From Pontibacter kalidii (GTDB lineage Bacteria; Bacteroidota; Bacteroidia; Cytophagales; Hymenobacteraceae): 64,000 bases of DNA. This document shows positions 1 through 64,000 of this stretch, in pieces. Position 1 is the stretch's first letter; each line of letters starts with the position of its first letter. The notes beneath the pieces were generated by a model. The model ran no database searches. It worked only from the letters and a program-made list of their open reading frames with translations, and was not told the origin of the DNA. The position numbers were made by a program, and so were the translations under genes. The stretch covers positions 2,978,501 through 3,042,500 of the forward strand of contig NZ_CP111079.1 in the NCBI RefSeq assembly GCF_026278245.1, in the 5' to 3' direction.

Positions 1-70
1 CAGAATTTATCATCCCCCACCCCCTTCCATGGGGATGAAGGCACTATCAGGAAGAACACCTGGTTCTGCC

Positions 71-190
71 GCAAGATTGTATCTTGTGGCCAAATTTGGG
101 GCCAGTTTTGAACTGGCGTAAACATTAATAAATCGTGCAAGTTAAAAACTAGCCTCTTTACCACCACAAGTTGAAAACTTGCGGTATATA
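71..190. repeat. Cluster of short palindromes
   Basis: Three small inverted repeats follow one another here: GCAAGAT/ATCTTGT near 73-89, GCCAGTT/AACTGGC near 102-118, and CAAGTT/AACTTG near 165-180. They resemble the small palindromic units of the large repeat islands described elsewhere in this window (for example the unit around 42852-42870). The stretch is probably the tail of another such island that begins outside the window. No gene is visible before 229. Confidence 0.5.
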
Positions 191-228
191 TACCTGGTTA
201 GTTAACCTACATCCAAATCACTGGTTTT

Positions 229-1461
229 GTGAACAAGAAAAAGATCTTCAACGACCCTGTTTACGGCTTTATCACGGCCCCGACAGAACTTATTTTTGAT
301 ATCATCGAGCATCCGTATTTCCAGCGCCTTCGCCGCGTAAAGCAGCTGGGGCTTACGGAGATGGTATATCCGGGTGCGCTCCATACCCGATTTCATCACG
401 CGTTGGGCGCCATGCACCTGATGGACACGGCGCTTCAGACCCTGCGCAGTAAAAATAACGAAATAAACGATACCGAATACGAGGCCTCGCTTATCGCCAT
501 CCTGCTGCACGACGTGGGGCACGGCCCTTTTTCGCATGCCCTGGAGACGGCTATCTTCAAAAATGTGCATCACGAGCACCTCTCGCTGCACATCATGCAC
601 CTGCTAAACGAGCACTTTGGCGGAAGATTGGCCTTAGCGATCGATATTTTCACAGATAATTACCACAGACGCTTTTTCCACCAGCTTGTATCGAGCCAGC
701 TGGACGTGGATCGTCTTGATTACCTGAACCGCGACAGCTTCTATACGGGCGTTTACGAAGGTAAGATCGGAGCCGACCGTATTATTAAGATGCTGGATGT
801 GGCTAACGACAAGCTGGTGGTGGAGGAAAAGGCCATCTATAGCATCGAGAACTTCCTGGTGAGCCGCCGCCTGATGTACTGGCAGGTGTACCTGCACAAG
901 ACCGTGATCAGTGCCGAGAATATGGTGCTGCGCGTGGTGCAGCGGGCCAGGGAGCTGATGCAGCGTGGCGTGGATGTGCCGGCAAGTCCCTGCCTCCGCT
1001 TCTTTCTCTCTTCTGACCTGACGATGGATGACTTTAAGCGCGACAAAAGTATATTGAGCCGCTTCGTTTCCCTCGACGACCACGACATCTGGAGCGGTAT
1101 AAAGGAGTGGGCTATGCACCCGGACTTTATACTTTCATACCTGGCCCAAAGTATACTGAGCCGCAAGCTTTTTAAAGTGTTCATCTCTGCCAAACCCATA
1201 GATCCGGACATGATGCTGGGTATAAAGGAGCTGGTGCAGGAGAAATATAACCTGGAGGAAGAGGAGGTAAAATACCTCATGATCTCAGGCAAGATTGGCA
1301 ACAACGCCTATGACGTGGAGGGCCAGACGATCGATATGCTCACCAAATCGGGCTATGTGGTAGACGTAGCCGAGGCCTCTGACCTGCCTAACATTCGCGC
1401 CCTGAGCTATAAGGTAGAGAAGCATTTTGTCTGTTATCCTAAGGAAGTGGCGCATTTGTAG
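229..1461 (+). CDS. HD-domain phosphohydrolase (dNTPase-like)
   Basis: A 410-residue HD-superfamily metal-dependent phosphohydrolase of the Bacteroidota type related to dGTPase/SAMHD1-like proteins; such enzymes hydrolyse (deoxy)nucleotides, but the substrate here is not known. The metal-binding residues are visible: His52 (LHTRFHHALG) and the HD doublet at 94-95 (LLHDVGHGPFSH), followed by DVDRLDYLNRD near residue 160, typical of the family. The start is a GTG at 229; no ATG lies in frame before residue 45, and the N-terminal sequence NKKKIFNDPVYGFI is characteristic of the family, so GTG is preferred. The gene stands alone: palindromes lie upstream and a long non-coding repeat island follows. 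AAGTATA-type heptamers occur inside it at about 1047, 1128 and 1147. Confidence 0.85.
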   Translation: MNKKKIFNDPVYGFITAPTELIFDIIEHPYFQRLRRVKQLGLTEMVYPGALHTRFHHALGAMHLMDTALQTLRSKNNEINDTEYEASLIAILLHDVGHGPFSHALETAIFKNVHHEHLSLHIMHLLNEHFGGRLALAIDIFTDNYHRRFFHQLVSSQLDVDRLDYLNRDSFYTGVYEGKIGADRIIKMLDVANDKLVVEEKAIYSIENFLVSRRLMYWQVYLHKTVISAENMVLRVVQRARELMQRGVDVPASPCLRFFLSSDLTMDDFKRDKSILSRFVSLDDHDIWSGIKEWAMHPDFILSYLAQSILSRKLFKVFISAKPIDPDMMLGIKELVQEKYNLEEEEVKYLMISGKIGNNAYDVEGQTIDMLTKSGYVVDVAEASDLPNIRALSYKVEKHFVCYPKEVAHL

Positions 1462-1550
1462 TGACACATTAGTTCCAACCGCCCCAGCCTTTCAGAAACT
1501 GTGTATTCTAAGCACCTCGCGGTGTCCGGAGGTCCCGCGAGTATCTGGCT

Positions 1551-2215
1551 GCTATACCGGGTCCAACCACCCCTACCCCTCCCCCGGAACAAGTCCGGGA
1601 TCCAAGACTTGTCTAAGGAGGGGAGCCTGTCATTACTGCTGCTAAAGTATAGGTTTCATAGTTGCTGCCGTTGCGCGGACAAGTCACGACCTGTCCCTAC
1701 AAGTATGAAACCGCTCCTCCCGAGAGGAATTGTCACCCCACCCAACCCTCCCCTAAGAACAGGGGAGGGAGTTTGGTTCCTATTGTATAGCCGTGGCTAT
1801 CGAATGATTCCCAGTCCTTGGGTTGAGCGCCTTGTGAGATCCGGTGCCCTGAAAGGGCAGCGCCTTGGCGCAGGAGGGAACACAGCGCGATGCCCGAAGA
1901 CGAGCCCTCTCGGGCTTGAGAGCAGAAAGCCAGAAATGAAACAAGTTGGTTGTAAAGCCGTGGATGAACGGCAGCTAAAAAGGATAGCTTGGTTCAAGTT
2001 AAGACAAGCAGAGGCTAGAGGTAGGCACAAGCGGACGCCTGCGCCAGAGAAGTTTAAAACAAGGCTTTTCAAGCCAGTCGGGTTACAAACTCGACATCAT
2101 AGCAGGGCACGGGTTGCAAACCCGCGCCAGCGAAAGGTGCGAGTGAAGGATGGAAGTATAGCTGAAGTGTAAAAGTATAGCTCAAGTATAAAGTATAGCC
2201 AAAGCAAGTGTGGCT
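1551..2215 (+). repeat. Mosaic repeat island, copy A
   Basis: First of four colinear copies of a non-coding mosaic repeat (others at 6900-7655 inverted, 42096-42905 and 58580-59335). Shared modules in order: a C-rich/G-rich hairpin block; an imperfect palindrome of GGACAGGTCGCGACCTGTCC type at 1677-1696; CTCCCCTAAGAACAGGGGAG at about 1750; CAGTCCTTGGGTTGAGCGCC at 1812-1831; ACGAGCCCTCTCGGGCTT at 1900-1917; a GTTGTAAAGCCGTGGAT block at about 1948; and GGGTTGCAAACCCGCGCC near 2111. Several AAGTATA units follow. Open frames through this stretch have low-complexity, arginine/proline-rich translations, are not conserved in frame between copies and are judged spurious. The structure resembles REP/BIME-type elements mobilised in trans, but no transposase lies in the window. 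Confidence 0.8.
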
Positions 2216-2563
2216 TAATAAGTCAGTCGAGTCACAGATTCAACATCATTGGGTAGACACTTATCTGGAGACTTACGCCAAGAAACAGGCAAGGGGATTG
2301 CAGTGGCACAGGCACAGGCCAGAGAGGGGCAGTAAAGCCGTGGATAAACAGCAAGCAGCCAGAAAAAACTAAATCACAGCTCCCATACTCCCAGAAATTC
2401 ACTTATTACCTCTCCCGGAACATGATTCCTAAACTCTTGAATCATAAGGAAACACAAAACAAACCTCTCATACTTGTGTTCTACTCTTAGGCATTAAAAG
2501 AAAGGATAGTACCTCCCTCACAAAGTATAAGCAGGAAGCAGCATACGAAGGCGGGATTTTTTG
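2216..2563. other. Non-coding stretch before lpxD
   Basis: About 350 bases between repeat island A and the lpxD promoter. I see no credible coding frame. It holds degenerate repeat-like text (a GTAAAGCCGTGGAT module recurs near 2334) and one AAGTATA at about 2523. It is probably decayed repeat material. Confidence 0.5.
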
Positions 2564-2590
2564 TTAAGTTTGCACCCCCAAAGCACTGGC
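2564..2590 (+). promoter_or_regulatory. lpxD promoter -7 element and leader motif
   Basis: TAAGTTTG at 2565-2572 matches the Bacteroidota -7 consensus TAnnTTTG exactly and lies 48 bases before the lpxD ATG. No clear -33 TTG sits at the usual distance. The stretch TTAAGTTTGCA, six variable bases and AAGCACTG (2581-2588) recurs with the same spacing before lpxC-fabZ (3912-3938), 22 of 27 positions being identical. Confidence 0.55.
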
Positions 2591-2620
2591 GTTTTTGAGT
2601 TTTTGCTCTAATTTTACAAC

Positions 2621-3643
2621 ATGGAATTTACTGTTCAACAGATAGCTGACCTGCTGCAGGGCAAGGTAGAGGGAGATAGCTCTGTCAAGGTCAGCACCTT
2701 AGCCAAAATCGAGGAAGCTCAGGCGGGCGCCCTCGCTTTTCTTTCCAATCCGAAGTACGAGTCCTATTTATATAGTACCAGTGCCAGCGTTGTCATCGTT
2801 TCCGAGTCGTTGGAGCTTAAGAAGGCAACCGGCGCCACCCTTATCCGGGTGGCAGACCCCTATTCCAGTTTCTCCACCTTGCTGCACTACTACCAGACGG
2901 CACTGCTAGCCTCAAAAGTTGGCGTGGAAGAGCCTTGTTTTATGGGGCAGGGCAGCCAGATCGGCGAAAACCATTACCGCGGCGCCTTCTCCTACATTGG
3001 AAACAACTGTAAAATCGGCAGCAACGTGCGCATTTTCCCGCAGGCCTATATCGGGGATAATGTGCAGATCGGCGATAATACCACCATTTTTGCCGGTGTG
3101 AAGCTATATGCCAACACCGTGGTGGGCAGCAACTGCACCATCCACTCCGGCGCTGTGATCGGCAGCGACGGCTTCGGCTGGGCACCGCAGCCGGACGGCA
3201 CTTACAAAGCAGTGCCTCAGATAGGCAACGTTGTGTTGGAGGATGATATCTCCATCGGAGCTAACACTGCCATTGATTGCGCCACCATGGGCGCTACCAT
3301 CATCCGTAAAGGCTCTAAAATCGACAACCTGGTGCAGATCGCGCATAACGTAGAGGTAGGTACTGATACCGTGATCGCCTCCCAAACCGGCATATCCGGC
3401 TCTACCAAGATAGGCAACAACTGCGTGATAGCAGGCCAGGTGGGCGTGGTGGGCCATATTACCATCGCCAATAAAACCACGATCGGCGCCCAATCCGGTG
3501 TTTCTAAGTCGGTAAAGGAAGAAGGGCTGATCATACAGGGCTCCCCTGCCTTCGATTACAAGCAGAACCTGCGCGCCATGACCGTGTTCCGCAAACTGCC
3601 GGAGCTGCAACGCGAACTGGAAATACTAAAGGAGAAAGTATAA
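2621..3643 (+). CDS. lpxD: UDP-3-O-acylglucosamine N-acyltransferase LpxD
   Basis: Third step of lipid A synthesis: transfers a (3-hydroxy)acyl chain from acyl-ACP to the 2-amino group of UDP-3-O-acylglucosamine, in the cytoplasm. At 340 residues it has normal LpxD length. Residues 1-100 form the N-terminal uridine-binding LpxD domain (MEFTVQQIADLLQG); residues about 105-320 are a left-handed beta-helix of hexapeptide repeats; a short helical tail ends in Glu-Lys-Val. The expected catalytic histidine is His242 in IAHNVEVG. The stop codon lies inside an AAAGTATAA copy of the window-wide heptamer. lpxC-fabZ and lpxA follow on the same strand, but 375 bases and a separate promoter-like element lie between, so lpxD may be its own transcript. 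Confidence 0.95.
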   Translation: MEFTVQQIADLLQGKVEGDSSVKVSTLAKIEEAQAGALAFLSNPKYESYLYSTSASVVIVSESLELKKATGATLIRVADPYSSFSTLLHYYQTALLASKVGVEEPCFMGQGSQIGENHYRGAFSYIGNNCKIGSNVRIFPQAYIGDNVQIGDNTTIFAGVKLYANTVVGSNCTIHSGAVIGSDGFGWAPQPDGTYKAVPQIGNVVLEDDISIGANTAIDCATMGATIIRKGSKIDNLVQIAHNVEVGTDTVIASQTGISGSTKIGNNCVIAGQVGVVGHITIANKTTIGAQSGVSKSVKEEGLIIQGSPAFDYKQNLRAMTVFRKLPELQRELEILKEKV

Positions 3644-3679
3644 ACCGGCACACTTAAAGGTATTTTAATTTCTCAGGAA

Positions 3680-3720
3680 TTTCCTTTCCCTGCCCTCTAA
3701 GGGAAGGCAGGGAAAGGATT
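3680..3720. terminator. Hairpin after lpxD
   Basis: A 13-bp perfect stem (TCCTTTCCCTGCC at 3682-3694 with its complement at 3706-3718) lies 38 bases after the lpxD stop. No T-run follows, so it may be an RNA-stabilising hairpin or a repeat unit and not a classical terminator. Confidence 0.45.
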
Positions 3721-3888
3721 CCAGACTTACCCGAACAGCCTCTTAAGAAAGTATAAAATCAACACAAGGACTGGCCTTAACGGCCGTTTGGCTAGAACGC
3801 AACAATAAGCTACTGATCCTCTATTATACCTTGTATGTAGCCCCTGCCCACACGTACGGATACCAAGACGCTACTTTATCTATAAAAA

Positions 3889-3938
3889 TTGGCAATACCC
3901 TATTTTATATCTTAAGTTTGCAGAGCCGAAGCACTGCC
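3889..3938 (+). promoter_or_regulatory. lpxC-fabZ promoter
   Basis: TTG at 3889-3891 and TAAGTTTG at 3913-3920, separated by 21 bases, match the Bacteroidota housekeeping promoter (-33 TTG, -7 TAnnTTTG). The -7 box and the downstream AAGCACTG (3929-3936) are shared with the lpxD leader at the same spacing. The ATG of lpxC-fabZ lies 98 bases after the -7 box, leaving a leader of roughly 90 bases. Sequence inference only. Confidence 0.6.
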
Positions 3939-4018
3939 TGGTAAACGGGTGGCGCATTGTGCGGCAGCGGCGCATCTGCTTACGCATCAGAGGCAATAAC
4001 ACGACTACAAATACGTGA

Positions 4019-5413
4019 ATGAACGATAAACAGCACACCATTAAGGCTCCGGTAACTGTATCGGGCATTGGGTTGCACACCGGCGTGGTTTCGAACATGA
4101 CGTTCCGACCTGCCCCCATCAACCATGGACATAAATTCCAGCGCATCGATTTGCCTGGCAAGCCCACTGTGAACGTTGATGTGGACAATGTGGTGGACCT
4201 CTCCCGTGGAACCACTATTGAGCAGAACGGCGCCCGCGTCAACACCGTGGAACACACCCTGGCGGCGCTCGTTGGCCTGCAGATAGACAACGTACTCATA
4301 GAGCTGGACGGCCCGGAGCCCCCAATCATGGATGGCTCTTCCATTGAGTTTGTAAAAGCGCTGCACGAGGCGGGGCTGCAGGAGCAGAATGCACTACGCA
4401 ACTTCTTCGAGATAACGCAAGGCCTTAGCTATAAGGATGATGCGCGTGGCGTGGAGATCGCCGCCCTGCCGCTGGATGACTACCGCGTCACCGTTATGGT
4501 AGACTATAACTCGCCTGTATTGGGCAGCCAGCACGCCTCCATCACAGACCTGGACCAGTTTGAGAAAGAAATTGCCCCTTGCCGTACCTTCGTGTTCCTG
4601 CACGAGCTGGAGATGCTCTACAAGCAGAACCTGATTAAAGGCGGCGACCTGAACAACGCCATCGTGATCGTGGACCGGGTGGTGCAGGACGAGGAGCTGA
4701 CGCACCTCTCTGAGCTGCTGCAGAAGAAGAAAGTAGAAGTGAAAGAGGAAGGCATTCTGAATAACACAGAACTTCGCTTCAAAAACGAACCGGCCCGCCA
4801 CAAGCTGCTGGACCTGCTCGGCGACCTGGCTCTGATTGGCCGGCCGATAAAGGGGCAGATCCTGGCGGCACGCCCTGGCCATGCCGCCAACATCGCCTTT
4901 GCCAAAAAGGTGAAGAAGATGATCCACGAGGCCACGATCAAGAACGTGCCTACGTACGATCCCAAGAAAAAGCCGGTGATGGACATCAACCAGATAGCAG
5001 CCACCCTGCCTCACCGCTACCCTTTCCTGCTGATCGATAAAATAATTCACCTAGACGAAACGATGGTTATGGGCGTTAAGAACATAACCATGAACGAGCC
5101 ATTCTTCCAGGGCCACTTCCCTGGCAATCCGGTGCTGCCGGGCGTGATCCAGATTGAGGCCATGGCACAAACTGGCGGGATTCTTGTTCTCAACTCCGTG
5201 GAGAACCCGGAGGATTACTGGACTTACTTCCTGGCGATAGACAAGTGCCGGTTTAAGCGCAAGGTTATTCCGGGCGATACGATAATATTTAGATGTGAAC
5301 TGCTGGCTCCTATCAAGCGTGGCATTGCCAAAATGAGCGGCCAGGCCTTTGTAGGCGGGCGACTGGTGATGGAAGCTGAAATGTCGGCAAGTATAGTAAA
5401 GAAAGACGCATGA
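4019..5413 (+). CDS. lpxC-fabZ: Bifunctional LpxC deacetylase / FabZ dehydratase
   Basis: A fusion of two cytoplasmic enzymes. Residues 1 to about 310 are LpxC, the zinc deacetylase that commits UDP-3-O-acyl-GlcNAc to lipid A; the zinc site shows His79 (VEHTLAAL) and His261/Asp265 (HKLLDLLGDL). Residues about 320-464 are FabZ, the hot-dog-fold 3-hydroxyacyl-ACP dehydratase; His366 (GHFPGNPVLPG) and Glu380 (IEAMAQ) form its active-site pair. Fused LpxC-FabZ is known across Bacteroidota, so it is expected. The pairing is logical: FabZ and the lipid A acyltransferases draw on the same hydroxyacyl-ACP pool. The stop overlaps the lpxA start (ATGA at 5410-5413), indicating translational coupling. 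Confidence 0.96.
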   Translation: MNDKQHTIKAPVTVSGIGLHTGVVSNMTFRPAPINHGHKFQRIDLPGKPTVNVDVDNVVDLSRGTTIEQNGARVNTVEHTLAALVGLQIDNVLIELDGPEPPIMDGSSIEFVKALHEAGLQEQNALRNFFEITQGLSYKDDARGVEIAALPLDDYRVTVMVDYNSPVLGSQHASITDLDQFEKEIAPCRTFVFLHELEMLYKQNLIKGGDLNNAIVIVDRVVQDEELTHLSELLQKKKVEVKEEGILNNTELRFKNEPARHKLLDLLGDLALIGRPIKGQILAARPGHAANIAFAKKVKKMIHEATIKNVPTYDPKKKPVMDINQIAATLPHRYPFLLIDKIIHLDETMVMGVKNITMNEPFFQGHFPGNPVLPGVIQIEAMAQTGGILVLNSVENPEDYWTYFLAIDKCRFKRKVIPGDTIIFRCELLAPIKRGIAKMSGQAFVGGRLVMEAEMSASIVKKDA

Positions 5414-6201
5414 ACCAGCCATTAGCATACGTACACCCAGAAGCCAAGATTGCGCATAACGTTGTTATTGAGCCGTTTGTAACAATCCACAAGAACGTGG
5501 AGATCGGCGAGGGAACCTGGATCGGATCCAACGCCGTGATCATGGAAGGAGCCCGCATCGGCAAGAACTGTAAGATTTTCCCGGGGGCCGTGGTATCCTC
5601 CATCCCGCAGGACCTTAAGTTTGCCGGCGAGGTAACTACCACCCACATCGGGGACAACACTGTTATCCGCGAGTACGTGACTGTGAGCCGCGGCACTATC
5701 GACAAGATGAAAACCGTTATCGGCAAGAACTGCCTGGTGATGGCCTACGCCCACGTGGCCCACGATTGTTTGATTGGGGATAACTGCATTATCGGTAATT
5801 CGGTGCAGATTGCCGGCCATGTGGAGGTGAATGACTACGCCATCATTAGCGCCGCTACGCTGGTGCACCAGTTCGCCAAGATCGGGGCCCACTCCTTTGT
5901 ATCCGGTGGTTCACTGGTGCTCAAGGACGTACCTCCGTTCGTGAAGGCTGCCCGTGAACCCCTCTCCTACGCTGGCATCAACTCCATCGGCATGCGCCGC
6001 AGGGGCTACGTGAGCGAGCAGATAAATGAGATACAGCACGTGTACCGTATCCTGTTCATGAACGGCCTGAACAACAGTCAGGCCCTGGATAAGATCGAGG
6101 TGGAACTCTCCCCAAGCAAGGAGCGCGACGAGATCATCAATTTTGTGCGCAACTCCGGCCGCGGTATCATTAAAGGCTATTTCGCAAAAGATGCAAGTTA
6201 A
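5410..6201 (+). CDS. lpxA: UDP-N-acetylglucosamine acyltransferase LpxA
   Basis: First step of lipid A synthesis: acylates the 3-OH of UDP-GlcNAc from 3-hydroxyacyl-ACP. Its 263 residues match the family length. Residues about 5-190 are a left-handed beta-helix of hexapeptide repeats, with the active-site region AYAHVAHDCLIG near residues 115-126; the C-terminal third is the helical domain (YVSEQINEIQHVYRILF). Its ATG overlaps the stop of lpxC-fabZ by four bases, and its own 3' end overlaps the following ABC ATPase start by 11 bases, so the three genes form one coupled operon. Confidence 0.96.
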   Translation: MNQPLAYVHPEAKIAHNVVIEPFVTIHKNVEIGEGTWIGSNAVIMEGARIGKNCKIFPGAVVSSIPQDLKFAGEVTTTHIGDNTVIREYVTVSRGTIDKMKTVIGKNCLVMAYAHVAHDCLIGDNCIIGNSVQIAGHVEVNDYAIISAATLVHQFAKIGAHSFVSGGSLVLKDVPPFVKAAREPLSYAGINSIGMRRRGYVSEQINEIQHVYRILFMNGLNNSQALDKIEVELSPSKERDEIINFVRNSGRGIIKGYFAKDAS

Positions 6202-6826
6202 CCTAACAGGCTTAGGTAAACGCTACAACTACGAGTGGATTTTCCGGAAACTGACTTATACGTTTGATTCAGGAACCTCTTATGCCATCCTAGGGCATAA
6301 CGGGTCCGGTAAATCCACTCTTCTTACGATTATGGCCGGGCATAACCTGGCAAGCGAGGGGCATCTGGCCTATACATCCGGCGGCAGAAGCATCCCGCAG
6401 GACGAAGTATACCGCCAGCTCACCCTCACGGCCCCCTACCTGGAGCTGGTGGAGGAGTTTACCCTCCTGGAGATGCTGGACTTCCATACCCGCTTCAAAC
6501 CGCTTCGCCACAAGCTCACGAACGCAGCGCTTATTGACCGCATGGGTCTGCAGCGCTCCAGGAATAAGTTTGTGAAGGACTTCTCGTCGGGCATGAAGCA
6601 GCGCCTGAAACTGGGGCTGGCCATCTACTCCAACAGCTCTCTCTTGCTTTTAGATGAGCCTACCACCAACCTTGACCAGGAGGGCGTGGCCTGGTACCAG
6701 GAGCACGTGGCCCAGAACAAGGAAGGTCGCCTGATCATTGTCGGCTCCAACATACAGCACGAGTATAGCTTCTGCGATCAGCAGCTGCGCATATCAGACT
6801 ATCACGTGGTGCCGAGGGCTCGTTGA
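6191..6826 (+). CDS. ABC transporter ATP-binding protein
   Basis: A 211-residue single nucleotide-binding domain: Walker A GHNGSGKST near residue 37, signature FSSGMKQR near 133, Walker B LLLLDEP near 153. I start it at the ATG at 6191, inside the end of lpxA; the frame stays open further upstream, but an earlier start would add 16 residues with no family resemblance. No membrane partner lies beside it. A stand-alone ABC ATPase following lpxA is, to my knowledge, a common arrangement in Bacteroidota, but its substrate is not established; a role in lipid or envelope traffic is only suggested by the operon. Repeat island B follows the stop. Confidence 0.85.
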   Translation: MQVNLTGLGKRYNYEWIFRKLTYTFDSGTSYAILGHNGSGKSTLLTIMAGHNLASEGHLAYTSGGRSIPQDEVYRQLTLTAPYLELVEEFTLLEMLDFHTRFKPLRHKLTNAALIDRMGLQRSRNKFVKDFSSGMKQRLKLGLAIYSNSSLLLLDEPTTNLDQEGVAWYQEHVAQNKEGRLIIVGSNIQHEYSFCDQQLRISDYHVVPRAR

Positions 6827-6899
6827 TCGTTGTTCGTTATTCGCAGTCTGATTTATACTTAAGCTATACTTTTAGCCTTATCTGCCGCAAGTCTTCAGC

Positions 6900-7655
6900 T
6901 TTGTACCCTGCAATGGTGTTGGGTTTGCTACCAGCCGGTTACCAGAGCCATACGTTTATACTTGCTGCTATACTTTATACATCGCTGCTATCCTTCTATC
7001 GCTGGCGCGGGTTTGCAACCCGTGTCCTGCTATGATGTCGGGTTTGTAACCCGACAGGCCTGATAAGCCATACTTATACCTGGGCTATACCTTATACTTT
7101 ACTGGCGCAAGCGTCCGCTTGTGCCTTTGCTGCTGCTAGCTGCAACTGGAACCAAGCTATCCTTTCTAGCTCCCGCTGATCCTCTAGTTCCTACAAACCT
7201 ACCGTTGCATTTCCTGCAGTGGTGCTCTCCAGCCCGAGAGGGCTCGTCTTCCCGCATCGCGCTGTGTTCCCTCCTTGCCTCGCTCTCGCTCGGCATGCCC
7301 TTTCAGGGCACCGGATCTCACAAGGCGCTCAACCCAAGGACTGGGAATCATTCGATAGCCACTTCCCTTGCTGTCATCTCGACCCACGGGAGAGATCTCA
7401 TTAGAATTCCCGATAGATCTCTCACAGCTACGCTGGCTCTCTTCGGCTCCCGCCTCAAGAGTACTCGAGATGATAGAGAGTGTGGCAAGTATAATTCCCC
7501 TCCTCGGAGGGGCTAGGGGTGGGTTGATACTTGTAGGGACAAGTCGCGACCTGTCCGCTTTCGGCAGCAACTATGAAACTTATACTTCAGCAGGAGCAGT
7601 CGCAGAACTCCCCTCCTTGGATAAGGAGGGGCAGGGGTGGTTGGAACCGGTATCA
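6900..7655 (-). repeat. Mosaic repeat island, copy B (inverted)
   Basis: Same module series as copy A but on the opposite strand: GGGTTTGCAACCCG palindrome at about 7010-7024, AGCCCGAGAGGGCTCGT at 7231-7247, the CCGGATCTCACAAGGCGCTC block at 7311-7330, a nested TCATCTCGA...CTCGAGATGA inverted repeat at about 7373-7473, and GGACAAGTCGCGACCTGTCC at 7537-7556. The end, reverse-complemented, matches the start of copy A (CCAACCACCCCT). Copies of TATACTT are frequent. Frames of 60-130 codons exist on both strands but show repeat-derived translations. The whole gap between the ABC ATPase and yebC (6827-7942) contains no credible gene. Confidence 0.8.
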
Positions 7656-7913
7656 GAAAACTCCCGCCCCTGTTTTTAGGGAGGGGCCGGGGAATGGTGA
7701 AAGCTCTTCTATCAGTAGGTTTGGCTTAACCGAAACTTGAATTTTATACTTGCCAGGCACGCTGCCATACTTTCGGAGGTTTCAAAATCTACTTTCCTGC
7801 GCAGGCAAACGTGATGCAGTGCTGAGTACTCGCCGCCATAGTAGGAATATCAAACTCCAGCGAAAAACTAATAACCAATAGCTAAAAAACTACCATTTTA
7901 CACGGAAGCTGGT

Positions 7914-7921
7914 TAAATTTG
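7914..7921 (+). promoter_or_regulatory. Promoter -7 element of the YebC-family gene
   Basis: TAAATTTG matches TAnnTTTG exactly, 21 bases before the ATG at 7943, implying a very short leader. No good -33 TTG is visible. Confidence 0.45.
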
Positions 7922-7942
7922 TAACCACACAAAACGCACACA

Positions 7943-8650
7943 ATGGGACGCGCATTTGAATTCAGAAAAGCCCGTAAGTTTAAACGCTGGGATAAAATGT
8001 CGAAGGCCTTTACGCGCCTCGGCAAAGAAATAGTGATGGCCGTGAAGGAAAGCGGCCCTAACCCTGATACCAACTCCCGCCTCAGAACGGCTATCCAAAA
8101 CGCCAAAGGGGTGAACATGCCCAAAGACCGCATTGAGGCGGCAATTAAGCGTGCTTCCTCTAAAGAGGAGAAGGATTACGAGGAGATAGTATACGAGGGC
8201 TACGCGCCGCACGGCATCGCCGTAGTGGTGGAGTGCGCCACCGATAACCTGAACCGGACCGTGGCCAACGTTCGTATGCACTTCTCGAAGGGCGGCGGCT
8301 CGCTGGGCAAAACAGGATCCCTGGACTTCATGTTCGACCGCAAGGGCATTTTCAAGATCTCCTCTGAAGGGGCTGAACTGGAGGAGCTGGAACTGGAGCT
8401 GATCGACTTCGGCGCGGAGGACATTTACGAGCACGAAGGCGAGATCATCATCGAAACGCCTTTCACCGAGTTTGGCAACATGCAGCGAGGCCTGGAGGAG
8501 AAGGGACTCAACGTGATAAGCGCCGAGGTCCAACGCATCCCGACTACCCGTACCGAGCTAACTGAGGAGCAGGAGGAAGAGGTGCTCAGCTTGATAGAGC
8601 GCTTTGAGGAAGACGACGACGTGCAGGCCGTATACCACAACATGGCGTAG
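7943..8650 (+). CDS. YebC/PmpR family protein
   Basis: Cytoplasmic YebC family (Pfam Transcrip_reg), 235 residues. Typical N-terminus MGRAFEFRKARKFKRWDKMSK, then the conserved PNPDTNSRLRTAIQNAKGVN and MPKDRIEAAIKRA near residues 40-72, and the IVYEGYAPHG motif near 83. Members have been described as DNA-binding regulators (YebC/PmpR) and more recently as ribosome-associated factors helping translation of proline-rich stretches; which applies here cannot be told. Stop followed by a hairpin with a T-run. Confidence 0.9.
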   Translation: MGRAFEFRKARKFKRWDKMSKAFTRLGKEIVMAVKESGPNPDTNSRLRTAIQNAKGVNMPKDRIEAAIKRASSKEEKDYEEIVYEGYAPHGIAVVVECATDNLNRTVANVRMHFSKGGGSLGKTGSLDFMFDRKGIFKISSEGAELEELELELIDFGAEDIYEHEGEIIIETPFTEFGNMQRGLEEKGLNVISAEVQRIPTTRTELTEEQEEEVLSLIERFEEDDDVQAVYHNMA

Positions 8651-8675
8651 AACCGAATAAATGCATATATCAGAT

Positions 8676-8712
8676 GGCTGCCTTGGGTATTCCTGGGCGG
8701 CCGTTTTTTTTT
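8676..8712 (+). terminator. Terminator after the YebC-family gene
   Basis: GGCTGCC at 8676-8682 pairs with GGCGGCC at 8696-8702 (one G-U), followed directly by a run of nine T. A good rho-independent terminator 25 bases after the stop. Confidence 0.7.
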
Positions 8713-8754
8713 GAATCCACGTAACCACACATAGTTAACACAAAACCAACCCAT

Positions 8755-9717
8755 ATGCTGCTATACTTTCTCTTTGCAATTGGCTTTGTATTGTTGATCA
8801 AAGGTGCCGATGTGCTGGTGGAAGGGGCCTCCTCTATCGCCAAACGCTATGGCTTACCTGATATGGTGGTGGGCCTGACAATCGTATCGTTCGGCACCTC
8901 GCTGCCGGAACTGATCGTGAACGTAATGGCAAGCCTGCAGGGGCAACCGGAACTGGCCATCGGGAACGTGTTTGGCAGCAATGTAGCTAACCTGCTGCTC
9001 ATACTTGGGGTCACCGCGCTCATCTGCCCGCTGCCCATCAAACGCAATACCATCCTTACCGAGATTCCCTTCTCCCTGATTGCCACGCTGCTGGTGGGCT
9101 TTCTGGCTAACGCCACCCTGCTCAACAACCGCTACGACCTCTACATCAGCCGCCTGGATGGGGCCATATTACTTGGCTTCTTCGGGATGTTTATGGTCTA
9201 CATCTACAACGTAGCCAGAACTAACAAAGATGAGGTGCTGCCCGAGGAGGATACCCCCGTGATGACAATGGGCAAATCCATCCTTCTCATACTGCTTGGA
9301 ATGGTGGGGCTGTTTCTGGGGGGCAAGTGGGTGGTAGACGGCGCCGTGCACATCGCGCAGGCGTTAGGTCTGAGCGAATCGTTTATTGGCCTGACAGTGG
9401 TGGCCATTGGTACCTCGCTGCCGGAACTGGTTACGTCGGCCATGGCAGCCTATCGCCGTAATATCGATATCGCCGTGGGCAATGTGGTGGGCTCCAACAT
9501 TTTTAACCTGCTCTGGATCCTGGGCGTGAGCGCCATCGTCAGCCCGCTGCCTTTTAACGTGATGAACAACTCAGACATCGTCATGATGATCCTGGCCAGC
9601 GCCATGCTCATACTTGCCATGCCCATCGGCAAGCGCAACGCCATCGACCGTGCGAACGGCGTTATCTTCCTGCTGACATACTTTGCCTATATCGGCTACT
9701 TAATCATGCGGGGGTAA
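8755..9717 (+). CDS. Calcium/sodium antiporter (CaCA family)
   Basis: A 320-residue inner-membrane cation exchanger of the YrbG/CaCA family, expected to exchange Ca2+ for Na+ (or K+). About ten hydrophobic segments are arranged as two homologous halves, each with the ion-binding alpha-repeat: FGTSLPELIVN with GNVFGSNVAN near residues 45-83, and IGTSLPELVTS with GNVVGSNIFN near 220-253. A short acidic loop (EVLPEEDTP near residues 160-168) separates the halves. Monocistronic between a terminator and a long non-coding stretch. Confidence 0.92.
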   Translation: MLLYFLFAIGFVLLIKGADVLVEGASSIAKRYGLPDMVVGLTIVSFGTSLPELIVNVMASLQGQPELAIGNVFGSNVANLLLILGVTALICPLPIKRNTILTEIPFSLIATLLVGFLANATLLNNRYDLYISRLDGAILLGFFGMFMVYIYNVARTNKDEVLPEEDTPVMTMGKSILLILLGMVGLFLGGKWVVDGAVHIAQALGLSESFIGLTVVAIGTSLPELVTSAMAAYRRNIDIAVGNVVGSNIFNLLWILGVSAIVSPLPFNVMNNSDIVMMILASAMLILAMPIGKRNAIDRANGVIFLLTYFAYIGYLIMRG

Positions 9718-10736
9718 TTCGGGGGTGGAGAACGGGTGGAGGGGGTATCAGCCTTAGCACACGCTACTTTGCCCTCCCGGATGCTGAAAACTCAGAAGTT
9801 GTTTTGAGGATCCGGGTGGGTAAATCGCATCCGCTTCCCCTCCGGGGGAAGAACAGTCTATACCAGAAGGCTTCTTTCAGAGTGACAGCCCTCCTTTATA
9901 CTTCAGGCTAATCCTGCCCGCCTACTTATAAGGAAGTCCTCTGGGCTGTAACAGAAGGCACAGCAAGTATAAAATTTATACTTTGGATGATGCTGAAGTA
10001 TAAAGGCAACAAGCAAGTATAACTTGAGGGCCTTTTTGCCATGAGAAGGCATTAGCCACTGCGCTACCCTCATAACTTGCGCCAAGGCAAGGCTTAACTA
10101 TACCCTAAAACCGTCTATAGTTCCCCTACATTACAGTGTTTACCCTGGCCCATCCAGGGAAGGGTGTATCGGCAGTTCCCACTTCTTAAAGTAGCAATGC
10201 TTATAGCTTGCCTCGCCGGGTCCAGCCTTGAGGTGGGGCAGCACGTACACCAGCATGACAACGTACTCTCTTATTTCAAATCCCACCTCTGCTTACCTTG
10301 TCTAAAGGCAGGCATTGCTTTAACAAAAGCTTCTTGCTACTGCCTGAGCCAAAAAGGCAGAAAATAAATATGCCTGAAAACGTGCTAATCCAGGAGCAGC
10401 AACAGCGGCCGGCGTGAAAGTTCATTAGCAACGCCAGCCCACTCTGTTTGCTCCCATCTGCGGCTTTTTTAACTGGCAACAGCTTTTAGGCCCACGATTA
10501 TCCAACTATATATTGATCTTTTACAAAAACAAATCGTAAAACCATACACTGAAAAGTTAGAATACACCCAGGATAAGAGGAGATGGATGATGCACACGAA
10601 GCGGTTTTCTAACCTTACCCCACGTTACCCTTTCTTACCAAATCCACAAGGATAACTATGCCCCATACCGCCCGGTACGACACATGTTTCTGCCCGGGCT
10701 CCTCAAGGCATGCCAGAAAGGGGCTATAACCCTGTA
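9718..10736. other. Long non-coding stretch, about 1 kb
   Basis: No credible gene: the longest frames (about 60-67 codons, for example 10164-10367 and 9903-10085) have no start context or family resemblance. Contents include a CTTCCCC/GGGGAAG hairpin at 9834-9851, four AAGTATA/TATACTT heptamers at 9966-10020 plus one at 9896, and a CCCTGG/CCAGGG hairpin near 10144-10160. It looks like decayed repeat material upstream of susC. Confidence 0.5.
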
Positions 10737-10753
10737 CATGAATACTATTCATG
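10737..10753. promoter_or_regulatory. 17-bp operator-like palindrome before susC
   Basis: CATGAATACTATTCATG is a perfect 8+1+8 inverted repeat 108 bases before the susC ATG. It could be an operator for a dimeric regulator of the susCD pair; no regulator gene is adjacent. Confidence 0.35.
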
Positions 10754-10861
10754 AACCAGATTTCCAGACCTTACATGTTCACAAAGTACCAAAAATAGTT
10801 TGCCATTCTATCATGTAGGGCTTGAGATCCTTGTTTAAGTATAACTATTTACAACTAATCT

Positions 10862-13800
10862 ATGAAGGCAAAATTTTATTCAGCAATTGGCTGCATAACA
10901 ATGGCTGTCTGTATAAGCACAACAACTTATACAGAAGCCTGGTCTATGCCAAGGCCACTGATTCAGCAAACAGCTGATGTAACTGTAACCGGGCGGGTGA
11001 CGGATGAAAAAGGGAGCGGGCTGCCCGGTGTAACGGTGATGCTGCAGGGCACCACACGGGGCACCTCTTCTGATGCTAACGGGAACTATACATTGGCTGT
11101 ACCTGGCGGAGAGGGTACCCTCGTGTTCTCCTTTATCGGTTACCAGACGCAGGAGATTCCGGTAGGCAACAGGTCTACGATAAACGTTTCGCTCGCCCCG
11201 GACGCCGAGGCACTCGAAGAGGTGGTCGTGGTAGGCTACGGAACGCAGCAGAAGAGCCTGGTTACCGGCGCCATCTCCTCTGTCCGGCAGGAGGAGATAG
11301 CCACTGTGTCCTCTACCAGGGTAGAGCAGGCCTTGCAGGGTAGAACGGCCGGCGTTACGGTGTTGCCGGCCTCCGGCGCCCCCGGCAGCGGCATGCGGGT
11401 AAGGGTTCGCGGCGCCGGCTCCAATGGTAACGCGGAACCCCTCTACATCGTGGATGGCATGCGAACCGGCGGCATTGAGTACCTGGACCCTAGCGAGATT
11501 GCCTCGATAGAAATACTGAAAGACGCCGCATCTGCTGCCATTTATGGCGCGGAGGGTGCCAATGGTGTCGTGATTATCAGAACCATAACAGGGAATAAAG
11601 GAGCCCCCTCCACCATTTCTTACAGCGGCCAGTATGGGGTGCAGTCAGTCGGGGATAGGATGGATTTGATGAACGCCCAGCAGTATGCGGCCTACCTCAG
11701 CGAGTCGAACACGGCGGGCACGATACCAGACCCTGCCGAGGTAGCAGGTGTGCAGGGCACGGACTGGCTCGATGAGCTTTTTGAGACAGCCCCCATGCAG
11801 CGGCACTCGCTCAGCTTTAACGGGGGTAGCGAGAAATCATCTTTCCTGGTAAACGGCACTATGTTCCGCCAGGACGGTATTGTGGGTGGGGACAGGTCCC
11901 GCTTCGACCGCTATACGGCCAGGCTCAACTCCGACCACGAGATCAAGTCATGGCTTAACATTGGCAACAGGCTCTCCTACTCCCACTTCGAGCGCACAGG
12001 CATACAGGAAGACGATGAGTTCGGCGGTGTGATCAGCAATGCTATTTTGATTGATCCGCTTACCCCTACCCTGTATACCGGTGCCCTGCCACCCTTTGTA
12101 CAGGAGGCCATTGATGCGGGATTTCCCTTAGTGCGGGATGCCAACGGGAACTACTACGGGCTTTCGCAGTACATCCGAGGTGAGGTGGGCAACCCCTTGG
12201 CGCAGCTGGCCATCACCCGGGGCGAGACGGTGCAGAACAAGGTGGTCGGAAACCTTTTTGCCGACATCAAGCCCTTTGAAGGCTTCACGTTTACGTCCCG
12301 CTTTGGCATCGACGCTGCCTTCCAGCGCAACCATGGCTGGAGCCCGAGCTTTTGGTTTTCCTCCGAAAGGCTCAACACCGCCGCCAGCACCTTCGACACG
12401 AACGAAAACTGGTTTACCTGGCAGTGGGAGAACTATGCCACCTACGACCGTACCATCGGTTCGCACCACTTTACCTTGCTAGCCGGTGTTTCAGCGCTGG
12501 AGCGGAGGTATAACCGGCTGAACGGCACCTCCTCGGGTCTATTTGCGGAACAGGACATCTTTGCCTTCCCCGACTTTACCCCTGATGACAACGACAGAAT
12601 CGCCGGAACAGAGACCTCCAACACCCTGGAGTCCTTCTACGGAAGACTTTCCTACGACTACCAGAATAAGTACCTCCTGAACCTGACTGTCCGACGGGAT
12701 GGCTCCTCGCTCCTGCCTCCTGGTAATGAGTGGGGCACTTTCCCTTCTGTTTCCGTAGGCTGGGTGCTTAGTAACGAGGATTTCTTCCCTGCCGGCGATG
12801 TACTAAATTACCTAAAGCTGCGCGGCAGCTGGGGCCAGAACGGAAGTTTGTCTAACCTGACCCTGGGGCAATGGGCTGCGGTAATTACCTCGCAGGGTAT
12901 CCGCTACCCCGATGGCAATGGCGGCTACATCACGGTGGCTGAGCCGGCCCAGCTGGCCAACCCGGACCTTACCTGGGAGACAAGCCAGCAGGTTGACGTT
13001 GGCCTGGACCTGGGCTTCTTCCAGAACAGGCTCACCCTCACCACCGACTACTTCGTGAAGACCACGAAGGATCTGATCACCCCTGGTACGCCCCCCCGGT
13101 TTATCGGGAACGTGTTGCCCTTCGTGAACGGCGGTGATGTACGGAACAGGGGCTGGGAGTTCGAGCTTGGTTTCAACAACGACGAGAATGCCTTTAAATA
13201 TGAATTCGCCGCTAACCTGACCACGCTGGACAACGAAGTAACTTTCCTGAACCCGAACGTTACCCGCATCGCCGGCACAGGCGTCGGCACGGGCTGGACG
13301 GCTACCTACTTCGAAGAGGGCTTTCCGATCTGGTACTTCCGCGGCTACAAGACAGCGGGCATCTTCCAGACAGAGGACGAGATAGGGCAGTACCTGAGCG
13401 AAAACAACATCACAGGGTATGACCCTGCGCCCGGCGACCCCATCGTGGTGGATGTTAACGGCGATGGCCAGATCTCGCCGGACGACCAGACCTTTATCGG
13501 CAGCCCACACCCAGAGCTCGTGTACGGTGGCCGCATTAACCTCAGCTACAGGGGCTTTGATTTCCTAGCTTTTATCCAGGGCCAGTCTGGCAACGACGTG
13601 CTGCTGGCCTTCAACCGTGTAGACCGCCCGACCGCCAATAGGCCCGCCTTTTTCTACGAAGACCGCTGGACCGGGCCGGGAAGCACCAATAGCTGGTTTG
13701 CCCCCAACACCACCAGTACCTTCGTGTATAACAGCGACCTGATGCTCTTCGATGGCTCCTATGCCCGTATCCGGCAGCTGCAGTTGGGCTATACGCTGCC

Positions 13801-13993
13801 CAACACCCTCACCGAGCGCATCAGCGTACGGGATGCCAGGTTCTATGTGTCGCTGGACGACTTCTTCACCTTTACCGATTACCCTGGCCTGGACCCAGAG
13901 GCAGGCAGTAACGATGTGAACAGCCTTGGCATTGACAGAGGCGTGTACCCTGTTCCCCGAAAAGCATTGGTGGGCCTTACGTTCAGCTTCTAA
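10862..13993 (+). CDS. SusC/RagA TonB-linked outer-membrane transporter
   Basis: A 1043-residue outer-membrane nutrient importer that works with the SusD-like lipoprotein encoded next. An N-terminal signal sequence (about residues 1-30) is followed by a carboxypeptidase-regulatory-like domain near 40-115 (VTGRVTDEKGSGLPGVTV), the SusC-type plug starting EEVVVVGYGTQQKS near 122 and continuing through ILKDAASAAIYG near 215, then the 22-stranded barrel ending in a terminal Phe (GLTFSF). The substrate is unknown: no glycoside hydrolase, peptidase or ECF sigma/anti-sigma pair lies beside it. The gene and its partner contain no AAGTATA heptamer over 4.7 kb, unlike most of the window, which may reflect separate ancestry or stronger codon selection. 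Confidence 0.93.
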   Translation: MKAKFYSAIGCITMAVCISTTTYTEAWSMPRPLIQQTADVTVTGRVTDEKGSGLPGVTVMLQGTTRGTSSDANGNYTLAVPGGEGTLVFSFIGYQTQEIPVGNRSTINVSLAPDAEALEEVVVVGYGTQQKSLVTGAISSVRQEEIATVSSTRVEQALQGRTAGVTVLPASGAPGSGMRVRVRGAGSNGNAEPLYIVDGMRTGGIEYLDPSEIASIEILKDAASAAIYGAEGANGVVIIRTITGNKGAPSTISYSGQYGVQSVGDRMDLMNAQQYAAYLSESNTAGTIPDPAEVAGVQGTDWLDELFETAPMQRHSLSFNGGSEKSSFLVNGTMFRQDGIVGGDRSRFDRYTARLNSDHEIKSWLNIGNRLSYSHFERTGIQEDDEFGGVISNAILIDPLTPTLYTGALPPFVQEAIDAGFPLVRDANGNYYGLSQYIRGEVGNPLAQLAITRGETVQNKVVGNLFADIKPFEGFTFTSRFGIDAAFQRNHGWSPSFWFSSERLNTAASTFDTNENWFTWQWENYATYDRTIGSHHFTLLAGVSALERRYNRLNGTSSGLFAEQDIFAFPDFTPDDNDRIAGTETSNTLESFYGRLSYDYQNKYLLNLTVRRDGSSLLPPGNEWGTFPSVSVGWVLSNEDFFPAGDVLNYLKLRGSWGQNGSLSNLTLGQWAAVITSQGIRYPDGNGGYITVAEPAQLANPDLTWETSQQVDVGLDLGFFQNRLTLTTDYFVKTTKDLITPGTPPRFIGNVLPFVNGGDVRNRGWEFELGFNNDENAFKYEFAANLTTLDNEVTFLNPNVTRIAGTGVGTGWTATYFEEGFPIWYFRGYKTAGIFQTEDEIGQYLSENNITGYDPAPGDPIVVDVNGDGQISPDDQTFIGSPHPELVYGGRINLSYRGFDFLAFIQGQSGNDVLLAFNRVDRPTANRPAFFYEDRWTGPGSTNSWFAPNTTSTFVYNSDLMLFDGSYARIRQLQLGYTLPNTLTERISVRDARFYVSLDDFFTFTDYPGLDPEAGSNDVNSLGIDRGVYPVPRKALVGLTFSF

Positions 13994-14012
13994 CCTTTAA
14001 CCAAGAAAGACC

Positions 14013-15545
14013 ATGAAAGAGTATATTTTGAAAATAGCAATGATGAGCCTGTTCACACTATTGGTAGCAACAGGCTGCGAGGAAGATTTTCTGGAGTCAG
14101 ACATACCGGGCAGGCTGCCGCAGGAGGAGTTCTACCAAACTGATGAGGACGCCCTGCGGGCCACGGCCGCTGCCTACGATATGCTGCAGGCGCACTACAA
14201 CTGGGGCTGGGCCAGTATGTACCTTGTCAAAACCCTGCTATCGGATGAGAGTAACGCCGGGGGCAGCGGCCCAGGGGATCAGCCAGGCTACCAAACCCTC
14301 GACGATTACACGTTCGACTCCCAAAATGACGCGGTGCTGGGTGCCTGGAGCATGAGCTACTACGGCATCTACCGGGCCAACCAGGTCATCAACAGAGTTG
14401 ACCCTGAAACAGACCTGCGCCAGCGCCTGATCGCGGAGGCCAAGGCACTGAGGGCGCTTTACTACCTAGACCTTGTTTCGCTTTGGGGAGATGTGCCGCT
14501 GATAGTGAGTGACATCCCGCCAAGTGAGTACAACGCACAGCAGCGGGCCAGCCGGGAGGAGGTATACGCGCAGATAGAGCAGGACCTGACCGAGGCCATT
14601 GCCGAGCTACCCCTGAAGAGCACCTACGGTAGCGGAGAAAGGTTCCGCTTCTCCAAGGGGGCGGCACAGGCCTTGCTCGGCCGGGCGCACCTGTACCAGG
14701 AGGAGTGGCAACAGGCTGCCCAGCTGTTTGATGAGGTCATCAACTCCGGCCAGTACAGTCTGGAGCCGAACTTCAGCACCGTATTTTCGCAGGAAGGGGA
14801 GTTTGGGCCAGAGTCTTTGTTTGAAGTGGCTTACTCCAACGATGCAAATTATGATTGGGGGAATTTTCCGTGGGGCAACGGCCGCAACCTGGAAAGCAAC
14901 ATCCACATACAGCTGATGGGACCACGCTCCGACTTCTATACCAAGGCACCGCAGGACTCTTTGATTGGCGGCTGGGGATTTAACACACCTCGCCCTGGGT
15001 TATACCAGGCCTTTGTCGAGGCAGGCGATACCGAGCGAAAAATCAACACCATTATGTCAGAGGAGGAGTTGGAGGCAATGGGCGGCAACTGGAGTGAACC
15101 CAATGCTTATGATTACATGGGCTACTTCCAGCGCAAGTATGGCTCCTACGTCAATCAGACCAGCTCTGAGGGCGGCTCCATTGCGGAATTGAACTATGGC
15201 ACCAACTGGCGTCTGATCCGGTACGCGGATGTGCTGCTGATGGCTGCCGAAGCCTACTACCGCCTGGGCGATGAGGCCAGGGCACGCGAAGAACTGAACA
15301 AAGTGCGCCAAAGAGCCGGGCTCGAGGCGGTGATGGTTTCTGGCACGGACCTGTTCAATGCCATTGTAAGGGAACGGCAGTTGGAGCTGGCCTTTGAGGG
15401 CTTCCGGTACATCGACCTGGTGCGTTGGGGGCTGGCGGCACAGGAGCTGGGGCCGCTCGGTTATATGGAGGGCAAGCACAACCTGCTACCGGTACCAGAC
15501 ACGGATGTGAGAACGGCTAACCTGGCGCAGAATCCTGGCTATTAG
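14013..15545 (+). CDS. SusD/RagB nutrient-binding lipoprotein
   Basis: Surface lipoprotein that forms the lid of the SusC transporter and captures its ligand. The signal peptide ends in a lipobox with Cys22 (LLVATGC), followed by acidic residues EEDF as in surface-exposed Bacteroidota lipoproteins. SusD motifs include AEAKALRALYYLDLVSLWGDVP near residue 140 and the C-terminal RppSusD part (RYADVLLMAAEAYYRLGD, near 400; VRERQLELAFEGFRYIDLVRWG near 450). Begins 19 bases after susC, so co-transcribed; a strong hairpin follows. Confidence 0.93.
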   Translation: MKEYILKIAMMSLFTLLVATGCEEDFLESDIPGRLPQEEFYQTDEDALRATAAAYDMLQAHYNWGWASMYLVKTLLSDESNAGGSGPGDQPGYQTLDDYTFDSQNDAVLGAWSMSYYGIYRANQVINRVDPETDLRQRLIAEAKALRALYYLDLVSLWGDVPLIVSDIPPSEYNAQQRASREEVYAQIEQDLTEAIAELPLKSTYGSGERFRFSKGAAQALLGRAHLYQEEWQQAAQLFDEVINSGQYSLEPNFSTVFSQEGEFGPESLFEVAYSNDANYDWGNFPWGNGRNLESNIHIQLMGPRSDFYTKAPQDSLIGGWGFNTPRPGLYQAFVEAGDTERKINTIMSEEELEAMGGNWSEPNAYDYMGYFQRKYGSYVNQTSSEGGSIAELNYGTNWRLIRYADVLLMAAEAYYRLGDEARAREELNKVRQRAGLEAVMVSGTDLFNAIVRERQLELAFEGFRYIDLVRWGLAAQELGPLGYMEGKHNLLPVPDTDVRTANLAQNPGY

Positions 15546-15562
15546 GCCCTGTTCAAATGTAT

Positions 15563-15604
15563 AAAGACAGCGGGGAGCTACCATGGCAGCTCCCCGCTGT
15601 CTTT
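15563..15604. terminator. Bidirectional terminator hairpin
   Basis: AAAGACAGCGGGGAGCT (from about 15563) pairs perfectly with its complement at 15588-15604 across an 8-base loop. It lies between the convergent susD and erythromycin-esterase-like genes and probably ends both transcripts. Confidence 0.75.
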
Positions 15605-15626
15605 GTAGCTGCTTAAGCAGCATTTG

Positions 15627-16907
15627 TTAGTAGTTCCACGGATACAGGTCCGGCTCTTTGGCGCCGCGGCTCTTCATGCGGATCGGGTGCACCGCCTCGG
15701 TCTCCTCAAAGTATAGGAAGGCATCATAGCGCTCGGGGATAATGGAGGGAACGTAATTGCCGAACATCTCATACTTGGGATCATACACTACCCCGATGGC
15801 GCGGTGGCCGATATAATCCTGCACCTCCGGCACATGCTTCAGGTCCCTGGAAAGTATGATCTTATCCTCGGTGCTGACGTTGTGGAGGAACTCCTCCCAA
15901 CTGCCGCTGACGGCGGGTGGCACGTCCATTTTCTGCATCGGTGCTCCCCAGGCTTTGCCGGCTATCACGGTGCCCTGGTAGGTGCCAAACCCCACCAGAC
16001 GCACATTATCGCGCCCATACTTTTCCCGGGCCAGTTGACCGATGTTATACATGCCATTGTCTGCCATATCGGTGTAGCGGGCATCGCCGATGTGCGTGTT
16101 GTGCTCCCAGACAATGGCCTTGGAGTCGGGACCGTGGAACTCCAGCAGGCGGTCCAGGGTCTCCATCATGTGGCTATCGCGCACGTTCCAGGAGTCCGTG
16201 CTGCCATTGATCATGGCCCGGTAATACTTCTCGGCATTCGCCGCCACCAGCGCGTTCTGCCTGGTGTTAAAATCCTGCTCGGGGTCGTTGCCGAAGCTAC
16301 GCTGCTGCTGTACCTTCTGCAACATCTCAATCACCTCGCGCTCGCAGTCGGTGGGCACAAAGGCGGTGGCACGGGCATAGGTTTGGGGGTCGCGGTTAAA
16401 GGGCTCGAAACAGTTGATGGCCAGGCGCGCAGCCTCGGCGGCCTGCCCGTCGTTGCTCTCCAGGTAGCGCACGATCTGCTCCAGGCTCTCCCAAAGGCTG
16501 TAGACGTCCAGCCCGTAAAACCCGGCTTTCTCGCCCTGCTTGCGCTGGTTGTTAAACTCCCGCAGCCACTCCACCAGCGCCGCCACCTCCCAGTTTGCCC
16601 ACATCCAGGTAGGCCAGCGGCGGTATACTTCCAGCACCTCGGCAATCTTGCTGCCAGCATTGGGATAGCCTTTCACCATGCGGTTCACGGCATAGCACTC
16701 GGGCCAGTCGCCTTCCACGGCAATAAACTGAAAGCCCTTCTCCTGTATCAGCCGCCGGGAGATAGCCGTGCGCCAGGTATAGTACTCGGAAGTGCCGTGC
16801 GAAGCCTCCCCCAGCATCACGACACGGGCATCGCCTATCTCCTGCAGTAAAACATCCAGGTCTTTCTCTTTTGTAAGTGCCGTGTATTGAAAAGGTTTCT
16901 GTCCCAT
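15627..16907 (-). CDS. Erythromycin esterase family protein
   Basis: A 426-residue member of the erythromycin esterase/succinoglycan-biosynthesis (EreA/B-like) superfamily. The characteristic GEASHGTSEYYTWR (near residues 33-46), AVEGDWPECYAVN (near 65), the YGLDVYSLWES segment (near 130) and a WEHNTHIGD block carrying conserved histidine (near 265) are present. Family enzymes cleave macrolide lactones by a metal-independent general-base mechanism, but chromosomal Bacteroidota homologues have mostly unknown substrates; resistance cannot be inferred from sequence alone. I use the ATG at 16907; a TTG twelve codons upstream (16943) is an alternative. No signal peptide. Confidence 0.85.
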   Translation of the reverse strand: MGQKPFQYTALTKEKDLDVLLQEIGDARVVMLGEASHGTSEYYTWRTAISRRLIQEKGFQFIAVEGDWPECYAVNRMVKGYPNAGSKIAEVLEVYRRWPTWMWANWEVAALVEWLREFNNQRKQGEKAGFYGLDVYSLWESLEQIVRYLESNDGQAAEAARLAINCFEPFNRDPQTYARATAFVPTDCEREVIEMLQKVQQQRSFGNDPEQDFNTRQNALVAANAEKYYRAMINGSTDSWNVRDSHMMETLDRLLEFHGPDSKAIVWEHNTHIGDARYTDMADNGMYNIGQLAREKYGRDNVRLVGFGTYQGTVIAGKAWGAPMQKMDVPPAVSGSWEEFLHNVSTEDKIILSRDLKHVPEVQDYIGHRAIGVVYDPKYEMFGNYVPSIIPERYDAFLYFEETEAVHPIRMKSRGAKEPDLYPWNY

Positions 16908-17052
16908 AGCCGTGGTGTAAAGTATGACGTAGCGCTCCAACAAATTTGCTGTATTGTACTTTCCTCGAGCGGTTTATGTTCCACAAAATAAAACACCCGC
17001 TCTACTTCTCAGGTAAAGCAGGTGCAACCGAAAGGCTAAATATGATACCTGA

Positions 17053-17784
17053 TTACGACTGGTTCTGCTGGGAGAACACCCTGCGCAGCAGCTCGGTGGT
17101 GCGGGCAAGCGGGTTTTCGCGTATCTTCAGTTCCTCCGCTGCCACGAGCGTAAACAGGCCGTCTATGGCTTTCTGAGTGGCGTAATCGTCCAGGTCGGGG
17201 TTAACCTTTTGCACCAACGGGATCTTGTTGTACTGGTTCACCAGGTCGGCGTAGTAGCGGGTGGCGTTCGTTTTCTCCAGCGACTTGACCATCACCGGGT
17301 TAAAGGCATCATACAGCTGCTGCGAGGTGGTGCGCTTCAGGTAATTGGTGGCAGCGTCCTTGTCGCCACGAAGTATAGCCCAGGCATCCTGTATGGTTAA
17401 CTGCTTGATGGCGCTCACGAAGATCGGCACGGCGCTTTTGGCCGCGTCCTCGGCACCACGGTTCAGGGTAAGGATGAATTTATCTACCTCGTTGCCCAAA
17501 CCCACCTGACGCAGGGTGTTCTCCACACGCTGCACATCCTTCGGGAATGGGATCCGGATGAGGGAGTTTCCGTAAAAACCGTCCGTCTGGGAAGCCTGTT
17601 TCGCACCGTTCGTAATGCCCACTTCCAGCGCCTGCTTCAGGCCGGCGGCCACTTCGGTTTGGGTAAGCGGTGCGTTCGCGGTGCCAGCCAGCACGCCATC
17701 CATGGTGCGCTGCAGGTCGGTTACGGTGCAGGCAGAGGCGCCAAGCGCCAGGGCAAGTGCAGAAGTATAAATCAGTTTCTTCAT
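17053..17784 (-). CDS. DUF4197 lipoprotein
   Basis: A 243-residue envelope lipoprotein: signal peptide with lipobox GASAC (Cys19). The mature part matches the DUF4197 family as I know it (AGLKQALEVGITNGAKQAS near residues 47-65, then FPKDVQRVENTLRQVGLG), mostly alpha-helical. Function unknown for the family. The minus-strand gene faces away from cinA, with a 251-base divergent spacer that carries several AAGTATA heptamers. Confidence 0.8.
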   Translation of the reverse strand: MKKLIYTSALALALGASACTVTDLQRTMDGVLAGTANAPLTQTEVAAGLKQALEVGITNGAKQASQTDGFYGNSLIRIPFPKDVQRVENTLRQVGLGNEVDKFILTLNRGAEDAAKSAVPIFVSAIKQLTIQDAWAILRGDKDAATNYLKRTTSQQLYDAFNPVMVKSLEKTNATRYYADLVNQYNKIPLVQKVNPDLDDYATQKAIDGLFTLVAAEELKIRENPLARTTELLRRVFSQQNQS

Positions 17785-18035
17785 AAAGGGTAAGTATTGA
17801 TTCCGTTAATTAAATATCAGGACAAAAGAATTTCCAAGTGAAAAAAATTACAAGCCGGCAACATACTTCTCAGGGGCTCTCTCTTTATACTTCAGGCAGG
17901 CCATGCCCATCTCCTTTGCCAAACAATCCGTTGTATGGAAAAAAGTATAACGACAGTTTTTTACGCAAGCTGCCACAACATCTTTACCTTTATCAGGTTT
18001 AAGAAAGCTAAACACAAATCAGACCACAACTATAG

Positions 18036-19295
18036 ATGAAAGCAGTTACTGCTGAGATTATCACCATCGGAGACGAGATCCTGTACGGCCAGATCGTAGA
18101 TACCAACTCCGCCTGGATGGGCACTGAACTCACCAAGATCGGGGTAAAGGTAAAGCAAATTACCTCTATCTCCGACAATGCCGGGCATATTGTGCAGGCA
18201 CTGGACGAGGCTAAAACCCGCGCCGATATCATCCTTATCACCGGCGGCCTGGGCCCCACCAAGGACGATTTGACCAAGCACGTGCTGGCCGACTACTTCC
18301 ATACGTCGCTCAGGCTGCACGAGCCCTCGCTGGCCGACATCGCCGCGCTTTTTAAGGTGCGGGGCATCGAGCTGACGGAGCTGAACCGCCAGCAGGCGTT
18401 TCTGCCGGAAAGCTGCATGCCGGTCCGCAACGCGCTGGGAACGGCCCCGGGCATGTGGTTTGAGCAGGACGGGAAGGTGTTTGTGTCGATGCCGGGGGTA
18501 CCGTTTGAGATGAAGCGCATGATGACAGACATCGTGCTGCCGCAGCTCAAATCATACTTTAAAACACCGCACATCATTCATAAGGTCATACAGACCGTGG
18601 GCCTGGCCGAATCCATACTTGCCGAGCGCCTGGAGGACTGGGAAACCAGCCTGCCCGGGCACCTGAAGCTGGCCTACCTGCCGCACCTGGGCGGGGTGCG
18701 GCTGCGCCTGACAGGCCAAGGGATGGACGAGGCTATTTTAAAGCAGGAACTGCAGCAGGAAGTGGACAAGCTGCCGCCCCTCATCGGCAAGTATATTTTC
18801 GCCTACGGCGAGGTGCCGTTGGAGGAGGCCACCGGGCAGTTGCTAAAAGAGCGCGGCCTGACGGTGGCCACGGCCGAGAGCTGCACGGGCGGCTTTGTGG
18901 CCCACAAACTTACGAGTATAGCCGGCAGTTCGGCCTACTTCATGGGCGGCGTGATCGCCTACCACAACGAGGTGAAAATACGGGAGCTACGCATAAAACC
19001 TGAAACCCTGCAACAGCATGGCGCCGTAAGCGAGGCTACCGTGCGGGCCATGGCCGAGAACGTACGCCTGCAGTTTAGCACAGATATCGGCCTTGCCACC
19101 AGCGGCATTGCCGGGCCGGATGGCGGCACGCCAGACAAACCGGTGGGCACGATCTGGATCGCCTATGCCGACAAGTATAAAACGGAAGCTAAGCTACTCA
19201 ATTACAACAAGAACAGGCTGCTCAATATAGAATACACTACCATGGCTGTGCTGAACCTGCTGCGCCAAAGTTTGGAGCCAACGGTTGAGGAATAG
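18036..19295 (+). CDS. cinA: CinA family protein
   Basis: A 419-residue two-domain CinA: an N-terminal MoCF/molybdopterin-binding-like (COG1058) domain (EIITIGDEILYGQIVDTNS at residues 5-23; ITGGLGPTKDDLT near 68) with ADP-ribose pyrophosphatase-type activity in characterised members, and a C-terminal nicotinamide-mononucleotide deamidase domain from about residue 255 (TVATAESCTGGFVAHKLTS; GIAGPDGGTPDKPVGT near 350). Role: NAD salvage/pyridine nucleotide recycling; the competence name is historical. A separate protein with only the second domain is encoded at 61015-61506. Confidence 0.93.
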   Translation: MKAVTAEIITIGDEILYGQIVDTNSAWMGTELTKIGVKVKQITSISDNAGHIVQALDEAKTRADIILITGGLGPTKDDLTKHVLADYFHTSLRLHEPSLADIAALFKVRGIELTELNRQQAFLPESCMPVRNALGTAPGMWFEQDGKVFVSMPGVPFEMKRMMTDIVLPQLKSYFKTPHIIHKVIQTVGLAESILAERLEDWETSLPGHLKLAYLPHLGGVRLRLTGQGMDEAILKQELQQEVDKLPPLIGKYIFAYGEVPLEEATGQLLKERGLTVATAESCTGGFVAHKLTSIAGSSAYFMGGVIAYHNEVKIRELRIKPETLQQHGAVSEATVRAMAENVRLQFSTDIGLATSGIAGPDGGTPDKPVGTIWIAYADKYKTEAKLLNYNKNRLLNIEYTTMAVLNLLRQSLEPTVEE

Positions 19296-19314
19296 GCTAA
19301 AATAATTAACTTTG
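19285..19314 (+). promoter_or_regulatory. Promoter of the E2 gene
   Basis: TTG at 19285-19287, a 19-base spacer, and TAACTTTG at 19307-19314 match the Bacteroidota -33/-7 promoter. It overlaps the last codons of cinA and lies 106 bases before the E2 start codon. Confidence 0.6.
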
Positions 19315-19420
19315 TCTGAACTTTTCATACAACAGGCCTGAAAAGGGGTTAGTACTCACTTCCTTTTTAGAGCCCTGCATCTTTTCCTGAATTAAAAACG
19401 ATCAACGAATAACGACACAT

Positions 19421-20779
19421 ATGGCACTTGTAGAAATGGTTATGCCCAAGATGGGCGAGAGTATCATGGAAGGTACCGTTCTCAAATGGCTCAAAAGCGT
19501 GGGTGACACCATTGAGCAGGACGAATCGGTACTGGAGGTAGCTACAGATAAAGTGGACACAGAGGTACCTGCCCTGCAAAGCGGCGTGCTGAAGGAGATT
19601 TTGGTACAGGAGGGTGATGTGGTAGCCGTTGGCGCTCCGATCGCTGTCATCGCTACGGATGGTGAGGACACCGGTACTCCTGCTGCCCCTGCTACTACCG
19701 AGGCTCCCGCCCCTGCCGCCGCTGCACCTGAGGCCGCGCCACAGCAAGCTGCCGCTTCCCCTGCCGGCGCTGTAGCCAGGCTAGACCAGCCTGCCGCTGG
19801 CCGTTTCTACTCGCCGCTGGTGCTCAACATTGCCCGCGAAGAAGGCATTTCGATGCAGGAACTGGAGTACATTCCGGGTACCGGCAAGGAAGGCCGCGTG
19901 TCCAAGAAAGATATTCTGGAGTATGTAGAGAGCCGTAAAAACGCTCCTGCCCAGGCTGCCGCTCCGCAGGCACAGGCTCCGGCTGCTCCACAAGTACAGC
20001 TACAGACAGCCCCTGCCGCTCAGCCGCAGGCTGCTGCCCCTCAGGTGAAACCGGCTGCTTCTTACGGTGGCAACACAGAGCTGATCGAGATGGACCGCAT
20101 GCGCAAGATGATTGCCGACCGCATGGTAGACAGCAAGCGCATCTCTCCGCACGTTACCTCTTTCGTGGAGGCCGACGTGACCAACCTCGTGAACTGGAGA
20201 AACAAGTGGAAGAATGAGTATAAGAAGCGCGAGGGCGAGAACCTGACCTTCACGCCGATCTTCATCGACGCCATTGCCAAGGCCATCAAAGACTTCCCGA
20301 TGATCAACGTGTCGGTGGACGGCAGCACCATCATCCGCCATAAGGACATCAACATCGGCATGGCTGTGGCTCTGCCTAGCGGTAACCTGATCGTGCCCAA
20401 CATCAAGAACGCCGACCAACTGAACCTGAACGGGCTGACCAAGAAGGTGAACGACCTGGCCAACCGTGGCCGCATGAACAAACTGACGCCGGACGACCTG
20501 GCAGGTGGCACCTACACCGTGTCTAACGTGGGCTCTTTCGGCAACGTGATGGGCACGCCGATCATCATGCAGCCGCAGGTGGCCATCATGGCGGTGGGCG
20601 CGATCAAGAAAAAGCCAGCCGTGATCGAGACGCCGGAAGGTGATCTGATCGGAATCCGCCACTTCATGTTCCTGTCGCACTCTTACGACCACCGCGTGGT
20701 GGATGGCTCGCTGGGCGGCATGTTCGTGCGCCGTGTGGCCGATTACCTGGAGCAGTTCGACGTGAACCAGACCATTTAA
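19421..20779 (+). CDS. 2-oxoacid dehydrogenase E2 acyltransferase
   Basis: Dihydrolipoamide acyltransferase core of a 2-oxoacid dehydrogenase complex, 452 residues. Domain order: lipoyl domain 1-76 with lipoyl-lysine Lys44 (ATDKVDTEV); Ala/Pro-rich linker 85-125; peripheral-subunit-binding domain about 128-165 (YSPLVLNIAREEGISMQELE); second Ala/Pro/Gln linker; catalytic domain from about 220 with His424 in DHRVVDG. The lipoyl end resembles branched-chain or 2-oxoglutarate E2 as much as pyruvate E2, so the substrate is left open. No E1 or E3 gene lies beside it. Followed by a strong terminator. Confidence 0.9.
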   Translation: MALVEMVMPKMGESIMEGTVLKWLKSVGDTIEQDESVLEVATDKVDTEVPALQSGVLKEILVQEGDVVAVGAPIAVIATDGEDTGTPAAPATTEAPAPAAAAPEAAPQQAAASPAGAVARLDQPAAGRFYSPLVLNIAREEGISMQELEYIPGTGKEGRVSKKDILEYVESRKNAPAQAAAPQAQAPAAPQVQLQTAPAAQPQAAAPQVKPAASYGGNTELIEMDRMRKMIADRMVDSKRISPHVTSFVEADVTNLVNWRNKWKNEYKKREGENLTFTPIFIDAIAKAIKDFPMINVSVDGSTIIRHKDINIGMAVALPSGNLIVPNIKNADQLNLNGLTKKVNDLANRGRMNKLTPDDLAGGTYTVSNVGSFGNVMGTPIIMQPQVAIMAVGAIKKKPAVIETPEGDLIGIRHFMFLSHSYDHRVVDGSLGGMFVRRVADYLEQFDVNQTI

Positions 20780-20830
20780 TCTATGACAAAAGATCTTTTG
20801 ACTTAGGACAAAAGGCCTCCTTGTAAGTAT

Positions 20831-20860
20831 AAAGCCTGCTTCGTAACCGGAGCAGGCTTT
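20831..20860 (+). terminator. Terminator after E2
   Basis: AAAGCCTGCT at 20831-20840 pairs perfectly with AGCAGGCTTT at 20851-20860, followed by CTTTTG. It lies 52 bases after the E2 stop and directly follows an AAGTATA unit. Confidence 0.7.
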
Positions 20861-20972
20861 CTTTTGTCAGAAATTTTAAGAAAACCAGCACTTTTTGCGA
20901 TTGCCAAAGTATAAATTAGCAAATTGGTATATTATTACGCATTATGCTGACATCACACGAACCAATAAAACG

Positions 20973-21488
20973 ATGAAAAACATACTTCCCTGGATACTGG
21001 CCGCCGTGTTCCTGTTTCTGGCGCTATACTTTTACTGGCAGAAAAACGAGGCTGAGAGTCGCCTGAGCATTGCCGACAGCCAGGTGGCCGAGATTGACCA
21101 GGAACTGGAGGAGCAGACCGCGGCCGTGGACTCGCTGGAGGAAATGGTGCTGCCACCCGACACGATGAACCTGGTGCCTCCGGGCGGTGCCGCCTTTGTG
21201 GACGAACTGGGCAGCCTGAGCCAAGCCGATATCCAGCGCCTGAAGCGCAAGGGCCTCAAAAACCCGGAGACCGACCTGATGAACGACCTGAGCCGCAAGC
21301 AAGAGGCGCTCCTGCCTACCAAAGGCGTGCTGGGCGGCACCATGGCCATCCGCGACACCCGCATCCTGAACGACCGCTACGCCTTGGCCTACTATGAGGA
21401 CGGCCACATTGGCGGTTACATGCTCCTGAAGTATGAAGTGAAGGACGGGAAGATTAATTGGACGGTGATGGATAGCTCGCCGCTGTAA
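20973..21488 (+). CDS. Membrane-anchored coiled-coil protein, unknown
   Basis: A 171-residue protein I do not recognise. One N-terminal membrane segment (about residues 4-22, ILPWILAAVFLFLALYFYW), then a short coiled coil (about 25-55: Q/E-rich heptads), then a soluble domain rich in charged residues with GGTMAIRDTRILNDRYALAYYEDGHI-type beta strands near the end. The ATG at 20973 is chosen because it begins a clean membrane segment; an upstream TTG would add 26 unlikely residues. The start of the next gene is 56 bases downstream, suggesting a two-gene unit. Confidence 0.65.
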   Translation: MKNILPWILAAVFLFLALYFYWQKNEAESRLSIADSQVAEIDQELEEQTAAVDSLEEMVLPPDTMNLVPPGGAAFVDELGSLSQADIQRLKRKGLKNPETDLMNDLSRKQEALLPTKGVLGGTMAIRDTRILNDRYALAYYEDGHIGGYMLLKYEVKDGKINWTVMDSSPL

Positions 21489-21544
21489 TTTCCTAGCACG
21501 GGATTTGAGTGGAAGAAGTATAAAGCACAAAAATCAGCCAACCG

Positions 21545-22138
21545 ATGTCAACACTACTGCTAAGTTTCCTGCTTCCCCTCTCCTTTATACTTTCCGATTC
21601 ATCTCAGCTGCGCCTGCAGCGGGACCTGCAGAAAGACCTCAGCCGCCTGCAGCAGGCCAACAGCTACTTCATCAGCGACAACAGCAACCTGAGCCCCACC
21701 GTGCAAACCGTGGCACAGGACCTGCAAATGTTCGCCCTGGTGGCCAACCTCGACCTGAGCAAGGCCACCTACATCCAGCAACAGCAGGGGCAACACCAGG
21801 TGCACCGCTGGAAGTTTGATGAGGGTGAAATCCGCAGCATTGTGCAGATACAGAGCAACATTGCACTGGACACGGTGGTAACGCAGCGCTACCTCGAGAA
21901 CCGCGCCCCCACCCAGCACCGCATCCAAAACAGCTTCAACTTCCGCACCTATCTTGTTTCCACAGCTTCGGAGCCAGACAAGCTATACTACCTGACAGAG
22001 GAACAGCAGGGGCTGCTAGGCTACCGGCTAGGCGAAAAGCAGGTGGAGATAACCTATGCTGCGGCCAAAGAGGGCTTGAGCGATATCCTGCCTGCGTATA
22101 AAGCGGAAGTGCAGCAGCTGAGCGCCGGATTCCGGTAA
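21545..22138 (+). CDS. Secreted or periplasmic protein, unknown
   Basis: A 197-residue protein of unrecognised family. A hydrophobic N-terminus (residues 1-17, LLLSFLLPLSFILSDS) looks like a signal peptide; the rest is Gln-rich with alternating helix and strand and no cysteine or catalytic motif that I can see. It follows the coiled-coil protein on the same strand. Composition and the presence of TATACTT at its 5' end suit resident chromosomal DNA. Confidence 0.6.
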   Translation: MSTLLLSFLLPLSFILSDSSQLRLQRDLQKDLSRLQQANSYFISDNSNLSPTVQTVAQDLQMFALVANLDLSKATYIQQQQGQHQVHRWKFDEGEIRSIVQIQSNIALDTVVTQRYLENRAPTQHRIQNSFNFRTYLVSTASEPDKLYYLTEEQQGLLGYRLGEKQVEITYAAAKEGLSDILPAYKAEVQQLSAGFR

Positions 22139-22503
22139 TAGCTGCATTTTGTTTCCCTCCCCTCAAACCACACCATTCTCATCCGAAGCTAATCTTGGAA
22201 ATGGGTATTGTTTGCGCCCCTCCGGAAAAGCGCTTCCTGTAAAATCATTCGCTGGCAGCACCCTTTCGGTTTATACTTGCTTTTACAATCTGAAGCACTT
22301 GCTGTAAGTAAAGTATTCTTCAGTAATTATGTCGCAGTGACGGCAGGTTTGCTCCGGCAGTTCAGCCAACAAGTATGGGCGGGTAGCCATGTGCTGACAG
22401 ATTGACATAAAAAAGAGGCGATCTTCCTGTTGGCACATACCTTGTTAAAACAGAAGTAACCTTAAAAGAAAATTGAATCAGCAACTATAAATAAAACTAT
22501 AGA
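22139..22503. other. Spacer before dnaK
   Basis: About 365 bases without a credible gene. A near-match to the -7 consensus (TACCTTGT at 22438-22445) lies 58 bases before dnaK, but no -33 box is suitably spaced. No CIRCE-type inverted repeat is visible. Confidence 0.5.
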
Positions 22504-24441
22504 ATGGGAAAAATAATAGGCATTGACTTAGGTACTACAAACTCTTGCGTTGCCGTAATGGAGGGTAACGAGCCGGTTGTTATACCTAATAGCGAAGGAC
22601 GCCGCACGACTCCGTCTATCGTAGCATTCTTGGATAACGGAAACGGCGAGCGTAAAGTAGGAGATCCTGCCAAGCGCCAGGCGATCACGAACCCGCAGAA
22701 CACGATTGCTTCCATCAAGCGCTTCATGGGCCACAGCTACAACGAGGTGAGCGAGGAGGCAAAGCAGGTTTCTTACAAAGTGGTACAGGGTGGTAACAAC
22801 ACCGTACGCGTTGAGATCGGCGACAGACAATATACGCCACAAGAGATCTCCGCAATGGTGCTTCAGAAAATGAAGGCTACTGCCGAGGAGTACCTGGGAA
22901 CTACGGTCACAGAAGCGGTTATCACTGTTCCAGCATACTTTAATGATGCACAGCGCCAGGCTACCAAAGAGGCCGGCCAGATTGCAGGCCTTGAGGTGAA
23001 GCGTATCATCAACGAGCCAACCGCCGCTGCGCTTGCTTACGGCCTGGACAAGAAAAGCATCGACCAGAAGATCGCGGTGTTTGACCTTGGTGGCGGTACA
23101 TTCGATATCTCGATCCTGGAATTGGGTGACGGCGTGTTCGAGGTACTTTCCACAAACGGCGACACGCACCTGGGTGGTGATGACTTTGACCAGGTGATCA
23201 TCAACTGGCTGGCCGATGAGTTCAAGAAAGACGAAGGCCTGGACCTGCGCAAAGACCCGATGGCATTACAGCGCCTGAAAGAAGCCGCTGAAAAGGCTAA
23301 GATTGAGCTTTCCTCTTCTCAGGAGACAGAAATTAACCTGCCTTACATCATGCCGGTAGATGGGGTGCCGAAACACCTGGTGCGCAAACTCAGCCGCGCC
23401 AAGTTCGAGCAACTGTCTGACGATTTGATCCGCCGCTCCATGGAGCCTTGCAAAAAAGCGCTTCAGGACGCTGGTCTTTCTACTTCTGATATCGATGAGG
23501 TGATTCTGGTAGGTGGTTCTACCCGTATCCCGAAGGTGCAGGAAGAAGTGGAGAAATTCTTCGGCAAGAAGCCTTCTAAAGGCGTGAACCCGGATGAAGT
23601 GGTGGCCATTGGTGCCGCTATTCAGGGTGGCGTACTAACAGGTGAGGTAAAAGACGTGCTCCTGCTGGACGTAACGCCGCTCTCACTCGGTATTGAGACA
23701 ATGGGTGGCGTGATGACCAAGCTGATCGAGTCTAACACAACGATTCCTACCAAGAAGTCTGAGACCTTCTCTACCGCTTCGGATAACCAGCCATCCGTGG
23801 AGATCCATGTGCTGCAGGGCGAGCGCCCAATGGCTAAGGATAACCGCACGATCGGCCGCTTCCACCTGTCCGACATTCCGCCGGCACCGCGTGGCGTACC
23901 GCAGATCGAGGTTATTTTCGACATCGACGCCAATGGTATCCTGCACGTAACAGCGAAGGATAAAGCGACAGGCAAAGAGCAGAAGATTCGTATTGAGGCT
24001 TCTTCTGGCCTGAGCGAGCAGGAGATCGAGAAAATGCGTAAGGAGGCGGAGGCCAACGCCGAAGCTGATAAGAAAGCCAAGGAAGAGATCGAGAAGCTGA
24101 ACACAGCCGACTCCATGATCTTCCAGACTGAGAAGCAGCTGAAAGAGTATGGCGACAAGCTATCTGCCGGTAACAAATCGAATATCGAGAACGCGCTGGG
24201 CGAGCTGAGAACTGCTCACGGAGCCAAAGATATCGCTGGCATCGATAAAGCCCTTGAGAACCTGAACAACGCGTGGAGTGCAGCCTCTCAGGAAATGTAC
24301 GCTGCAACACAAGGCCAGGGAGCACCAGGCGCTGAAGCAGGAGGTGGCAACGGCCAGCCTGGCGGTCCGCAGGGTGCAGCCAACGACGGCGGCGTAACCG
24401 ATGTAGACTACGAGGAAGTAGACGGCAGCACCAACAAATAA
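22504..24441 (+). CDS. dnaK: Chaperone DnaK (Hsp70)
   Basis: Cytoplasmic Hsp70 of 645 residues. The ATPase domain (1-385) shows the phosphate-1 motif [28 protein letters not shown] near 195, and [16 protein letters not shown] near 340. The interdomain linker [16 protein letters not shown] is at about 385-400, followed by the substrate-binding beta domain, helical lid and a Gly/Gln-rich tail ending VDYEEVD-type acidic residues, as in canonical DnaK. No grpE or dnaJ neighbour. It lacks any AAGTATA heptamer over 1.9 kb, consistent with strong codon selection. A good terminator follows. Confidence 0.98.
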
Positions 24442-24463
24442 GCATCTAAAACTCAAACCATAC

Positions 24464-24498
24464 AAAACTCCCCTGCTGGTCTCCGGCAGGGGAGTTTT
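24464..24498 (+). terminator. Terminator after dnaK
   Basis: AAAACTCCCCTGC (24464-24476) pairs with GCAGGGGAGTTTT (24486-24498), followed by further T residues. Starts 22 bases after the stop. Confidence 0.8.
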
Positions 24499-24602
24499 TT
24501 GTTTTAAGCCTTACATTCTGCTTTTATATATAGTAGAAATATGTAAATTTTACTAAAATCACTTATTTGCATATTTCAAGCCCTAACTACTTCCATTCCT
24601 CC

Positions 24603-25856
24603 ATGAAACAACTTTACATTACCCTCCTTTTACTCTTTGTTTGCAGCCTCTCCTTCGCCCAGAGAAGCTTTCAGCCCGGCTACATTGTGCAGCACGGTGA
24701 TACGGTCCGCGGCTTGGTAGACTACAGGGGGCCCATGCGCAGCTCTGTGGTAACGACTTTCAAAGAACAGGAGCGTTCCTCCGAAAAAACCTTTACGCCA
24801 CATGACATAACGGCCTACGGCTTTGAAAACGGGCAGAAACTGTTCGAGGCGTTTGATATTCCTGTGGCAGCAGAGGCGGATACAACAAAGGAGCGGGTGT
24901 TCCTGGATGTGCTGGTTAAGGGCCGGGCAAGCGTGTACTATTACCGTGACTCGTTCCAGAGAGACCGTTACTTCCTGAAAAAAGAGGGTCAGCCACTAAT
25001 AGAACTCATTTACGAGGAGATTATGCTGAAAGACACGAACTCGGGTAAGCTATATAAAGCGAAGAAACGGGATTATGCTAACACGATCGCTGTAGCCTTT
25101 GCGGACTGTGAAAAGATAAAAGCGAGCAGATTTAAAGCCTTGATGTTCACGGCTAGCGCCCTGGCTGACATAACAGAAGCATACAACCAATGCGTGGGCG
25201 GCGGAACTGACATAAAAAAAGCTGACAGAAAGAAGCCTGTCTTTACCATTGCCCCTGCTCTCACCTATACTTCCAGCACCTTTACGCTGAAAGGCGATGA
25301 GCACCCGGCAAGCCGTGGGAAGTATAAAAACGAATCCATAGGGCTGGGGGGCGGTATCACCACCAATGTCACCGTCCCAAGGCTAAACGAAAAGCTCTCC
25401 ATTCAGGCAGACCTGCTTTACATGCCTTTCAGGCAGACAGCCTCTTTCAACTACAGAAACAGCCTTGGCTTTAACTATGAGTATGACGTAGTTTTTGATG
25501 TGGATTACCTGAAAGTGCCAGTTCAGTTCATGTATACTTACCCTAATGGTAAGCTAAGGGCATACTTTAGCGCAGGAGTCGTAAACAATTTTGCTGTGCA
25601 GGTAACGCAGCAATCTACCCGCACAGATTACTTTAACCCGGACGAACCAAGAGTACGAGAGCAGGAAGCTTTTGGTGAAGGCGGCTTTCGAAAGCGCACA
25701 CTGGGCGTGACGGCAGGTGCAGGCATGTCTATCCCTCTCGGAGCAAAGGCAGTACTAGTAAGCGTCAGGTATGAGGTGAATGAGAATACATCCGCCATCA
25801 ACAGTGTTTCCGCAAAGGCGAAACACCTCTACTTCTTGCTGGGTTATAGGTTGTAA
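24603..25856 (+). CDS. Outer-membrane beta-barrel protein
   Basis: A 417-residue exported protein: signal peptide MKQLYITLLLLFVCSLSFAQ (1-20). Residues about 20-190 form a soluble region (PGYIVQHGDTVRGLVDYRG), and residues about 215-417 look like an eight-to-ten-stranded barrel of the outer-membrane protein beta-barrel (porin-like) class, with alternating aromatic/hydrophobic strands and a C-terminal LYFLLGYRL. I know similar proteins in Cytophagales annotated only as outer membrane beta-barrel or PorT-family; function is unknown. The ATG at 24603 is chosen for the clean signal peptide. A hairpin terminator follows. Confidence 0.75.
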   Translation: MKQLYITLLLLFVCSLSFAQRSFQPGYIVQHGDTVRGLVDYRGPMRSSVVTTFKEQERSSEKTFTPHDITAYGFENGQKLFEAFDIPVAAEADTTKERVFLDVLVKGRASVYYYRDSFQRDRYFLKKEGQPLIELIYEEIMLKDTNSGKLYKAKKRDYANTIAVAFADCEKIKASRFKALMFTASALADITEAYNQCVGGGTDIKKADRKKPVFTIAPALTYTSSTFTLKGDEHPASRGKYKNESIGLGGGITTNVTVPRLNEKLSIQADLLYMPFRQTASFNYRNSLGFNYEYDVVFDVDYLKVPVQFMYTYPNGKLRAYFSAGVVNNFAVQVTQQSTRTDYFNPDEPRVREQEAFGEGGFRKRTLGVTAGAGMSIPLGAKAVLVSVRYEVNENTSAINSVSAKAKHLYFLLGYRL

Positions 25857-25875
25857 GTAGTTTCCGATACAGGGA

Positions 25876-25913
25876 AAGTGGTCGTTGCAGCGCTGTATCT
25901 GCAGCGGCCACTT
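25876..25913 (+). terminator. Terminator-like hairpin after barrel protein
   Basis: AAGTGGTCGTTGCA (25876-25889) pairs with TGCAGCGGCCACTT (25900-25913) with two G-U pairs. It lies 20 bases after the stop; the following sequence is only weakly T-rich. Confidence 0.55.
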
Positions 25914-26533
25914 CTATATACAATTCCCTTACTCTACTTGCTTGTGCGCCCCATAAGTAGTAGACCTTCCATTTACATCACGCGACATCCGAGGACTAAC
26001 ATCCTCTAAAAGTTAAATTTACAACCTAATCATTGTCATAGTAATAACATGCAGGCCGCTGCTGCAGTGCAAACCAAAGTATAATTTATTCAGGCAAAAT
26101 CATAAGTATAAACGATAAGCCTCCCGCCTCTTACACCCCACAATTCACTTTACTATTAATCGAATAGACACATCAGAGCAAGCCACGACATGTACTAAGC
26201 AGCAGTAGCTAGTCTCGTCATCGAAGGCATTATTCATACACTTTTCCGTGAGCGGTTTTGTTCGGAGCAAAATAATTATCACTATTGCAGGGATTAGCAA
26301 ATTAAGTATTGCAAAAATTAATACAATTTTTAATTTCTTACCTTCTAGTGTCTCTATGGTGTACGCCTACCCTCCAGAATACTTACGTATAGCCCCTTCT
26401 ACACCTCGCTTGCTGGCGCACCATGCGGGCAAGTATGCGTCAGAGCCCGCTGAACTTGCTTCCTACAGCACAGGTACATTCCATCAGCAGGCCTGCGGGT
26501 AACTTAGCCTCCAATGTTTAAGTATTGCAGTTT
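25914..26533. other. Non-coding stretch before beta-helix gene
   Basis: About 620 AT-rich bases. A frame of 84 codons at 26248-26502 has no start context or recognisable product and is judged spurious. One or two AAGTATA units occur near 26078 and 26105. No promoter that I can call with confidence. Confidence 0.45.
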
Positions 26534-29500
26534 ATGAGGCTCTTATCTTTAACCATCAGCTTTGTGATGGTGCTTGGCAGCCTGTGTGCCCAGGCAGAAA
26601 CCTACTATGTCAGCCGTGCCGGCAACGATAGTTACTCCGGTGTTTCAAAAACAAGTGCCTGGGCAAGTATAGATAAAGTAAACGACACCCATTTTGCTCC
26701 GGGAGATACCATCCTGTTTGAGGGAGAAGAGATTTTTGAGGGGAGCCTGGGCTTTGGGGAAGAAGTTAAAGGAACCCCGCAGAGCCCGATCGTACTACGA
26801 TCCTATGGCACCGGAAGAGCCGTGATCAGGAGCGGCACCCAGAAAGGCTTCTGGCTTTACAATACCTCTGGCTTTAAAATAGAGAACCTGGTGTTTGAGG
26901 GAGCCGGCAGAACAGTCAATACAACTGCCGGTGTGGAAATTTACATGGATTTGCTCAACACCATGCTACCTTATATTGCGATCCATAACGTGGAGGTTTA
27001 CGGCTATCGCGAGGCCGGCGTCAGCATTGGCAGCTGGGACACAGACCAGGGCTTTCGCGATGTCTCCATCACCAATACATCCTCCCATGATAACGGCGAT
27101 GCAGGCATAGCTGTTTGGGCGCAGGATAGGCTCCTGGCGCACCAGAATGTGTATGTAGGACACACCAAAGCTTATAACAACGCCGGCATCTCCACCAAAA
27201 CACACTCCCACAGCGGTAACGGCATTGTAATAGGCGGTGTTGACGGGGGAGTGATCGAGTTCTGCGAGGCCTATAACAATGGGTGGCTGAACGCCTGGAA
27301 GAATGGTGGCCCTGTAGGTATCTGGTGTTATACCAGCAACAATGTTATCATCCAGTACAACGAGTCGCACCACAACAAAACGGGAACCACGAAGGACGGC
27401 GGCGGATTTGACATCGACGGAGGCAGTACGAACTGCATACTGCAGTATAATTACTCCCATGATAACGAGGGGGCGGGCTATCTGTTAGCGCAGTTTGATA
27501 AGGCCAAGGAGATGAAGGACCTGACCATCCGCTACAATATCAGTGAGAACGATGGCAGAAAGAACGGGTATGGCGCTATCCACCTCTGGTCCTCCGGCTC
27601 AAACGGTGGCATCCAAAATGCCCAGATCTACAACAACACCATTTACCTGTCGCCGGCAACAAGCGGGGCACCCAAGGCAGTATGGGTGCAGGCTGGTGGT
27701 GCAACGGCTGCAACTTTCCGAAACAACCTGTTCGTGACAACTGGCGGCGTAAGGTTGGTGCAAGTGGACTCTAATGTTACGGCTAACGTGCGCTTTGAAG
27801 GCAATAATTACTGGTCGTCTGGTGCTACGGCTACTTTTAACTGGGGAGGTACAGTGCACAAATCACTTTCCGCTTGGCGCACGGCTACCTCACAAGAATC
27901 GCGTAACGGCATAGCACTCGGGTTCGCCCTGGACCCGAAGCTGAAAGGCCCCGGCAAAAGTATAACCATCTCCAACCCGCAGTTCCTGTACACATTGCAG
28001 GGTTATGAACTGGACATTACCTCTGCCCTGGTTGGCAAAGGGCTTAACCTGCAGGCTGACTTCGGTCTAAACACCGGAAAAACAGACTTCTGGGGCAACA
28101 GCATCACCCAACGCACCGATCTCTGCATAGGAGCCCATCAGGTCACGGACAATAGTAAAGCCTGTCTCTACGGAGGGCCGCAACCACTTTCGTTCGGCCA
28201 TGCAGCAGGCGGGATTTACGTTGGCCCTGGGGTAACAGAAGAAGGTTTTTTTACTCCTCAGGCAGCGGGTGTTGGCAACCACGCATTGGTTTATACTTAT
28301 ACAGACGCACAGGGACAGCCGCAGGCCGCGCACCATACCGTGCAGGTTATTGACACCGACGCAACCCAATGGACAGGAGCCAGCGGCACCACCGATTGGT
28401 TCGACGGCCAGAACTGGAGCACCTGTGTACCTACGCCACACATCAACACCAGTATCCCATCCAACGCACCAGCTTTCCCAAGTATAAAAACAGGGCAACG
28501 CGGCCTTGTGCATGATTTAGACGCTGTTGGCCTCCTTACCATTGAACAGGATGCCGCTCTGGAGCTACACGGTACTTTAGAAACGGCCAACCTCCGTATC
28601 CACCCAAACTCCAGCATCATTTTTAATAGCGAGGCGCCCCAAACCATACCCGCAGGCAATTACGGCAGTTTGCTGTTGCAGGGCGGGGGCTCCAGAAAAC
28701 TGGCTGGCTCCGTTACCATAAGCAATCACCTCGACTTAAAACAGGGCAAGCTGCAATTGGGCGACAACAACCTATTGATAGAAGAGAGTGGCAGCATACT
28801 GAATTACAATGCTGGCAGCTACATTATAACAAACGGCACAGGCCTGCTAACTTATGCAGGAATGGCAGCAGGGCTCATGAAGGTGTTCCCGGTTGGCACC
28901 TCCAGTGGCTACGCGCCCGTCTCGCTCCGTAACGATGGTGTAGTAGATAATTTCAGTATCCGGGTGGAGGAAAGCGCTGCAAGTACAGGGGACACGACTG
29001 ATCATGAGATCACGATCAGGAAGATATGGCAGATAGAGGAGGAAACGAAGGGTGGTTCTGATGTAACGATGATCCTGCAGTGGGCTACTGATGATGAGCC
29101 AGAGACGTTTAACCGCGCCCAAAGCTATGTAAGCCACTACGAGAACGACGAGTGGCAGGTGATGGAAAGTAGCTTAGGCAAGGTAACACAGGGCCCCTCC
29201 GCCGGCTCGCACCGTATCAGCCTGAGCGGGGTTAACTCCTTCTCCCCTTTTACTGTAGCCAGCAGCCAGTCAATGCCAGCGCCTCTGCCTGTTTCGCTGG
29301 CCAAGTTTACAGTAGCGAAACAGGGCATGGAGGTGCTGCTGCAGTGGGAAACGGCCTCGGAGCAAAACAACCATGGCTTTGACGTGGAGGTATCTGAGGA
29401 TGGCAGCTACTTCAGGGCGCTTGGGTTTGTAAAGAGCAAGTCACCCAACTCAGTTCAGCGGCAACTTTATACTTACCATGATAAGGAGCCCGGTAAGTAT

Positions 29501-29842
29501 GGGGCAAGGTACTACCGCCTGCGCCAGATCGACCTGGATGGCACCACCACCTACTCCTTCGTGAGAGCAGTAGATTTTGGGCAGTCCAAACTGTCCCTCT
29601 CAGTATACCCAAACCCCTTTTCAGAGATGGTTACGCTGGAGCTTGAAATGGAGAAAGAAGAGAACCTGATCGTGACCCTGACCGACACCAAAGGCAAGAA
29701 GCTCCTCCACAAATCTGTACTACTTCCGAAGGGCTCTACCAGGCTGCCGCTTAACCTGAGCGGGCTCAAAGACACATCTTTTTATATCCTGACGGCCCAC
29801 ATCGGGAATAAGACCTACCACTTTAAGCTGCTCAAGCAGTAA
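26534..29842 (+). CDS. Secreted right-handed beta-helix protein with T9SS signal
   Basis: A 1102-residue secreted protein. Signal peptide to about residue 22 (FVMVLGSLCAQA); then the opening YYVSRAGNDSYSGVSKTSAW typical of parallel beta-helix polysaccharide lyases/epimerases; residues about 25-490 are right-handed beta-helix repeats (YNNTIYLS, NESHHNKTGTT). A middle region (about 590-900) has further strand-rich repeats; an SLAKFTV-starting fibronectin-like block follows, and the last 80 residues are a T9SS type A sorting domain (SLSVYPNPFSE). Secreted through the type IX system, probably acting on a uronate-type or related polysaccharide, but catalytic residues cannot be assigned. It immediately precedes the polysaccharide export locus. 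ATG at 26534 is preferred to a TTG at 26525. Confidence 0.85.
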   Translation: MRLLSLTISFVMVLGSLCAQAETYYVSRAGNDSYSGVSKTSAWASIDKVNDTHFAPGDTILFEGEEIFEGSLGFGEEVKGTPQSPIVLRSYGTGRAVIRSGTQKGFWLYNTSGFKIENLVFEGAGRTVNTTAGVEIYMDLLNTMLPYIAIHNVEVYGYREAGVSIGSWDTDQGFRDVSITNTSSHDNGDAGIAVWAQDRLLAHQNVYVGHTKAYNNAGISTKTHSHSGNGIVIGGVDGGVIEFCEAYNNGWLNAWKNGGPVGIWCYTSNNVIIQYNESHHNKTGTTKDGGGFDIDGGSTNCILQYNYSHDNEGAGYLLAQFDKAKEMKDLTIRYNISENDGRKNGYGAIHLWSSGSNGGIQNAQIYNNTIYLSPATSGAPKAVWVQAGGATAATFRNNLFVTTGGVRLVQVDSNVTANVRFEGNNYWSSGATATFNWGGTVHKSLSAWRTATSQESRNGIALGFALDPKLKGPGKSITISNPQFLYTLQGYELDITSALVGKGLNLQADFGLNTGKTDFWGNSITQRTDLCIGAHQVTDNSKACLYGGPQPLSFGHAAGGIYVGPGVTEEGFFTPQAAGVGNHALVYTYTDAQGQPQAAHHTVQVIDTDATQWTGASGTTDWFDGQNWSTCVPTPHINTSIPSNAPAFPSIKTGQRGLVHDLDAVGLLTIEQDAALELHGTLETANLRIHPNSSIIFNSEAPQTIPAGNYGSLLLQGGGSRKLAGSVTISNHLDLKQGKLQLGDNNLLIEESGSILNYNAGSYIITNGTGLLTYAGMAAGLMKVFPVGTSSGYAPVSLRNDGVVDNFSIRVEESAASTGDTTDHEITIRKIWQIEEETKGGSDVTMILQWATDDEPETFNRAQSYVSHYENDEWQVMESSLGKVTQGPSAGSHRISLSGVNSFSPFTVASSQSMPAPLPVSLAKFTVAKQGMEVLLQWETASEQNNHGFDVEVSEDGSYFRALGFVKSKSPNSVQRQLYTYHDKEPGKYGARYYRLRQIDLDGTTTYSFVRAVDFGQSKLSLSVYPNPFSEMVTLELEMEKEENLIVTLTDTKGKKLLHKSVLLPKGSTRLPLNLSGLKDTSFYILTAHIGNKTYHFKLLKQ

Positions 29843-29877
29843 TTATTCGTTACGAAAGAGTGCCAGGGGCAACTACA

Positions 29878-29907
29878 AACGAGCAGGTAACAAGTTACCT
29901 GCTCGTT
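29878..29907 (+). terminator. Terminator after beta-helix gene
   Basis: AACGAGCAGGTAAC pairs with GTTACCTGCTCGTT across a minimal loop, followed by CTGATTTTATT. It separates the beta-helix gene from the exporter operon. Confidence 0.7.
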
Positions 29908-30140
29908 CTGATTTTATTATCCCCTGCGTCGCTGCATTGCTCCTCCCCTTCCAGCTTTTCTTTAACAAAAGCTATCAGAATTACTTTTTAAGTTTATTTC
30001 AAAAATTTAGACTTAAAGTGCAATTAATCGTAAAAGGTACCCAAAGAGATATTTCTCAATAAGCCAGCAGTTAGGCAAAAAGCAGCTACGATAGCTGAAC
30101 TGCTCCATATGTTGGCATACTATAAATCACGGGGAGCTTC

Positions 30141-30998
30141 ATGTCTGAATTGAAATCACATTGGGATTGGGAGATTACGAGCGAAACCAGTTACTGGGGG
30201 ACCAACCTAAGGGAGCTATGGTCTTTCCGTCACCTGATGGCTGGCTTGGTCAAAAGAAACTTTCTACTAAGATATCAGCAAACTATCCTGGGTCCTTTCT
30301 GGATCCTTTTCCCTCCGCTACTCACCTTAGCTACCTATGTAGTGGTGTTCGGTAAATTCGTTGGCATCTCGACCGGCACTTTGCCGCCCGTACTCTTTTA
30401 CTTTTCGGGTATCATCCTGTGGAGCTTTTTCAGCGACTGCTTTACAGGTACAGCCACCACGTTTAAAGACAATGCCCACCTTTTCAGCAAGGTGTACTTC
30501 CCGCGCCTGGTGGTGCCACTTTCCGTGATAAGCACCCAGTTCTATAATTTTCTGATTCAACTCATGCTCCTGCTGTTGCTTGTCGCCTATTACTGGTGGT
30601 TCCAAGGCTTAAGCTCACCCATAAGTATGGTGGCCCTGCTCTGGTTCCCGGTAGTCGTTACCGCCACAGCGGTGCTTGCCCTGGGTATGGGGCTGTTTTT
30701 CTCGGTTCTCACAGCCAAATACCGGGATATGGGCTATATCATCAGTTTAGGGGTGCGCCTGCTCATGTATGTAACGCCTGTTATCTACCCTCTTTCCGCA
30801 GTTCCGGAAAAGGTGCGATGGATCGTCCGGCTAAATCCACTGGCGCAGTTATTTGAAGCGTTCCGCCTCTCGCTGCTGGGGGAAGGCACGGTTTCTTTTG
30901 TGCAGTTGCTGTATAGTGTGCTGTTTGCCGCTGCTTTCCTGAGCGTGGCGCTGCTGCTGTTTAACAAGCAGGGAGACAAACTGATAGACGTAGTATAG
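30141..30998 (+). CDS. Polysaccharide ABC exporter permease (Wzm-like)
   Basis: A 285-residue ABC-2 type permease with about six membrane segments (FWILFPPLLTLATYVVVFG near 55; AFLSVALLLFNK near the end). It has the amphipathic N-terminal region and the LRYQQTILGPFW motif (near 42-53) seen in Wzm/TagG-type exporters that pass lipid-linked O-antigen or teichoic-type polymers across the inner membrane. The next gene, 9 bases on, is its Wzt ATPase. This is the first gene of a seven-gene glycan operon. Approximately 300 AT-rich bases precede it, with a short CAGCTA/TAGCTG inverted repeat at 30083-30097. Confidence 0.9.
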   Translation: MSELKSHWDWEITSETSYWGTNLRELWSFRHLMAGLVKRNFLLRYQQTILGPFWILFPPLLTLATYVVVFGKFVGISTGTLPPVLFYFSGIILWSFFSDCFTGTATTFKDNAHLFSKVYFPRLVVPLSVISTQFYNFLIQLMLLLLLVAYYWWFQGLSSPISMVALLWFPVVVTATAVLALGMGLFFSVLTAKYRDMGYIISLGVRLLMYVTPVIYPLSAVPEKVRWIVRLNPLAQLFEAFRLSLLGEGTVSFVQLLYSVLFAAAFLSVALLLFNKQGDKLIDVV

Positions 30999-31007
30999 GG
31001 AGAAGGT

Positions 31008-32297
31008 ATGTCAGAAAAGATCATCCAGGTGGAGAACATCTCCAAGCTATACCGGCTCGGAAGCATTGGCACCGGCTCCTTCCGTCAGGACCTGCAGTAT
31101 TGGTGGAACCTATATGTGCTCGGTAAAAAGGACCCCTTCTTTCAGGTGAACAGCGCGGTGTTGCCTGATGCCAGAGCCGATCAGATATGGGCCTTGCAGC
31201 ACATTGACTTTGATGTTAAACAGGGAGAATCACTGGGCATTGTTGGCAGTAATGGATCCGGTAAATCAACATTACTGAAAATCATTTCCCGGATAGTAAA
31301 GCCCACGACCGGCTCTGTGAAAGGCAGGGGCAAGGTCAGCAGCCTGCTTGAAGTAGGAACCGGGTTCAATAAAGAGCTCACCGGGCGCGAGAATATCTAT
31401 ATCAGCGGGTATATCCTGGGGATGAATAAAGCTGAGATAGCAGCCAAGTTTGATGAGATCGTAGCCTTCTCCGGCATAGAGGCTTTCATCGACACACCCG
31501 TCAAGCGCTACTCTTCGGGCATGTATGTGCGGCTGGCATTTGCAGTGGCGGCCCATCTGGAGCCCGACATTTTGATTGTCGATGAGGTACTGGCAGTAGG
31601 GGATGCCGACTTCCAAAAGAAGTGCCTTGGAAAAATGCGGGAAGTCTCACAGACTGATGGCAGAACCATCCTCTTTGTCAGCCATAGCATGCAGGCAGTA
31701 AATACCCTTTGCGACAGGGCTATTTGGCTGAATAAAGGAATTATGAGAGACATGGGCCCCTCCTCCTCCGTGGTGAACAAATACATCGCTAGCCTGCAGA
31801 AGCTACAACTGGGGAAAGCATGGAAAACTCCTCAGGAGGCTCCAGGGAATCAGGTGATTCGCTTTAAGCAGGTAGAACTTATTCCACATGTGGCGTATTC
31901 GGATGGTATTATCGATGTGCGCACGCCCCTCACGGTACGGTTTGAGTTCTGGAACATGCAAGGTGACCTGAGCCTGAACGTAGGAATCGTACTCTACTCC
32001 TACACGGGCGACTGCATCTTTGACCTGCTCTCCCCTGCTGCAGACTGCCAGCAAGGTATCGTGGAGGGGGAATGTACCATCCCGGGAAACTTCCTCAACG
32101 ACGGCTCTTACTACATTACGCTAACGGTGGCCAAGGAGGCTTCCGTTCCGCTGTATAACCTGGACGAATGCCTTTCTTTCGACGTGGAAGACTACCGTGG
32201 AGACATACATTACTTTGAAAAATGGTGGGGTGCCGTACGGCCTAAGTTCCCCTTCAGGTTAGAGAGCAAAAACAAGGAATTACAGACAAGCAGGTAA
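31008..32297 (+). CDS. Polysaccharide ABC exporter ATPase with Wzt C-domain
   Basis: A 429-residue ATPase partner of the permease. Nucleotide-binding domain (about 1-250): Walker A GSNGSGKSTLL near 84, signature YSSGMYVRLAFA near 168, Walker B DILIVDEVLAVGD near 188. Residues about 275-429 form a beta-sandwich resembling the Wzt carbohydrate-binding domain (FEFWNMQGDLSLNVGIVL), which in E. coli O8/O9a recognises the chemically capped end of the finished chain. Its presence predicts a capped glycan whose terminus is read before export. Spacing to neighbours is 9 and 4 bases, so one operon. Confidence 0.92.
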   Translation: MSEKIIQVENISKLYRLGSIGTGSFRQDLQYWWNLYVLGKKDPFFQVNSAVLPDARADQIWALQHIDFDVKQGESLGIVGSNGSGKSTLLKIISRIVKPTTGSVKGRGKVSSLLEVGTGFNKELTGRENIYISGYILGMNKAEIAAKFDEIVAFSGIEAFIDTPVKRYSSGMYVRLAFAVAAHLEPDILIVDEVLAVGDADFQKKCLGKMREVSQTDGRTILFVSHSMQAVNTLCDRAIWLNKGIMRDMGPSSSVVNKYIASLQKLQLGKAWKTPQEAPGNQVIRFKQVELIPHVAYSDGIIDVRTPLTVRFEFWNMQGDLSLNVGIVLYSYTGDCIFDLLSPAADCQQGIVEGECTIPGNFLNDGSYYITLTVAKEASVPLYNLDECLSFDVEDYRGDIHYFEKWWGAVRPKFPFRLESKNKELQTSR

Positions 32298-32301
32298 CAG
32301 C

Positions 32302-33576
32302 ATGCAGCAACAGCCATTATATAAGATCACCCATATTCACCTCGACCAGCTAGACACCCCGCTGCATACGCTTTACACAAGGCCTGGCAGCTACCTGGTA
32401 TTCTGGTGGGATTCCATTGCCTTAGGCCATATGTTTATAGAACCCGGTCACCAACTCACGCAGGAGGAGTATCACGACAGGCTGATAGAAGCCATAAAGC
32501 CAGCTGTTAAAGTATACATAAGAAAGGCCCATAAGCTGGGGGGCTGCTGGCAACACCTCCTGGCCGACGGGAAAACAGAAGAATGGCTCAGCCTGATGGC
32601 ATCATTCTTCACAACCAGTGCAGCCGACAAGATACCGGCGAGGGTGCCGGTATCGGTTGTCATCTGCACCCGCAACCGGGCCAACCATTTGCATAAGTGC
32701 CTATCCACCCTTCATCAGCTAAGGTGCCTGCCAGAGGAGATTGTAGTAGTGGATAATGCCCCCTCCGATGATGCTACGAAAAACGTGGTGGCACTTTTTC
32801 GTGATGTGCGCTATGTAAGAGAACTAAGGCCAGGGCTTTCCAATGCCAGAAACACCGGCATACAAACAGCATCTCACCCCATTATTGCCTTTACTGACGA
32901 TGATGTGACGGTGCACCCCGACTGGGTATACAGAGTATGGCAAACCTTTGAGGAAAGCAATGTAGCTGCCATGACGGGCTTAGTCATAGTGTCAGAACTA
33001 CAGACAGAGGCTCAGTTAATTTTTGAGAAACATTGGAGCTTTAACCGGGGCTATGCAGATGTTCTTTACGACGCGGCTTACTTCAGCACTACCCTACCCT
33101 TTGGACCGCCCGTTTGGAAAATAGGAGCGGGAGCCAATATGGCGTTTAGGAGAACGATCTTCGAGGAAGTAGGGCTCTTCCACCAAGAACTAGGCGCGGG
33201 TGCCTCCGGCTGCAGCGAGGACTCGGAGATGTGGTTCAGAATTTTGGCTCATGGCCATACTATTCACTATAACCCAAGAGCAGCGGTCTTTCATGAGCAC
33301 AGAAAAGAATTTAAGGAGCTGAAAAAACAGATTTATTACTACATGCGCGGCTTTACGGCAGCTGCCTTGTTTCAACAACACCAGCACCATAAGGCCAATT
33401 ACAAAAAACACTTATCAAAGGTGCTACCTAAACACTACTTAAGAATGATCATCAGGGGATTCCCCCGGTACCGTTCCAGGTTAAGTACAGTGTGGGTAGA
33501 AGTACAAGGTATGCTTTCTGGCTTGGTCTATTACCACAGAAACAGGAGCCGATTTTCTAAGCCCTCACCTAAATAA
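32302..33576 (+). CDS. Glycosyltransferase family 2 with N-terminal extension
   Basis: A 424-residue GT2 (GT-A fold) enzyme. Residues 1 to about 110 form an extra domain (YLVFWWDSIALGHMFIEPG) that I cannot place; the catalytic part begins at VSVVICTRNRANHL near 116, contains VVDNAPSDDAT near 145 and the metal-binding FTDDDV near 198, with GCSEDSEMWFRI near 304. The acceptor and donor are unknown. Lies 4 bases after the Wzt-like gene. Confidence 0.82.
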   Translation: MQQQPLYKITHIHLDQLDTPLHTLYTRPGSYLVFWWDSIALGHMFIEPGHQLTQEEYHDRLIEAIKPAVKVYIRKAHKLGGCWQHLLADGKTEEWLSLMASFFTTSAADKIPARVPVSVVICTRNRANHLHKCLSTLHQLRCLPEEIVVVDNAPSDDATKNVVALFRDVRYVRELRPGLSNARNTGIQTASHPIIAFTDDDVTVHPDWVYRVWQTFEESNVAAMTGLVIVSELQTEAQLIFEKHWSFNRGYADVLYDAAYFSTTLPFGPPVWKIGAGANMAFRRTIFEEVGLFHQELGAGASGCSEDSEMWFRILAHGHTIHYNPRAAVFHEHRKEFKELKKQIYYYMRGFTAAALFQQHQHHKANYKKHLSKVLPKHYLRMIIRGFPRYRSRLSTVWVEVQGMLSGLVYYHRNRSRFSKPSPK

Positions 33577-33585
33577 CTAGCCCTG

Positions 33586-35205
33586 ATGTATACGAAAGAG
33601 TCTCCCCTGGTCTCCGTCATCATCCCCTGTTATAACCATGGGCACTACCTGCACGAGGCTATTGACAGTGTGCGGCAACAGACCTATCCTGCGCTTGAGA
33701 TCATTGTTGTGGATGACGGCTCTACAGACAACACGGCTACTGTGGCGCAGGCTGCGCGCCCTCTCACCTACATTTACCAGGAAAACAAAGGCTTGTCTGC
33801 CGCGCGTAACACAGGCATCAGGCATAGCAAAGGAGAGTTTCTTGTTTTCCTGGATGCCGACGACTGTCTCTACCCGGATGCTGTGGCGGTTAATGCAGGC
33901 TTGCTGCTAGAAAACAGCGCGCTGGCATTTGTCTCAGGCAGCTATACCCTCTTTTTCCCCTCCACTAACCAGGTGCAGCCCGTGGTAAGGCAGGTGGAGG
34001 GCAATCATTACCAACACCTGCTCAGGGGGAATTATATCGGCATGCACGCAGCGGTCATGTTCAGGCGATGGGTGTTTGACAACTTTATGTATGATACTTC
34101 CCTGAAAGCCTGCGAAGACTATGACCTCTACTTGCGTGTTACCCGCCGGCACCCGGTCCTGCACCACGGCCATCTCATGGCTGTTTATCGCCAACACGGC
34201 ACGAATATGTCGGGGGATAGCAAGCTGATGCTTCAGACAACGCTCCAGGTGCTTGCCTGGCAACAGCAGCATCTTCAAAATACGATAGAGCAGGCCGCCT
34301 ACAGGGATGGCATCAACATCTGGAAAGCATTCTATACCCAACAGTTGGCCCACAAGCTTACTAAGGTGAACGGATTCTCCCTCCACGATTACCTTAGCTT
34401 TTTAAAAAATGACCCGGATCTTTCCCTCCATACCTTGCGCAGCAGCACCAGTTCTATAGCCATTTTTAACAAGATGATACAAATACTCCCTTCAGGTAAG
34501 ATCAGAAAAAAGCTAAGTTCCATCTTCACAATGGATCGTACGCCTGCCGTTGGAGGCGTGCGGTTCGGTCACTTTCACAGGTACACCCCTTTTAGTACCG
34601 AGTTTGGGTATGACCGGGGCGGGCCCGTGGACCGCTACTACATTGAACGGTTCCTGGGCGATCAGGCACATGACATTAAAGGAAGGGTGCTGGAGATAGG
34701 GGATAACAGCTACACCCTAGCCTACGGGGGGGAAAGGGTAACTAAAAGTGATATCCTGCATGTGGATGAAAGCAACCCCAGTGCCACGCTGGTCGGCGAT
34801 ATCAGTCATGCGCCCCATATCCCTGATAACTCCTTTGATTGCATCATCCTGACGCAAACCCTGCATTTGATTTACCATTTCACAGAAGCCCTTCATACCT
34901 GTTTCCGGATCCTCAAACCAGGAGGCGCGCTGTTACTCACGGTACCCGGTATCACGCCCATCGACCACGGGGAGTGGAAGGAAACCTGGTACTGGTCCTT
35001 TACCGACAAATCCATGAAGCGGCTGATGGAAGAAACTTTCCCTGGAGGCATCTCAGAAGTAACTCCTTATGGGAATGTGTTCACGGCCACTGCTTTCCTG
35101 TACGGAATGGGATTGCCCGAGGTACCTAAGACCAAACTGATGTACGATGACCCTCACTACCAGGTAATCATAACCGTGAAGGCCACCAAACCCATGGTAC
35201 CATGA
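33586..35205 (+). CDS. GT2 glycosyltransferase fused to methyltransferase
   Basis: A 539-residue fusion. Residues 1 to about 225 are a GT2 domain: SVIIPCYNHGHYLHEAI, VVDDGSTDNT (near 42) and FLDADD (near 87). Residues about 330-539 are a class I SAM-dependent methyltransferase-like domain: VLEIGDNSYT (near 370; the usual glycine-rich loop is altered), then IPDNSFDCIILTQTL and ILKPGGALLLTVPG. Both activities in one chain suggest that one sugar is added and the chain end (or that sugar) is methylated, a known way to cap O-antigens. Its stop overlaps the deacetylase start (ATGA at 35202-35205). Confidence 0.83.
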   Translation: MYTKESPLVSVIIPCYNHGHYLHEAIDSVRQQTYPALEIIVVDDGSTDNTATVAQAARPLTYIYQENKGLSAARNTGIRHSKGEFLVFLDADDCLYPDAVAVNAGLLLENSALAFVSGSYTLFFPSTNQVQPVVRQVEGNHYQHLLRGNYIGMHAAVMFRRWVFDNFMYDTSLKACEDYDLYLRVTRRHPVLHHGHLMAVYRQHGTNMSGDSKLMLQTTLQVLAWQQQHLQNTIEQAAYRDGINIWKAFYTQQLAHKLTKVNGFSLHDYLSFLKNDPDLSLHTLRSSTSSIAIFNKMIQILPSGKIRKKLSSIFTMDRTPAVGGVRFGHFHRYTPFSTEFGYDRGGPVDRYYIERFLGDQAHDIKGRVLEIGDNSYTLAYGGERVTKSDILHVDESNPSATLVGDISHAPHIPDNSFDCIILTQTLHLIYHFTEALHTCFRILKPGGALLLTVPGITPIDHGEWKETWYWSFTDKSMKRLMEETFPGGISEVTPYGNVFTATAFLYGMGLPEVPKTKLMYDDPHYQVIITVKATKPMVP

Positions 35206-36215
35206 TCAGAAGTCTTACCCATACCCTAAAACGTTATCTTCGGCCCAGAGGCCTGGTGCTCATGTACCACCGTGTGGCACAAGTGGAGTCTGACGTGTGG
35301 AGGCTGGCTGTCAGCCCCCACCACTTTGAGCAGCATCTGCAGATGCTGCACACCAAGTGGCGTGTCATCCCGCTGGCTGAGCTGGCAGATGATCTTGTCA
35401 GGCAAAAGGTAAAAAGAAACAGCGTCGCCATCACCTTCGATGATGGCTATGCAGACAACTTCCTGGTGGCCAGACCTCTGCTTGTCCAATACCGCTTGCC
35501 AGCGACCTTCTTTATCTGTTCAGGAAACATAGGCAGCAAAAAAGCATTCTGGTGGGATGAGTTGGAGCACCTGATACTCTCCTCCAAGGATTTACCCGCC
35601 AAGTTAAATCTCCATGTAGCGCACACCGCCATAAGCTTTGATCTGGGAATAGAGGGGCACTTGACGGAGGCAATGCAGGAACAGCACCGCCACTGGAAAG
35701 CTTATGTACAAGCACCACCCACAGCAAGAGCCTCCCTCTTTCTCCAACTATGGGAAGCCCTAAGGCCGCTTCCGAGCCAACAGCAGCAGCACTATCTGCA
35801 GCAGCTAAAGGCCTGGGCGGGTGCTTCCCTCCAGAAGGAAAGCACCTATAGCATGGACACAGCACAACTGGAGGAACTGGCCCGGCACGAGTTGTTTACC
35901 CTTGGCGCCCATACTGTTTCGCATCCGGACCTTGCCTGTCTGCCAGCAGCGGCCCAGCAGCAGGAGATGCTGGAAAGTAAGGCTTTTTTGGAGCGTTGCG
36001 CTGCTACAACCGTGAGCCTGCTTGCCTACCCCTATGGAAGCTACACCCAGAATACGGCCAGCCTGGCAGCCAAGGCCGGGTTTAAGGCTGCTGTCACCAC
36101 CAGCAACTGCCCTGTAAAACACGGCACTCCTGGCTACGGGGTGGGCAGGTTCCTTGTCGATGACTGGAGCGGCCGGCAGCTTGATCAACTCATGAGCACC
36201 TGGATAAACGCCTGA
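35202..36215 (+). CDS. Polysaccharide deacetylase (NodB-like)
   Basis: A 337-residue carbohydrate esterase family 4-type protein. LMYHRV near residue 20, the NodB metal motif FDDGYADNF near 78-86, HTVSHPDL (second metal-ligand motif) near 234, and LAYPYGSYT near 271. No signal peptide is visible, so it may act on a cytoplasmic or membrane-associated glycan intermediate, for example removing N-acetyl groups from a lipid-linked glycan. It is translationally coupled to the preceding gene through ATGA. Confidence 0.88.
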   Translation: MIRSLTHTLKRYLRPRGLVLMYHRVAQVESDVWRLAVSPHHFEQHLQMLHTKWRVIPLAELADDLVRQKVKRNSVAITFDDGYADNFLVARPLLVQYRLPATFFICSGNIGSKKAFWWDELEHLILSSKDLPAKLNLHVAHTAISFDLGIEGHLTEAMQEQHRHWKAYVQAPPTARASLFLQLWEALRPLPSQQQQHYLQQLKAWAGASLQKESTYSMDTAQLEELARHELFTLGAHTVSHPDLACLPAAAQQQEMLESKAFLERCAATTVSLLAYPYGSYTQNTASLAAKAGFKAAVTTSNCPVKHGTPGYGVGRFLVDDWSGRQLDQLMSTWINA

Positions 36216-36227
36216 CAATACGTGTGT

Positions 36228-37142
36228 ATGAAGCCTAAAGTATCTATCATCACCTGTTTTTATAACGAGCAGCGCTACCTGGAAGAGGCGATCGAAAGCG
36301 TGCTTCACCAGACTTATACAGCTTGGCAGCTGCTACTCATTGACGATGGTTCCTCTGATAACAGCACACGTATAGCCCGGCGCTATGCCGCTGCCTACCC
36401 GCTCAGCATCACGTACTGCGCACATGAAGGGCATATAAACAAAGGACTGAGTGCCAGCAGGAACCTTGGCTTGCGACAGGCTCAAGGAGAACTGATAGCT
36501 TTTCTGGATGCCGATGATGTGTGGCAGCCAACGTATTTGGAAGCGCAACTTAACTTGATGCAGCAAGCGCAGGTGTCCATCCTTTGTGAGGCAACCGTGT
36601 ACTGGTATGATTGGAACCTACCGGAAAAGGAGAACCAGGTCGTATATATTGGTACTGAGCAGGACAGGATTTATCACCCTCCCCAACTCATGCTCACTCT
36701 CTACCCCCTGGGCAAAGGTGCCGCCCCGTGCATGTGCGGAATCATACTTAAAAAAGAGATTCTGCTAAGGATTGGGGGATTTGAAGATACCTTCAGAGGG
36801 ATGTATGAAGACCAGGTATTCCTGAGCAAACTCTACCTCACTGAGCCAGTCTACATCTCTTCCGGGCATCTTAACCTTTACCGGCAACGACCAGACTCGC
36901 TGGTGGGCTCCTCACAACATACTCCAAGCTATCACCTGGTCCGGAAGCAATACCTGCAATGGCTGAAACAATACCTGCAGCATAAACGCTTTGGGTACAA
37001 GGAGGTGGAGGCGCTCTTACAGCAGGCCATGCAGCCTTATACCACCTCTCCCCTTCAGTTTATCACTTACAGGATGCGTGGTAGATTAAAACGCCTCCTA
37101 AAGAAATACACCCCGAGCCGTTTTGTGCGAATACTTAAATGA
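36228..37142 (+). CDS. Glycosyltransferase family 2
   Basis: A 304-residue GT2: VSIITCFYNEQRYLEEAIES at residues 4-23, LIDDGSSDNSTRIA near 37, and FLDADDVW near 92 as the metal-binding DXD. C-terminal basic helix (MRGRLKRLLKKY) suggests membrane association. I use the ATG at 36228 (a GTG two codons upstream is also open). It starts 12 bases after the deacetylase stop and remains in the same run of genes. Confidence 0.85.
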   Translation: MKPKVSIITCFYNEQRYLEEAIESVLHQTYTAWQLLLIDDGSSDNSTRIARRYAAAYPLSITYCAHEGHINKGLSASRNLGLRQAQGELIAFLDADDVWQPTYLEAQLNLMQQAQVSILCEATVYWYDWNLPEKENQVVYIGTEQDRIYHPPQLMLTLYPLGKGAAPCMCGIILKKEILLRIGGFEDTFRGMYEDQVFLSKLYLTEPVYISSGHLNLYRQRPDSLVGSSQHTPSYHLVRKQYLQWLKQYLQHKRFGYKEVEALLQQAMQPYTTSPLQFITYRMRGRLKRLLKKYTPSRFVRILK

Positions 37143-37223
37143 GATTTATAGGTTAACTAACCCTGCAGGCCTGGCAAACGCATTCGGGCACGAGATTTTT
37201 TCATAACTATAACCTGCCTTGAT

Positions 37224-38255
37224 ATGGAACGCATTCCTACTTCTCCTCCAACGATAGCGCCGCTTCCCCCCTCCCCTAACCGCCCGCTATGGTCTGTCAT
37301 GATTCCGGCCTATAATTGTACCCTGTTCCTGGTAGAAACCCTTGAAAGCGTACTAGCTCAAAACATTCCGGCCAGTCACATGCAGATCGAGGTGGTGGAC
37401 GATGCCAGCACCGATGCCGACGTGGAGAAAATCGTGCGCGAAGTGGGAAAAGGCAGGGTGGGGTATTACAGACAGCCGCAGAACGTAGGCAGCCTGCGTA
37501 ACTTCGAAACTTGCATCAACAGGGCCCGAGGCTACCTGGTGCACCTGCTGCATGGCGATGATAGGGTGCGGGCAGGATACTATACAGCCATGGAGCAGCT
37601 TTTCAGGGATTTCCCTGAAGCCGGAGCCGCTTTTTGCAGGCATCATACAATTGATGAACAGAATAACATTCTTAATCCACATGTAAAAGACGATGCACCT
37701 TGGCGTGGTCTGCAGGAGAACTGGCTCTTGCGCATCGGTGAAAAACAGCACATCCAGTATGCCACCATCACAGTTAAAAGGGAGGTATATGAAAAACTGG
37801 GCTCCTTTTTCGGGGTGACCTATGGAGAGGATTGGGAAATGTGGGTGCGCATTGCCAAGCATTATCCAGTTGCCTTTACTTCGCAGATACTGGCCGAGTA
37901 CAGAAAGCATTCCAGCTCTATTTCCGGCACAAAGATCATGACGGGGGAATACATCGAGGACATCGCTTATCTGCTCCAACTCATTCAACAGCACCTGCCA
38001 CCAGAACACCGGAAGCAGGTACTGATGAAAGCACAGAAAAACTTTTCGAATTATGGTTTGAATATTGCCCAGGCGCTTTGGGAAAAAACAGGGAACAGAA
38101 AATATGTAGAGGCAAACATTAGAAAGGCATTAAGCATGTACCTTGACGCCAGGCTCTGTTTTAAAGCAGCAAGACTGATCGCAAAAATTGCGCTTCATGA
38201 ATTAAAGCTCAGGCCACATACGCCCGATGATAGCAGGTACAGAAGGTACATATAG
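37224..38255 (+). CDS. Glycosyltransferase family 2
   Basis: A 343-residue GT2 with WSVMIPAYNCTLFLVETLES near 23-42, VVDDASTDADVEKI near 59, LLHGDDRVR near 111 and YGEDWEMWVRIAKHYP near 200. A C-terminal helical tail (after about 265) is basic. Last plus-strand gene of the glycan locus; it ends two bases before the convergent gene on the other strand, with no terminator between them. Confidence 0.84.
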   Translation: MERIPTSPPTIAPLPPSPNRPLWSVMIPAYNCTLFLVETLESVLAQNIPASHMQIEVVDDASTDADVEKIVREVGKGRVGYYRQPQNVGSLRNFETCINRARGYLVHLLHGDDRVRAGYYTAMEQLFRDFPEAGAAFCRHHTIDEQNNILNPHVKDDAPWRGLQENWLLRIGEKQHIQYATITVKREVYEKLGSFFGVTYGEDWEMWVRIAKHYPVAFTSQILAEYRKHSSSISGTKIMTGEYIEDIAYLLQLIQQHLPPEHRKQVLMKAQKNFSNYGLNIAQALWEKTGNRKYVEANIRKALSMYLDARLCFKAARLIAKIALHELKLRPHTPDDSRYRRYI

Positions 38256-38257
38256 GC

Positions 38258-39262
38258 TTAATAGTGCCGCTTCAGCAACTCCAGCACCTCTGCATCACTC
38301 TTCGCGTGGTAAACCTCTGCGCCAGATAGAGCTGGAAAAATAGTTTTAAACTCGTTGTAGCGGTGCTCATGCCCGCGTTTAGACAGAATGATGTTTTTGC
38401 CACCGAAATAACTGGCCAGAGCTGCCGTGCCGCCGTGCACTGACAGGAAGCGATCACAATTAGCGTAAAGCATCAACTGAAAGTGGTTGTAGTTATTCAC
38501 ATGCGTCCTATTTGCCTGGTACAGGTCTTCTGCCAGCACTACCTCAGGGTAATTTTTCCTGATGAAATCCGCCTCTTTCAATTCCAGGATATCGCTGTTG
38601 TCCATCACAATATACTTGGCGCCAGGGCGATTATACACGATTTGGTACGTATCGCTGTACCTGTCCAGTATCTCACCCAGCATGGCAATGCTGAAATAGT
38701 TGATAGGCCCTTTCCCCCATTCCGTGTTATACTTGTTGGCTATAACCAGGAGCGGTTTACTAAAGATAAATAGGTCGTTCTTATAATGCTGCTTTAAGGG
38801 TACCTGCGCCCATTTAGAGAAGGAAACGGTGGGGCAGTGGTACATATTGGGTATTTCGTAGTTATTACCTATATACCTGTCTACCCTTGTCTCATACCTC
38901 TCCTCGTGCTGCTCGCTGAAGAAGTATAGCTCCTTGGTGAATTTGGAGGAGATGGTTCTGCCCAGCGTGCCGTTCAGATGATGCCAGTAAGCAAAAGGCA
39001 GCACGAAGGTGAGTTCCTGCTGAAACTCCTCTCTGTAGGCTATCTCCTTATACTTGCTTTTCAGCACATAGTCCTGAATACAATACTTTGTTTGCCTCAT
39101 CCGGGCATAGCTGTTCTTGAAGAGAAAGAACTCAGGTGTGCCATAGCTAAAGGAGCCTTCCAGTCTCTTTTTTACCCTTTGGATAAACGGGGTTTTATTC
39201 CGTCCGGCTGAGGTAATATATCGCTGCCCACGGTAGCTTTCAACTCTGTTAATAACCTCCAT
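38258..39262 (-). CDS. Unknown protein, glycosyltransferase-like C-terminus
   Basis: A 334-residue protein I cannot assign. The C-terminal third has ANCDRFLSVHGGTAALASYF followed by NIILSKRGHEHRYNEF, reminiscent of the nucleotide-binding half of GT-B glycosyltransferases of the GT61/fucosyltransferase-like type, where a conserved HG(A/G)G motif occurs. The N-terminal half is basic with many aromatics. No signal or membrane segment. ATG at 39262 is preferred over the TTG at 39280. It converges on the glycan operon and may be an accessory transferase. Unlike that operon it carries TATACTT/AAGTATA heptamers, as resident DNA does. Confidence 0.6.
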   Translation of the reverse strand: MEVINRVESYRGQRYITSAGRNKTPFIQRVKKRLEGSFSYGTPEFFLFKNSYARMRQTKYCIQDYVLKSKYKEIAYREEFQQELTFVLPFAYWHHLNGTLGRTISSKFTKELYFFSEQHEERYETRVDRYIGNNYEIPNMYHCPTVSFSKWAQVPLKQHYKNDLFIFSKPLLVIANKYNTEWGKGPINYFSIAMLGEILDRYSDTYQIVYNRPGAKYIVMDNSDILELKEADFIRKNYPEVVLAEDLYQANRTHVNNYNHFQLMLYANCDRFLSVHGGTAALASYFGGKNIILSKRGHEHRYNEFKTIFPALSGAEVYHAKSDAEVLELLKRHY

Positions 39263-39480
39263 ACTCTCCGAAAACTTCAAAATGGGTTGTCAGATTTAAA
39301 CGGATTTTTTATTAAGCAGATCTAAAATAGTCCAATTTTTTATAAAATATGTTTAAAGCAAATTAATTGCCAACTCAAATGAAAGTATCAGGTTTTTAGG
39401 TAGTTATCATAAAATATCATGTAAGACTTCTTCTGCACCAAACAAAGGAAAAATCTATATAGGAATAGAAGAGGTATAAA

Positions 39481-39511
39481 AAAAAGAGTAGTATACAGTA
39501 CTACTCTTTTT
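39481..39511. terminator. Terminator of purK-purE
   Basis: AAAAAGAGTAGTA (39481-39493) pairs with TACTACTCTTTTT (39499-39511). On the minus strand the preceding A-run reads as the T tail. It lies 24 bases beyond the purE stop. Confidence 0.75.
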
Positions 39512-39535
39512 CGACGTAAGTATTTAGGGCAAAGG

Positions 39536-40063
39536 CTAATCTAAATCACGATCACCTCTTTTCAGTTCCTCCACTGAGCGCATCACCTTGTCTTTCAGGC
39601 CGTTTTTATACTTCTCCAGTTTATCTGCCACGGCCGGGTTGTTGGTACCAATAATTTCGGCAGCAAGGATGCCAGCGTTCAGAGCGCCATCCAGGGCTAC
39701 GGTAGCCACCGGTATGCCACCCGGCATCTGAAGTATACTTAGCACCGAGTCCCAGCCATCGATAGAGTTAGAGGATTTAACCGGCACCCCGATAACAGGC
39801 AGTGTGGTGATAGAGGCCACCATGCCCGGCAGGTGCGCAGCTCCGCCCGCTCCGGCAATAATTACCTTCAGGCCGCGCTTGCGGGCGCTCTCGGCGTATT
39901 CGAACATGCGGTGCGGCGTGCGGTGCGCAGATACAATGGTCAGCTCAAACGGTACGCCCAGCGTTTCCAGGATCTCGGCGGCGGCATCCATTACCTTCAG
40001 GTCAGACTGGCTGCCCATGATAATGCCCACTAGCGGTTGTGTATTTCTCGTTTCTTCAGCCAT
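39536..40063 (-). CDS. purE: N5-CAIR mutase PurE
   Basis: Purine synthesis: class I PurE converts N5-carboxyaminoimidazole ribonucleotide to CAIR in the cytoplasm. The 175 residues show [14 protein letters not shown] (near 12-25), [13 protein letters not shown] near 45 with the catalytic histidine, [13 protein letters not shown] near 69 and [20 protein letters not shown] near 96. The gene starts 2 bases after purK, which makes the upstream substrate, so the two form an operon. Confidence 0.96.
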
Positions 40064-40065
40064 AC

Positions 40066-41196
40066 TTATGCTTTTACTTTGATGACATTTTTAACTGACT
40101 CGGCGCGTTGCTGCGCCTCTTCTATACTTTGCCCCAATACGGTGATGTGCCCCATCTTGCGTGCAGGGCGGGTATACTTTTTGCCATATAAATGGATGTA
40201 GACACCCGGCACGGCCAAAGCCTCCTGCAGGCCCTCATACTTTGCCTCACCGTCGTAGCCCGGCTCGCCCAGCAGGTTCAGCATCACGGCCGCGCTCTGG
40301 ATCTCGGTGGAGCCCAGCGGCAGGTTCAGGATCGCGCGCAGGTGCTGCTCGTATTGCGAGGTATAGTTGGCCTTTATGGTATGGTGCCCGCTGTTGTGCG
40401 GTCGCGGCGCCACCTCGTTCACCAGTATCTGCCCGTCTTTGGTCAGGAACATCTCCACGGCAAGTATACCTACCATGCCGAAGGCCTCAATTACGCGGGT
40501 GGCAATCTCAATGGCGTGGCGCTGCAACTTGTAGGGCACGTTGGCCGGGGCAAAAAGCGAGTCCACCAGGTTATGCTCCGGGTGGAAGCTCAGCTCCACC
40601 ACCGGGAAAGCCGTAACCTCGCCGCTCTCGTTGCGGGCCACAATCACGGAGATCTCCTTCTCAAAATCCACCAGTTTCTCCAGCACCGACGGCTCCTCGA
40701 ACGCTTTCCCAAAGTCTGCCTCACCGGTCAGGCGGGTCACGCCGCGGCCATCGTAGCCCTCGCGCCGCAACTTCTGGAACGCCGGCAGAAAATCTATACT
40801 TTGCTGTAGCTCTGACTTGTCTTTCAGAAGTATAAAATCAGAGGTAGGGATGTTGTGCTGGCGGTAAAACTCCTTCTGCAGGCCCTTATCCTGAATCGTG
40901 CGCACGGTTTTGGCATCCGGGTATACCTTCACGCCTTCCTGCTCCAGCTTCTCCAGCGCATCAGCATTCACGTGCTCAATCTCAATGGTGAGGATGTCGC
41001 ACTGCTTGCCGAACTCATACACGGTATCAAAATCGCGGAAGCTGCCCACATAGAACTCGTGGCAGATGTCTTTGCAGGGCGCGTTCTCGTCGGGGTCCAG
41101 CACCAGGGTATAGAGGTTAAAATCGAGCCCGGCCTGCATCAGCATGCGGCCCAGCTGTCCGCCGCCAAGTATGCCCAGCTTTACTTCTCCTTTCAT
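40066..41196 (-). CDS. purK: N5-carboxyaminoimidazole ribonucleotide synthetase PurK
   Basis: ATP-grasp enzyme that carboxylates aminoimidazole ribonucleotide with bicarbonate. 376 residues, typical length. N-terminal [14 protein letters not shown] (6-19), ATP-grasp core including DGRGV near 149 and [12 protein letters not shown] near 182, and the C-terminal [14 protein letters not shown] near 262. First gene of the minus-strand purK-purE operon. A TAnnTTTG match on the minus strand lies about 30 bases upstream. Confidence 0.96.
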
Positions 41197-41225
41197 GTAG
41201 TGTAACGGTTAGGTTGATCTATCCT

Positions 41226-41233
41226 CAAAAATA
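41226..41233 (-). promoter_or_regulatory. Possible purK -7 element
   Basis: Read on the minus strand this is TATTTTTG, an exact TAnnTTTG match, about 30 bases before the purK ATG. A CAAA that could be the -33 box lies 24 bases further, longer than the usual spacing, so support is partial. Confidence 0.4.
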
Positions 41234-41434
41234 AGGATTATGAACGGAGACGAAAGACAAAACGCTTAAGTTCTGCTTCTTTTCTTGTGCAATTTCCCGT
41301 CCGGAATCCAAATTCCTGCCTCCCGCCAAAATATCTGCCTTAAATTACGGCCTGCTGCCGCACCTTTACGTTGCAGATACATCATTTAAAATCTATATTT
41401 AACGCTACACTATACACGAGCTCTTACCTTATTC

Positions 41435-42055
41435 ATGGAAATCATACTTGCCACCTTCTCTGCCCTGTTCTCCGTCGTGAATCCCTTTGGCGCCATGCCC
41501 GTGTTCCTAACCCTGACGCAGGATGATACCCCCTCTTACCGCAACCAGCAGGCGCTTAAAGCCTGTTTATACATGGTGGGTATTCTGGCAGTGTTTTTCC
41601 TGGCCGGCCAGTACGTGCTTAACTTCTTCGGCATCCGCATCCATGACCTGCGCATTGCCGGCGGTTTGATGATCATGCGCGCCGGCTTTGAGCTACTCTC
41701 GCCAGGTGCCAGCAAGAAGAAGATTTCGCCTGATGTGGTGGAGGAAGGGCAGCTAAAGGATGATATCTCCTTTACGCCCCTGGCCATGCCGATGCTCTCC
41801 GGCCCGGGCGCCATTGCCGTAAGCATCGGCCTTTTCACCACCTCGCTCTCCTACATAGACATGGTCATGATTCTGATCGGAATCATGTTGCTGGCCGTCG
41901 TTTCCTACCTCATCCTGCGCTCCTCGCACCAGCTCACGCGCTATATGGGCAAATCAGGCTTGGCAGCCCTTTCCCGCATCATGGGTTTCATTGTGCTTTC
42001 CATCGGTGTAAACTTTATTGTATCAGCCCTTACGGCGTTGTTTTTTACGGAGTAG
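41435..42055 (+). CDS. MarC family membrane protein
   Basis: A 206-residue inner-membrane protein of the MarC/UPF0056 family with six membrane segments. It shows SVVNPFGAMPVFLTLT near residues 14-29, GIRIHDLRIAGGLMIMRAGFEL near 71-92 and FTPLAMPMLSGPGAIA near 112-127, all characteristic. Transport or other function of MarC proteins is unknown; the old link to multiple antibiotic resistance in E. coli was withdrawn. Repeat island C begins about 40 bases after the stop. Confidence 0.9.
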   Translation: MEIILATFSALFSVVNPFGAMPVFLTLTQDDTPSYRNQQALKACLYMVGILAVFFLAGQYVLNFFGIRIHDLRIAGGLMIMRAGFELLSPGASKKKISPDVVEEGQLKDDISFTPLAMPMLSGPGAIAVSIGLFTTSLSYIDMVMILIGIMLLAVVSYLILRSSHQLTRYMGKSGLAALSRIMGFIVLSIGVNFIVSALTALFFTE

Positions 42056-42095
42056 CGGCAATCCTTATACCTATCGTGTAGGAATCATCTGTGGT

Positions 42096-42905
42096 GCCGG
42101 GGCAAACCACCCCTCTTCTCCTTGTCTTTGTCGAGGGCCCCTTCTTGGCGAAGGAGGGGAGCCTGTAGTCGCTTTAGCTAAAGTATAAGTTTCATAGTTG
42201 CTGGCATAGAGCGGACAGGTCGCGGCCTGTCCCTACAAGTATAAACCCAGTCCTGGCCCCGCTTCACCCCTCCCCAACCCTCCCCTAAGAACAGGGAAGA
42301 GAGCTGTACTTGCCACACTCTCTGTCATCTCGAGCAGAGCGAGAGATCTATCGGGAATTCTAAAGAGATCTCTCCCCAAGGTCGAGATGACAAATAGCCG
42401 GGGCTATCGAACTGAACCCAGTCCTTGGGTTGAGCGCCTTGTGAGATCCGGCGCTCAACTTGTTGAGCAGCCCGAGGCACGAGGGCAGGAGGGAACACAG
42501 CGCGATGCCCTTATCGAGGGCCCCTACCCCCAGGACGAGGCCTCCCGGCCTAGAGGGAGCCAAAGTATGAAATGCAACGATTGGTATGTAAGTCTGGAGG
42601 ATGAACGGCAGCTAGCAAGTATAGCTTGTGTCCAGTTGCAAACAGCAGCGGCTAAGCGAAGGCACAAGTGGACTCTTGCCTCAGAGAAGTATGAAGTATA
42701 GCCCAAGTATAAAGTATGGCTCTGTGAGCCAGTCGGGTTACAAACCCAACGAAAAAAAAGACACGGGCTGCAAGCCCGCGCCAGCAGAAGTATGGGCAGA
42801 GTACAGATTAAGTATAAAGTACAGCCAAAGCAAATATGGCTCTGCAAGCTAATCAAGTTGCAAACTTGACACCATAGTAGGACACAAGTCTGAAGGCTTG
42901 CGCCA
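42096..42905 (+). repeat. Mosaic repeat island, copy C
   Basis: Third copy of the island, same orientation as A and D. Modules: GGACAGGTCGCGGCCTGTCC at 42213-42232; CTCCCCTAAGAACAGG near 42283; a nested 70-base inverted repeat at 42323-42392; GTCCTTGGGTTGAGCGCC at 42421-42438; a variant of the GAGCCC hairpin (ACGAGGCCTCCCGGCC) near 42535; the GATGAACGGCAGCTAGC block near 42599; GGGCTGCAAGCCCGCGCC near 42765-42782; and AAGTTGCAAACTTG near 42854-42867. Compensatory changes are seen: GGGTTGCAAACCC in A and D reads GGGCTGCAAGCCC here, so pairing is kept. Frames of about 100 codons inside are not conserved. Confidence 0.8.
42323..42392. repeat. Nested 70-base inverted repeat
   Basis: TGTCATCTCGA at 42323-42333 pairs with TCGAGATGACA at 42382-42392, and inner AGAGATC units also pair. 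A related unit lies in copy B at about 7372-7474 with extra sequence inserted. Copies A and D lack it, suggesting an independently moving palindromic unit. Similar TCATCTCGA...GAGATCT repeats are, to my memory, widespread in Bacteroidota genomes. Confidence 0.65.
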
Positions 42906-43099
42906 TTTAAAGCAAAAAGTATAAAACCTCATTTACCTAAAGAATATATAGATTTCACTACTCTACAGACAAAACCCAATGGTTCGTCGAGAAGAAACCT
43001 CTATCAGTTTACCACCTTTGCCCGTACACCTCCTTTTAAGTAACTTAGCATGTATATATATGCCTAACCGTATCTGACACATTACCTAAACCCAAAAAC
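42906..43099. other. Spacer before M16 peptidase gene
   Basis: AT-rich spacer after island C, with one AAGTATA at about 42918. I see no gene and no promoter that I can call confidently. Confidence 0.4.
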
Positions 43100-44458
43100 A
43101 TGAGACACCAATTAGTAGCCCTGTTGCTGCTGCTGGCTGTTGCCGTTACCACGGCCGTGGCCCAGCAAGGCAGCCAGAACGACAAAATCCTGCCCTACCC
43201 CATCCATCAGAAACAGCTGCCTAACGGCCTGAACGTAGTGACCGTGCCATACAACAGCCCGGGCCTGGCCGCTTTCTACATTTTAGTGCGGGCCGGCTCC
43301 CGCGAGGAGGTGGAGAAAGGCAAAACCGGATTTGCGCACTTCTTTGAGCACATGATGTTTAGGGGCACCGACAAGTATAGCAAAGAGGCCTACGGCGATA
43401 TCATGAAGGCCATGGGCGCAGCGGCCAACGCCAACACCAGTATAGACCGCACCCTCTACCACATGACCGGCAACGCCGACATGCTGGACAAGATGTTCGA
43501 GATTGAGGCCGACCGCTTCCAGAACCTGAAGTACAGCGTGCATGATTTCAAGACTGAAGCCGGCGCCGTGAAGGGCGAGTATACTAAGAACTCCGCCAGC
43601 CCCTACATGCAGCTGTATGAGAAAACCGTGAGCACCGCCTTTAAGAAGCATACCTACGCCCACACCACCATGGGCTTCTTCGAGGATGTGGTGGACATGC
43701 CAAATCAGTACGATTACTCGCTCACGTTCTTCGACCGCTTCTACCGGCCCGAATATACCACGATACTGGTGGTGGGTGATGTAACGCCGGAGCGCGTAAA
43801 CAGCCTGGCGCAGCAATATTTCGGCGACTGGAAGCGTGGCACCTACAAACCCAGCATCCCTGCCGAGCCGAAGCAGACCGAAACCCGCTATGCCCACGTG
43901 CAGCAGCAGGGCTTCCCCCCTTACCTGAGCCTCAACTTCAAAGGCCCAGCTTTCTCTGACAAGGATAAGGACCTGCCAGCGCTGAGCATTCTGACTACCA
44001 TACTTTTTGCCGAGAACTCCGACCTGTACCGCAAGCTGGTAGTGGAGGAGCAGAAAGCCCGCTTCATCGGCGGCGGCCCGCAGTTCTCCCGCGACCCGAA
44101 CCTGATCCAGGTGTCTGCCTCTGTGCTGAAGGCTGATGACATGCAGTATGTAAAGGACGAGCTGATGAAGGCGCTGAACGAGGCCAAGACCAAGCCGATA
44201 GATGCCAAAAAGATCGAGGAGACGAAGTCGCGCATCAAGTATAGCTTTGCCATGAGCATGGACAGCCCGGATGCCATCGCCAATGCGCTGGCTCGTTTTA
44301 CCTGGCTTAGCGGTGATCCGGAGTCGCTCAACAACATCTACAAAGTATACGACAGCATCACGGCACAAGACCTGATGAATGCCGCCAAGAAATACTTTGT
44401 AACGCAGACGATGACGGTTGGCACCATCGCCCCCACCGAGAAATCGCCGGTGAAATAA
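43100..44458 (+). CDS. M16 family zinc peptidase (catalytic subunit)
   Basis: A 452-residue exported M16 (pitrilysin/insulinase-type) peptidase. Signal peptide (about 1-21, LLLLAVAVTTAVAQQ). The inverted zinc motif HFFEH is at residues 80-84, followed by the downstream glutamate region (EAGAVKGEY near 155), then the second M16 domain (PPYLSLNFKGPAFSDKD). A typical M16B beta-chain-like catalytic subunit. The next gene encodes a homologous subunit without the zinc motif, the arrangement seen in heterodimeric M16B enzymes. Substrate unknown; probably periplasmic peptide or protein turnover. Confidence 0.9.
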   Translation: MRHQLVALLLLLAVAVTTAVAQQGSQNDKILPYPIHQKQLPNGLNVVTVPYNSPGLAAFYILVRAGSREEVEKGKTGFAHFFEHMMFRGTDKYSKEAYGDIMKAMGAAANANTSIDRTLYHMTGNADMLDKMFEIEADRFQNLKYSVHDFKTEAGAVKGEYTKNSASPYMQLYEKTVSTAFKKHTYAHTTMGFFEDVVDMPNQYDYSLTFFDRFYRPEYTTILVVGDVTPERVNSLAQQYFGDWKRGTYKPSIPAEPKQTETRYAHVQQQGFPPYLSLNFKGPAFSDKDKDLPALSILTTILFAENSDLYRKLVVEEQKARFIGGGPQFSRDPNLIQVSASVLKADDMQYVKDELMKALNEAKTKPIDAKKIEETKSRIKYSFAMSMDSPDAIANALARFTWLSGDPESLNNIYKVYDSITAQDLMNAAKKYFVTQTMTVGTIAPTEKSPVK

Positions 44459-44503
44459 GGCTTGGTCCTACTTTAAAGTATAACAGACAAAGATTTGAAA
44501 CCC

Positions 44504-46138
44504 ATGAAAAAAATAGCTGCCTATATACTGCCTGTTGCCCTGCTGGCCGCCTCCTGCGCCAAGCAACCGCAGGCATCCCAGCAAAGCACTACAGAAACCG
44601 CAGAGACCACAGCACCAGCCACGGCCTTTGACGCTAACACCGCCTTCGGCCCGGATAAGGTGGTGGAGTTGCGCCAGCCGGAGTCGAACAAGGTGATCAT
44701 CAAACTAATGTTCAAAAACGGCTCCATGGTAGACCCGGAGGGCAAAGAAGGACTCACTTATACTACAGCCCAGATGATCACAGAGTCGGGCACCAAGGAT
44801 ATGCCGGTGTCGGAGATAAAGGACAAGATCTTCCCGTGGGCGGCCGAGTACTACAGCAACGTAGATAAAGAGGTCACCACCTTCACCTTTGCCGTGCACC
44901 AGGATTTTCTGCAGGACTTTTACCCGATCGTGCGCGGGCTAATGCTCCAGCCAGCCTTTGCCGAGGAGGATTTTAAGCGTGTGAAGTCGAACCAGCAGAA
45001 CTTCGTGGATCAGGTGATCCGCGCCTCTTCCGATGAGGAGTACAGCAAAAAGGCGCTGGAAGACCTGCTCTTCCGTGGCACCAACTACCAGCACATGGTA
45101 GAAGGCAACTCGGCCAGCGTACCCAACATCACCCTGGAGGACGTAAAAAACCACTGGCAGAACTACTTCACCAAAAACAACGTGATGATCGGCATTGCCG
45201 GTAACTATAGCCAGGATTTCCTGAACCAGCTGAAAGGAGACGTGGCGCAGCTGTCCGGCGTGCAGCCCACTATACCGTTGGCCGGGGAACCGAACAAGCC
45301 GAAGGGGGTGCAGGTGGAGATTATCCAGAAGAGCGATGCCCTGGGCTCTGCCATCTTCACGGGTACGCCGATGCCGGTAACGCGCTCTGCCGATGACTTT
45401 GCTGCGCTGATGGTGGCCAACTCTTACCTGGGTGAGCACCGCAAGAGCTACGGCAAGCTCTACGACAAGATCCGCACCACGCGCTCGATGAACTACGGCG
45501 ACTACTCTTACATTGAGTGGTACGACCGCGGCGGCAATGTGCAGCTGCCCATCCCGAACGTACCCCGTACCTCCAACTACTTTGCCCTCTGGATTAGGCC
45601 GGTGCAGATTGCCGAAGGTCTGAAGCAGCAGTACGCCGAGCTAAGCGACATAAACGTGGGCCATGCCCATTTTGCCCTGCGCCTGGCCCTGCGCGAGGTC
45701 GACAACCTCATCAACAAGGGCATGACGCAGGAGGAGTTTGAACTTACCCGCAAGTTTCTGCGCTCTTACATGAAGCTCTACATCCAGACTACCGAGAAGC
45801 AACTGGGTTTTTTGATGGACTCGCGCTTCTATGGCCGCCAGGATTATATCGAGGAGATGGACCAACTGCTGGCAAACCTGACGGTGGAGGACGTGAATAA
45901 GGCCGTGAAGAAGTACTGGCAGACGGATAACATGTTTATCACCATCGTTACCGACGATAGCGAGGCCGAGCCCCTCAGGCAGGCACTGCTCAGCAACACA
46001 CCATCGCCAATGAGTTATTCCAACCTCGTGAAGGAAGGGCTCCCGCAGGAAGTACTGGCCGAGGACGATGAAATCGCGACCTACAAGTTAAACGTGACGG
46101 ACGTTAAGATCTTGGATAGTAAGGATACCTTTAAGTAG
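44504..46138 (+). CDS. M16 family peptidase-like lipoprotein (non-catalytic subunit)
   Basis: A 544-residue lipoprotein (lipobox LLAASC, Cys18) homologous to M16 peptidases. Where the catalytic partner has HFFEH this protein has a GLTYTTAQMITESG segment without HXXEH, so it cannot bind zinc the usual way; it is the expected alpha-like substrate-binding partner. C-terminal region includes QTTEKQLGFLMDSRFYG and NKAVKKYWQTDNMFI. ATG at 44504 is preferred to a TTG at 44495. It begins 45 bases after the preceding gene and is followed by a terminator. Confidence 0.88.
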   Translation: MKKIAAYILPVALLAASCAKQPQASQQSTTETAETTAPATAFDANTAFGPDKVVELRQPESNKVIIKLMFKNGSMVDPEGKEGLTYTTAQMITESGTKDMPVSEIKDKIFPWAAEYYSNVDKEVTTFTFAVHQDFLQDFYPIVRGLMLQPAFAEEDFKRVKSNQQNFVDQVIRASSDEEYSKKALEDLLFRGTNYQHMVEGNSASVPNITLEDVKNHWQNYFTKNNVMIGIAGNYSQDFLNQLKGDVAQLSGVQPTIPLAGEPNKPKGVQVEIIQKSDALGSAIFTGTPMPVTRSADDFAALMVANSYLGEHRKSYGKLYDKIRTTRSMNYGDYSYIEWYDRGGNVQLPIPNVPRTSNYFALWIRPVQIAEGLKQQYAELSDINVGHAHFALRLALREVDNLINKGMTQEEFELTRKFLRSYMKLYIQTTEKQLGFLMDSRFYGRQDYIEEMDQLLANLTVEDVNKAVKKYWQTDNMFITIVTDDSEAEPLRQALLSNTPSPMSYSNLVKEGLPQEVLAEDDEIATYKLNVTDVKILDSKDTFK

Positions 46139-46156
46139 GCTCCCATTCTATACAGC

Positions 46157-46186
46157 AAAAGCCGCAGATATACGTCTGCGGCTTTT
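46157..46186 (+). terminator. Terminator after the M16 pair
   Basis: AAAAGCCGCAGA (46157-46168) pairs with TCTGCGGCTTTT (46175-46186), followed by more T. It lies 18 bases after the stop. Confidence 0.8.
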
Positions 46187-46338
46187 TTGTTTATGCTGGC
46201 TTAACATTTTGATACTTAAGCGGAAAACCTCATCTACCCCTGGTGCGGTTGCTTGCATTCTATGATCTATTTTATAAATATTACACTTTATTTTTTAACT
46301 CTTATGCCCTGACTCAACCTGAACACTATCCTGAAATC

Positions 46339-47319
46339 ATGAAAAAAGCCTTGAGAGTCGTCGGCTACATTGTTGTTGTAGCGATGGCAGCCATTGCCGC
46401 GGGTGTTATCTACCTGCAGTATGCCTTCCCCAACGTAGATGCTGCCCCAAACATTACGGTAATGCACACGGCAGAGCAGATTGAGCGCGGCCGCTACCTG
46501 GCCAACCACGTAACCGTCTGCATCGACTGCCACTCCACCCGCGACTTCTCCCAACTCTCGGCTCCCCCTATCCCTGGCACCTTTGGTAAGGGCGGCGACA
46601 AGTTTGACCATAACATGGGCTTTCCGGGCACCTTCTACGCCAAGAACATCACCCCAGACAAGGAAACAGGCATTGGCACCTGGACCGACGGTGAAGTATA
46701 CCGCGCCATGACCCAGGGCGTTAGCAAAGACGGGGAGCCGCTTTTCCCGATGATGCCGTACGGCTCTTACAAACAACTTACCACGCAGGACGCCTACGCC
46801 ATCATTGCCTACATCCGCACGCTGGCGCCGATCCGTAATGAGGTGCCAAAATCGGAGGCCGATTTCCCGTTCAACCTGATCCTGCGTACCATGCCGTCCA
46901 GCGAAATGCCGGCGGCCACTAACCCCACCGTGTTGGATAATGAGTTATCGCGCGGAAAATACCTGGTAGCGGTTGCCGGCTGCGGGGATTGCCACTCCCC
47001 CAAAGATGCTGACCTGGGCGCATTCGCCGGAGGCATGGACTTTAAATTCCCGGATGGCTCTGTGCTGCGCGCGGCCAACATCACCCCGGATGAGGAAACC
47101 GGCATCGGCTCCTGGAGCGAGGAGGCCTTCCTGCAGCGCTTTAAGGCCTACCAGAATGCTGACCAGCAACTAAAGCCGGGCCAGATGCAGACGCTGATGC
47201 CATGGACCATGTACGCGGGAATGAAGGAGGAAGACCTGCGGGCCATCTACAAATTCCTCAGAACGCAAGCCCCGGCAAAGAACCAGGTGGTGCGCTTTAC
47301 CCCGGCTGCCAAATCGTAA
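46339..47319 (+). CDS. Di-haem cytochrome c
   Basis: A 326-residue exported cytochrome c. An N-terminal membrane anchor or signal (about 6-28, VVGYIVVVAMAAIAAGVIYLQ) is followed by two c-type domains, each with CXXCH: CIDCH near residue 65 and CGDCH near 218. Methionines able to serve as axial ligands are present in each half (for example MMPYGSY and LMPWTMY). It resembles cytochrome subunits of alcohol or aldehyde dehydrogenase-like electron-transfer chains, but no oxidoreductase is adjacent. ATG at 46339 gives a clean anchor. A terminator follows. Confidence 0.88.
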   Translation: MKKALRVVGYIVVVAMAAIAAGVIYLQYAFPNVDAAPNITVMHTAEQIERGRYLANHVTVCIDCHSTRDFSQLSAPPIPGTFGKGGDKFDHNMGFPGTFYAKNITPDKETGIGTWTDGEVYRAMTQGVSKDGEPLFPMMPYGSYKQLTTQDAYAIIAYIRTLAPIRNEVPKSEADFPFNLILRTMPSSEMPAATNPTVLDNELSRGKYLVAVAGCGDCHSPKDADLGAFAGGMDFKFPDGSVLRAANITPDEETGIGSWSEEAFLQRFKAYQNADQQLKPGQMQTLMPWTMYAGMKEEDLRAIYKFLRTQAPAKNQVVRFTPAAKS

Positions 47320-47345
47320 AAATCCATCCCCAGAAACTATACTCC

Positions 47346-47375
47346 AAAGGCTGCCCGCTTGTGTAGGCAGCCTTT
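47346..47375 (+). terminator. Terminator after cytochrome c gene
   Basis: AAAGGCTGCC (47346-47355) pairs with GGCAGCCTTT (47366-47375) and a T-run follows. Confidence 0.75.
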
Positions 47376-47431
47376 TTTGTTGCAGGTGTGCCCCGGATGT
47401 TGTATCATCGCTGCCAATACTACTTTTACGC

Positions 47432-47911
47432 ATGCAGCTTTACCAAAACGAAGAAGAAAAAAACCCGATCGCCCTTGCCTATGCCAGCTTCTGGAAGCGG
47501 ATGGCGGCCATTTTTGTGGATGCGCTCATCATCTCCTTTTTCATGAACCTGTTTATACTTCCCATACTTGACATTGATACGCTTCCGGAGTTGACGGATA
47601 TGGAAGGCCGACTGAAGATACAGGGACTTGCCGCACTGATTGGCTGGCTATACTATGCCGGTTTCGAGAGCTCTGCCCGCCAGGCTACGCTGGGCAAACA
47701 GATCTTCGGCATTTTCGTGACGGATACGGAAGGTTACCGCATTTCCTTTGCCCGCGCCACCGGCCGCTACTTCGGCAAAATGCTGTCGGGTTTCATCCTG
47801 CTGATCGGTTACCTGATGGCCGCCTTCACAGAGCGCCGCCAGGCCCTGCACGATAAGCTGGCCGGCACACTGGTGCTCCAGCACCCGGGTAATGGCAGTA
47901 AAGAGGCTTGA
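47432..47911 (+). CDS. RDD family membrane protein
   Basis: A 159-residue RDD-family protein with about three membrane segments. It shows YASFWKRMAAIFVDALIIS near residues 14-32, the central ARQATLGKQIFGIFVTD near 84-100, and ERRQALHDKLAGTLV near 135-149. The family is of unknown molecular function, with some members linked to Na+(Li+)/H+ exchange. A paralogue is encoded at 48338-48769; about 430 bases of repeat-like DNA lie between them. Confidence 0.85.
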   Translation: MQLYQNEEEKNPIALAYASFWKRMAAIFVDALIISFFMNLFILPILDIDTLPELTDMEGRLKIQGLAALIGWLYYAGFESSARQATLGKQIFGIFVTDTEGYRISFARATGRYFGKMLSGFILLIGYLMAAFTERRQALHDKLAGTLVLQHPGNGSKEA

Positions 47912-48337
47912 GAGGATTTCCTTCTACAGCGCAGCTTTCTCTCTCGGAAAGGGAAGCGGCAAGTATAAAGTTAACCCACCCCTTCCCCTCCCAGGAGGGG
48001 AATTCTGAACAAAACACGTGATTTCTCTCCTCCCGGGCCCAAATGAGATCTGCGCCCCGGGCTGGCGTGGTTTATACTTTGCAGGGGGCTAGCCGCTATT
48101 TGTACGCCCAGTGCTGGCAGCTACAGCACTTATACTTTAGCCAAGGCCTATAGCCTCCTCCCCTCGAAAAAGCCAGGCAGCAAAGTATAATTCCGCCAAT
48201 CCCAAAACCTATAAATGACTGATTTCAAACACCTAATTCCCAGACCCTCAGGATAAAGTATAATTTCTCCCCTTCCACCCGTAACCAACACGCCAGCTGC
48301 AAGTATAAAAAGGTGCGCACCCTTATAAGTACTTCCT
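47912..48337. repeat. Repeat-rich spacer between RDD genes
   Basis: About 425 bases with no credible gene. It holds a CCCCTCCCAGGAGGGG hairpin near 47986-48001 and AAGTATA/TATACTT copies near 47960, 48073, 48130, 48183, 48256 and 48301. It looks like a fragmentary relative of the mosaic repeat islands. Confidence 0.55.
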
Positions 48338-48769
48338 ATGCAGACTACCTATACCCAAAGTAAAGAAAAAACCGAGCTGGCAGACCTTAGCGCGCGTCTG
48401 TTGGCATTTGCATTAGATGTGCTGCTGTTGCTCACGCTGATTGGCATCACCGATTTTTTTACCTTCAGCAGCAATGACGAAGCACTTTTCCTGAAGCCAG
48501 AGCGGCTGCTGCACCTGGTGTTGGCCTGGCTATACTTTGCCGGCACCGAGACCTGCCGCTGCCAGGGCACACTGGGAAAATACCTCATGAACCTGCGCGT
48601 AACAGGGCCTAAAGGCGAGCGCATCAGCTTCAGAGCAGCCACGCTGCGCTTCCTGCTCCGGCCGGTAGCTGCCGTGTTGGTCATTTTACGCTTCCTGGTT
48701 GGTTCCGATGACAGGGTCCGTCGCGCCTTCCACGACCGCGTAGCCGGCACGCAGGTGATCGCCCAATAA
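48338..48769 (+). CDS. RDD family membrane protein
   Basis: A 143-residue RDD-family protein with about three membrane segments: LSARLLAFALDVLLLLTLIG near 18-37, the CQGTLGKYLMNLRVTGP block near 78-93 and VRRAFHDRVAGTQVI near 127-141. Same domain and length class as the preceding RDD gene but clearly divergent, so an old duplication or separate acquisition. Its stop is followed by an AAAGTATAA unit and the convergent DUF389 gene stop 9 bases away. Confidence 0.83.
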   Translation: MQTTYTQSKEKTELADLSARLLAFALDVLLLLTLIGITDFFTFSSNDEALFLKPERLLHLVLAWLYFAGTETCRCQGTLGKYLMNLRVTGPKGERISFRAATLRFLLRPVAAVLVILRFLVGSDDRVRRAFHDRVAGTQVIAQ

Positions 48770-48778
48770 AGTATAAGG

Positions 48779-50059
48779 TCAGTTCTGCTTTTCTTCTCCG
48801 GGATACCCCAGCAAAGTGATGGTGAACATTGGGTCTGCGTTCCAATTCTCGGCTTTGATACGCTTGTAGAGCACATCCTGCACCAGCTGCTTTACCTGCT
48901 CATCCGTTACCGAATCATTGCGGTTGTAGAGGTAGAGCTCACAGATCACGGGGTTCAGGTTCGGCAGGGTGCCGCGGGTAAAGCGGGCGCTGACCTCAAT
49001 CGTTTCAATATCCTCCAGCTTCTCCAGTTCGTTGCGCATCACCTCGGTGATCTGCGTGCTCAGGCTGGCCTTCTGCAGCGATGGCTGCCTGGCAAACTGC
49101 CAGTACAGCATCCCGGCAATAATCACCCCCGAGGCCAGTAACGAAAGCCAGAACACCGACTCTTTTCCATCAGCAAAGCGAACGCCCTTTACCGTAACCT
49201 TGCCCAGGTACCGGAACACCAGCGCCGCCGTGAACTGAATCACCACCAGCTGAAAGATCAGCAAAAAAACGCCGCTGCGCACCAGTTGCCAGTTCCCAAA
49301 GTTCAGCGCCATGCCTATCAACCCCGTGGGCGGGGCAAGCGAGGCAGCCACCAGCATGCCCACGGCCGCACCGGCCACCAGGCTATCCCGCTCCGACTGC
49401 ACCAGATTAATACCACCGGCTATGCCAGCAGCCAGCGGCAACAGAATAGTTACCTGCGAGATGTGGCTAACTTCCACCATCATAGGCGTGGCGTGCTCCT
49501 GGCCGATCAAAAACGAAAGTATAAATGTGATAAGGATAGAGGCCCCGATGGCCATAAAGTAACGCAGCAGGCTTTGTTTGAGCAACGCACCCTTTCCGGC
49601 TGCGGCGCCCAGTGCGGCGTTCATGGCGGGTCCGGCAAAGGGCGCCACCAGCATGGCCGCTACCAGCAGGTAACTGGTGCTTGTGTAGAAGCCCACCCAC
49701 ACCAACATACCGCCTACCACCGCATAAGTCAGCAACCCAACCTTGGATCCTACACTTTGCAAGCCACCCAGGAAAATCTCAATTGGGCTGCGGTAGGTCA
49801 CGTCCGTTACCTGGTCTGGCGCATCGTCCTGCGGCGGATACAAGGAGATAACCCCTCGTGGCACAAGGGTGATTTCCGCTTCCTCATACTTGCTAAGATT
49901 TGCGATGAAATTACTGACCCGCTCATTGCTCAGGTGCACGGTCACCAACTCCCCTTCCTCTGCCTGCTGCACGATCAGGTTCTTACCATCGTGCTTCTCG
50001 GCTATACGTTTAACCTCTTGTCCCTGCCCCTGCTTTACTTTTATACTTAATTTGCGCAT
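48779..50059 (-). CDS. DUF389 membrane protein
   Basis: A 426-residue inner-membrane protein. Residues 1 to about 80 are a soluble N-terminal domain (LSIKVKQGQGQEVKRIAE); about 115-320 hold the DUF389 core with six or more hydrophobic segments, including LLVAAMLVAPFAGPAMNAALG and VGMLVAASLAPPTGLIGMAL; a soluble C-terminal region follows (LEKLEDIETIEVSARFTRG). Proteins of this family are widespread with unknown function. It converges on the RDD gene. Confidence 0.85.
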   Translation of the reverse strand: MRKLSIKVKQGQGQEVKRIAEKHDGKNLIVQQAEEGELVTVHLSNERVSNFIANLSKYEEAEITLVPRGVISLYPPQDDAPDQVTDVTYRSPIEIFLGGLQSVGSKVGLLTYAVVGGMLVWVGFYTSTSYLLVAAMLVAPFAGPAMNAALGAAAGKGALLKQSLLRYFMAIGASILITFILSFLIGQEHATPMMVEVSHISQVTILLPLAAGIAGGINLVQSERDSLVAGAAVGMLVAASLAPPTGLIGMALNFGNWQLVRSGVFLLIFQLVVIQFTAALVFRYLGKVTVKGVRFADGKESVFWLSLLASGVIIAGMLYWQFARQPSLQKASLSTQITEVMRNELEKLEDIETIEVSARFTRGTLPNLNPVICELYLYNRNDSVTDEQVKQLVQDVLYKRIKAENWNADPMFTITLLGYPGEEKQN

Positions 50060-50103
50060 GCTCTTACTACGGTGGCAGCGCCCTCAAGTGTTCGGGCAAA
50101 AGA

Positions 50104-50138
50104 AAAGCCCCTGCAACGCGCGGCGCTGCAGGGGCTTC
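50104..50138. terminator. Terminator of phosphatase gene
   Basis: AGCCCCTGCA (50106-50115) pairs with TGCAGGGGCT (50127-50136). On the minus strand the adjoining A residues at 50101-50106 read as a T-run. It lies about 20 bases beyond the stop of the phosphatase gene. Confidence 0.75.
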
Positions 50139-50157
50139 TGAAAAGTATGAATTGGCC

Positions 50158-50730
50158 TTAGTTGACCCCGAAATGGTCTGTTTCTACCGTGGCCGTTCCG
50201 TCTTTGGCTAGCGTCACCTTAAACAGGTAATCATACTCCTGCTCCGAGATGTCGGGCACTGGGCGCTTGGCTCCGAAGGCCTCTAAGATAGGCAGCAGCG
50301 TATTGGAGTGGCCTGCTACCACCACCGTCTGCCCCTGGTGGTTCTGCAGGATGCGTTTCTTCAGCCCGCTGAAGTCGTGTGCCTCGTAGGGCAGCACCTC
50401 CAGCTGACGCTCCTCGGCCAGGGGCTTCAGGGTGTTCTTGGTGCGGATATACTTGGTGGCGTAAAGGGCATCCACCTGCTCCTGCCTGAGCAACTCGCGC
50501 AGCGCCTCGGCCCGGGCCCTGCCATCCGGCGTCAGGTCCGGGTCCTGGTTATTAATGTCGGAGATGTCCTTTTCGGCATGGCGCACCAGGTATACCACCG
50601 TGGGCTGGGTGTTGTTATCCACCGGGTCCACCACGGCCAGGGCTCCCTCCTGCCCCACCGGCGACTGCTTACAGGCCATAGCCAGCAGCAACAAGAAAAG
50701 ACTAAGCTGTTTCAGTAAAGATTTGTTCAT
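50158..50730 (-). CDS. Histidine phosphatase family lipoprotein
   Basis: A 190-residue lipoprotein (lipobox with Cys20, LLLAMAC). The histidine phosphatase (phosphoglycerate mutase/SixA-like) signature VYLVRHAEKD places Arg50-His51 at the phospho-acceptor site; the second histidine is in VVVAGHSNTLLPIL near 140. Acts outside the cytoplasmic membrane, so its substrate is not phosphohistidine in a cytoplasmic relay; probably a small phosphate ester. It lies 48 bases downstream of the large TPR metallopeptidase gene on the same strand and may share its transcript. Confidence 0.85.
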   Translation of the reverse strand: MNKSLLKQLSLFLLLLAMACKQSPVGQEGALAVVDPVDNNTQPTVVYLVRHAEKDISDINNQDPDLTPDGRARAEALRELLRQEQVDALYATKYIRTKNTLKPLAEERQLEVLPYEAHDFSGLKKRILQNHQGQTVVVAGHSNTLLPILEAFGAKRPVPDISEQEYDYLFKVTLAKDGTATVETDHFGVN

Positions 50731-50778
50731 GTAAACAATTGTTGGTTAGAAGAATGGAAATTGGTTGTGTTTATTCGT

Positions 50779-53655
50779 TTAGGAGTGCGCCAGCTGCTCC
50801 CCGGCAAGAGACACAGCCTCGGCATCGCGGGTGCGGCCCTTCTGCTGCAGCAGGCGCACCAGTCGCTGCCGCACCTCCAATTGGTAGGGGTACAGCAGCA
50901 GGGAGCGCTCATAGGTCTGTATGGCTCTGTTCAGTTTGCCGGTGGCCTCGTACATGCGGCCCTTCGCCGATTGCAGCTGCGCTAGCTCCACCACCGTCTC
51001 CGGCGTGCGGAATTCCTTTAGCATGGCCTTGGCCTTATCCTGCTGCCCCAGGGCGGCCAGCACCGGCACCAGCAGGTGACGCTCCTGCTCCTGCCACTTT
51101 TTCTGCCCCTCCAGCAAGGGCTGAATAGCGAGGCGGGCAGCCTCCTGGTTCTGCAACTGCAGCTGGTAGGCCGCCATCAGTATCATAAAATCGGCCCGCG
51201 GCGAGCCGGCCGCCGACAGGATGCGCTGCGCCTCCGCCAATGTTTCGAAAGCCTCTTTATGCTTGCCCTGCGTGCCCAGCACCTCGGCGTACTGCCTGCG
51301 CAGGTGGTAGTTCTGCGGCTTCAGCGACACCAGCCGTTTGAGCTCCTGCTCCGCCTCCGGGTCTATACTGGTGGTGCCTTTCAGCCAGCTTGCATACGCC
51401 AAGGCCTCATCGCGCCGGTCGCGGAGGTAGGTGGAGACGGTGGGCGCATTTTCTACGTAAGCCTGTGCCACGGCAATGGCCTCCGGCACCATGCCGTAGT
51501 CCACAAAGAACGCACGGAACCGCTCATTTACCTGCGCCTGCATCAGCAGGTCGTCCTCCAGCTCTGCGGCTTTTTTGTACAGCGTTATCTGGTTCATCAG
51601 CGCGTCGTGGGCGTTAAGCTTGCCATTACGCTTCATGGTTTCCTGCAGCTCGGCCTCGGCCAGGTAAATAGGGGCATAATTGGGGTTGATCGTCTTGGCC
51701 TGCTCCAGCCAGGCCTGCGCCTCCTTATACTTCTTCCGGCGCTGCTCTACACCGGCATAGGCCAGCAGGGCCGGCTGGTACTTTTTATCCCACACCAGGG
51801 CGCTGTCTAAGTATAAACCGGCCTTCTGCAGATCATCCTGCCGCTGCGCCTTGTTGGCCAGGTTCAGGTACACCTGCGCCCAGTTGCTGGCCATGGCCTG
51901 TTTGTCGCCGGCCAGATAGGCCCGCTGCCGCTGCACCAGCTTATCGAGGAAAGTATAAAGCGCCGGGTCCTTGGCCTTCAGGTCGGCGGTGGTGTTGATG
52001 GATTTGTGGTTGAGCGGATGCACCTTCACGGGCTCAAAATAAGCCGGGTAGGTCTGGGCGAGGTACTCGTGTTCGTTGTTGGCAGAGTAATAGTCCAGGG
52101 TACGGCCCTGTTCCATGGCATTATAGTATAAACGGCGTACCTGGCGGCTCTCGGCATCGGTAAACACGCGGCCGTGGAACAGGTGCACATACTCGTGCAG
52201 CACTACGTTGCGCTCCAGGTAGGATCCCCGCACCACGTACTCGATGGCCGCCGCGCCACTGCCCACGCCCCGTATATCCATCCACTGGCGGTTATCAAAG
52301 GTGGTGGCCTGCCGGAAGTAGGGCGAGTTCATGGCAATGGCCAGGTCCACGTGCAGCGGCGGCACCACGAAGGTTTCGCCCTGCTTAGAGAGGAACGGGA
52401 AGTAGACGATGCTTTCGTAGAGCTGCGACCACACCATCTGCTGCACCTCCTCGCCGGGGTAATAGGTCACGTCCGGAAACACCCGGGCAAAGTTCACCGG
52501 GTCCTTGATCACCGTTTGCTGCACCACCTGCTGCAGTGAGTCGTAATTGTGCAGGTAGGTGAGCTGCTTTTGCTTGATAACGGCGGCCAAGGCGTTGTGC
52601 GCCGGTCCGTAGTGCTGCTTTTTGCGGAGGATGCGCTGGAAGATAGCCTGCGCAGAGTCCAGGCGCACCTGGCGGTCCATGTCGAAGGCCATGTAATAGG
52701 CGGAGCCACGCAGCATGGCGGGCAGCACCGAGGTTTTATACTTCTCTTGTACCTGCTGCGCCGAAGCCAGCGCCTCTTCTACCTTGTCTTCCGATAGTAG
52801 CTTATCAGCCGTCTTTAGCTCCTCGCGCACCTGCTCGTCCTCGGGTTGAGCGTAGTCGGCGTAGGTGAGGTTGGTATGGCCGTTGCCCCAGTGCCAGTGC
52901 GTCACGTAGTGCAGCGGGTTCAGCGTCAGCGCCAGCTCCCACTGCGCGGCCATGTCGTTGAGTTGAGTGGCATCTACGCGCCGCCAGATGGCATAGCCAT
53001 AGTTAAAGCGCGCGTCAGCGTTAAAAGGGTCTAGCGTCAGGCTGTTAATGAGGGGTTGCTCGGCCAGTTCCGGCTTCTGGTTCCAGAAGTGCACATCCGA
53101 CTCCAGCAGCCAGGCCGCCGCATTGTCTTTGTTCCAGCTTTGCACCTTTTTGGCCCATTCCAACGCCTCGTCATACTTTTTCTGCAGCAACAGCACACGG
53201 CCTACCCTCAAGGCGGCTTCCTCGTCCTGTGGGTTTTTCGCGAGCAGGGCATTGGCTGTGGCTTTGGCTTTCTCCAGCTCCCAGGCCTGCACCTGCAGCC
53301 TGCTTTGCAGCAGCAGGGCTTCCCGGTTTTGCGGCTTCTCCTGCAGCACTCCTTGCACCAGCGCTCCGGCCTGCTCAAACCTGTTTTCGAGCATGGCCAG
53401 CGCTCCCTGCGCCAGTCTTACGCCTGTTGTTGGTGGCGCTCCCTGCAGCAGCAGCTTTGCCTCCTGCCAAGCCCCTAGCTCCAGCAAACGGGAGGCTTTT
53501 TCAGCCGGGTCTAAACGTGCCTGGAGCACCTCCTGCCGCTGTTGGAACAGCTTTTGCCGCACAGCCTCCACCTCGTCGGGGTGCTGGGCAAGGGTGGGCA
53601 GGGCAGCCAGGAACAAGAAAACATACAGCAGCAGTTTTTTGGAAAAAGAAGGCAT
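50779..53655 (-). CDS. TPR-repeat protein with HExxH metallopeptidase domain
   Basis: A 958-residue exported protein: signal peptide about 1-23 (LLLYVFLFLAALPTLAQ). Tetratricopeptide repeats run from about 25 to 370 and again from about 610 to 958 (ALAMLENRFEQAGALVQGVL; SLLLYPYQLEVRQRLVRLL). Between them sits a peptidase-MA-like gluzincin domain: VVLHEYVHLFHGR gives His487-Glu-x-x-His491, and Glu-rich NEHEYLAQ about 35 residues on could supply the third ligand. TPR arms flanking a protease suggest a periplasmic or surface protein-processing scaffold. A histidine phosphatase lipoprotein follows. Substrate unknown. Confidence 0.8.
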   Translation of the reverse strand: MPSFSKKLLLYVFLFLAALPTLAQHPDEVEAVRQKLFQQRQEVLQARLDPAEKASRLLELGAWQEAKLLLQGAPPTTGVRLAQGALAMLENRFEQAGALVQGVLQEKPQNREALLLQSRLQVQAWELEKAKATANALLAKNPQDEEAALRVGRVLLLQKKYDEALEWAKKVQSWNKDNAAAWLLESDVHFWNQKPELAEQPLINSLTLDPFNADARFNYGYAIWRRVDATQLNDMAAQWELALTLNPLHYVTHWHWGNGHTNLTYADYAQPEDEQVREELKTADKLLSEDKVEEALASAQQVQEKYKTSVLPAMLRGSAYYMAFDMDRQVRLDSAQAIFQRILRKKQHYGPAHNALAAVIKQKQLTYLHNYDSLQQVVQQTVIKDPVNFARVFPDVTYYPGEEVQQMVWSQLYESIVYFPFLSKQGETFVVPPLHVDLAIAMNSPYFRQATTFDNRQWMDIRGVGSGAAAIEYVVRGSYLERNVVLHEYVHLFHGRVFTDAESRQVRRLYYNAMEQGRTLDYYSANNEHEYLAQTYPAYFEPVKVHPLNHKSINTTADLKAKDPALYTFLDKLVQRQRAYLAGDKQAMASNWAQVYLNLANKAQRQDDLQKAGLYLDSALVWDKKYQPALLAYAGVEQRRKKYKEAQAWLEQAKTINPNYAPIYLAEAELQETMKRNGKLNAHDALMNQITLYKKAAELEDDLLMQAQVNERFRAFFVDYGMVPEAIAVAQAYVENAPTVSTYLRDRRDEALAYASWLKGTTSIDPEAEQELKRLVSLKPQNYHLRRQYAEVLGTQGKHKEAFETLAEAQRILSAAGSPRADFMILMAAYQLQLQNQEAARLAIQPLLEGQKKWQEQERHLLVPVLAALGQQDKAKAMLKEFRTPETVVELAQLQSAKGRMYEATGKLNRAIQTYERSLLLYPYQLEVRQRLVRLLQQKGRTRDAEAVSLAGEQLAHS

Positions 53656-54246
53656 GAGGGTCAGATACAGCTAATTAACTTCTAAAAGTATGATTTTCCT
53701 GCCTTTGATAAAAGCATTAGCCCTTATATTTAGGAAGCTTAATATAAGCTTTGCCTTAGCAGCTACTCGTCCTGAGAACATAGCCTCAACCAGTTATACC
53801 TTGCCTTCCCTGCTACCGCCCCCGACTGCCGCTGATTTGCCGCGCTACGGGTGGTTTTTTCAAAGTATACTTTGGTAGCTCTCCAACCCTCACGTGCCTA
53901 CCCTGAAGCGGGAGCATGACGATGCTTCCCGCACCTCTCTGCCTATCCCCTATCCTGAAAATCCTGCCCTGCGAAGCTCCTCCGCCAGGTTACCTCCTAA
54001 ATGGCTTTGAAGAAGGCATTCAAACTACGACTTGCTATTGCAGAACACCCACATTAAAAACGTAGATACCGCGCTACTATCTATGCTGAAATCCGTAGTA
54101 TACATAAATAAAGTATAACAATTTCATTATATTATATAGTATCACTAACTACATGCTACAGAATTACTACAGATTCTGAGAATAGCTTTGTTGTTTATAC
54201 TTGAAAGAAGCCCTTACACGGGGCTTAGGCCTGAAGCAGTGAAGAG
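53656..54246. other. Divergent spacer, nothing coding
   Basis: About 590 bases between the minus-strand TPR gene and the plus-strand epimerase. No credible gene. AAGTATA/TATACTT units occur near 53863, 53870, 54110 and 54196. Promoters for both flanking genes must lie here, but I cannot assign them. Confidence 0.45.
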
Positions 54247-55299
54247 ATGGAAGCTATGCCACGCGTACTTGTAACCGGCAGCGCCGGGTTTATCGGCCAT
54301 CACCTGGTAATGGCCCTGCAGCGACATGCTTCTCTTGTCGTGGGCCTCGACAACCTGAACAGCTATTACGACCCGGAGCTGAAGTATGAACGGCTGACCC
54401 AGCAGGGTTTTAACCGGGAGGAGATCAGCCAGGGCACCCTTGTCCAAAGTATAAAAGCGCCAAACCTATACTTCACGCAGCTTGATATCGCCGATGCGCC
54501 AGCCCTGCAGCAGCTCTTCGGAGAACACCGTTTCGATATAGTGGTTAACCTGGCCGCACAGGCTGGTGTGCGCCATAGCCTCGACCATCCGGAGGAGTAT
54601 GTGACCAGCAACCTGGTGGGTTTTGCCAACGTGCTGGAGTGCTGCCGTCACCATCGTATAAAGCATCTATTATTTGCCTCCTCCAGTTCGGTGTATGGCC
54701 TGAACAGGCAAATACCCTTCAGCACCAACCACCGCACGGATGCACCTGTCTCGTTCTATGCCGCCACAAAAAAAGCAAACGAGGTGATGGCCCACAGCTA
54801 CGCGCATCTCTACGGCATCCCCACTACCGGACTGCGTTTTTTCACCGTCTACGGTCCCTGGGGCAGGCCCGATATGGCGTACTACAGCTTCGCAAAAGCA
54901 ATAGTGGAGGGCAAGCCGATCCGGATCTTTAACCAGGGCGATATGCTGCGCGACTTCACCTATGTGGACGACGTGGTGGAGAGCATCGTGCAGCTGCTGG
55001 AGGTGCGGCCCGAGACCTGCGATGTGCCTTACAAGCTCTACAACATCGGCAATAATAAACCCGAGCAGCTGCTGGAGATGGTGGCCCTACTGGAGCGCCT
55101 GCTGCAGCGCAAGGCCAGACTCGATCTGCAGCCCATGCAGCCCGGCGATGTGCAAACTACCTATGCGGAGGTGGAGGAGCTGATGCGTGCCACCGGCTTC
55201 CGGCCGCATACCACGCTGGCGCAGGGGCTGCAGCAGTTTGCCGAATGGTTTAAGGCGTATCACCAGGTGCAGGAGGTGCCACAGTTGGAGGTGCAGTAA
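54247..55299 (+). CDS. NAD-dependent epimerase, UDP-glucuronate 4-epimerase-like
   Basis: A 350-residue extended short-chain dehydrogenase. Rossmann motif GSAGFIGHHL near residues 10-19, LDNLNSYYDPELKYERL near 36 (typical of UDP-glucuronate 4-epimerases), catalytic SSSSVYG near 141 and YAATKKANE near 167-175 with Tyr and Lys. Expected reaction: UDP-glucuronate to UDP-galacturonate, in the cytoplasm; related epimerases (UDP-glucose/galactose) cannot be excluded. A second ATG three codons in is possible. It heads a same-strand set with a GT2, a LAB_N membrane protein and a GT39, which would use such a sugar. 178 bases to the next gene. Confidence 0.85.
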   Translation: MEAMPRVLVTGSAGFIGHHLVMALQRHASLVVGLDNLNSYYDPELKYERLTQQGFNREEISQGTLVQSIKAPNLYFTQLDIADAPALQQLFGEHRFDIVVNLAAQAGVRHSLDHPEEYVTSNLVGFANVLECCRHHRIKHLLFASSSSVYGLNRQIPFSTNHRTDAPVSFYAATKKANEVMAHSYAHLYGIPTTGLRFFTVYGPWGRPDMAYYSFAKAIVEGKPIRIFNQGDMLRDFTYVDDVVESIVQLLEVRPETCDVPYKLYNIGNNKPEQLLEMVALLERLLQRKARLDLQPMQPGDVQTTYAEVEELMRATGFRPHTTLAQGLQQFAEWFKAYHQVQEVPQLEVQ

Positions 55300-55477
55300 C
55301 CGGGGCTGCCGCCCAGCGTGCGCCTGGTCTAAGGCTCTTGGCCGTTGGAAGGTTCAGGCGGGCCGGTGCCTCCTTTTTTGAAAGAAATACGCGCAGCTAA
55401 AAGCGGTGGTTAAAGTATAAACTTTGCTTCTGCAGCTGCTGTTAAAGAGTTTATACATTAGATAATTAAGTAAGCAG

Positions 55478-56242
55478 ATGCCTGATAGTACTTTAGAGTC
55501 GGTATCATTGACCGTGCTGGTGCCGGTTTTTAACGAGGAGGGCTGCCTGCAGCGCTTCCGCGAGGCCATGGACGCGTTTCTGGCGCAGTCGCCGGTGCCT
55601 ACGCAGGTGCTTTTTGTAAACGATGGCTCCACCGACAGCAGTCTGGACCAGATTCGCGGGATCTGCCACGGCAACGCCGGCTACAGCTACCTTTCCCTGG
55701 ACCGCAACCACGGCCTGAGCACTGCCATCAAGGCCGGCATCGACCATTGCCAGACCACCCACATCGGCTACATCGACTCCGACCTGCAAACCTCCCCGCT
55801 GGACTTTATGCTGCTGTTGGAGCATGTGCCCCACCACGAGATGGTCATCGGCATTCGCGCCCGGCGCAAGGATACCTTCATCAAGAAGCTCTCCTCTAAA
55901 ATCGCCAACGGCTTCAGGAGGTACATGATCAACGACGGCATTGTAGACACGGGCTGTCCGCTCAAGATCATGGACGCTGCCTACGCCAAACGGGTGCCTT
56001 TCTTTGATGGGATGCACCGCTTTCTGCCGGCGCTGCTGCAGCTGCAGGGGGCTAAAATAAAACAGCTGCCGGTGCAGCACTTTGAGCGGTACGCGGGCTA
56101 CTCCAAGTACCACCTCTTCAACCGTCTGTGGGGTCCGCTCAACGATACGTTCGCCTTCCGATGGATGCGCAAGCGCTACATCACGTATGGCATCGCAGAA
56201 GAATTCAGGAACCAGCCTGCCGTAGTTGATGGACGTATCTGA
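55478..56242 (+). CDS. GT2 polyprenyl-phosphate sugar synthase-like
   Basis: A 254-residue GT2 of the dolichyl-phosphate-mannose-synthase/ArnC/GtrB class: TVLVPVFNEEGCLQRFREAM, FVNDGSTDSSLDQI (near 47), IDSDLQTSPLDFM (near 100), VGIRARRKDTFIKKLSSKIANG-type signature (near 126-147). These enzymes place a sugar from a nucleotide donor on undecaprenyl phosphate at the inner leaflet. It lacks the C-terminal membrane helices of ArnC/GtrB; the overlapping next gene encodes a six-helix LAB_N protein that might anchor it. Overlap with that gene is 14 bases. Confidence 0.87.
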   Translation: MPDSTLESVSLTVLVPVFNEEGCLQRFREAMDAFLAQSPVPTQVLFVNDGSTDSSLDQIRGICHGNAGYSYLSLDRNHGLSTAIKAGIDHCQTTHIGYIDSDLQTSPLDFMLLLEHVPHHEMVIGIRARRKDTFIKKLSSKIANGFRRYMINDGIVDTGCPLKIMDAAYAKRVPFFDGMHRFLPALLQLQGAKIKQLPVQHFERYAGYSKYHLFNRLWGPLNDTFAFRWMRKRYITYGIAEEFRNQPAVVDGRI

Positions 56243-56885
56243 AATGCTGATATACGGCGTGGGCCTGCTGGCGCAGCTGCTATTCTCGGCACGTATCCTC
56301 ATCCAGTGGGTAAAGTCGGAAAAGGCCGGTCGCGTGCTCTCCCCCGCCTCCTTCTGGACCACCAGCCTGCTGGCCTCCATCCTTTTGATGACCTACGGCG
56401 CGCTGCGCAACGATATCGTGATCGTGGGCGGTCAGCTTGTTTCCTACTTCATCTATGTGCGCAACATCAAGCTCAAGCACGTGTGGGAGGGGCTTTCCTG
56501 GCCCCTGCGCTGGGGCGCCCTGCTCTTTCCGTTCGCGGCCACCGGCTGGCTGCTCTGGAGCGACACCTACAGCTTCAGCTACATTATGGAGCACAGCAAG
56601 GTTTCGGGCGCTTTGATTGCCTGGGGCGGGGCCGGGCAGTTCATCTTCACGATGCGCTTTGTGTACCAGTGGTGGTGCTCGGAAAGGCTGCAGGAGTCGG
56701 TCATCCCGCTCGGTTTTTGGGTCATCAGCCTGACAGGAAGCCTCATGATCATGTCCTACGCCGTGCTGCGCCTGGACCCGGTGCTCTTTCTGGGGCAGAT
56801 ATTTGGTGTAGTGGCTTATACTCGTAACTTTATGCTTGGGCTGCGCGAACAGCGGTCGGCCCCTAAACCTTCTACCACGAGCTAA
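56229..56885 (+). CDS. LAB_N domain membrane protein (tandem)
   Basis: A 218-residue inner-membrane protein made of two LAB_N-type (lipid-A-disaccharide synthase N-terminal) halves, each about three membrane segments. Half 1 (about 12-80) has QLLFSARILIQWVKSE and SPASFWTTSLLASILLMTYG; half 2 (about 135-205) repeats the pattern with QFIFTMRFVYQWWCSE and LGFWVISLTGSLMIMSYA. The internal repeat recalls PQ-loop/SWEET transporters. With its GT2 partner and the GT39 downstream it may flip or present a polyprenyl-phosphate sugar; this is inference. ATG at 56229 rather than an upstream TTG. Confidence 0.82.
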   Translation: MDVSEMLIYGVGLLAQLLFSARILIQWVKSEKAGRVLSPASFWTTSLLASILLMTYGALRNDIVIVGGQLVSYFIYVRNIKLKHVWEGLSWPLRWGALLFPFAATGWLLWSDTYSFSYIMEHSKVSGALIAWGGAGQFIFTMRFVYQWWCSERLQESVIPLGFWVISLTGSLMIMSYAVLRLDPVLFLGQIFGVVAYTRNFMLGLREQRSAPKPSTTS

Positions 56886-56890
56886 ACCCG

Positions 56891-58525
56891 ATGCCGCTAC
56901 TCTGCAAAGACCGCTCAGACCAATCGCTCTATGGCCTGCTGCTTGTGTTGTTGCTTCTTTTGTTGTTTAACCTGGGGAGTTGGGGCGTGATAGAGACCAG
57001 CGAGGCCCGCTACGCGGAGATCAGCCGCGAAATGTGGCAGAGCGGCGACTTGCTGCACCCGCGCCTGCTGGGCATCCAACATTACCATAAGCCTCCGCTC
57101 ACGTACATCATCACCTCCTTCGGAATGGAGCTTTTCGGCCCCAATGCCTTTGGGGCGCGTTTTTTCCTGCAGCTCTCGCTCGTGTTTCAGGTGTGGCTGG
57201 TGTACCTCATCGGCAAGGAGATTTTCAGCAGTTCCCGGCAGGCGCTCCTGGCCGCTGTGATATACCTCACGATTCCGGCTGTGCTTATCTCAGCCCGCAA
57301 CCTCACCACCGACTCGTTCCTGGCTACCTTTGAGCTGGCCGCCATCCTTACCTGGCTAAAGTATAAAACCCGGGCAACCTCCCTTTGGCTGTACTTTTTT
57401 TACCTGCTGCTGGCGCTGGCCTTCCTTACCAAAGGCCCGGTGGGGCTGATCTTCCCGGTGCTGGTGGCCCTTGGGGTGGGGGGAAATTATACTTCTGACA
57501 CCCACCATACTTCTGGCTGGCACCACCTGCCGGCGCTCCTGCTGTTCCTTGCGCTGGGTAGTTCCTGGTACGTGTACCTCATGCTGCATGACCCGCAGTT
57601 TGTGGATTACTTCCTGTTGAAGCACACGGTGCAGCGCTACGCCAACCCCGAAACCTTTGGCCGCTCCCAGCCCTGGTGGTTTTACCTGGTGCTGGCCCCT
57701 GCGCTCAGCCTGCCGTGGTCTGCCATCCTGCTGGCACAGCTGGGCAGGCTCAAAAAGATGCCGGGCAGGCTCAGGCGCCTCTTTATACTTTGGATACCCC
57801 TGCCGCTGGTGTTCTTCTCCTTCTCCGGCTCCAAATTGATACTTTACATCCTGCCCATCTTTGCCGGGCAGGCGCTGCTAACAGCGTGGCTGCTCCACAA
57901 CATGTCTGAAAAGGCTACCAAAAGAGCAATGAAGGCCGGGCTGGTGTACTTTACGGTGCTGGCCGTGGCGCTTTTTGTGGTCCCGCTGCTGCCCGTGGGC
58001 ATTGCCCTGCCCTGGCGGGTGCTCACCTTCCCCGTCCTGATCCTGGGCGCGTTTGCCATACTTTGGACCGGCGAACGGCAGCAGCAGCAGAAGCTGGTGT
58101 ACGGGGCCCTGGTTTTTACGGCACTGCTCCTGCCCTACTCGGCTAAACTCCTGGCGCACAACCCGCAGTTTACCAACGGCAGCCGCCCGGTGGCCGAGGT
58201 CATTGTGGCGCGTAACCTGCAGCAGCGGCCTATCCTTGTGTATAACAAGCTGCTGCCCTCGCTGGCTTTCGAGCTGAATAGAAGCATCGTCTCCCTGGAC
58301 GATGGCACAAGCAAGCTGGAGCGGGAGCTGCAGTTTGAGCAGGACAAGCAGTGGCGCGAGCAGCTGCTGCAGCTAAAACGCCCCGAAGACATGCAGCGCC
58401 TGAGGGAGCTGTTGCAGCAGAAACCCGTGCTGGTGGTGAAGAACGAGCTGCCGGAGGAGCGGCAGTGGATGCTCGGGTACTTTGATAGGCAGGAGCAGGT
58501 TGGGGAGTGGGTGGTATATTATTAG
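56891..58525 (+). CDS. GT39/ArnT-like membrane glycosyltransferase
   Basis: A 544-residue integral membrane protein with about eleven to twelve hydrophobic segments. The ArnT/PMT signatures ETSEARYAEISREMW (near 37-51, with the catalytic acidic residues) and YHKPPLTYI (near 63-71) are present. Such enzymes take a sugar from a polyprenyl-phosphate donor and add it to lipid A, core or other envelope glycan on the periplasmic side; ArnT adds 4-amino-arabinose, and rhizobial RgtA-D add galacturonate. Overlap or short gaps with the GT2 and LAB_N genes show one operon. Repeat island D begins just after. Confidence 0.87.
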   Translation: MPLLCKDRSDQSLYGLLLVLLLLLLFNLGSWGVIETSEARYAEISREMWQSGDLLHPRLLGIQHYHKPPLTYIITSFGMELFGPNAFGARFFLQLSLVFQVWLVYLIGKEIFSSSRQALLAAVIYLTIPAVLISARNLTTDSFLATFELAAILTWLKYKTRATSLWLYFFYLLLALAFLTKGPVGLIFPVLVALGVGGNYTSDTHHTSGWHHLPALLLFLALGSSWYVYLMLHDPQFVDYFLLKHTVQRYANPETFGRSQPWWFYLVLAPALSLPWSAILLAQLGRLKKMPGRLRRLFILWIPLPLVFFSFSGSKLILYILPIFAGQALLTAWLLHNMSEKATKRAMKAGLVYFTVLAVALFVVPLLPVGIALPWRVLTFPVLILGAFAILWTGERQQQQKLVYGALVFTALLLPYSAKLLAHNPQFTNGSRPVAEVIVARNLQQRPILVYNKLLPSLAFELNRSIVSLDDGTSKLERELQFEQDKQWREQLLQLKRPEDMQRLRELLQQKPVLVVKNELPEERQWMLGYFDRQEQVGEWVVYY

Positions 58526-58579
58526 TAAGCTGATGTTTGTGCCTCGATAAGCATCCCTGCAGTAAGCGAACGTACGCTG

Positions 58580-59335
58580 TACCCTATCCAACTGCCCCTC
58601 TCCCGGAACGAGTCTGGGATTTCAGGGCTTATCCAAGAAGGGACTATCTGCTTTGGCTAAAGTATGAGTTTTAAAGTTGCTGCCGTTGCGCGGACAGGTC
58701 GCGACCTGTCCGCACAAGAGTGAAACCACCCCTGAGAGCTACGCTCGCTAGCTCAAAACTCACGTTTTGGCTAGTCCAGAGGAGGGGAATTGTTCAGCAG
58801 CCGATTAACATCCCCCTGCCCCCTTCCAAGGGGGACTTTTGTTCCTACTCCGTTAGCCGCAGCTATCGAACTGATCCCAGTCTTTGGGTTGAGCGCCTAT
58901 GCGAGTTTTTCCGGTGCCGAACGTAAGTGAGGCATTGCGACGCAGGAGCAAAGGAAAAGCTCCCAGCGCGATGCCCGAAGACGAGCCCTCTCGGGCTGGA
59001 GAGCAGAAAGTATACTATGGAACAAGTTGGTTGTAAAGCCGTGGATCAGCGGCAGCTAGGAAGGATAACTTGGTTCCAGTTGCGGCAATCAGCAGCAAAG
59101 GCACAAGCGGACGCTTGCGCCAGGGAAAGTATAAGCCAGCAAGTATAAACCGAAGTATAAAAGTATAGCCCAAGTATGAAGTATGGCTCTGCAAACCCGA
59201 CACCATAGAAGGCACGGGTTGCAAACCCGCGCCAGCGATAGGTATAAAGTATAAAAGTATAGCTTGTATCAAGTAGCAGGAAGCAGTGGCTAAAGGAGGC
59301 TGAGGTACAAGCAGACACTTGCGCCATCGTAAGGG
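58580..59335 (+). repeat. Mosaic repeat island, copy D
   Basis: Fourth copy, same orientation as A and C. GGACAGGTCGCGACCTGTCC at 58692-58711 is a perfect 20-base palindrome. Then a TAGCTC/AAACTC variable insert near 58740; CCCAGTCTTTGGGTTGAGCG at 58876-58895; ACGAGCCCTCTCGGGCT at 58981-58997; GGTTGTAAAGCCGTGGAT near 59028; CACAAGCGGACGCTTGCGCC near 59102; and GGGTTGCAAACCCGCGCC at 59217-59234. AAGTATA units are dense at 59128-59180 and 59243-59260. Frames of 60-107 codons on both strands are spurious. Confidence 0.8.
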
Positions 59336-59365
59336 CACCTAAAAGTATAATCCGCCTGAAAACAA

Positions 59366-59395
59366 AAAAGGCTAACCTCTAAAGATTAGCCTTTT
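59366..59395 (-). terminator. Terminator of tRNA-Leu
   Basis: AAAAGGCTAA (59366-59375) pairs with TTAGCCTTTT (59386-59395). The A-run at 59364-59369 is the T tail on the minus strand, 13 bases beyond the tRNA 3' end. Confidence 0.75.
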
Positions 59396-59407
59396 CATGA
59401 TTTAGTG

Positions 59408-59489
59408 TGCGCAAGAAAGGACTCGAACCTTCACACCTTGCGGAACTGCCGCCTGAAGACAGCGCGTCTACCAATTTCGCCACTTGCGC
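59408..59489 (-). tRNA. tRNA-Leu (CAG)
   Basis: An 82-base gene on the minus strand. Acceptor stem GCGCAAG (5' end at 59489) pairs with CTTGCGC; D arm with GGTAGA; anticodon stem CTGTC/GGCAG encloses the loop TTCAGGC, giving anticodon CAG; a class II variable arm follows and a GAAGG/CCTTT T-arm with TTCGAGT. The discriminator is A and CCA is not encoded, as is common in Bacteroidota. Reads CUG leucine codons. A terminator follows at once. Confidence 0.92.
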
Positions 59490-59600
59490 ATAAATCACTA
59501 TATCAAATGAACGTCCCCAAAACCCTTTAACCCTTTGTGTTGATTGGGAGTGCAAAAGTAGTAGCTGGATTTCAAGAAAGCAACATCCCCCTTCATAAAT

Positions 59601-60320
59601 TTATTCTTTTTCTGCCGGCTCTTCCATCAATATGGGCGTGATCTCTTTACCAGAGACCCGTTCCATGCGGTGCAGCACCGATATCCCCAGTATAACCCAC
59701 AGGAAACCAGCCGCAAAGCCAGCTAACACATCCGTGGGATAGTGCACCCGCAGGTAAATCCGGCTAAAGCCGATCAGAAGCACAAAAACGCTAAGCCCTA
59801 TAATCAGCGTGTTCCGAAGGCGCACATCCCGCACGTTGTGCCAGGCCAGGTAAATCAGCAACCCGTAAAAGGAGGCCGCCACCATACTGTGGCCGCTCGG
59901 AAAACTGAGACCCGAGGCCTCTACGAGCGGCGACATAGGGCGCTCCCGGTCAAAAAAGTACTTGAGCACGAGGTTTAGCGTGATGCTGCCGAGCGCTACC
60001 ACCGGCACTTTGAGGGAGTTCCAGCGGTGTTTGCGCACAAACAGGTAAAAGGCGATCAGGGCCAGCGCCGCCGGCGTGAGGAACTGTCCGGAGCCAAAGA
60101 AGGTAATGAACTTGATGAAGCCATCCATAAAGGGGCTGCTCAGGTTGGCAGCAAAAGCAAAACCTGCCTCATCGAGCCATACCTTGTCGCCCGCCATGAT
60201 CTCGCGCCCAAGCCAGAGAAACACAATAATGCAGGCCAGGAACAGCAGCCAGATAAAGACCAGCTCCACAGTAAAGAGGGCCGCGGAGGCCACCATCCGT
60301 TTATAGAAAGTTCGTATCAT
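59601..60320 (-). CDS. PAP2 family phosphatase
   Basis: A 239-residue membrane phosphatase of the PAP2/acid phosphatase family (lipid phosphatase type), with about six membrane segments. The three phosphatase motifs are present: KYFFDRERP near residue 125, PSGHSM near 141 and SRIYLRVHYPTDVLAG near 185-200. Likely dephosphorylates a lipid phosphate or undecaprenyl pyrophosphate on the outer side of the inner membrane; the precise substrate is not decided by sequence. Divergent from thpR. Confidence 0.9.
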   Translation of the reverse strand: MIRTFYKRMVASAALFTVELVFIWLLFLACIIVFLWLGREIMAGDKVWLDEAGFAFAANLSSPFMDGFIKFITFFGSGQFLTPAALALIAFYLFVRKHRWNSLKVPVVALGSITLNLVLKYFFDRERPMSPLVEASGLSFPSGHSMVAASFYGLLIYLAWHNVRDVRLRNTLIIGLSVFVLLIGFSRIYLRVHYPTDVLAGFAAGFLWVILGISVLHRMERVSGKEITPILMEEPAEKE

Positions 60321-60410
60321 AACGCTTCAGATTCATTTTTACAACGTATCCATACCGGGCACGAATTGCCCAGGCTCATGCTATTCTCAGGATTTCACTA
60401 TACGTAAACT

Positions 60411-60956
60411 ATGAAAGACAGCATCAGGTTGTTTGTCGCCGCGCCACTGCCCACCGCCCTGCAGGAGAAACTGACCGGGCACCTGTCGCATTTTGAGCAC
60501 CCGAGCCTGCGCATTTTGCCGCAGCAGAACCTGCACCTCACGCTCTACTTTATAGGCAACGTGCCGGCACAGGAGCTCCAACGCATAAAAGAGCAGGTGG
60601 CCCGGGTGGCGCAGCACCACCAGCCGTTCACTTTACAGTTTGAGCGAACCGAGCCCGGCCCCAAGCCACGGCACCCACGGCTCATCTGGGCACGCTTTGC
60701 CCCGCACCCGGCCTTTGAGGTCCTCAGCAGCGAACTGACAGCAGCACTAATGGGCCAGCCGGCCGAAACGCAGAAATCCATCCCGCATATTACCCTGGCC
60801 CGCTACCGCAAAGACGCGCAGCCCCCGAAGCAGCTGCCCGCCATTACTTCGGATGAGCCACTGGAGCTGCCCGTGCAGGAGGTGGCGCTGTGGCAATCGG
60901 TGCTGGGCTCGCCGCACCCTACTTATTCTGTGATGGAACGCTATGAGTTAGGCTAA
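60411..60956 (+). CDS. thpR: RNA 2',3'-cyclic phosphodiesterase ThpR
   Basis: A 181-residue 2H phosphoesterase. The two HXTX motifs are HLTL (His42) and HITL (His126), the catalytic pair. Family members (formerly 2'-5' RNA ligase) open 2',3'-cyclic phosphates on RNA ends in the cytoplasm. N-terminal DSIRLFVAAPLPT is typical. Divergent from the PAP2 gene, with about 90 bases between; the CinA-type gene follows 58 bases later. Confidence 0.92.
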   Translation: MKDSIRLFVAAPLPTALQEKLTGHLSHFEHPSLRILPQQNLHLTLYFIGNVPAQELQRIKEQVARVAQHHQPFTLQFERTEPGPKPRHPRLIWARFAPHPAFEVLSSELTAALMGQPAETQKSIPHITLARYRKDAQPPKQLPAITSDEPLELPVQEVALWQSVLGSPHPTYSVMERYELG

Positions 60957-61014
60957 ACCTGCACCAACCAAACGCAGTACAAGAGGCTGCACCCAACCAC
61001 CTAACGAATCAAAC

Positions 61015-61506
61015 ATGAACGAAAAGGAGCTTACCGAGCTGATGATGGGCCTGAAGGACAAAGGGCTGACAGTTGCTTTTGCCGAGAGTTGCACGGCCGG
61101 CCTGCTGGCCTCTGAATTTGTAAAAGCCAAGGGCAGCAGCGAGGTTCTCAAAGGCAGCCTGGTGGTGTACCAGCCCGAGGTGAAGCAAAAACTACTCGGC
61201 GTGAAGAAGGAAACGCTGGACCTGTACACCGCTGAGTCGCAGCAGGTGACGAACGAGCTGGTCATGGGCCTGAGGAAGCTTCTGGGTGCCGATATCAGCA
61301 TCGCCACCACCGGCTTGGCCGGCCCCGGCGGCTCCGAGACCGAGGAGAAGCCTGTGGGCACGATGTTCGTCAGTTTCCTGTATGACGGCAAGGCAGAGGA
61401 GTTCCGGGAGGTTTTTAAAGGCAACACCGAAAGCGTGCGCAAACAGCTCGTCGATTTTATCTTTGAGAAACTAAAAGGCGTGGTGGAGCAGCATTACGAC
61501 CGCTAG
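61015..61506 (+). CDS. CinA C-terminal-domain amidohydrolase (PncC-like)
   Basis: A 163-residue protein consisting only of the CinA C-terminal domain: TVAFAESCTAGLLASEF near residues 19-35 and TGLAGPGGSETEEKPVGTMF near 99-118. Such stand-alone proteins (PncC/YgaD) are nicotinamide-nucleotide amidases, recycling NMN to nicotinate mononucleotide. The full-length two-domain CinA encoded at 18036-19295 has the same domain, so the genome holds two potential NMN amidases. Confidence 0.88.
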   Translation: MNEKELTELMMGLKDKGLTVAFAESCTAGLLASEFVKAKGSSEVLKGSLVVYQPEVKQKLLGVKKETLDLYTAESQQVTNELVMGLRKLLGADISIATTGLAGPGGSETEEKPVGTMFVSFLYDGKAEEFREVFKGNTESVRKQLVDFIFEKLKGVVEQHYDR

Positions 61507-61540
61507 TTGCTATTTTGCGCCCGCACCTACTGTTTATACT

Positions 61541-62203
61541 TTGCCCAAGCTCCCCGACAGCGGATTTAACCGAGTAGCCTCTTTTTACGATGCCCTGGCG
61601 CGGCTGGTGTATGGCCAGGCGCTGCAGCAGGCGCAACAGGCCCTGTTGCCCTTCGTGCCGCAGCAGGCGCGGGTACTGGTGATTGGCGGCGGCACCGGCT
61701 GGCTGCTGGAGCAACTCCTGCAAACCGGCAAGCAACTGGACATACTATACCTGGATGCCGCCCCGGCCATGCTGCAGCGCGCCCGGCAAAAGTATGAAAA
61801 GTATAAAAAGCCCCATAGCTGCCGCGTCTGCTTCCGGCTGGGCACCGAGCAAAGTATACAACCGCAGGAGCAGTTCGATGCCATTATCACCCCCTTCCTG
61901 CTGGACCTTTTCCCGCCACAGCGCCTGCGCCAGCTCATGTGTAAACTGGCCACATCCTTAGCCCCCGGCGGGCAATGGCTGCTCGCAGACTTCTGGCCCG
62001 TGCAGCAGCCCCCGCCCTGGTGGCAGCGGCTTCTCCTAAAAGGCATGTATACTTTTTTTGGGTTGATGAGCGATGTGCAGGCCAGGCAGCTGCCCGATTA
62101 CCACGCCCATTTTACAGCGCTGGGACTGGAGCAGCAGTATAGCCAGGCCTTTTACGGCGGCATGGTGCAGGCCAAAGCGTTTAGAAGAGTTAAGGAGTTA
62201 TAG
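61541..62203 (+). CDS. Class I SAM-dependent methyltransferase
   Basis: A 220-residue methyltransferase: FNRVASFYDALARLVYG near 9-25, motif I VLVIGGGTGWLLEQLL near 46-61, the acidic residue of motif II (YLDAAPAML near 70), and FDAIITPFLLDLFPP near 112-126. The substrate cannot be told; similar proteins are placed near quinone or lipid methyltransferases. No ATG is near; the TTG at 61541 gives a start matching the family. The C-terminal codons run into the GTTAG-type repeat that follows. Confidence 0.8.
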   Translation: MPKLPDSGFNRVASFYDALARLVYGQALQQAQQALLPFVPQQARVLVIGGGTGWLLEQLLQTGKQLDILYLDAAPAMLQRARQKYEKYKKPHSCRVCFRLGTEQSIQPQEQFDAIITPFLLDLFPPQRLRQLMCKLATSLAPGGQWLLADFWPVQQPPPWWQRLLLKGMYTFFGLMSDVQARQLPDYHAHFTALGLEQQYSQAFYGGMVQAKAFRRVKEL

Positions 62204-62350
62204 AGTTTAGGAGTTAGAAAATTAAAAAGTTAGAAAGTTAGAGTTGGGGAGTTGTAGAGGCGTAATAGATTGCTCCTTAGAGGTAGATATAGATCGAGGT
62301 ACCTAGCAACGCATAACTGATAATTGTTAACTGATAACTGTTAACTGATT
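62181..62350 (+). repeat. Degenerate short tandem repeats
   Basis: Two low-complexity tracts. The first (62181-62250) repeats AGGAGTTAGAAAATT-like units (GTTAG every 7-10 bases) and overlaps the end of the methyltransferase gene. The second (62313-62350) repeats AACTGATAACTGTT-like units three times. Both resemble intergenic degenerate tandem repeats seen in Bacteroidota. Confidence 0.6.
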
Positions 62351-62411
62351 AGAGTTGCTCTCCCATTTGTCAATCCTTATATTTATACTTTCAACTATAC
62401 TGATCTAACCG

Positions 62412-64000
62412 ATGAAACCTACATTATACGGCCTGCTGGGCCTGGCGCTGGGGCTTATGGCACAGCCGGTACTAGCGCAGCAGCAGGTAAGGTATGAGCT
62501 CTCCTTCCCAAACGCAGCACACCACGAGGCCGAGATAAACGTCTCCTTTTCCGATATCCGGACCGATACCCTGAAAGTGTTAATGCCGCGTACCTCGCCG
62601 GGTCGCTATGCCATCCATGAGTTTGCCAAGAATGTGTACAACGTGCGCGCTACCAACGCGCAGGGGCAGCCCCTGCAGCTCCTGCGCCTGAACACCAGCG
62701 AGTGGGCTGTGCTGGGTCACGACGGTAAGGCCTCCATCAGCTATACCTTGTTTGCCGACCATGCCGACGGCACCTATGCCGGCGTGGACGAAACGCACGC
62801 CCACCTGAACGCGCCAGCCAGCCTGATGTATGCGCGCGGTTTTGAGCAAGCGCCGGCCTACGTTACGTTTCACACCCCCGAGGGCAGCAACTGGAAAGTA
62901 GCCACGCAGCTGCGGCAGGAACAGGGCAACACCTACTTCGCTCCCAATTTTCAGTACCTGATGGACAGCCCCACCGAGCTCAGCGACTTTGATTTTGCCG
63001 AGTGGACGGTAAGCGACGGCGGCAAGCCCAAAACGATACAGGTGGCACTACACCACCAGGGCACCAAGGAACAGTTTCAGGAGTACGTAGATCACACCAA
63101 GGCCATTGTGGCCGAGCAGCAGGCGGTGTTCGGAACGTTACCCGATTTCGACTTTGGCCGCTACACCTTTATTGGCTGCTACATGCCGCAGGCTGTGGGC
63201 GATGGTATGGAGCACCGCAACTCTACCATCCTGACCAGCTCCCGGCCACTGGCCGCTGCCATGGGGCCGCTGCTCAACACCGTCTCGCATGAGTTTTTCC
63301 ATGCCTGGAACGTGGAGCGCATCCGTCCTGCATCGCTGGAGCCGTTCAATTTCCAGGAGGCCAACATGAGCGAGGCGCTGTGGTTGGCCGAAGGCTTCAC
63401 GAGCTACTACGGCGACCTGACCATGACCCGCAGCGGCATCTATGACCTAAAAAAGTATGCGTCTGACCTGGCCGGGGATCTCAATTACGTGCTGCTCACA
63501 CCGGGGCGGCAGTACCACAGCCTGGTGGAGATGAGCCAGCAGGCACCGTTCGTGGACGCCGCACGCTCCGTGGACCCTGTAAACCGCCACAATACCTTTA
63601 TCTCATACTACACCTACGGCAGTATGCTGGGCCTGGCTCTGGACATGACCCTGCGCCAGCAGTACAACAAAACGCTGGATGACTTTATGCAGGCCCTCTG
63701 GCAAAAGTATGGAACACCGGAAAAGCCTTACACGATGGCCGACCTGCAGCAAACGCTGGCGGAGGTAACCGGCGATGCGGCCTTTGCGAAGCGGTTCTTT
63801 GAGCAAAGCGTGTTTGGCAGCGAGCTGCCGGACTATGCCCCGCTGCTGGCTCAGGCCGGGCTGGAGCTGCGCAAGGCCAAACCGGGCGAAGCGACTTTAG
63901 GCCTGCTGTACCTGGACTACAAGGACGGCAAGGCAACCATCGCGAATGGCACTTACGTCACCTCGGAGGCTTACAAGGCAGGCCTGGAACGGGGGGATGT
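62412..64000 (+). CDS. M61 glycyl aminopeptidase family protein (partial)
   Basis: The gene runs off the window after 529 codons. Signal peptide about 1-23 (LLGLALGLMAQPVLAQ). N-terminal beta domain (ELSFPNAAHHEAEI; PRTSPGRYAIHEFAKN) typical of M61; zinc motif HEFFH at residues 293-297, with EGFTSYYGD near 332 carrying the third ligand glutamate. A PDZ domain is expected near the C-terminus, and the last codons (LGLLYLDYKDG, then GLERGDV) fit its beginning. Secreted or periplasmic aminopeptidase acting on N-terminal small residues. Family members in Bacteroidota are usually about 600 residues. Confidence 0.88.
   Translation, partial: MKPTLYGLLGLALGLMAQPVLAQQQVRYELSFPNAAHHEAEINVSFSDIRTDTLKVLMPRTSPGRYAIHEFAKNVYNVRATNAQGQPLQLLRLNTSEWAVLGHDGKASISYTLFADHADGTYAGVDETHAHLNAPASLMYARGFEQAPAYVTFHTPEGSNWKVATQLRQEQGNTYFAPNFQYLMDSPTELSDFDFAEWTVSDGGKPKTIQVALHHQGTKEQFQEYVDHTKAIVAEQQAVFGTLPDFDFGRYTFIGCYMPQAVGDGMEHRNSTILTSSRPLAAAMGPLLNTVSHEFFHAWNVERIRPASLEPFNFQEANMSEALWLAEGFTSYYGDLTMTRSGIYDLKKYASDLAGDLNYVLLTPGRQYHSLVEMSQQAPFVDAARSVDPVNRHNTFISYYTYGSMLGLALDMTLRQQYNKTLDDFMQALWQKYGTPEKPYTMADLQQTLAEVTGDAAFAKRFFEQSVFGSELPDYAPLLAQAGLELRKAKPGEATLGLLYLDYKDGKATIANGTYVTSEAYKAGLERGD

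Follow-up and report, generated by a model that had tools for sequence, protein, structure and literature searches.

AAGTATA, a dense heptamer with clade-specific dialects, as a probable DNA uptake sequence of Pontibacter

Abundance of the heptamer

A 64,000-nt stretch of the Pontibacter kalidii chromosome (the window) carries the heptamer AAGTATA, or its complement TATACTT, once per 552 bp, which raises the question of what so frequent a short word might be. Judged from its distribution in genomes, AAGTATA is probably a DNA uptake sequence (DUS) of the genus Pontibacter, maintained by natural transformation; it looks like a tag by which DNA of the cell's own kind is recognised during uptake.

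The window contains 116 copies (72 on the forward strand and 44 on the reverse), compared with a mean of 4.55 and a maximum of 11 in 100 dinucleotide shuffles. Markov models of orders 0 to 4 predict 5.3, 4.5, 7.5, 21 and 57 copies, respectively. The whole genome has 8,861 copies (4,451 + 4,410), a density of 1.8 per kb over both strands, versus 356 (170 + 186) of the same word read backwards. The over-representation described in the initial annotation was thus borne out (116 copies against 5–8 expected), and its hand counts were exact, with 28 sites up to position 10,843 and 14 within 15.5–22.5 kb; only the copy placed at 18796 is corrected here to a start at 18789. The variant AAGTATG, also said to be frequent, occurs 47 times in the window against 8.2 expected at order 2. 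Comparison with a fifth-order Markov model had been proposed as a check on the excess. It gives 100.9 expected copies in the window against 116 observed, which taken literally is close to refutation; the test is self-fulfilling here because the hexamers AAGTAT and AGTATA are themselves pieces of the motif, and it was dropped as the sole test. With motif copies masked, the order-5 model expects 50 copies over 284 kb against 508 observed.

The positions in the window are as follows.

229–1461: HD-domain gene (Pfam PF19276; PF01966 below cut-off)
1047–1053, forward: copy within the HD-domain gene
1128–1134, reverse: copy within the HD-domain gene, antisense
2154–2197, forward: four copies packed closely on one strand, covering the end of ORF 1501–2172 and the bases just past it
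6405–6411, forward: copy in ORF 6143–6826, named in the initial annotation
6854–6975, reverse: four-copy cluster
9897–10021, both orientations: five-copy cluster outside the listed ORFs of at least 120 aa
10844–15708: motif-free 4.9 kb, SusC/SusD pair
18789–18795, forward: copy in ORF 18036–19295
32517–38610: 6.1 kb without the motif, within an exporter/glycosyltransferase (surface polysaccharide) cluster; a single copy (32510) lies between 29475 and 38610
39731–39740: overlapping head-to-head pair AAGTATACTT, a palindrome
42617–42923, forward: cluster of five copies on one strand, in none of the listed ORFs of at least 120 aa
53863–53872: overlapping pair AAGTATACTT, in none of the listed ORFs of at least 120 aa
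59008–59349, forward: eight same-strand copies adjoining a tRNA-Leu gene (59407–59489)

Form, frame and strand of the motif

Over 508 sites in 284 kb of the P. kalidii chromosome, the extended form of the motif is aAAGTATAaa, with T avoided directly before and after the core. The information content ends at about 10 bp; the conserved unit is 7–10 bp, and these sites have no longer conserved flank. The earlier suggestion of a spreading mini-repeat, understood as a dispersed element, finds no support in so short a unit, the missing flank and the varying reading frame. In each of the six frame/orientation classes the count lies above that of a synonymous-codon shuffle (3.5- to 41-fold), and the enrichment extends, as had been claimed, beyond a single frame or codon pair.

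The density of copies is four times higher in the gaps between genes, copies cluster at short range, and local tandem arrays exist. These features would suit a selfish or mutational process (a transposon target, slippage or biased repair) that creates copies without benefit to the cell. The copies are not embedded in any longer repeat, however, and of the explanations considered this is the least probable; further evidence against it is given below.

The motif itself is asymmetric, and eight overlapping pairs among the 508 sites form the palindrome AAGTATACTT. Inverted pairs within 60 bp of each other show no excess over same-strand pairs, and a terminator role for them was rejected on that ground. 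With strand counts summed by the sign of the local GC skew, 259 copies in the 284 kb are leading and 249 lagging, that is, with no orientation bias relative to replication of the kind seen in Chi or KOPS. Chi motifs are short and asymmetric; they differ between species, are over-represented and seldom occur on foreign DNA. A Chi-like recombination hot-spot, read by AddAB/RecBCD-type enzymes and shifting with their recognition pocket, would share these properties. Chi is strand-skewed, whereas AAGTATA is evenly split; this and the size of the excess (14-fold over an order-2 Markov model) make a Chi-like role very unlikely.

The lack of strand bias, and the presence of copies both in genes and in the gaps between them, would also fit a methylation or protein-binding mark for chromosome upkeep. 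Such a mark would be recognised by an orphan methylase or a nucleoid protein, the changes of which the dialects described below would mirror; HIP1, a dense short motif of cyanobacteria, sets a precedent. AAGTATA is not a palindrome, which counts against this reading, and we consider it unlikely, though less so than the preceding two.

Dialects across Pontibacter

Fifty genomes were compared by motif word: AAGTATA is abundant in 20 (P. flavimaris among them), AGGTATA in 12 (P. roseus among them) and AACTATA in seven; three carry other candidate words and eight little or none. The tag-poor species include G002, G023, G024, G025, G033, G064 and G068. The dialects are one base apart, the TAT core being almost fixed, and from branch to branch the whole-genome counts of the dialect words usually change by a factor of 5 to 20. 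Three genomes (G026, G032 and G065) are rich in both AAGTATA and AACTATA. The dialects follow the ComEC tree, which is a tree of one gene with 49 rows (G009 dropped) and several weak forks. The k-mer scans took in 43 of the 50 genomes, whereas G059, G061, G062, G063, G070, G071 and G023 were judged by genome-wide totals for the three dialect words alone. One of the scans had too little sequence from G014 and G023 and about 5 kb from G010 and G027; the G023 letters available for scanning were masked, and 25 kb of G010 contigs were without the word proper to that genome. Genome sizes of relatives are rounded values.

In other genera of the family, no strong motif excess was found in 150 genomes; at the level of the order, eight of nine genomes were scanned. 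Confinement to one genus is a further argument against a Chi-like role, as AddAB/RecBCD-type enzymes are widespread.

Conservation of copies and distribution between core and mobile DNA

An uptake sequence would be expected to persist where its dialect is in use. The comEC conservation and conversion figures pool non-independent pairs, with rows used as recovered (some trimmed at the start) and G009, G036, G069 and G021 left out; on this basis, 34, 66 and 42% of dialect copies were kept in a same-dialect partner, the figures for heptamers in general, in matching frames, being 11, 19 and 11%. Within a dialect, copies are thus kept 3–4 times better than other heptamers. Across dialects, or against the motif-poor group, 3–7% were kept versus a background of 3–6%; this group consists of nine rows, eight motif-poor species plus Botryobacter (G027, tentatively of another dialect), and includes the weak G007. 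Better retention only inside a dialect is not what a mutational process would produce. Direct site-by-site conversion between dialects was seen, in the same pooled comparisons, at 4–7% of places versus about 0.2% by chance; it was therefore rejected as the main route, and most re-tagging appears to proceed by turnover.

Copies are less frequent on DNA of mobile origin. A conjugative plasmid, contig C2, on which conjugation genes were recognised, bears 20 copies over 73.8 kb (0.27 per kb), and copies are scarce in three inserts within comM (G001, G012 and G020, the genomes for which densities were computed). The stretches of G031 examined have many copies. Genes common to at least ten compared loci carry 6–7 times the synonymous-shuffle expectation and genes in one or two loci 1.2–3.7 times, where core and rare mean shared or not among 20 comEC or 26 comM loci rather than whole genomes. 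A second contig of G020, of which 40 of 204 kb were seen, has 0.6 copies per kb, near the G020 average of 0.82, and makes a weak case for a shortage in mobile DNA. A mutational bias would enrich plasmids and acquired genes as well, where copies are scarce. The comEC gene itself was considered as specially tagged, having 4.2 copies per kb versus 1.4 for all coding DNA, but its shuffle ratio (8–9) is typical.

Transformation genes and lesions

The ComEC, DprA and ComM families match in all 50 genomes, ComEC and DprA above the cut-off in every one and ComM in 48. Lesions were found in comEC of three genomes (G009, G018 and G021), in dprA of two (G009 and G021) and in comM of six (G001, G009, G012, G020, G021 and G031). 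In four genomes, inserts that carry related tyrosine recombinases split comM; such a pattern has been linked elsewhere to a block of transformation (PMC4774983).

The five AAGTATA species with a lesion have the five lowest motif densities of the 20 (one-sided P 6e-5, uncorrected for phylogeny, for a pattern noticed after the fact); over all dialects the relation is weaker (P 0.017). Two genomes of other dialects are tag-rich in spite of their lesions: G009, with 2.02 copies per kb although comEC, dprA and comM are all broken, and G018, with 2.91 per kb although comEC is frameshifted. The lesioned G031 is scarcely below its relative G019 (1.46 versus 1.49). In eight genomes where the tag is rare or missing, comEC, dprA and comM are still open, so tag loss is not the same as loss of these genes. 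A footprint of decay was sought in G021, where the one-mismatch excess per perfect copy is 0.64 versus 0.45 pooled; single intact species reach 0.66, and the measure does not discriminate.

Why AAGTATA species with a broken comM, comEC or dprA should have low motif densities is not explained by a methylation or protein-binding mark. Methylases of PF01555, the one broad family searched, are also missing from 19 of the 50 genomes; the motif-rich genomes without them include G014, G022, G030, G060, G061, G062, G066 and G018.

The PilQ-type secretin (PF00263) was matched in none of the 50 genomes and in six of 14 control genomes. The machine that uses DUS elsewhere is therefore absent, and no ComP/type IV pilus route is evident in Pontibacter.

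Candidate receptors

Three groups of proteins were tried as the receptor and rejected. DUF5689 (PF18942) proteins, suggested by Riemerella RS04920, occur in 22 of 50 genomes; of three such loci inspected by eye, two adjoin a SusD-like gene and one lies within a long nuclease-like protein. Five conserved neighbours of comEC (in 19–20 of 20 loci) look by eye like general genes and are present in motif-poor species too, save one missing in G068. Outer-membrane-like proteins beside comM occur in all 26 loci examined, motif-poor ones included.

Proposed mechanism

Among the options listed in the initial annotation, the uptake-type signal is supported by the dialects, the conservation within them, the shortage on mobile DNA and the lower density in lesioned AAGTATA species. 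We infer that uptake involves reading of the motif, that there is a receptor for it, and that copies spread and vanish by drive and decay. A putative reader in the DNA-uptake path would prefer fragments with xxxTATR(V), the first three bases of which it would read differently from branch to branch (AAG, AGG, AAC and probably others). Tagged fragments would be taken up and then recombined into the chromosome by the ComEC–DprA–ComM route, and tagged alleles would therefore replace untagged ones. The tag would build up where coding constraint allows, be kept in core genes and stay scarce on DNA arriving otherwise. If the preference of the reader drifted, the whole genome would slowly be re-tagged, forming a new dialect; if transformation or its specificity were lost, tags would decay.

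We lean, with less assurance than for the uptake sequence itself, towards an independently evolved DUS-type system that dispenses with the type IV pilus secretin and works through a putative sequence-specific reader, the first known in Bacteroidota as far as our searches extend. At least two, and probably four or more, specificity switches would have occurred in one genus, with the 'bilingual' species (G026, G032 and G065) between dialects, and dialects would form barriers that limit gene exchange from one Pontibacter lineage to another. The initial annotation knew of no description of the motif; likewise, open-access full text yielded none, among the matches listed, for the heptamer or for uptake motifs in the genus or phylum. 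No report of natural transformation in Pontibacter was found in open-access literature, the sole match for both terms concerning LexA.

If true, a Bacteroidota genus with clade dialects, bilingual species and repeated losses would show that self-tagging can evolve more than once, and on a different machine. The genus would provide a natural series for the joint change of a receptor and thousands of sites, point to the outer-membrane DNA-uptake machinery of Bacteroidota, and make tagged DNA worth trying as a genetic tool.

Comparison with known systems

To our knowledge, Neisseriaceae and Pasteurellaceae are the only families in which DNA uptake is established to be sequence-specific. The uptake signal sequence (USS) of Pasteurellaceae is dense, is tied to competence, exists as more than one type in the family and has flanking A/T tracts; the Pontibacter motif is dense too, but its information ends at about 10 bp. 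Cyanobacterial HIP1 is likewise very dense and short; it is an 8-bp palindrome, whereas AAGTATA is asymmetric, and we know of no HIP1 dialects of the Pontibacter sort.

Within Bacteroidota, PMC7965970 describes competition assays in which Riemerella columbina preferred its own DNA and a k-mer table with only A/T-rich words, the role of which its authors left open. This species is a distant member of the same phylum as Pontibacter.

The DUS of Neisseriaceae is a short asymmetric motif in high copy number, with dialects around a fixed CTG core that follow phylogeny (Frye et al. 2013, PMC3630211; Treangen et al. 2008, PMC2397512). It differs from the Pontibacter motif in phylum, in sequence and in length (10–12 bp versus 7–10 bp). 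Its inverted pairs act as terminators (PMC2397512), whereas Pontibacter has no excess of such pairs; its role in uptake has been demonstrated, whereas the Pontibacter motif is known here from genomes and its receptor is putative. In other respects the two are alike: both motifs are asymmetric and numerous, have dialects around a fixed core (TAT here, CTG there) that track phylogeny, are conserved beyond the neighbouring sequence, are enriched in the core genome and are absent or rare in recently acquired DNA.

Abundance and placement of the motif

The heptamer AAGTATA (either strand; the tag) occurs 116 times in the window, against 4.55 copies in dinucleotide shuffles and an order-2 Markov expectation of 7.5. 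The hand counts of the initial annotation, 28 copies in the first 10.86 kb and 14 in 15.5–22.5 kb, were exact on recount. The top 9-letter word is AAGTATAAA, with 50 occurrences observed and 0.6 expected. In 508 aligned copies from 284 kb of the P. kalidii chromosome the consensus is aAAGTATAaa, with T avoided on either side and no information past about 10 bp. The genome (5.05 Mb, two contigs) contains 4,451 + 4,410 AAGTATA, compared with 170 + 186 for the reversed word. Assigning strands across the 284 kb by whether local GC skew is positive or negative gives 259 leading-strand and 249 lagging-strand copies; a Chi- or KOPS-like role is disfavoured by this lack of strand bias.

According to gene calls by a simple purpose-made caller (231 genes, 82% coding), motif density is 4.53 per kb in intergenic and 1.13 per kb in genic DNA. 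All six frame/orientation classes exceed a within-gene synonymous-codon shuffle, by 3.5 to 41 times, with no restriction to one codon pair or frame. Thus, neither codon bias, already doubted as the sole explanation in the initial annotation, nor a single codon pair accounts for the motif. Copies cluster at short range, mostly on the same strand (of 496 gaps, 47 span ≤20 bp, with 18 expected), and inverted pairs suggestive of terminators are not in excess. Motif-free stretches of the window include the following:

6.1 kb: within an exporter/glycosyltransferase cluster
4.9 kb: SusC/SusD
3.0 kb: contains the dnaK gene

Since the dnaK stretch is also motif-free, the gaps are not due to acquired DNA alone. 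The exporter/glycosyltransferase cluster at 29475–38610 of the window contains only one AAGTATA and is possibly acquired DNA.

Dialects of the tag

A ComEC search of genome contigs identified the relatives as Pontibacter, the closest named species being P. flavimaris (85% identity). Botryobacter ruber falls inside this group of the family Hymenobacteraceae. Dialects, the branch-specific spellings of the tag, were called using whole-genome word counts in 50 genomes and k-mer scans of 43 of them, with samples of mostly 20–60 kb (larger for genomes G069, G036 and G027). Twenty genomes are rich in AAGTATA (4,114–11,818 copies each), 12 in AGGTATA (5,748–9,303) and seven in AACTATA (6,094–13,168). 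AAGTATA is likewise abundant in three bilingual AACTATA genomes (G026, G032 and G065), and G071, an AAGTATA genome, contains 3,531 AACTATA copies. Three genomes have other candidate words:

G036: GGTATAA, 58 places, 8.4 expected
G069: TATATAAA, 55 collapsed places, 7.3 expected
G027 (Botryobacter): AGGTAGA, tentative, 20 collapsed places, 4.3 expected

The other eight (G002, G007, G023, G024, G025, G033, G064 and G068) have little or no tag, with weak excesses in G002 and G007. Single-substitution spectra indicate that TAT is nearly fixed, that the next base is A over G and the following one any base but T, and that bases 1–3 are set by the dialect. The motif may carry a methylation mark; however, PF01555 methylases, a class that takes in type III and CcrM-like enzymes, are absent from 19 of the 50 genomes, including several of the tag-richest.

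A comparable AAGTATA excess was found in none of 22 genomes from other families of the order and in none of 150 genomes from five other genera of the family, where the top ratio to control was about 2.5. In small k-mer samples, drawn from eight order genomes (in part), eight loci of Rufibacter and one of Sabulibacter, no xxxTATA word was prominent.

At three loci the resident dialect word, or one very like it, forms short tandem arrays, as if the word had expanded by slippage:

L076, about 3661–3720 (G010): period 6
L029, about 941–1058 (G013): period 5
L215, about 19933–19995 (Botryobacter): period 8

Two Rufibacter species have a tandem 7-bp repeat near comEC at similar locus positions (L227:7213–7283 and L236:7144–7228). 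Locus L098, from genome G039 of another family of the order, contains GAGTACTC and neighbouring words at about 109 places in its 20 kb (218 in a both-strand count); these words form a dense repeat array.

Conservation and evolution of the dialects

Conservation was assessed in a comEC codon alignment, with any heptamer in the same frames as background. Between species of one dialect, a copy is shared intact in 952 of 2,808 cases for AAG (34%; background 11%), 662 of 1,000 for AGG (66%; 19%) and 144 of 343 for AAC (42%; 11%). Across dialects, or towards the motif-poor group, 2.7–7.3% are intact, with a background of 3.3–6.2%; the contrast is large despite the pairs not being independent. The AAG-to-AAC figure (7.3%) exceeds its background (4.2%), as would follow from continued use of AAGTATA in some AACTATA species. 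This dialect-limited retention implies a word-keeping force acting only in species that use the word, which argues against protein constraint or general mutational bias. The partner's own word stands at only 4–7% of places, roughly 20–30 times chance, so dialect switching is mostly turnover rather than site-by-site replacement.

In a ComEC tree of 49 genomes, several forks of which are weakly supported, the AACTATA species group in one clade and the AGGTATA species in another, while AAGTATA fills most of the remainder. The AAGTATA genome G006 is the weakly supported sister of the AGGTATA clade, G071 is a deep branch adjoining the AACTATA clade, and tag-poor species occupy about five places. 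On this distribution, AAGTATA is probably the ancestral dialect, followed by at least two switches and several losses.

Mobile and accessory DNA

Relaxase, TraG, TraM, coupling-protein and ArdC genes lie on the second contig of P. kalidii, whose 73.8 kb contain 20 AAGTATA (0.27 per kb). In the second contigs of G001 and G020, which may be plasmids, 40 kb sampled from each gave 5 and 24 copies, respectively, the latter being a weak case. In G010, a 20-kb piece of a contig contains two copies of that genome's own word, compared with 1.9 per kb genome-wide. Gene-sharing classes, judged around comEC and comM only against a synonymous shuffle, gave 190 copies (26.6 expected) and 257 copies (41.3 expected), respectively, for genes common to at least 10 loci, and 83 (22.7 expected) and 11 (8.9 expected) for genes seen in no more than two. 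The scarcity of the motif on mobile DNA, and the conservation of copies only within a dialect, speak against a selfish or mutational origin.

Judged from sequence, the pattern matches what molecular drive acting on a DNA uptake sequence should produce. Tag-bearing fragments would be favoured by a receptor or channel and tagged alleles would spread by recombination, with coding constraint limiting tag sites; receptor drift would lead to re-tagging of the genome. The putative tag-reading protein would have to discriminate bases 1–3 yet retain TAT. No obvious candidate for its gene lies next to comEC or comM in the loci examined.

Transformation genes and their lesions

ComEC and DprA families are above cut-off in all 50 genomes; ComM/YifB is matched in all 50 and above cut-off in 48. 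G026 and G033 each have a second DprA-family match. Secretin PF00263 was found in none of the 50 genomes, while the same search was positive in 6 of 14 control genomes; the pilus route of known uptake sequences is therefore not evident in Pontibacter.

Inserts of about 6–17 kb split comM in four AAGTATA genomes, densities being available for three:

L178 (G012): insert 0.59 copies per kb, remaining locus 1.62
L179 (G020): insert 0.34, remaining locus 0.73
L182 (G001): insert 0.10, remaining locus 1.49
L180/L181 (G031): two inserts, many copies present

All four interrupted loci contain tyrosine recombinases that belong to a single sequence cluster, two of them checked by Pfam, and comM seems to be a repeated island target in Pontibacter. 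The splits fall at two recurrent sites, near TIGR00368 profile positions 215 and 350. Transformation-inhibiting comM insertions in other genera are described in PMC4774983.

Stops are present in comEC, dprA and comM of G021 (L124, L168 and L169), with none in the aligned neighbours of its comM and comEC; G009 (L119 and L187) has stops or splits in all three genes. At least one outer-membrane-like gene lies beside comM in all 26 loci examined. Three small ones, at L183:10379–12737 (G000) and L169:10782–13076 (G021), share 56, 61 and 77% identity between these genomes, while most neighbours diverge less (mostly 82–93%).

The five lesioned AAGTATA species (G001, G012, G020, G021 and G031) have the five lowest tag densities of 20, 0.82–1.46 per kb against 1.47–2.53 (one-sided Mann–Whitney P 6e-5, in a post hoc comparison, the lesions having been noticed first, with rounded genome sizes and no phylogenetic correction); G031 is barely under its relative G019 (1.46 and 1.49). 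Stratified over dialects, the link has a permutation P of 0.017. Tag and transformation are thus linked statistically, but not one to one, since density is not low in G009 (AGGTATA; 2.02 per kb) or in the AACTATA genome G018, which has a comEC frameshift (2.91 per kb), and the com genes of the eight tag-poor species are open. Very recent lesions would leave density unchanged so far, and competence may persist after loss of specificity.

Comparison with known systems

Among the open-access papers that the searches listed, none describes a case in Bacteroidota from a genus that lacks the pilus secretin yet has several dialects and bilingual species; such a dialect-bearing candidate uptake sequence would be the new element here. 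A Riemerella transposon screen is reported to have yielded ComEC, DprA, ComF, RecA and envelope-predicted proteins of unknown function (PMC8459023), and R. columbina prefers its own DNA (PMC7965970); secretin-free Pontibacter fits both this gene set and this preference. Uptake sequences of the same kind, which are conserved, favour the core genome and have dialects that share a fixed core, are already known in Neisseriaceae (PMC3630211 and PMC2397512).
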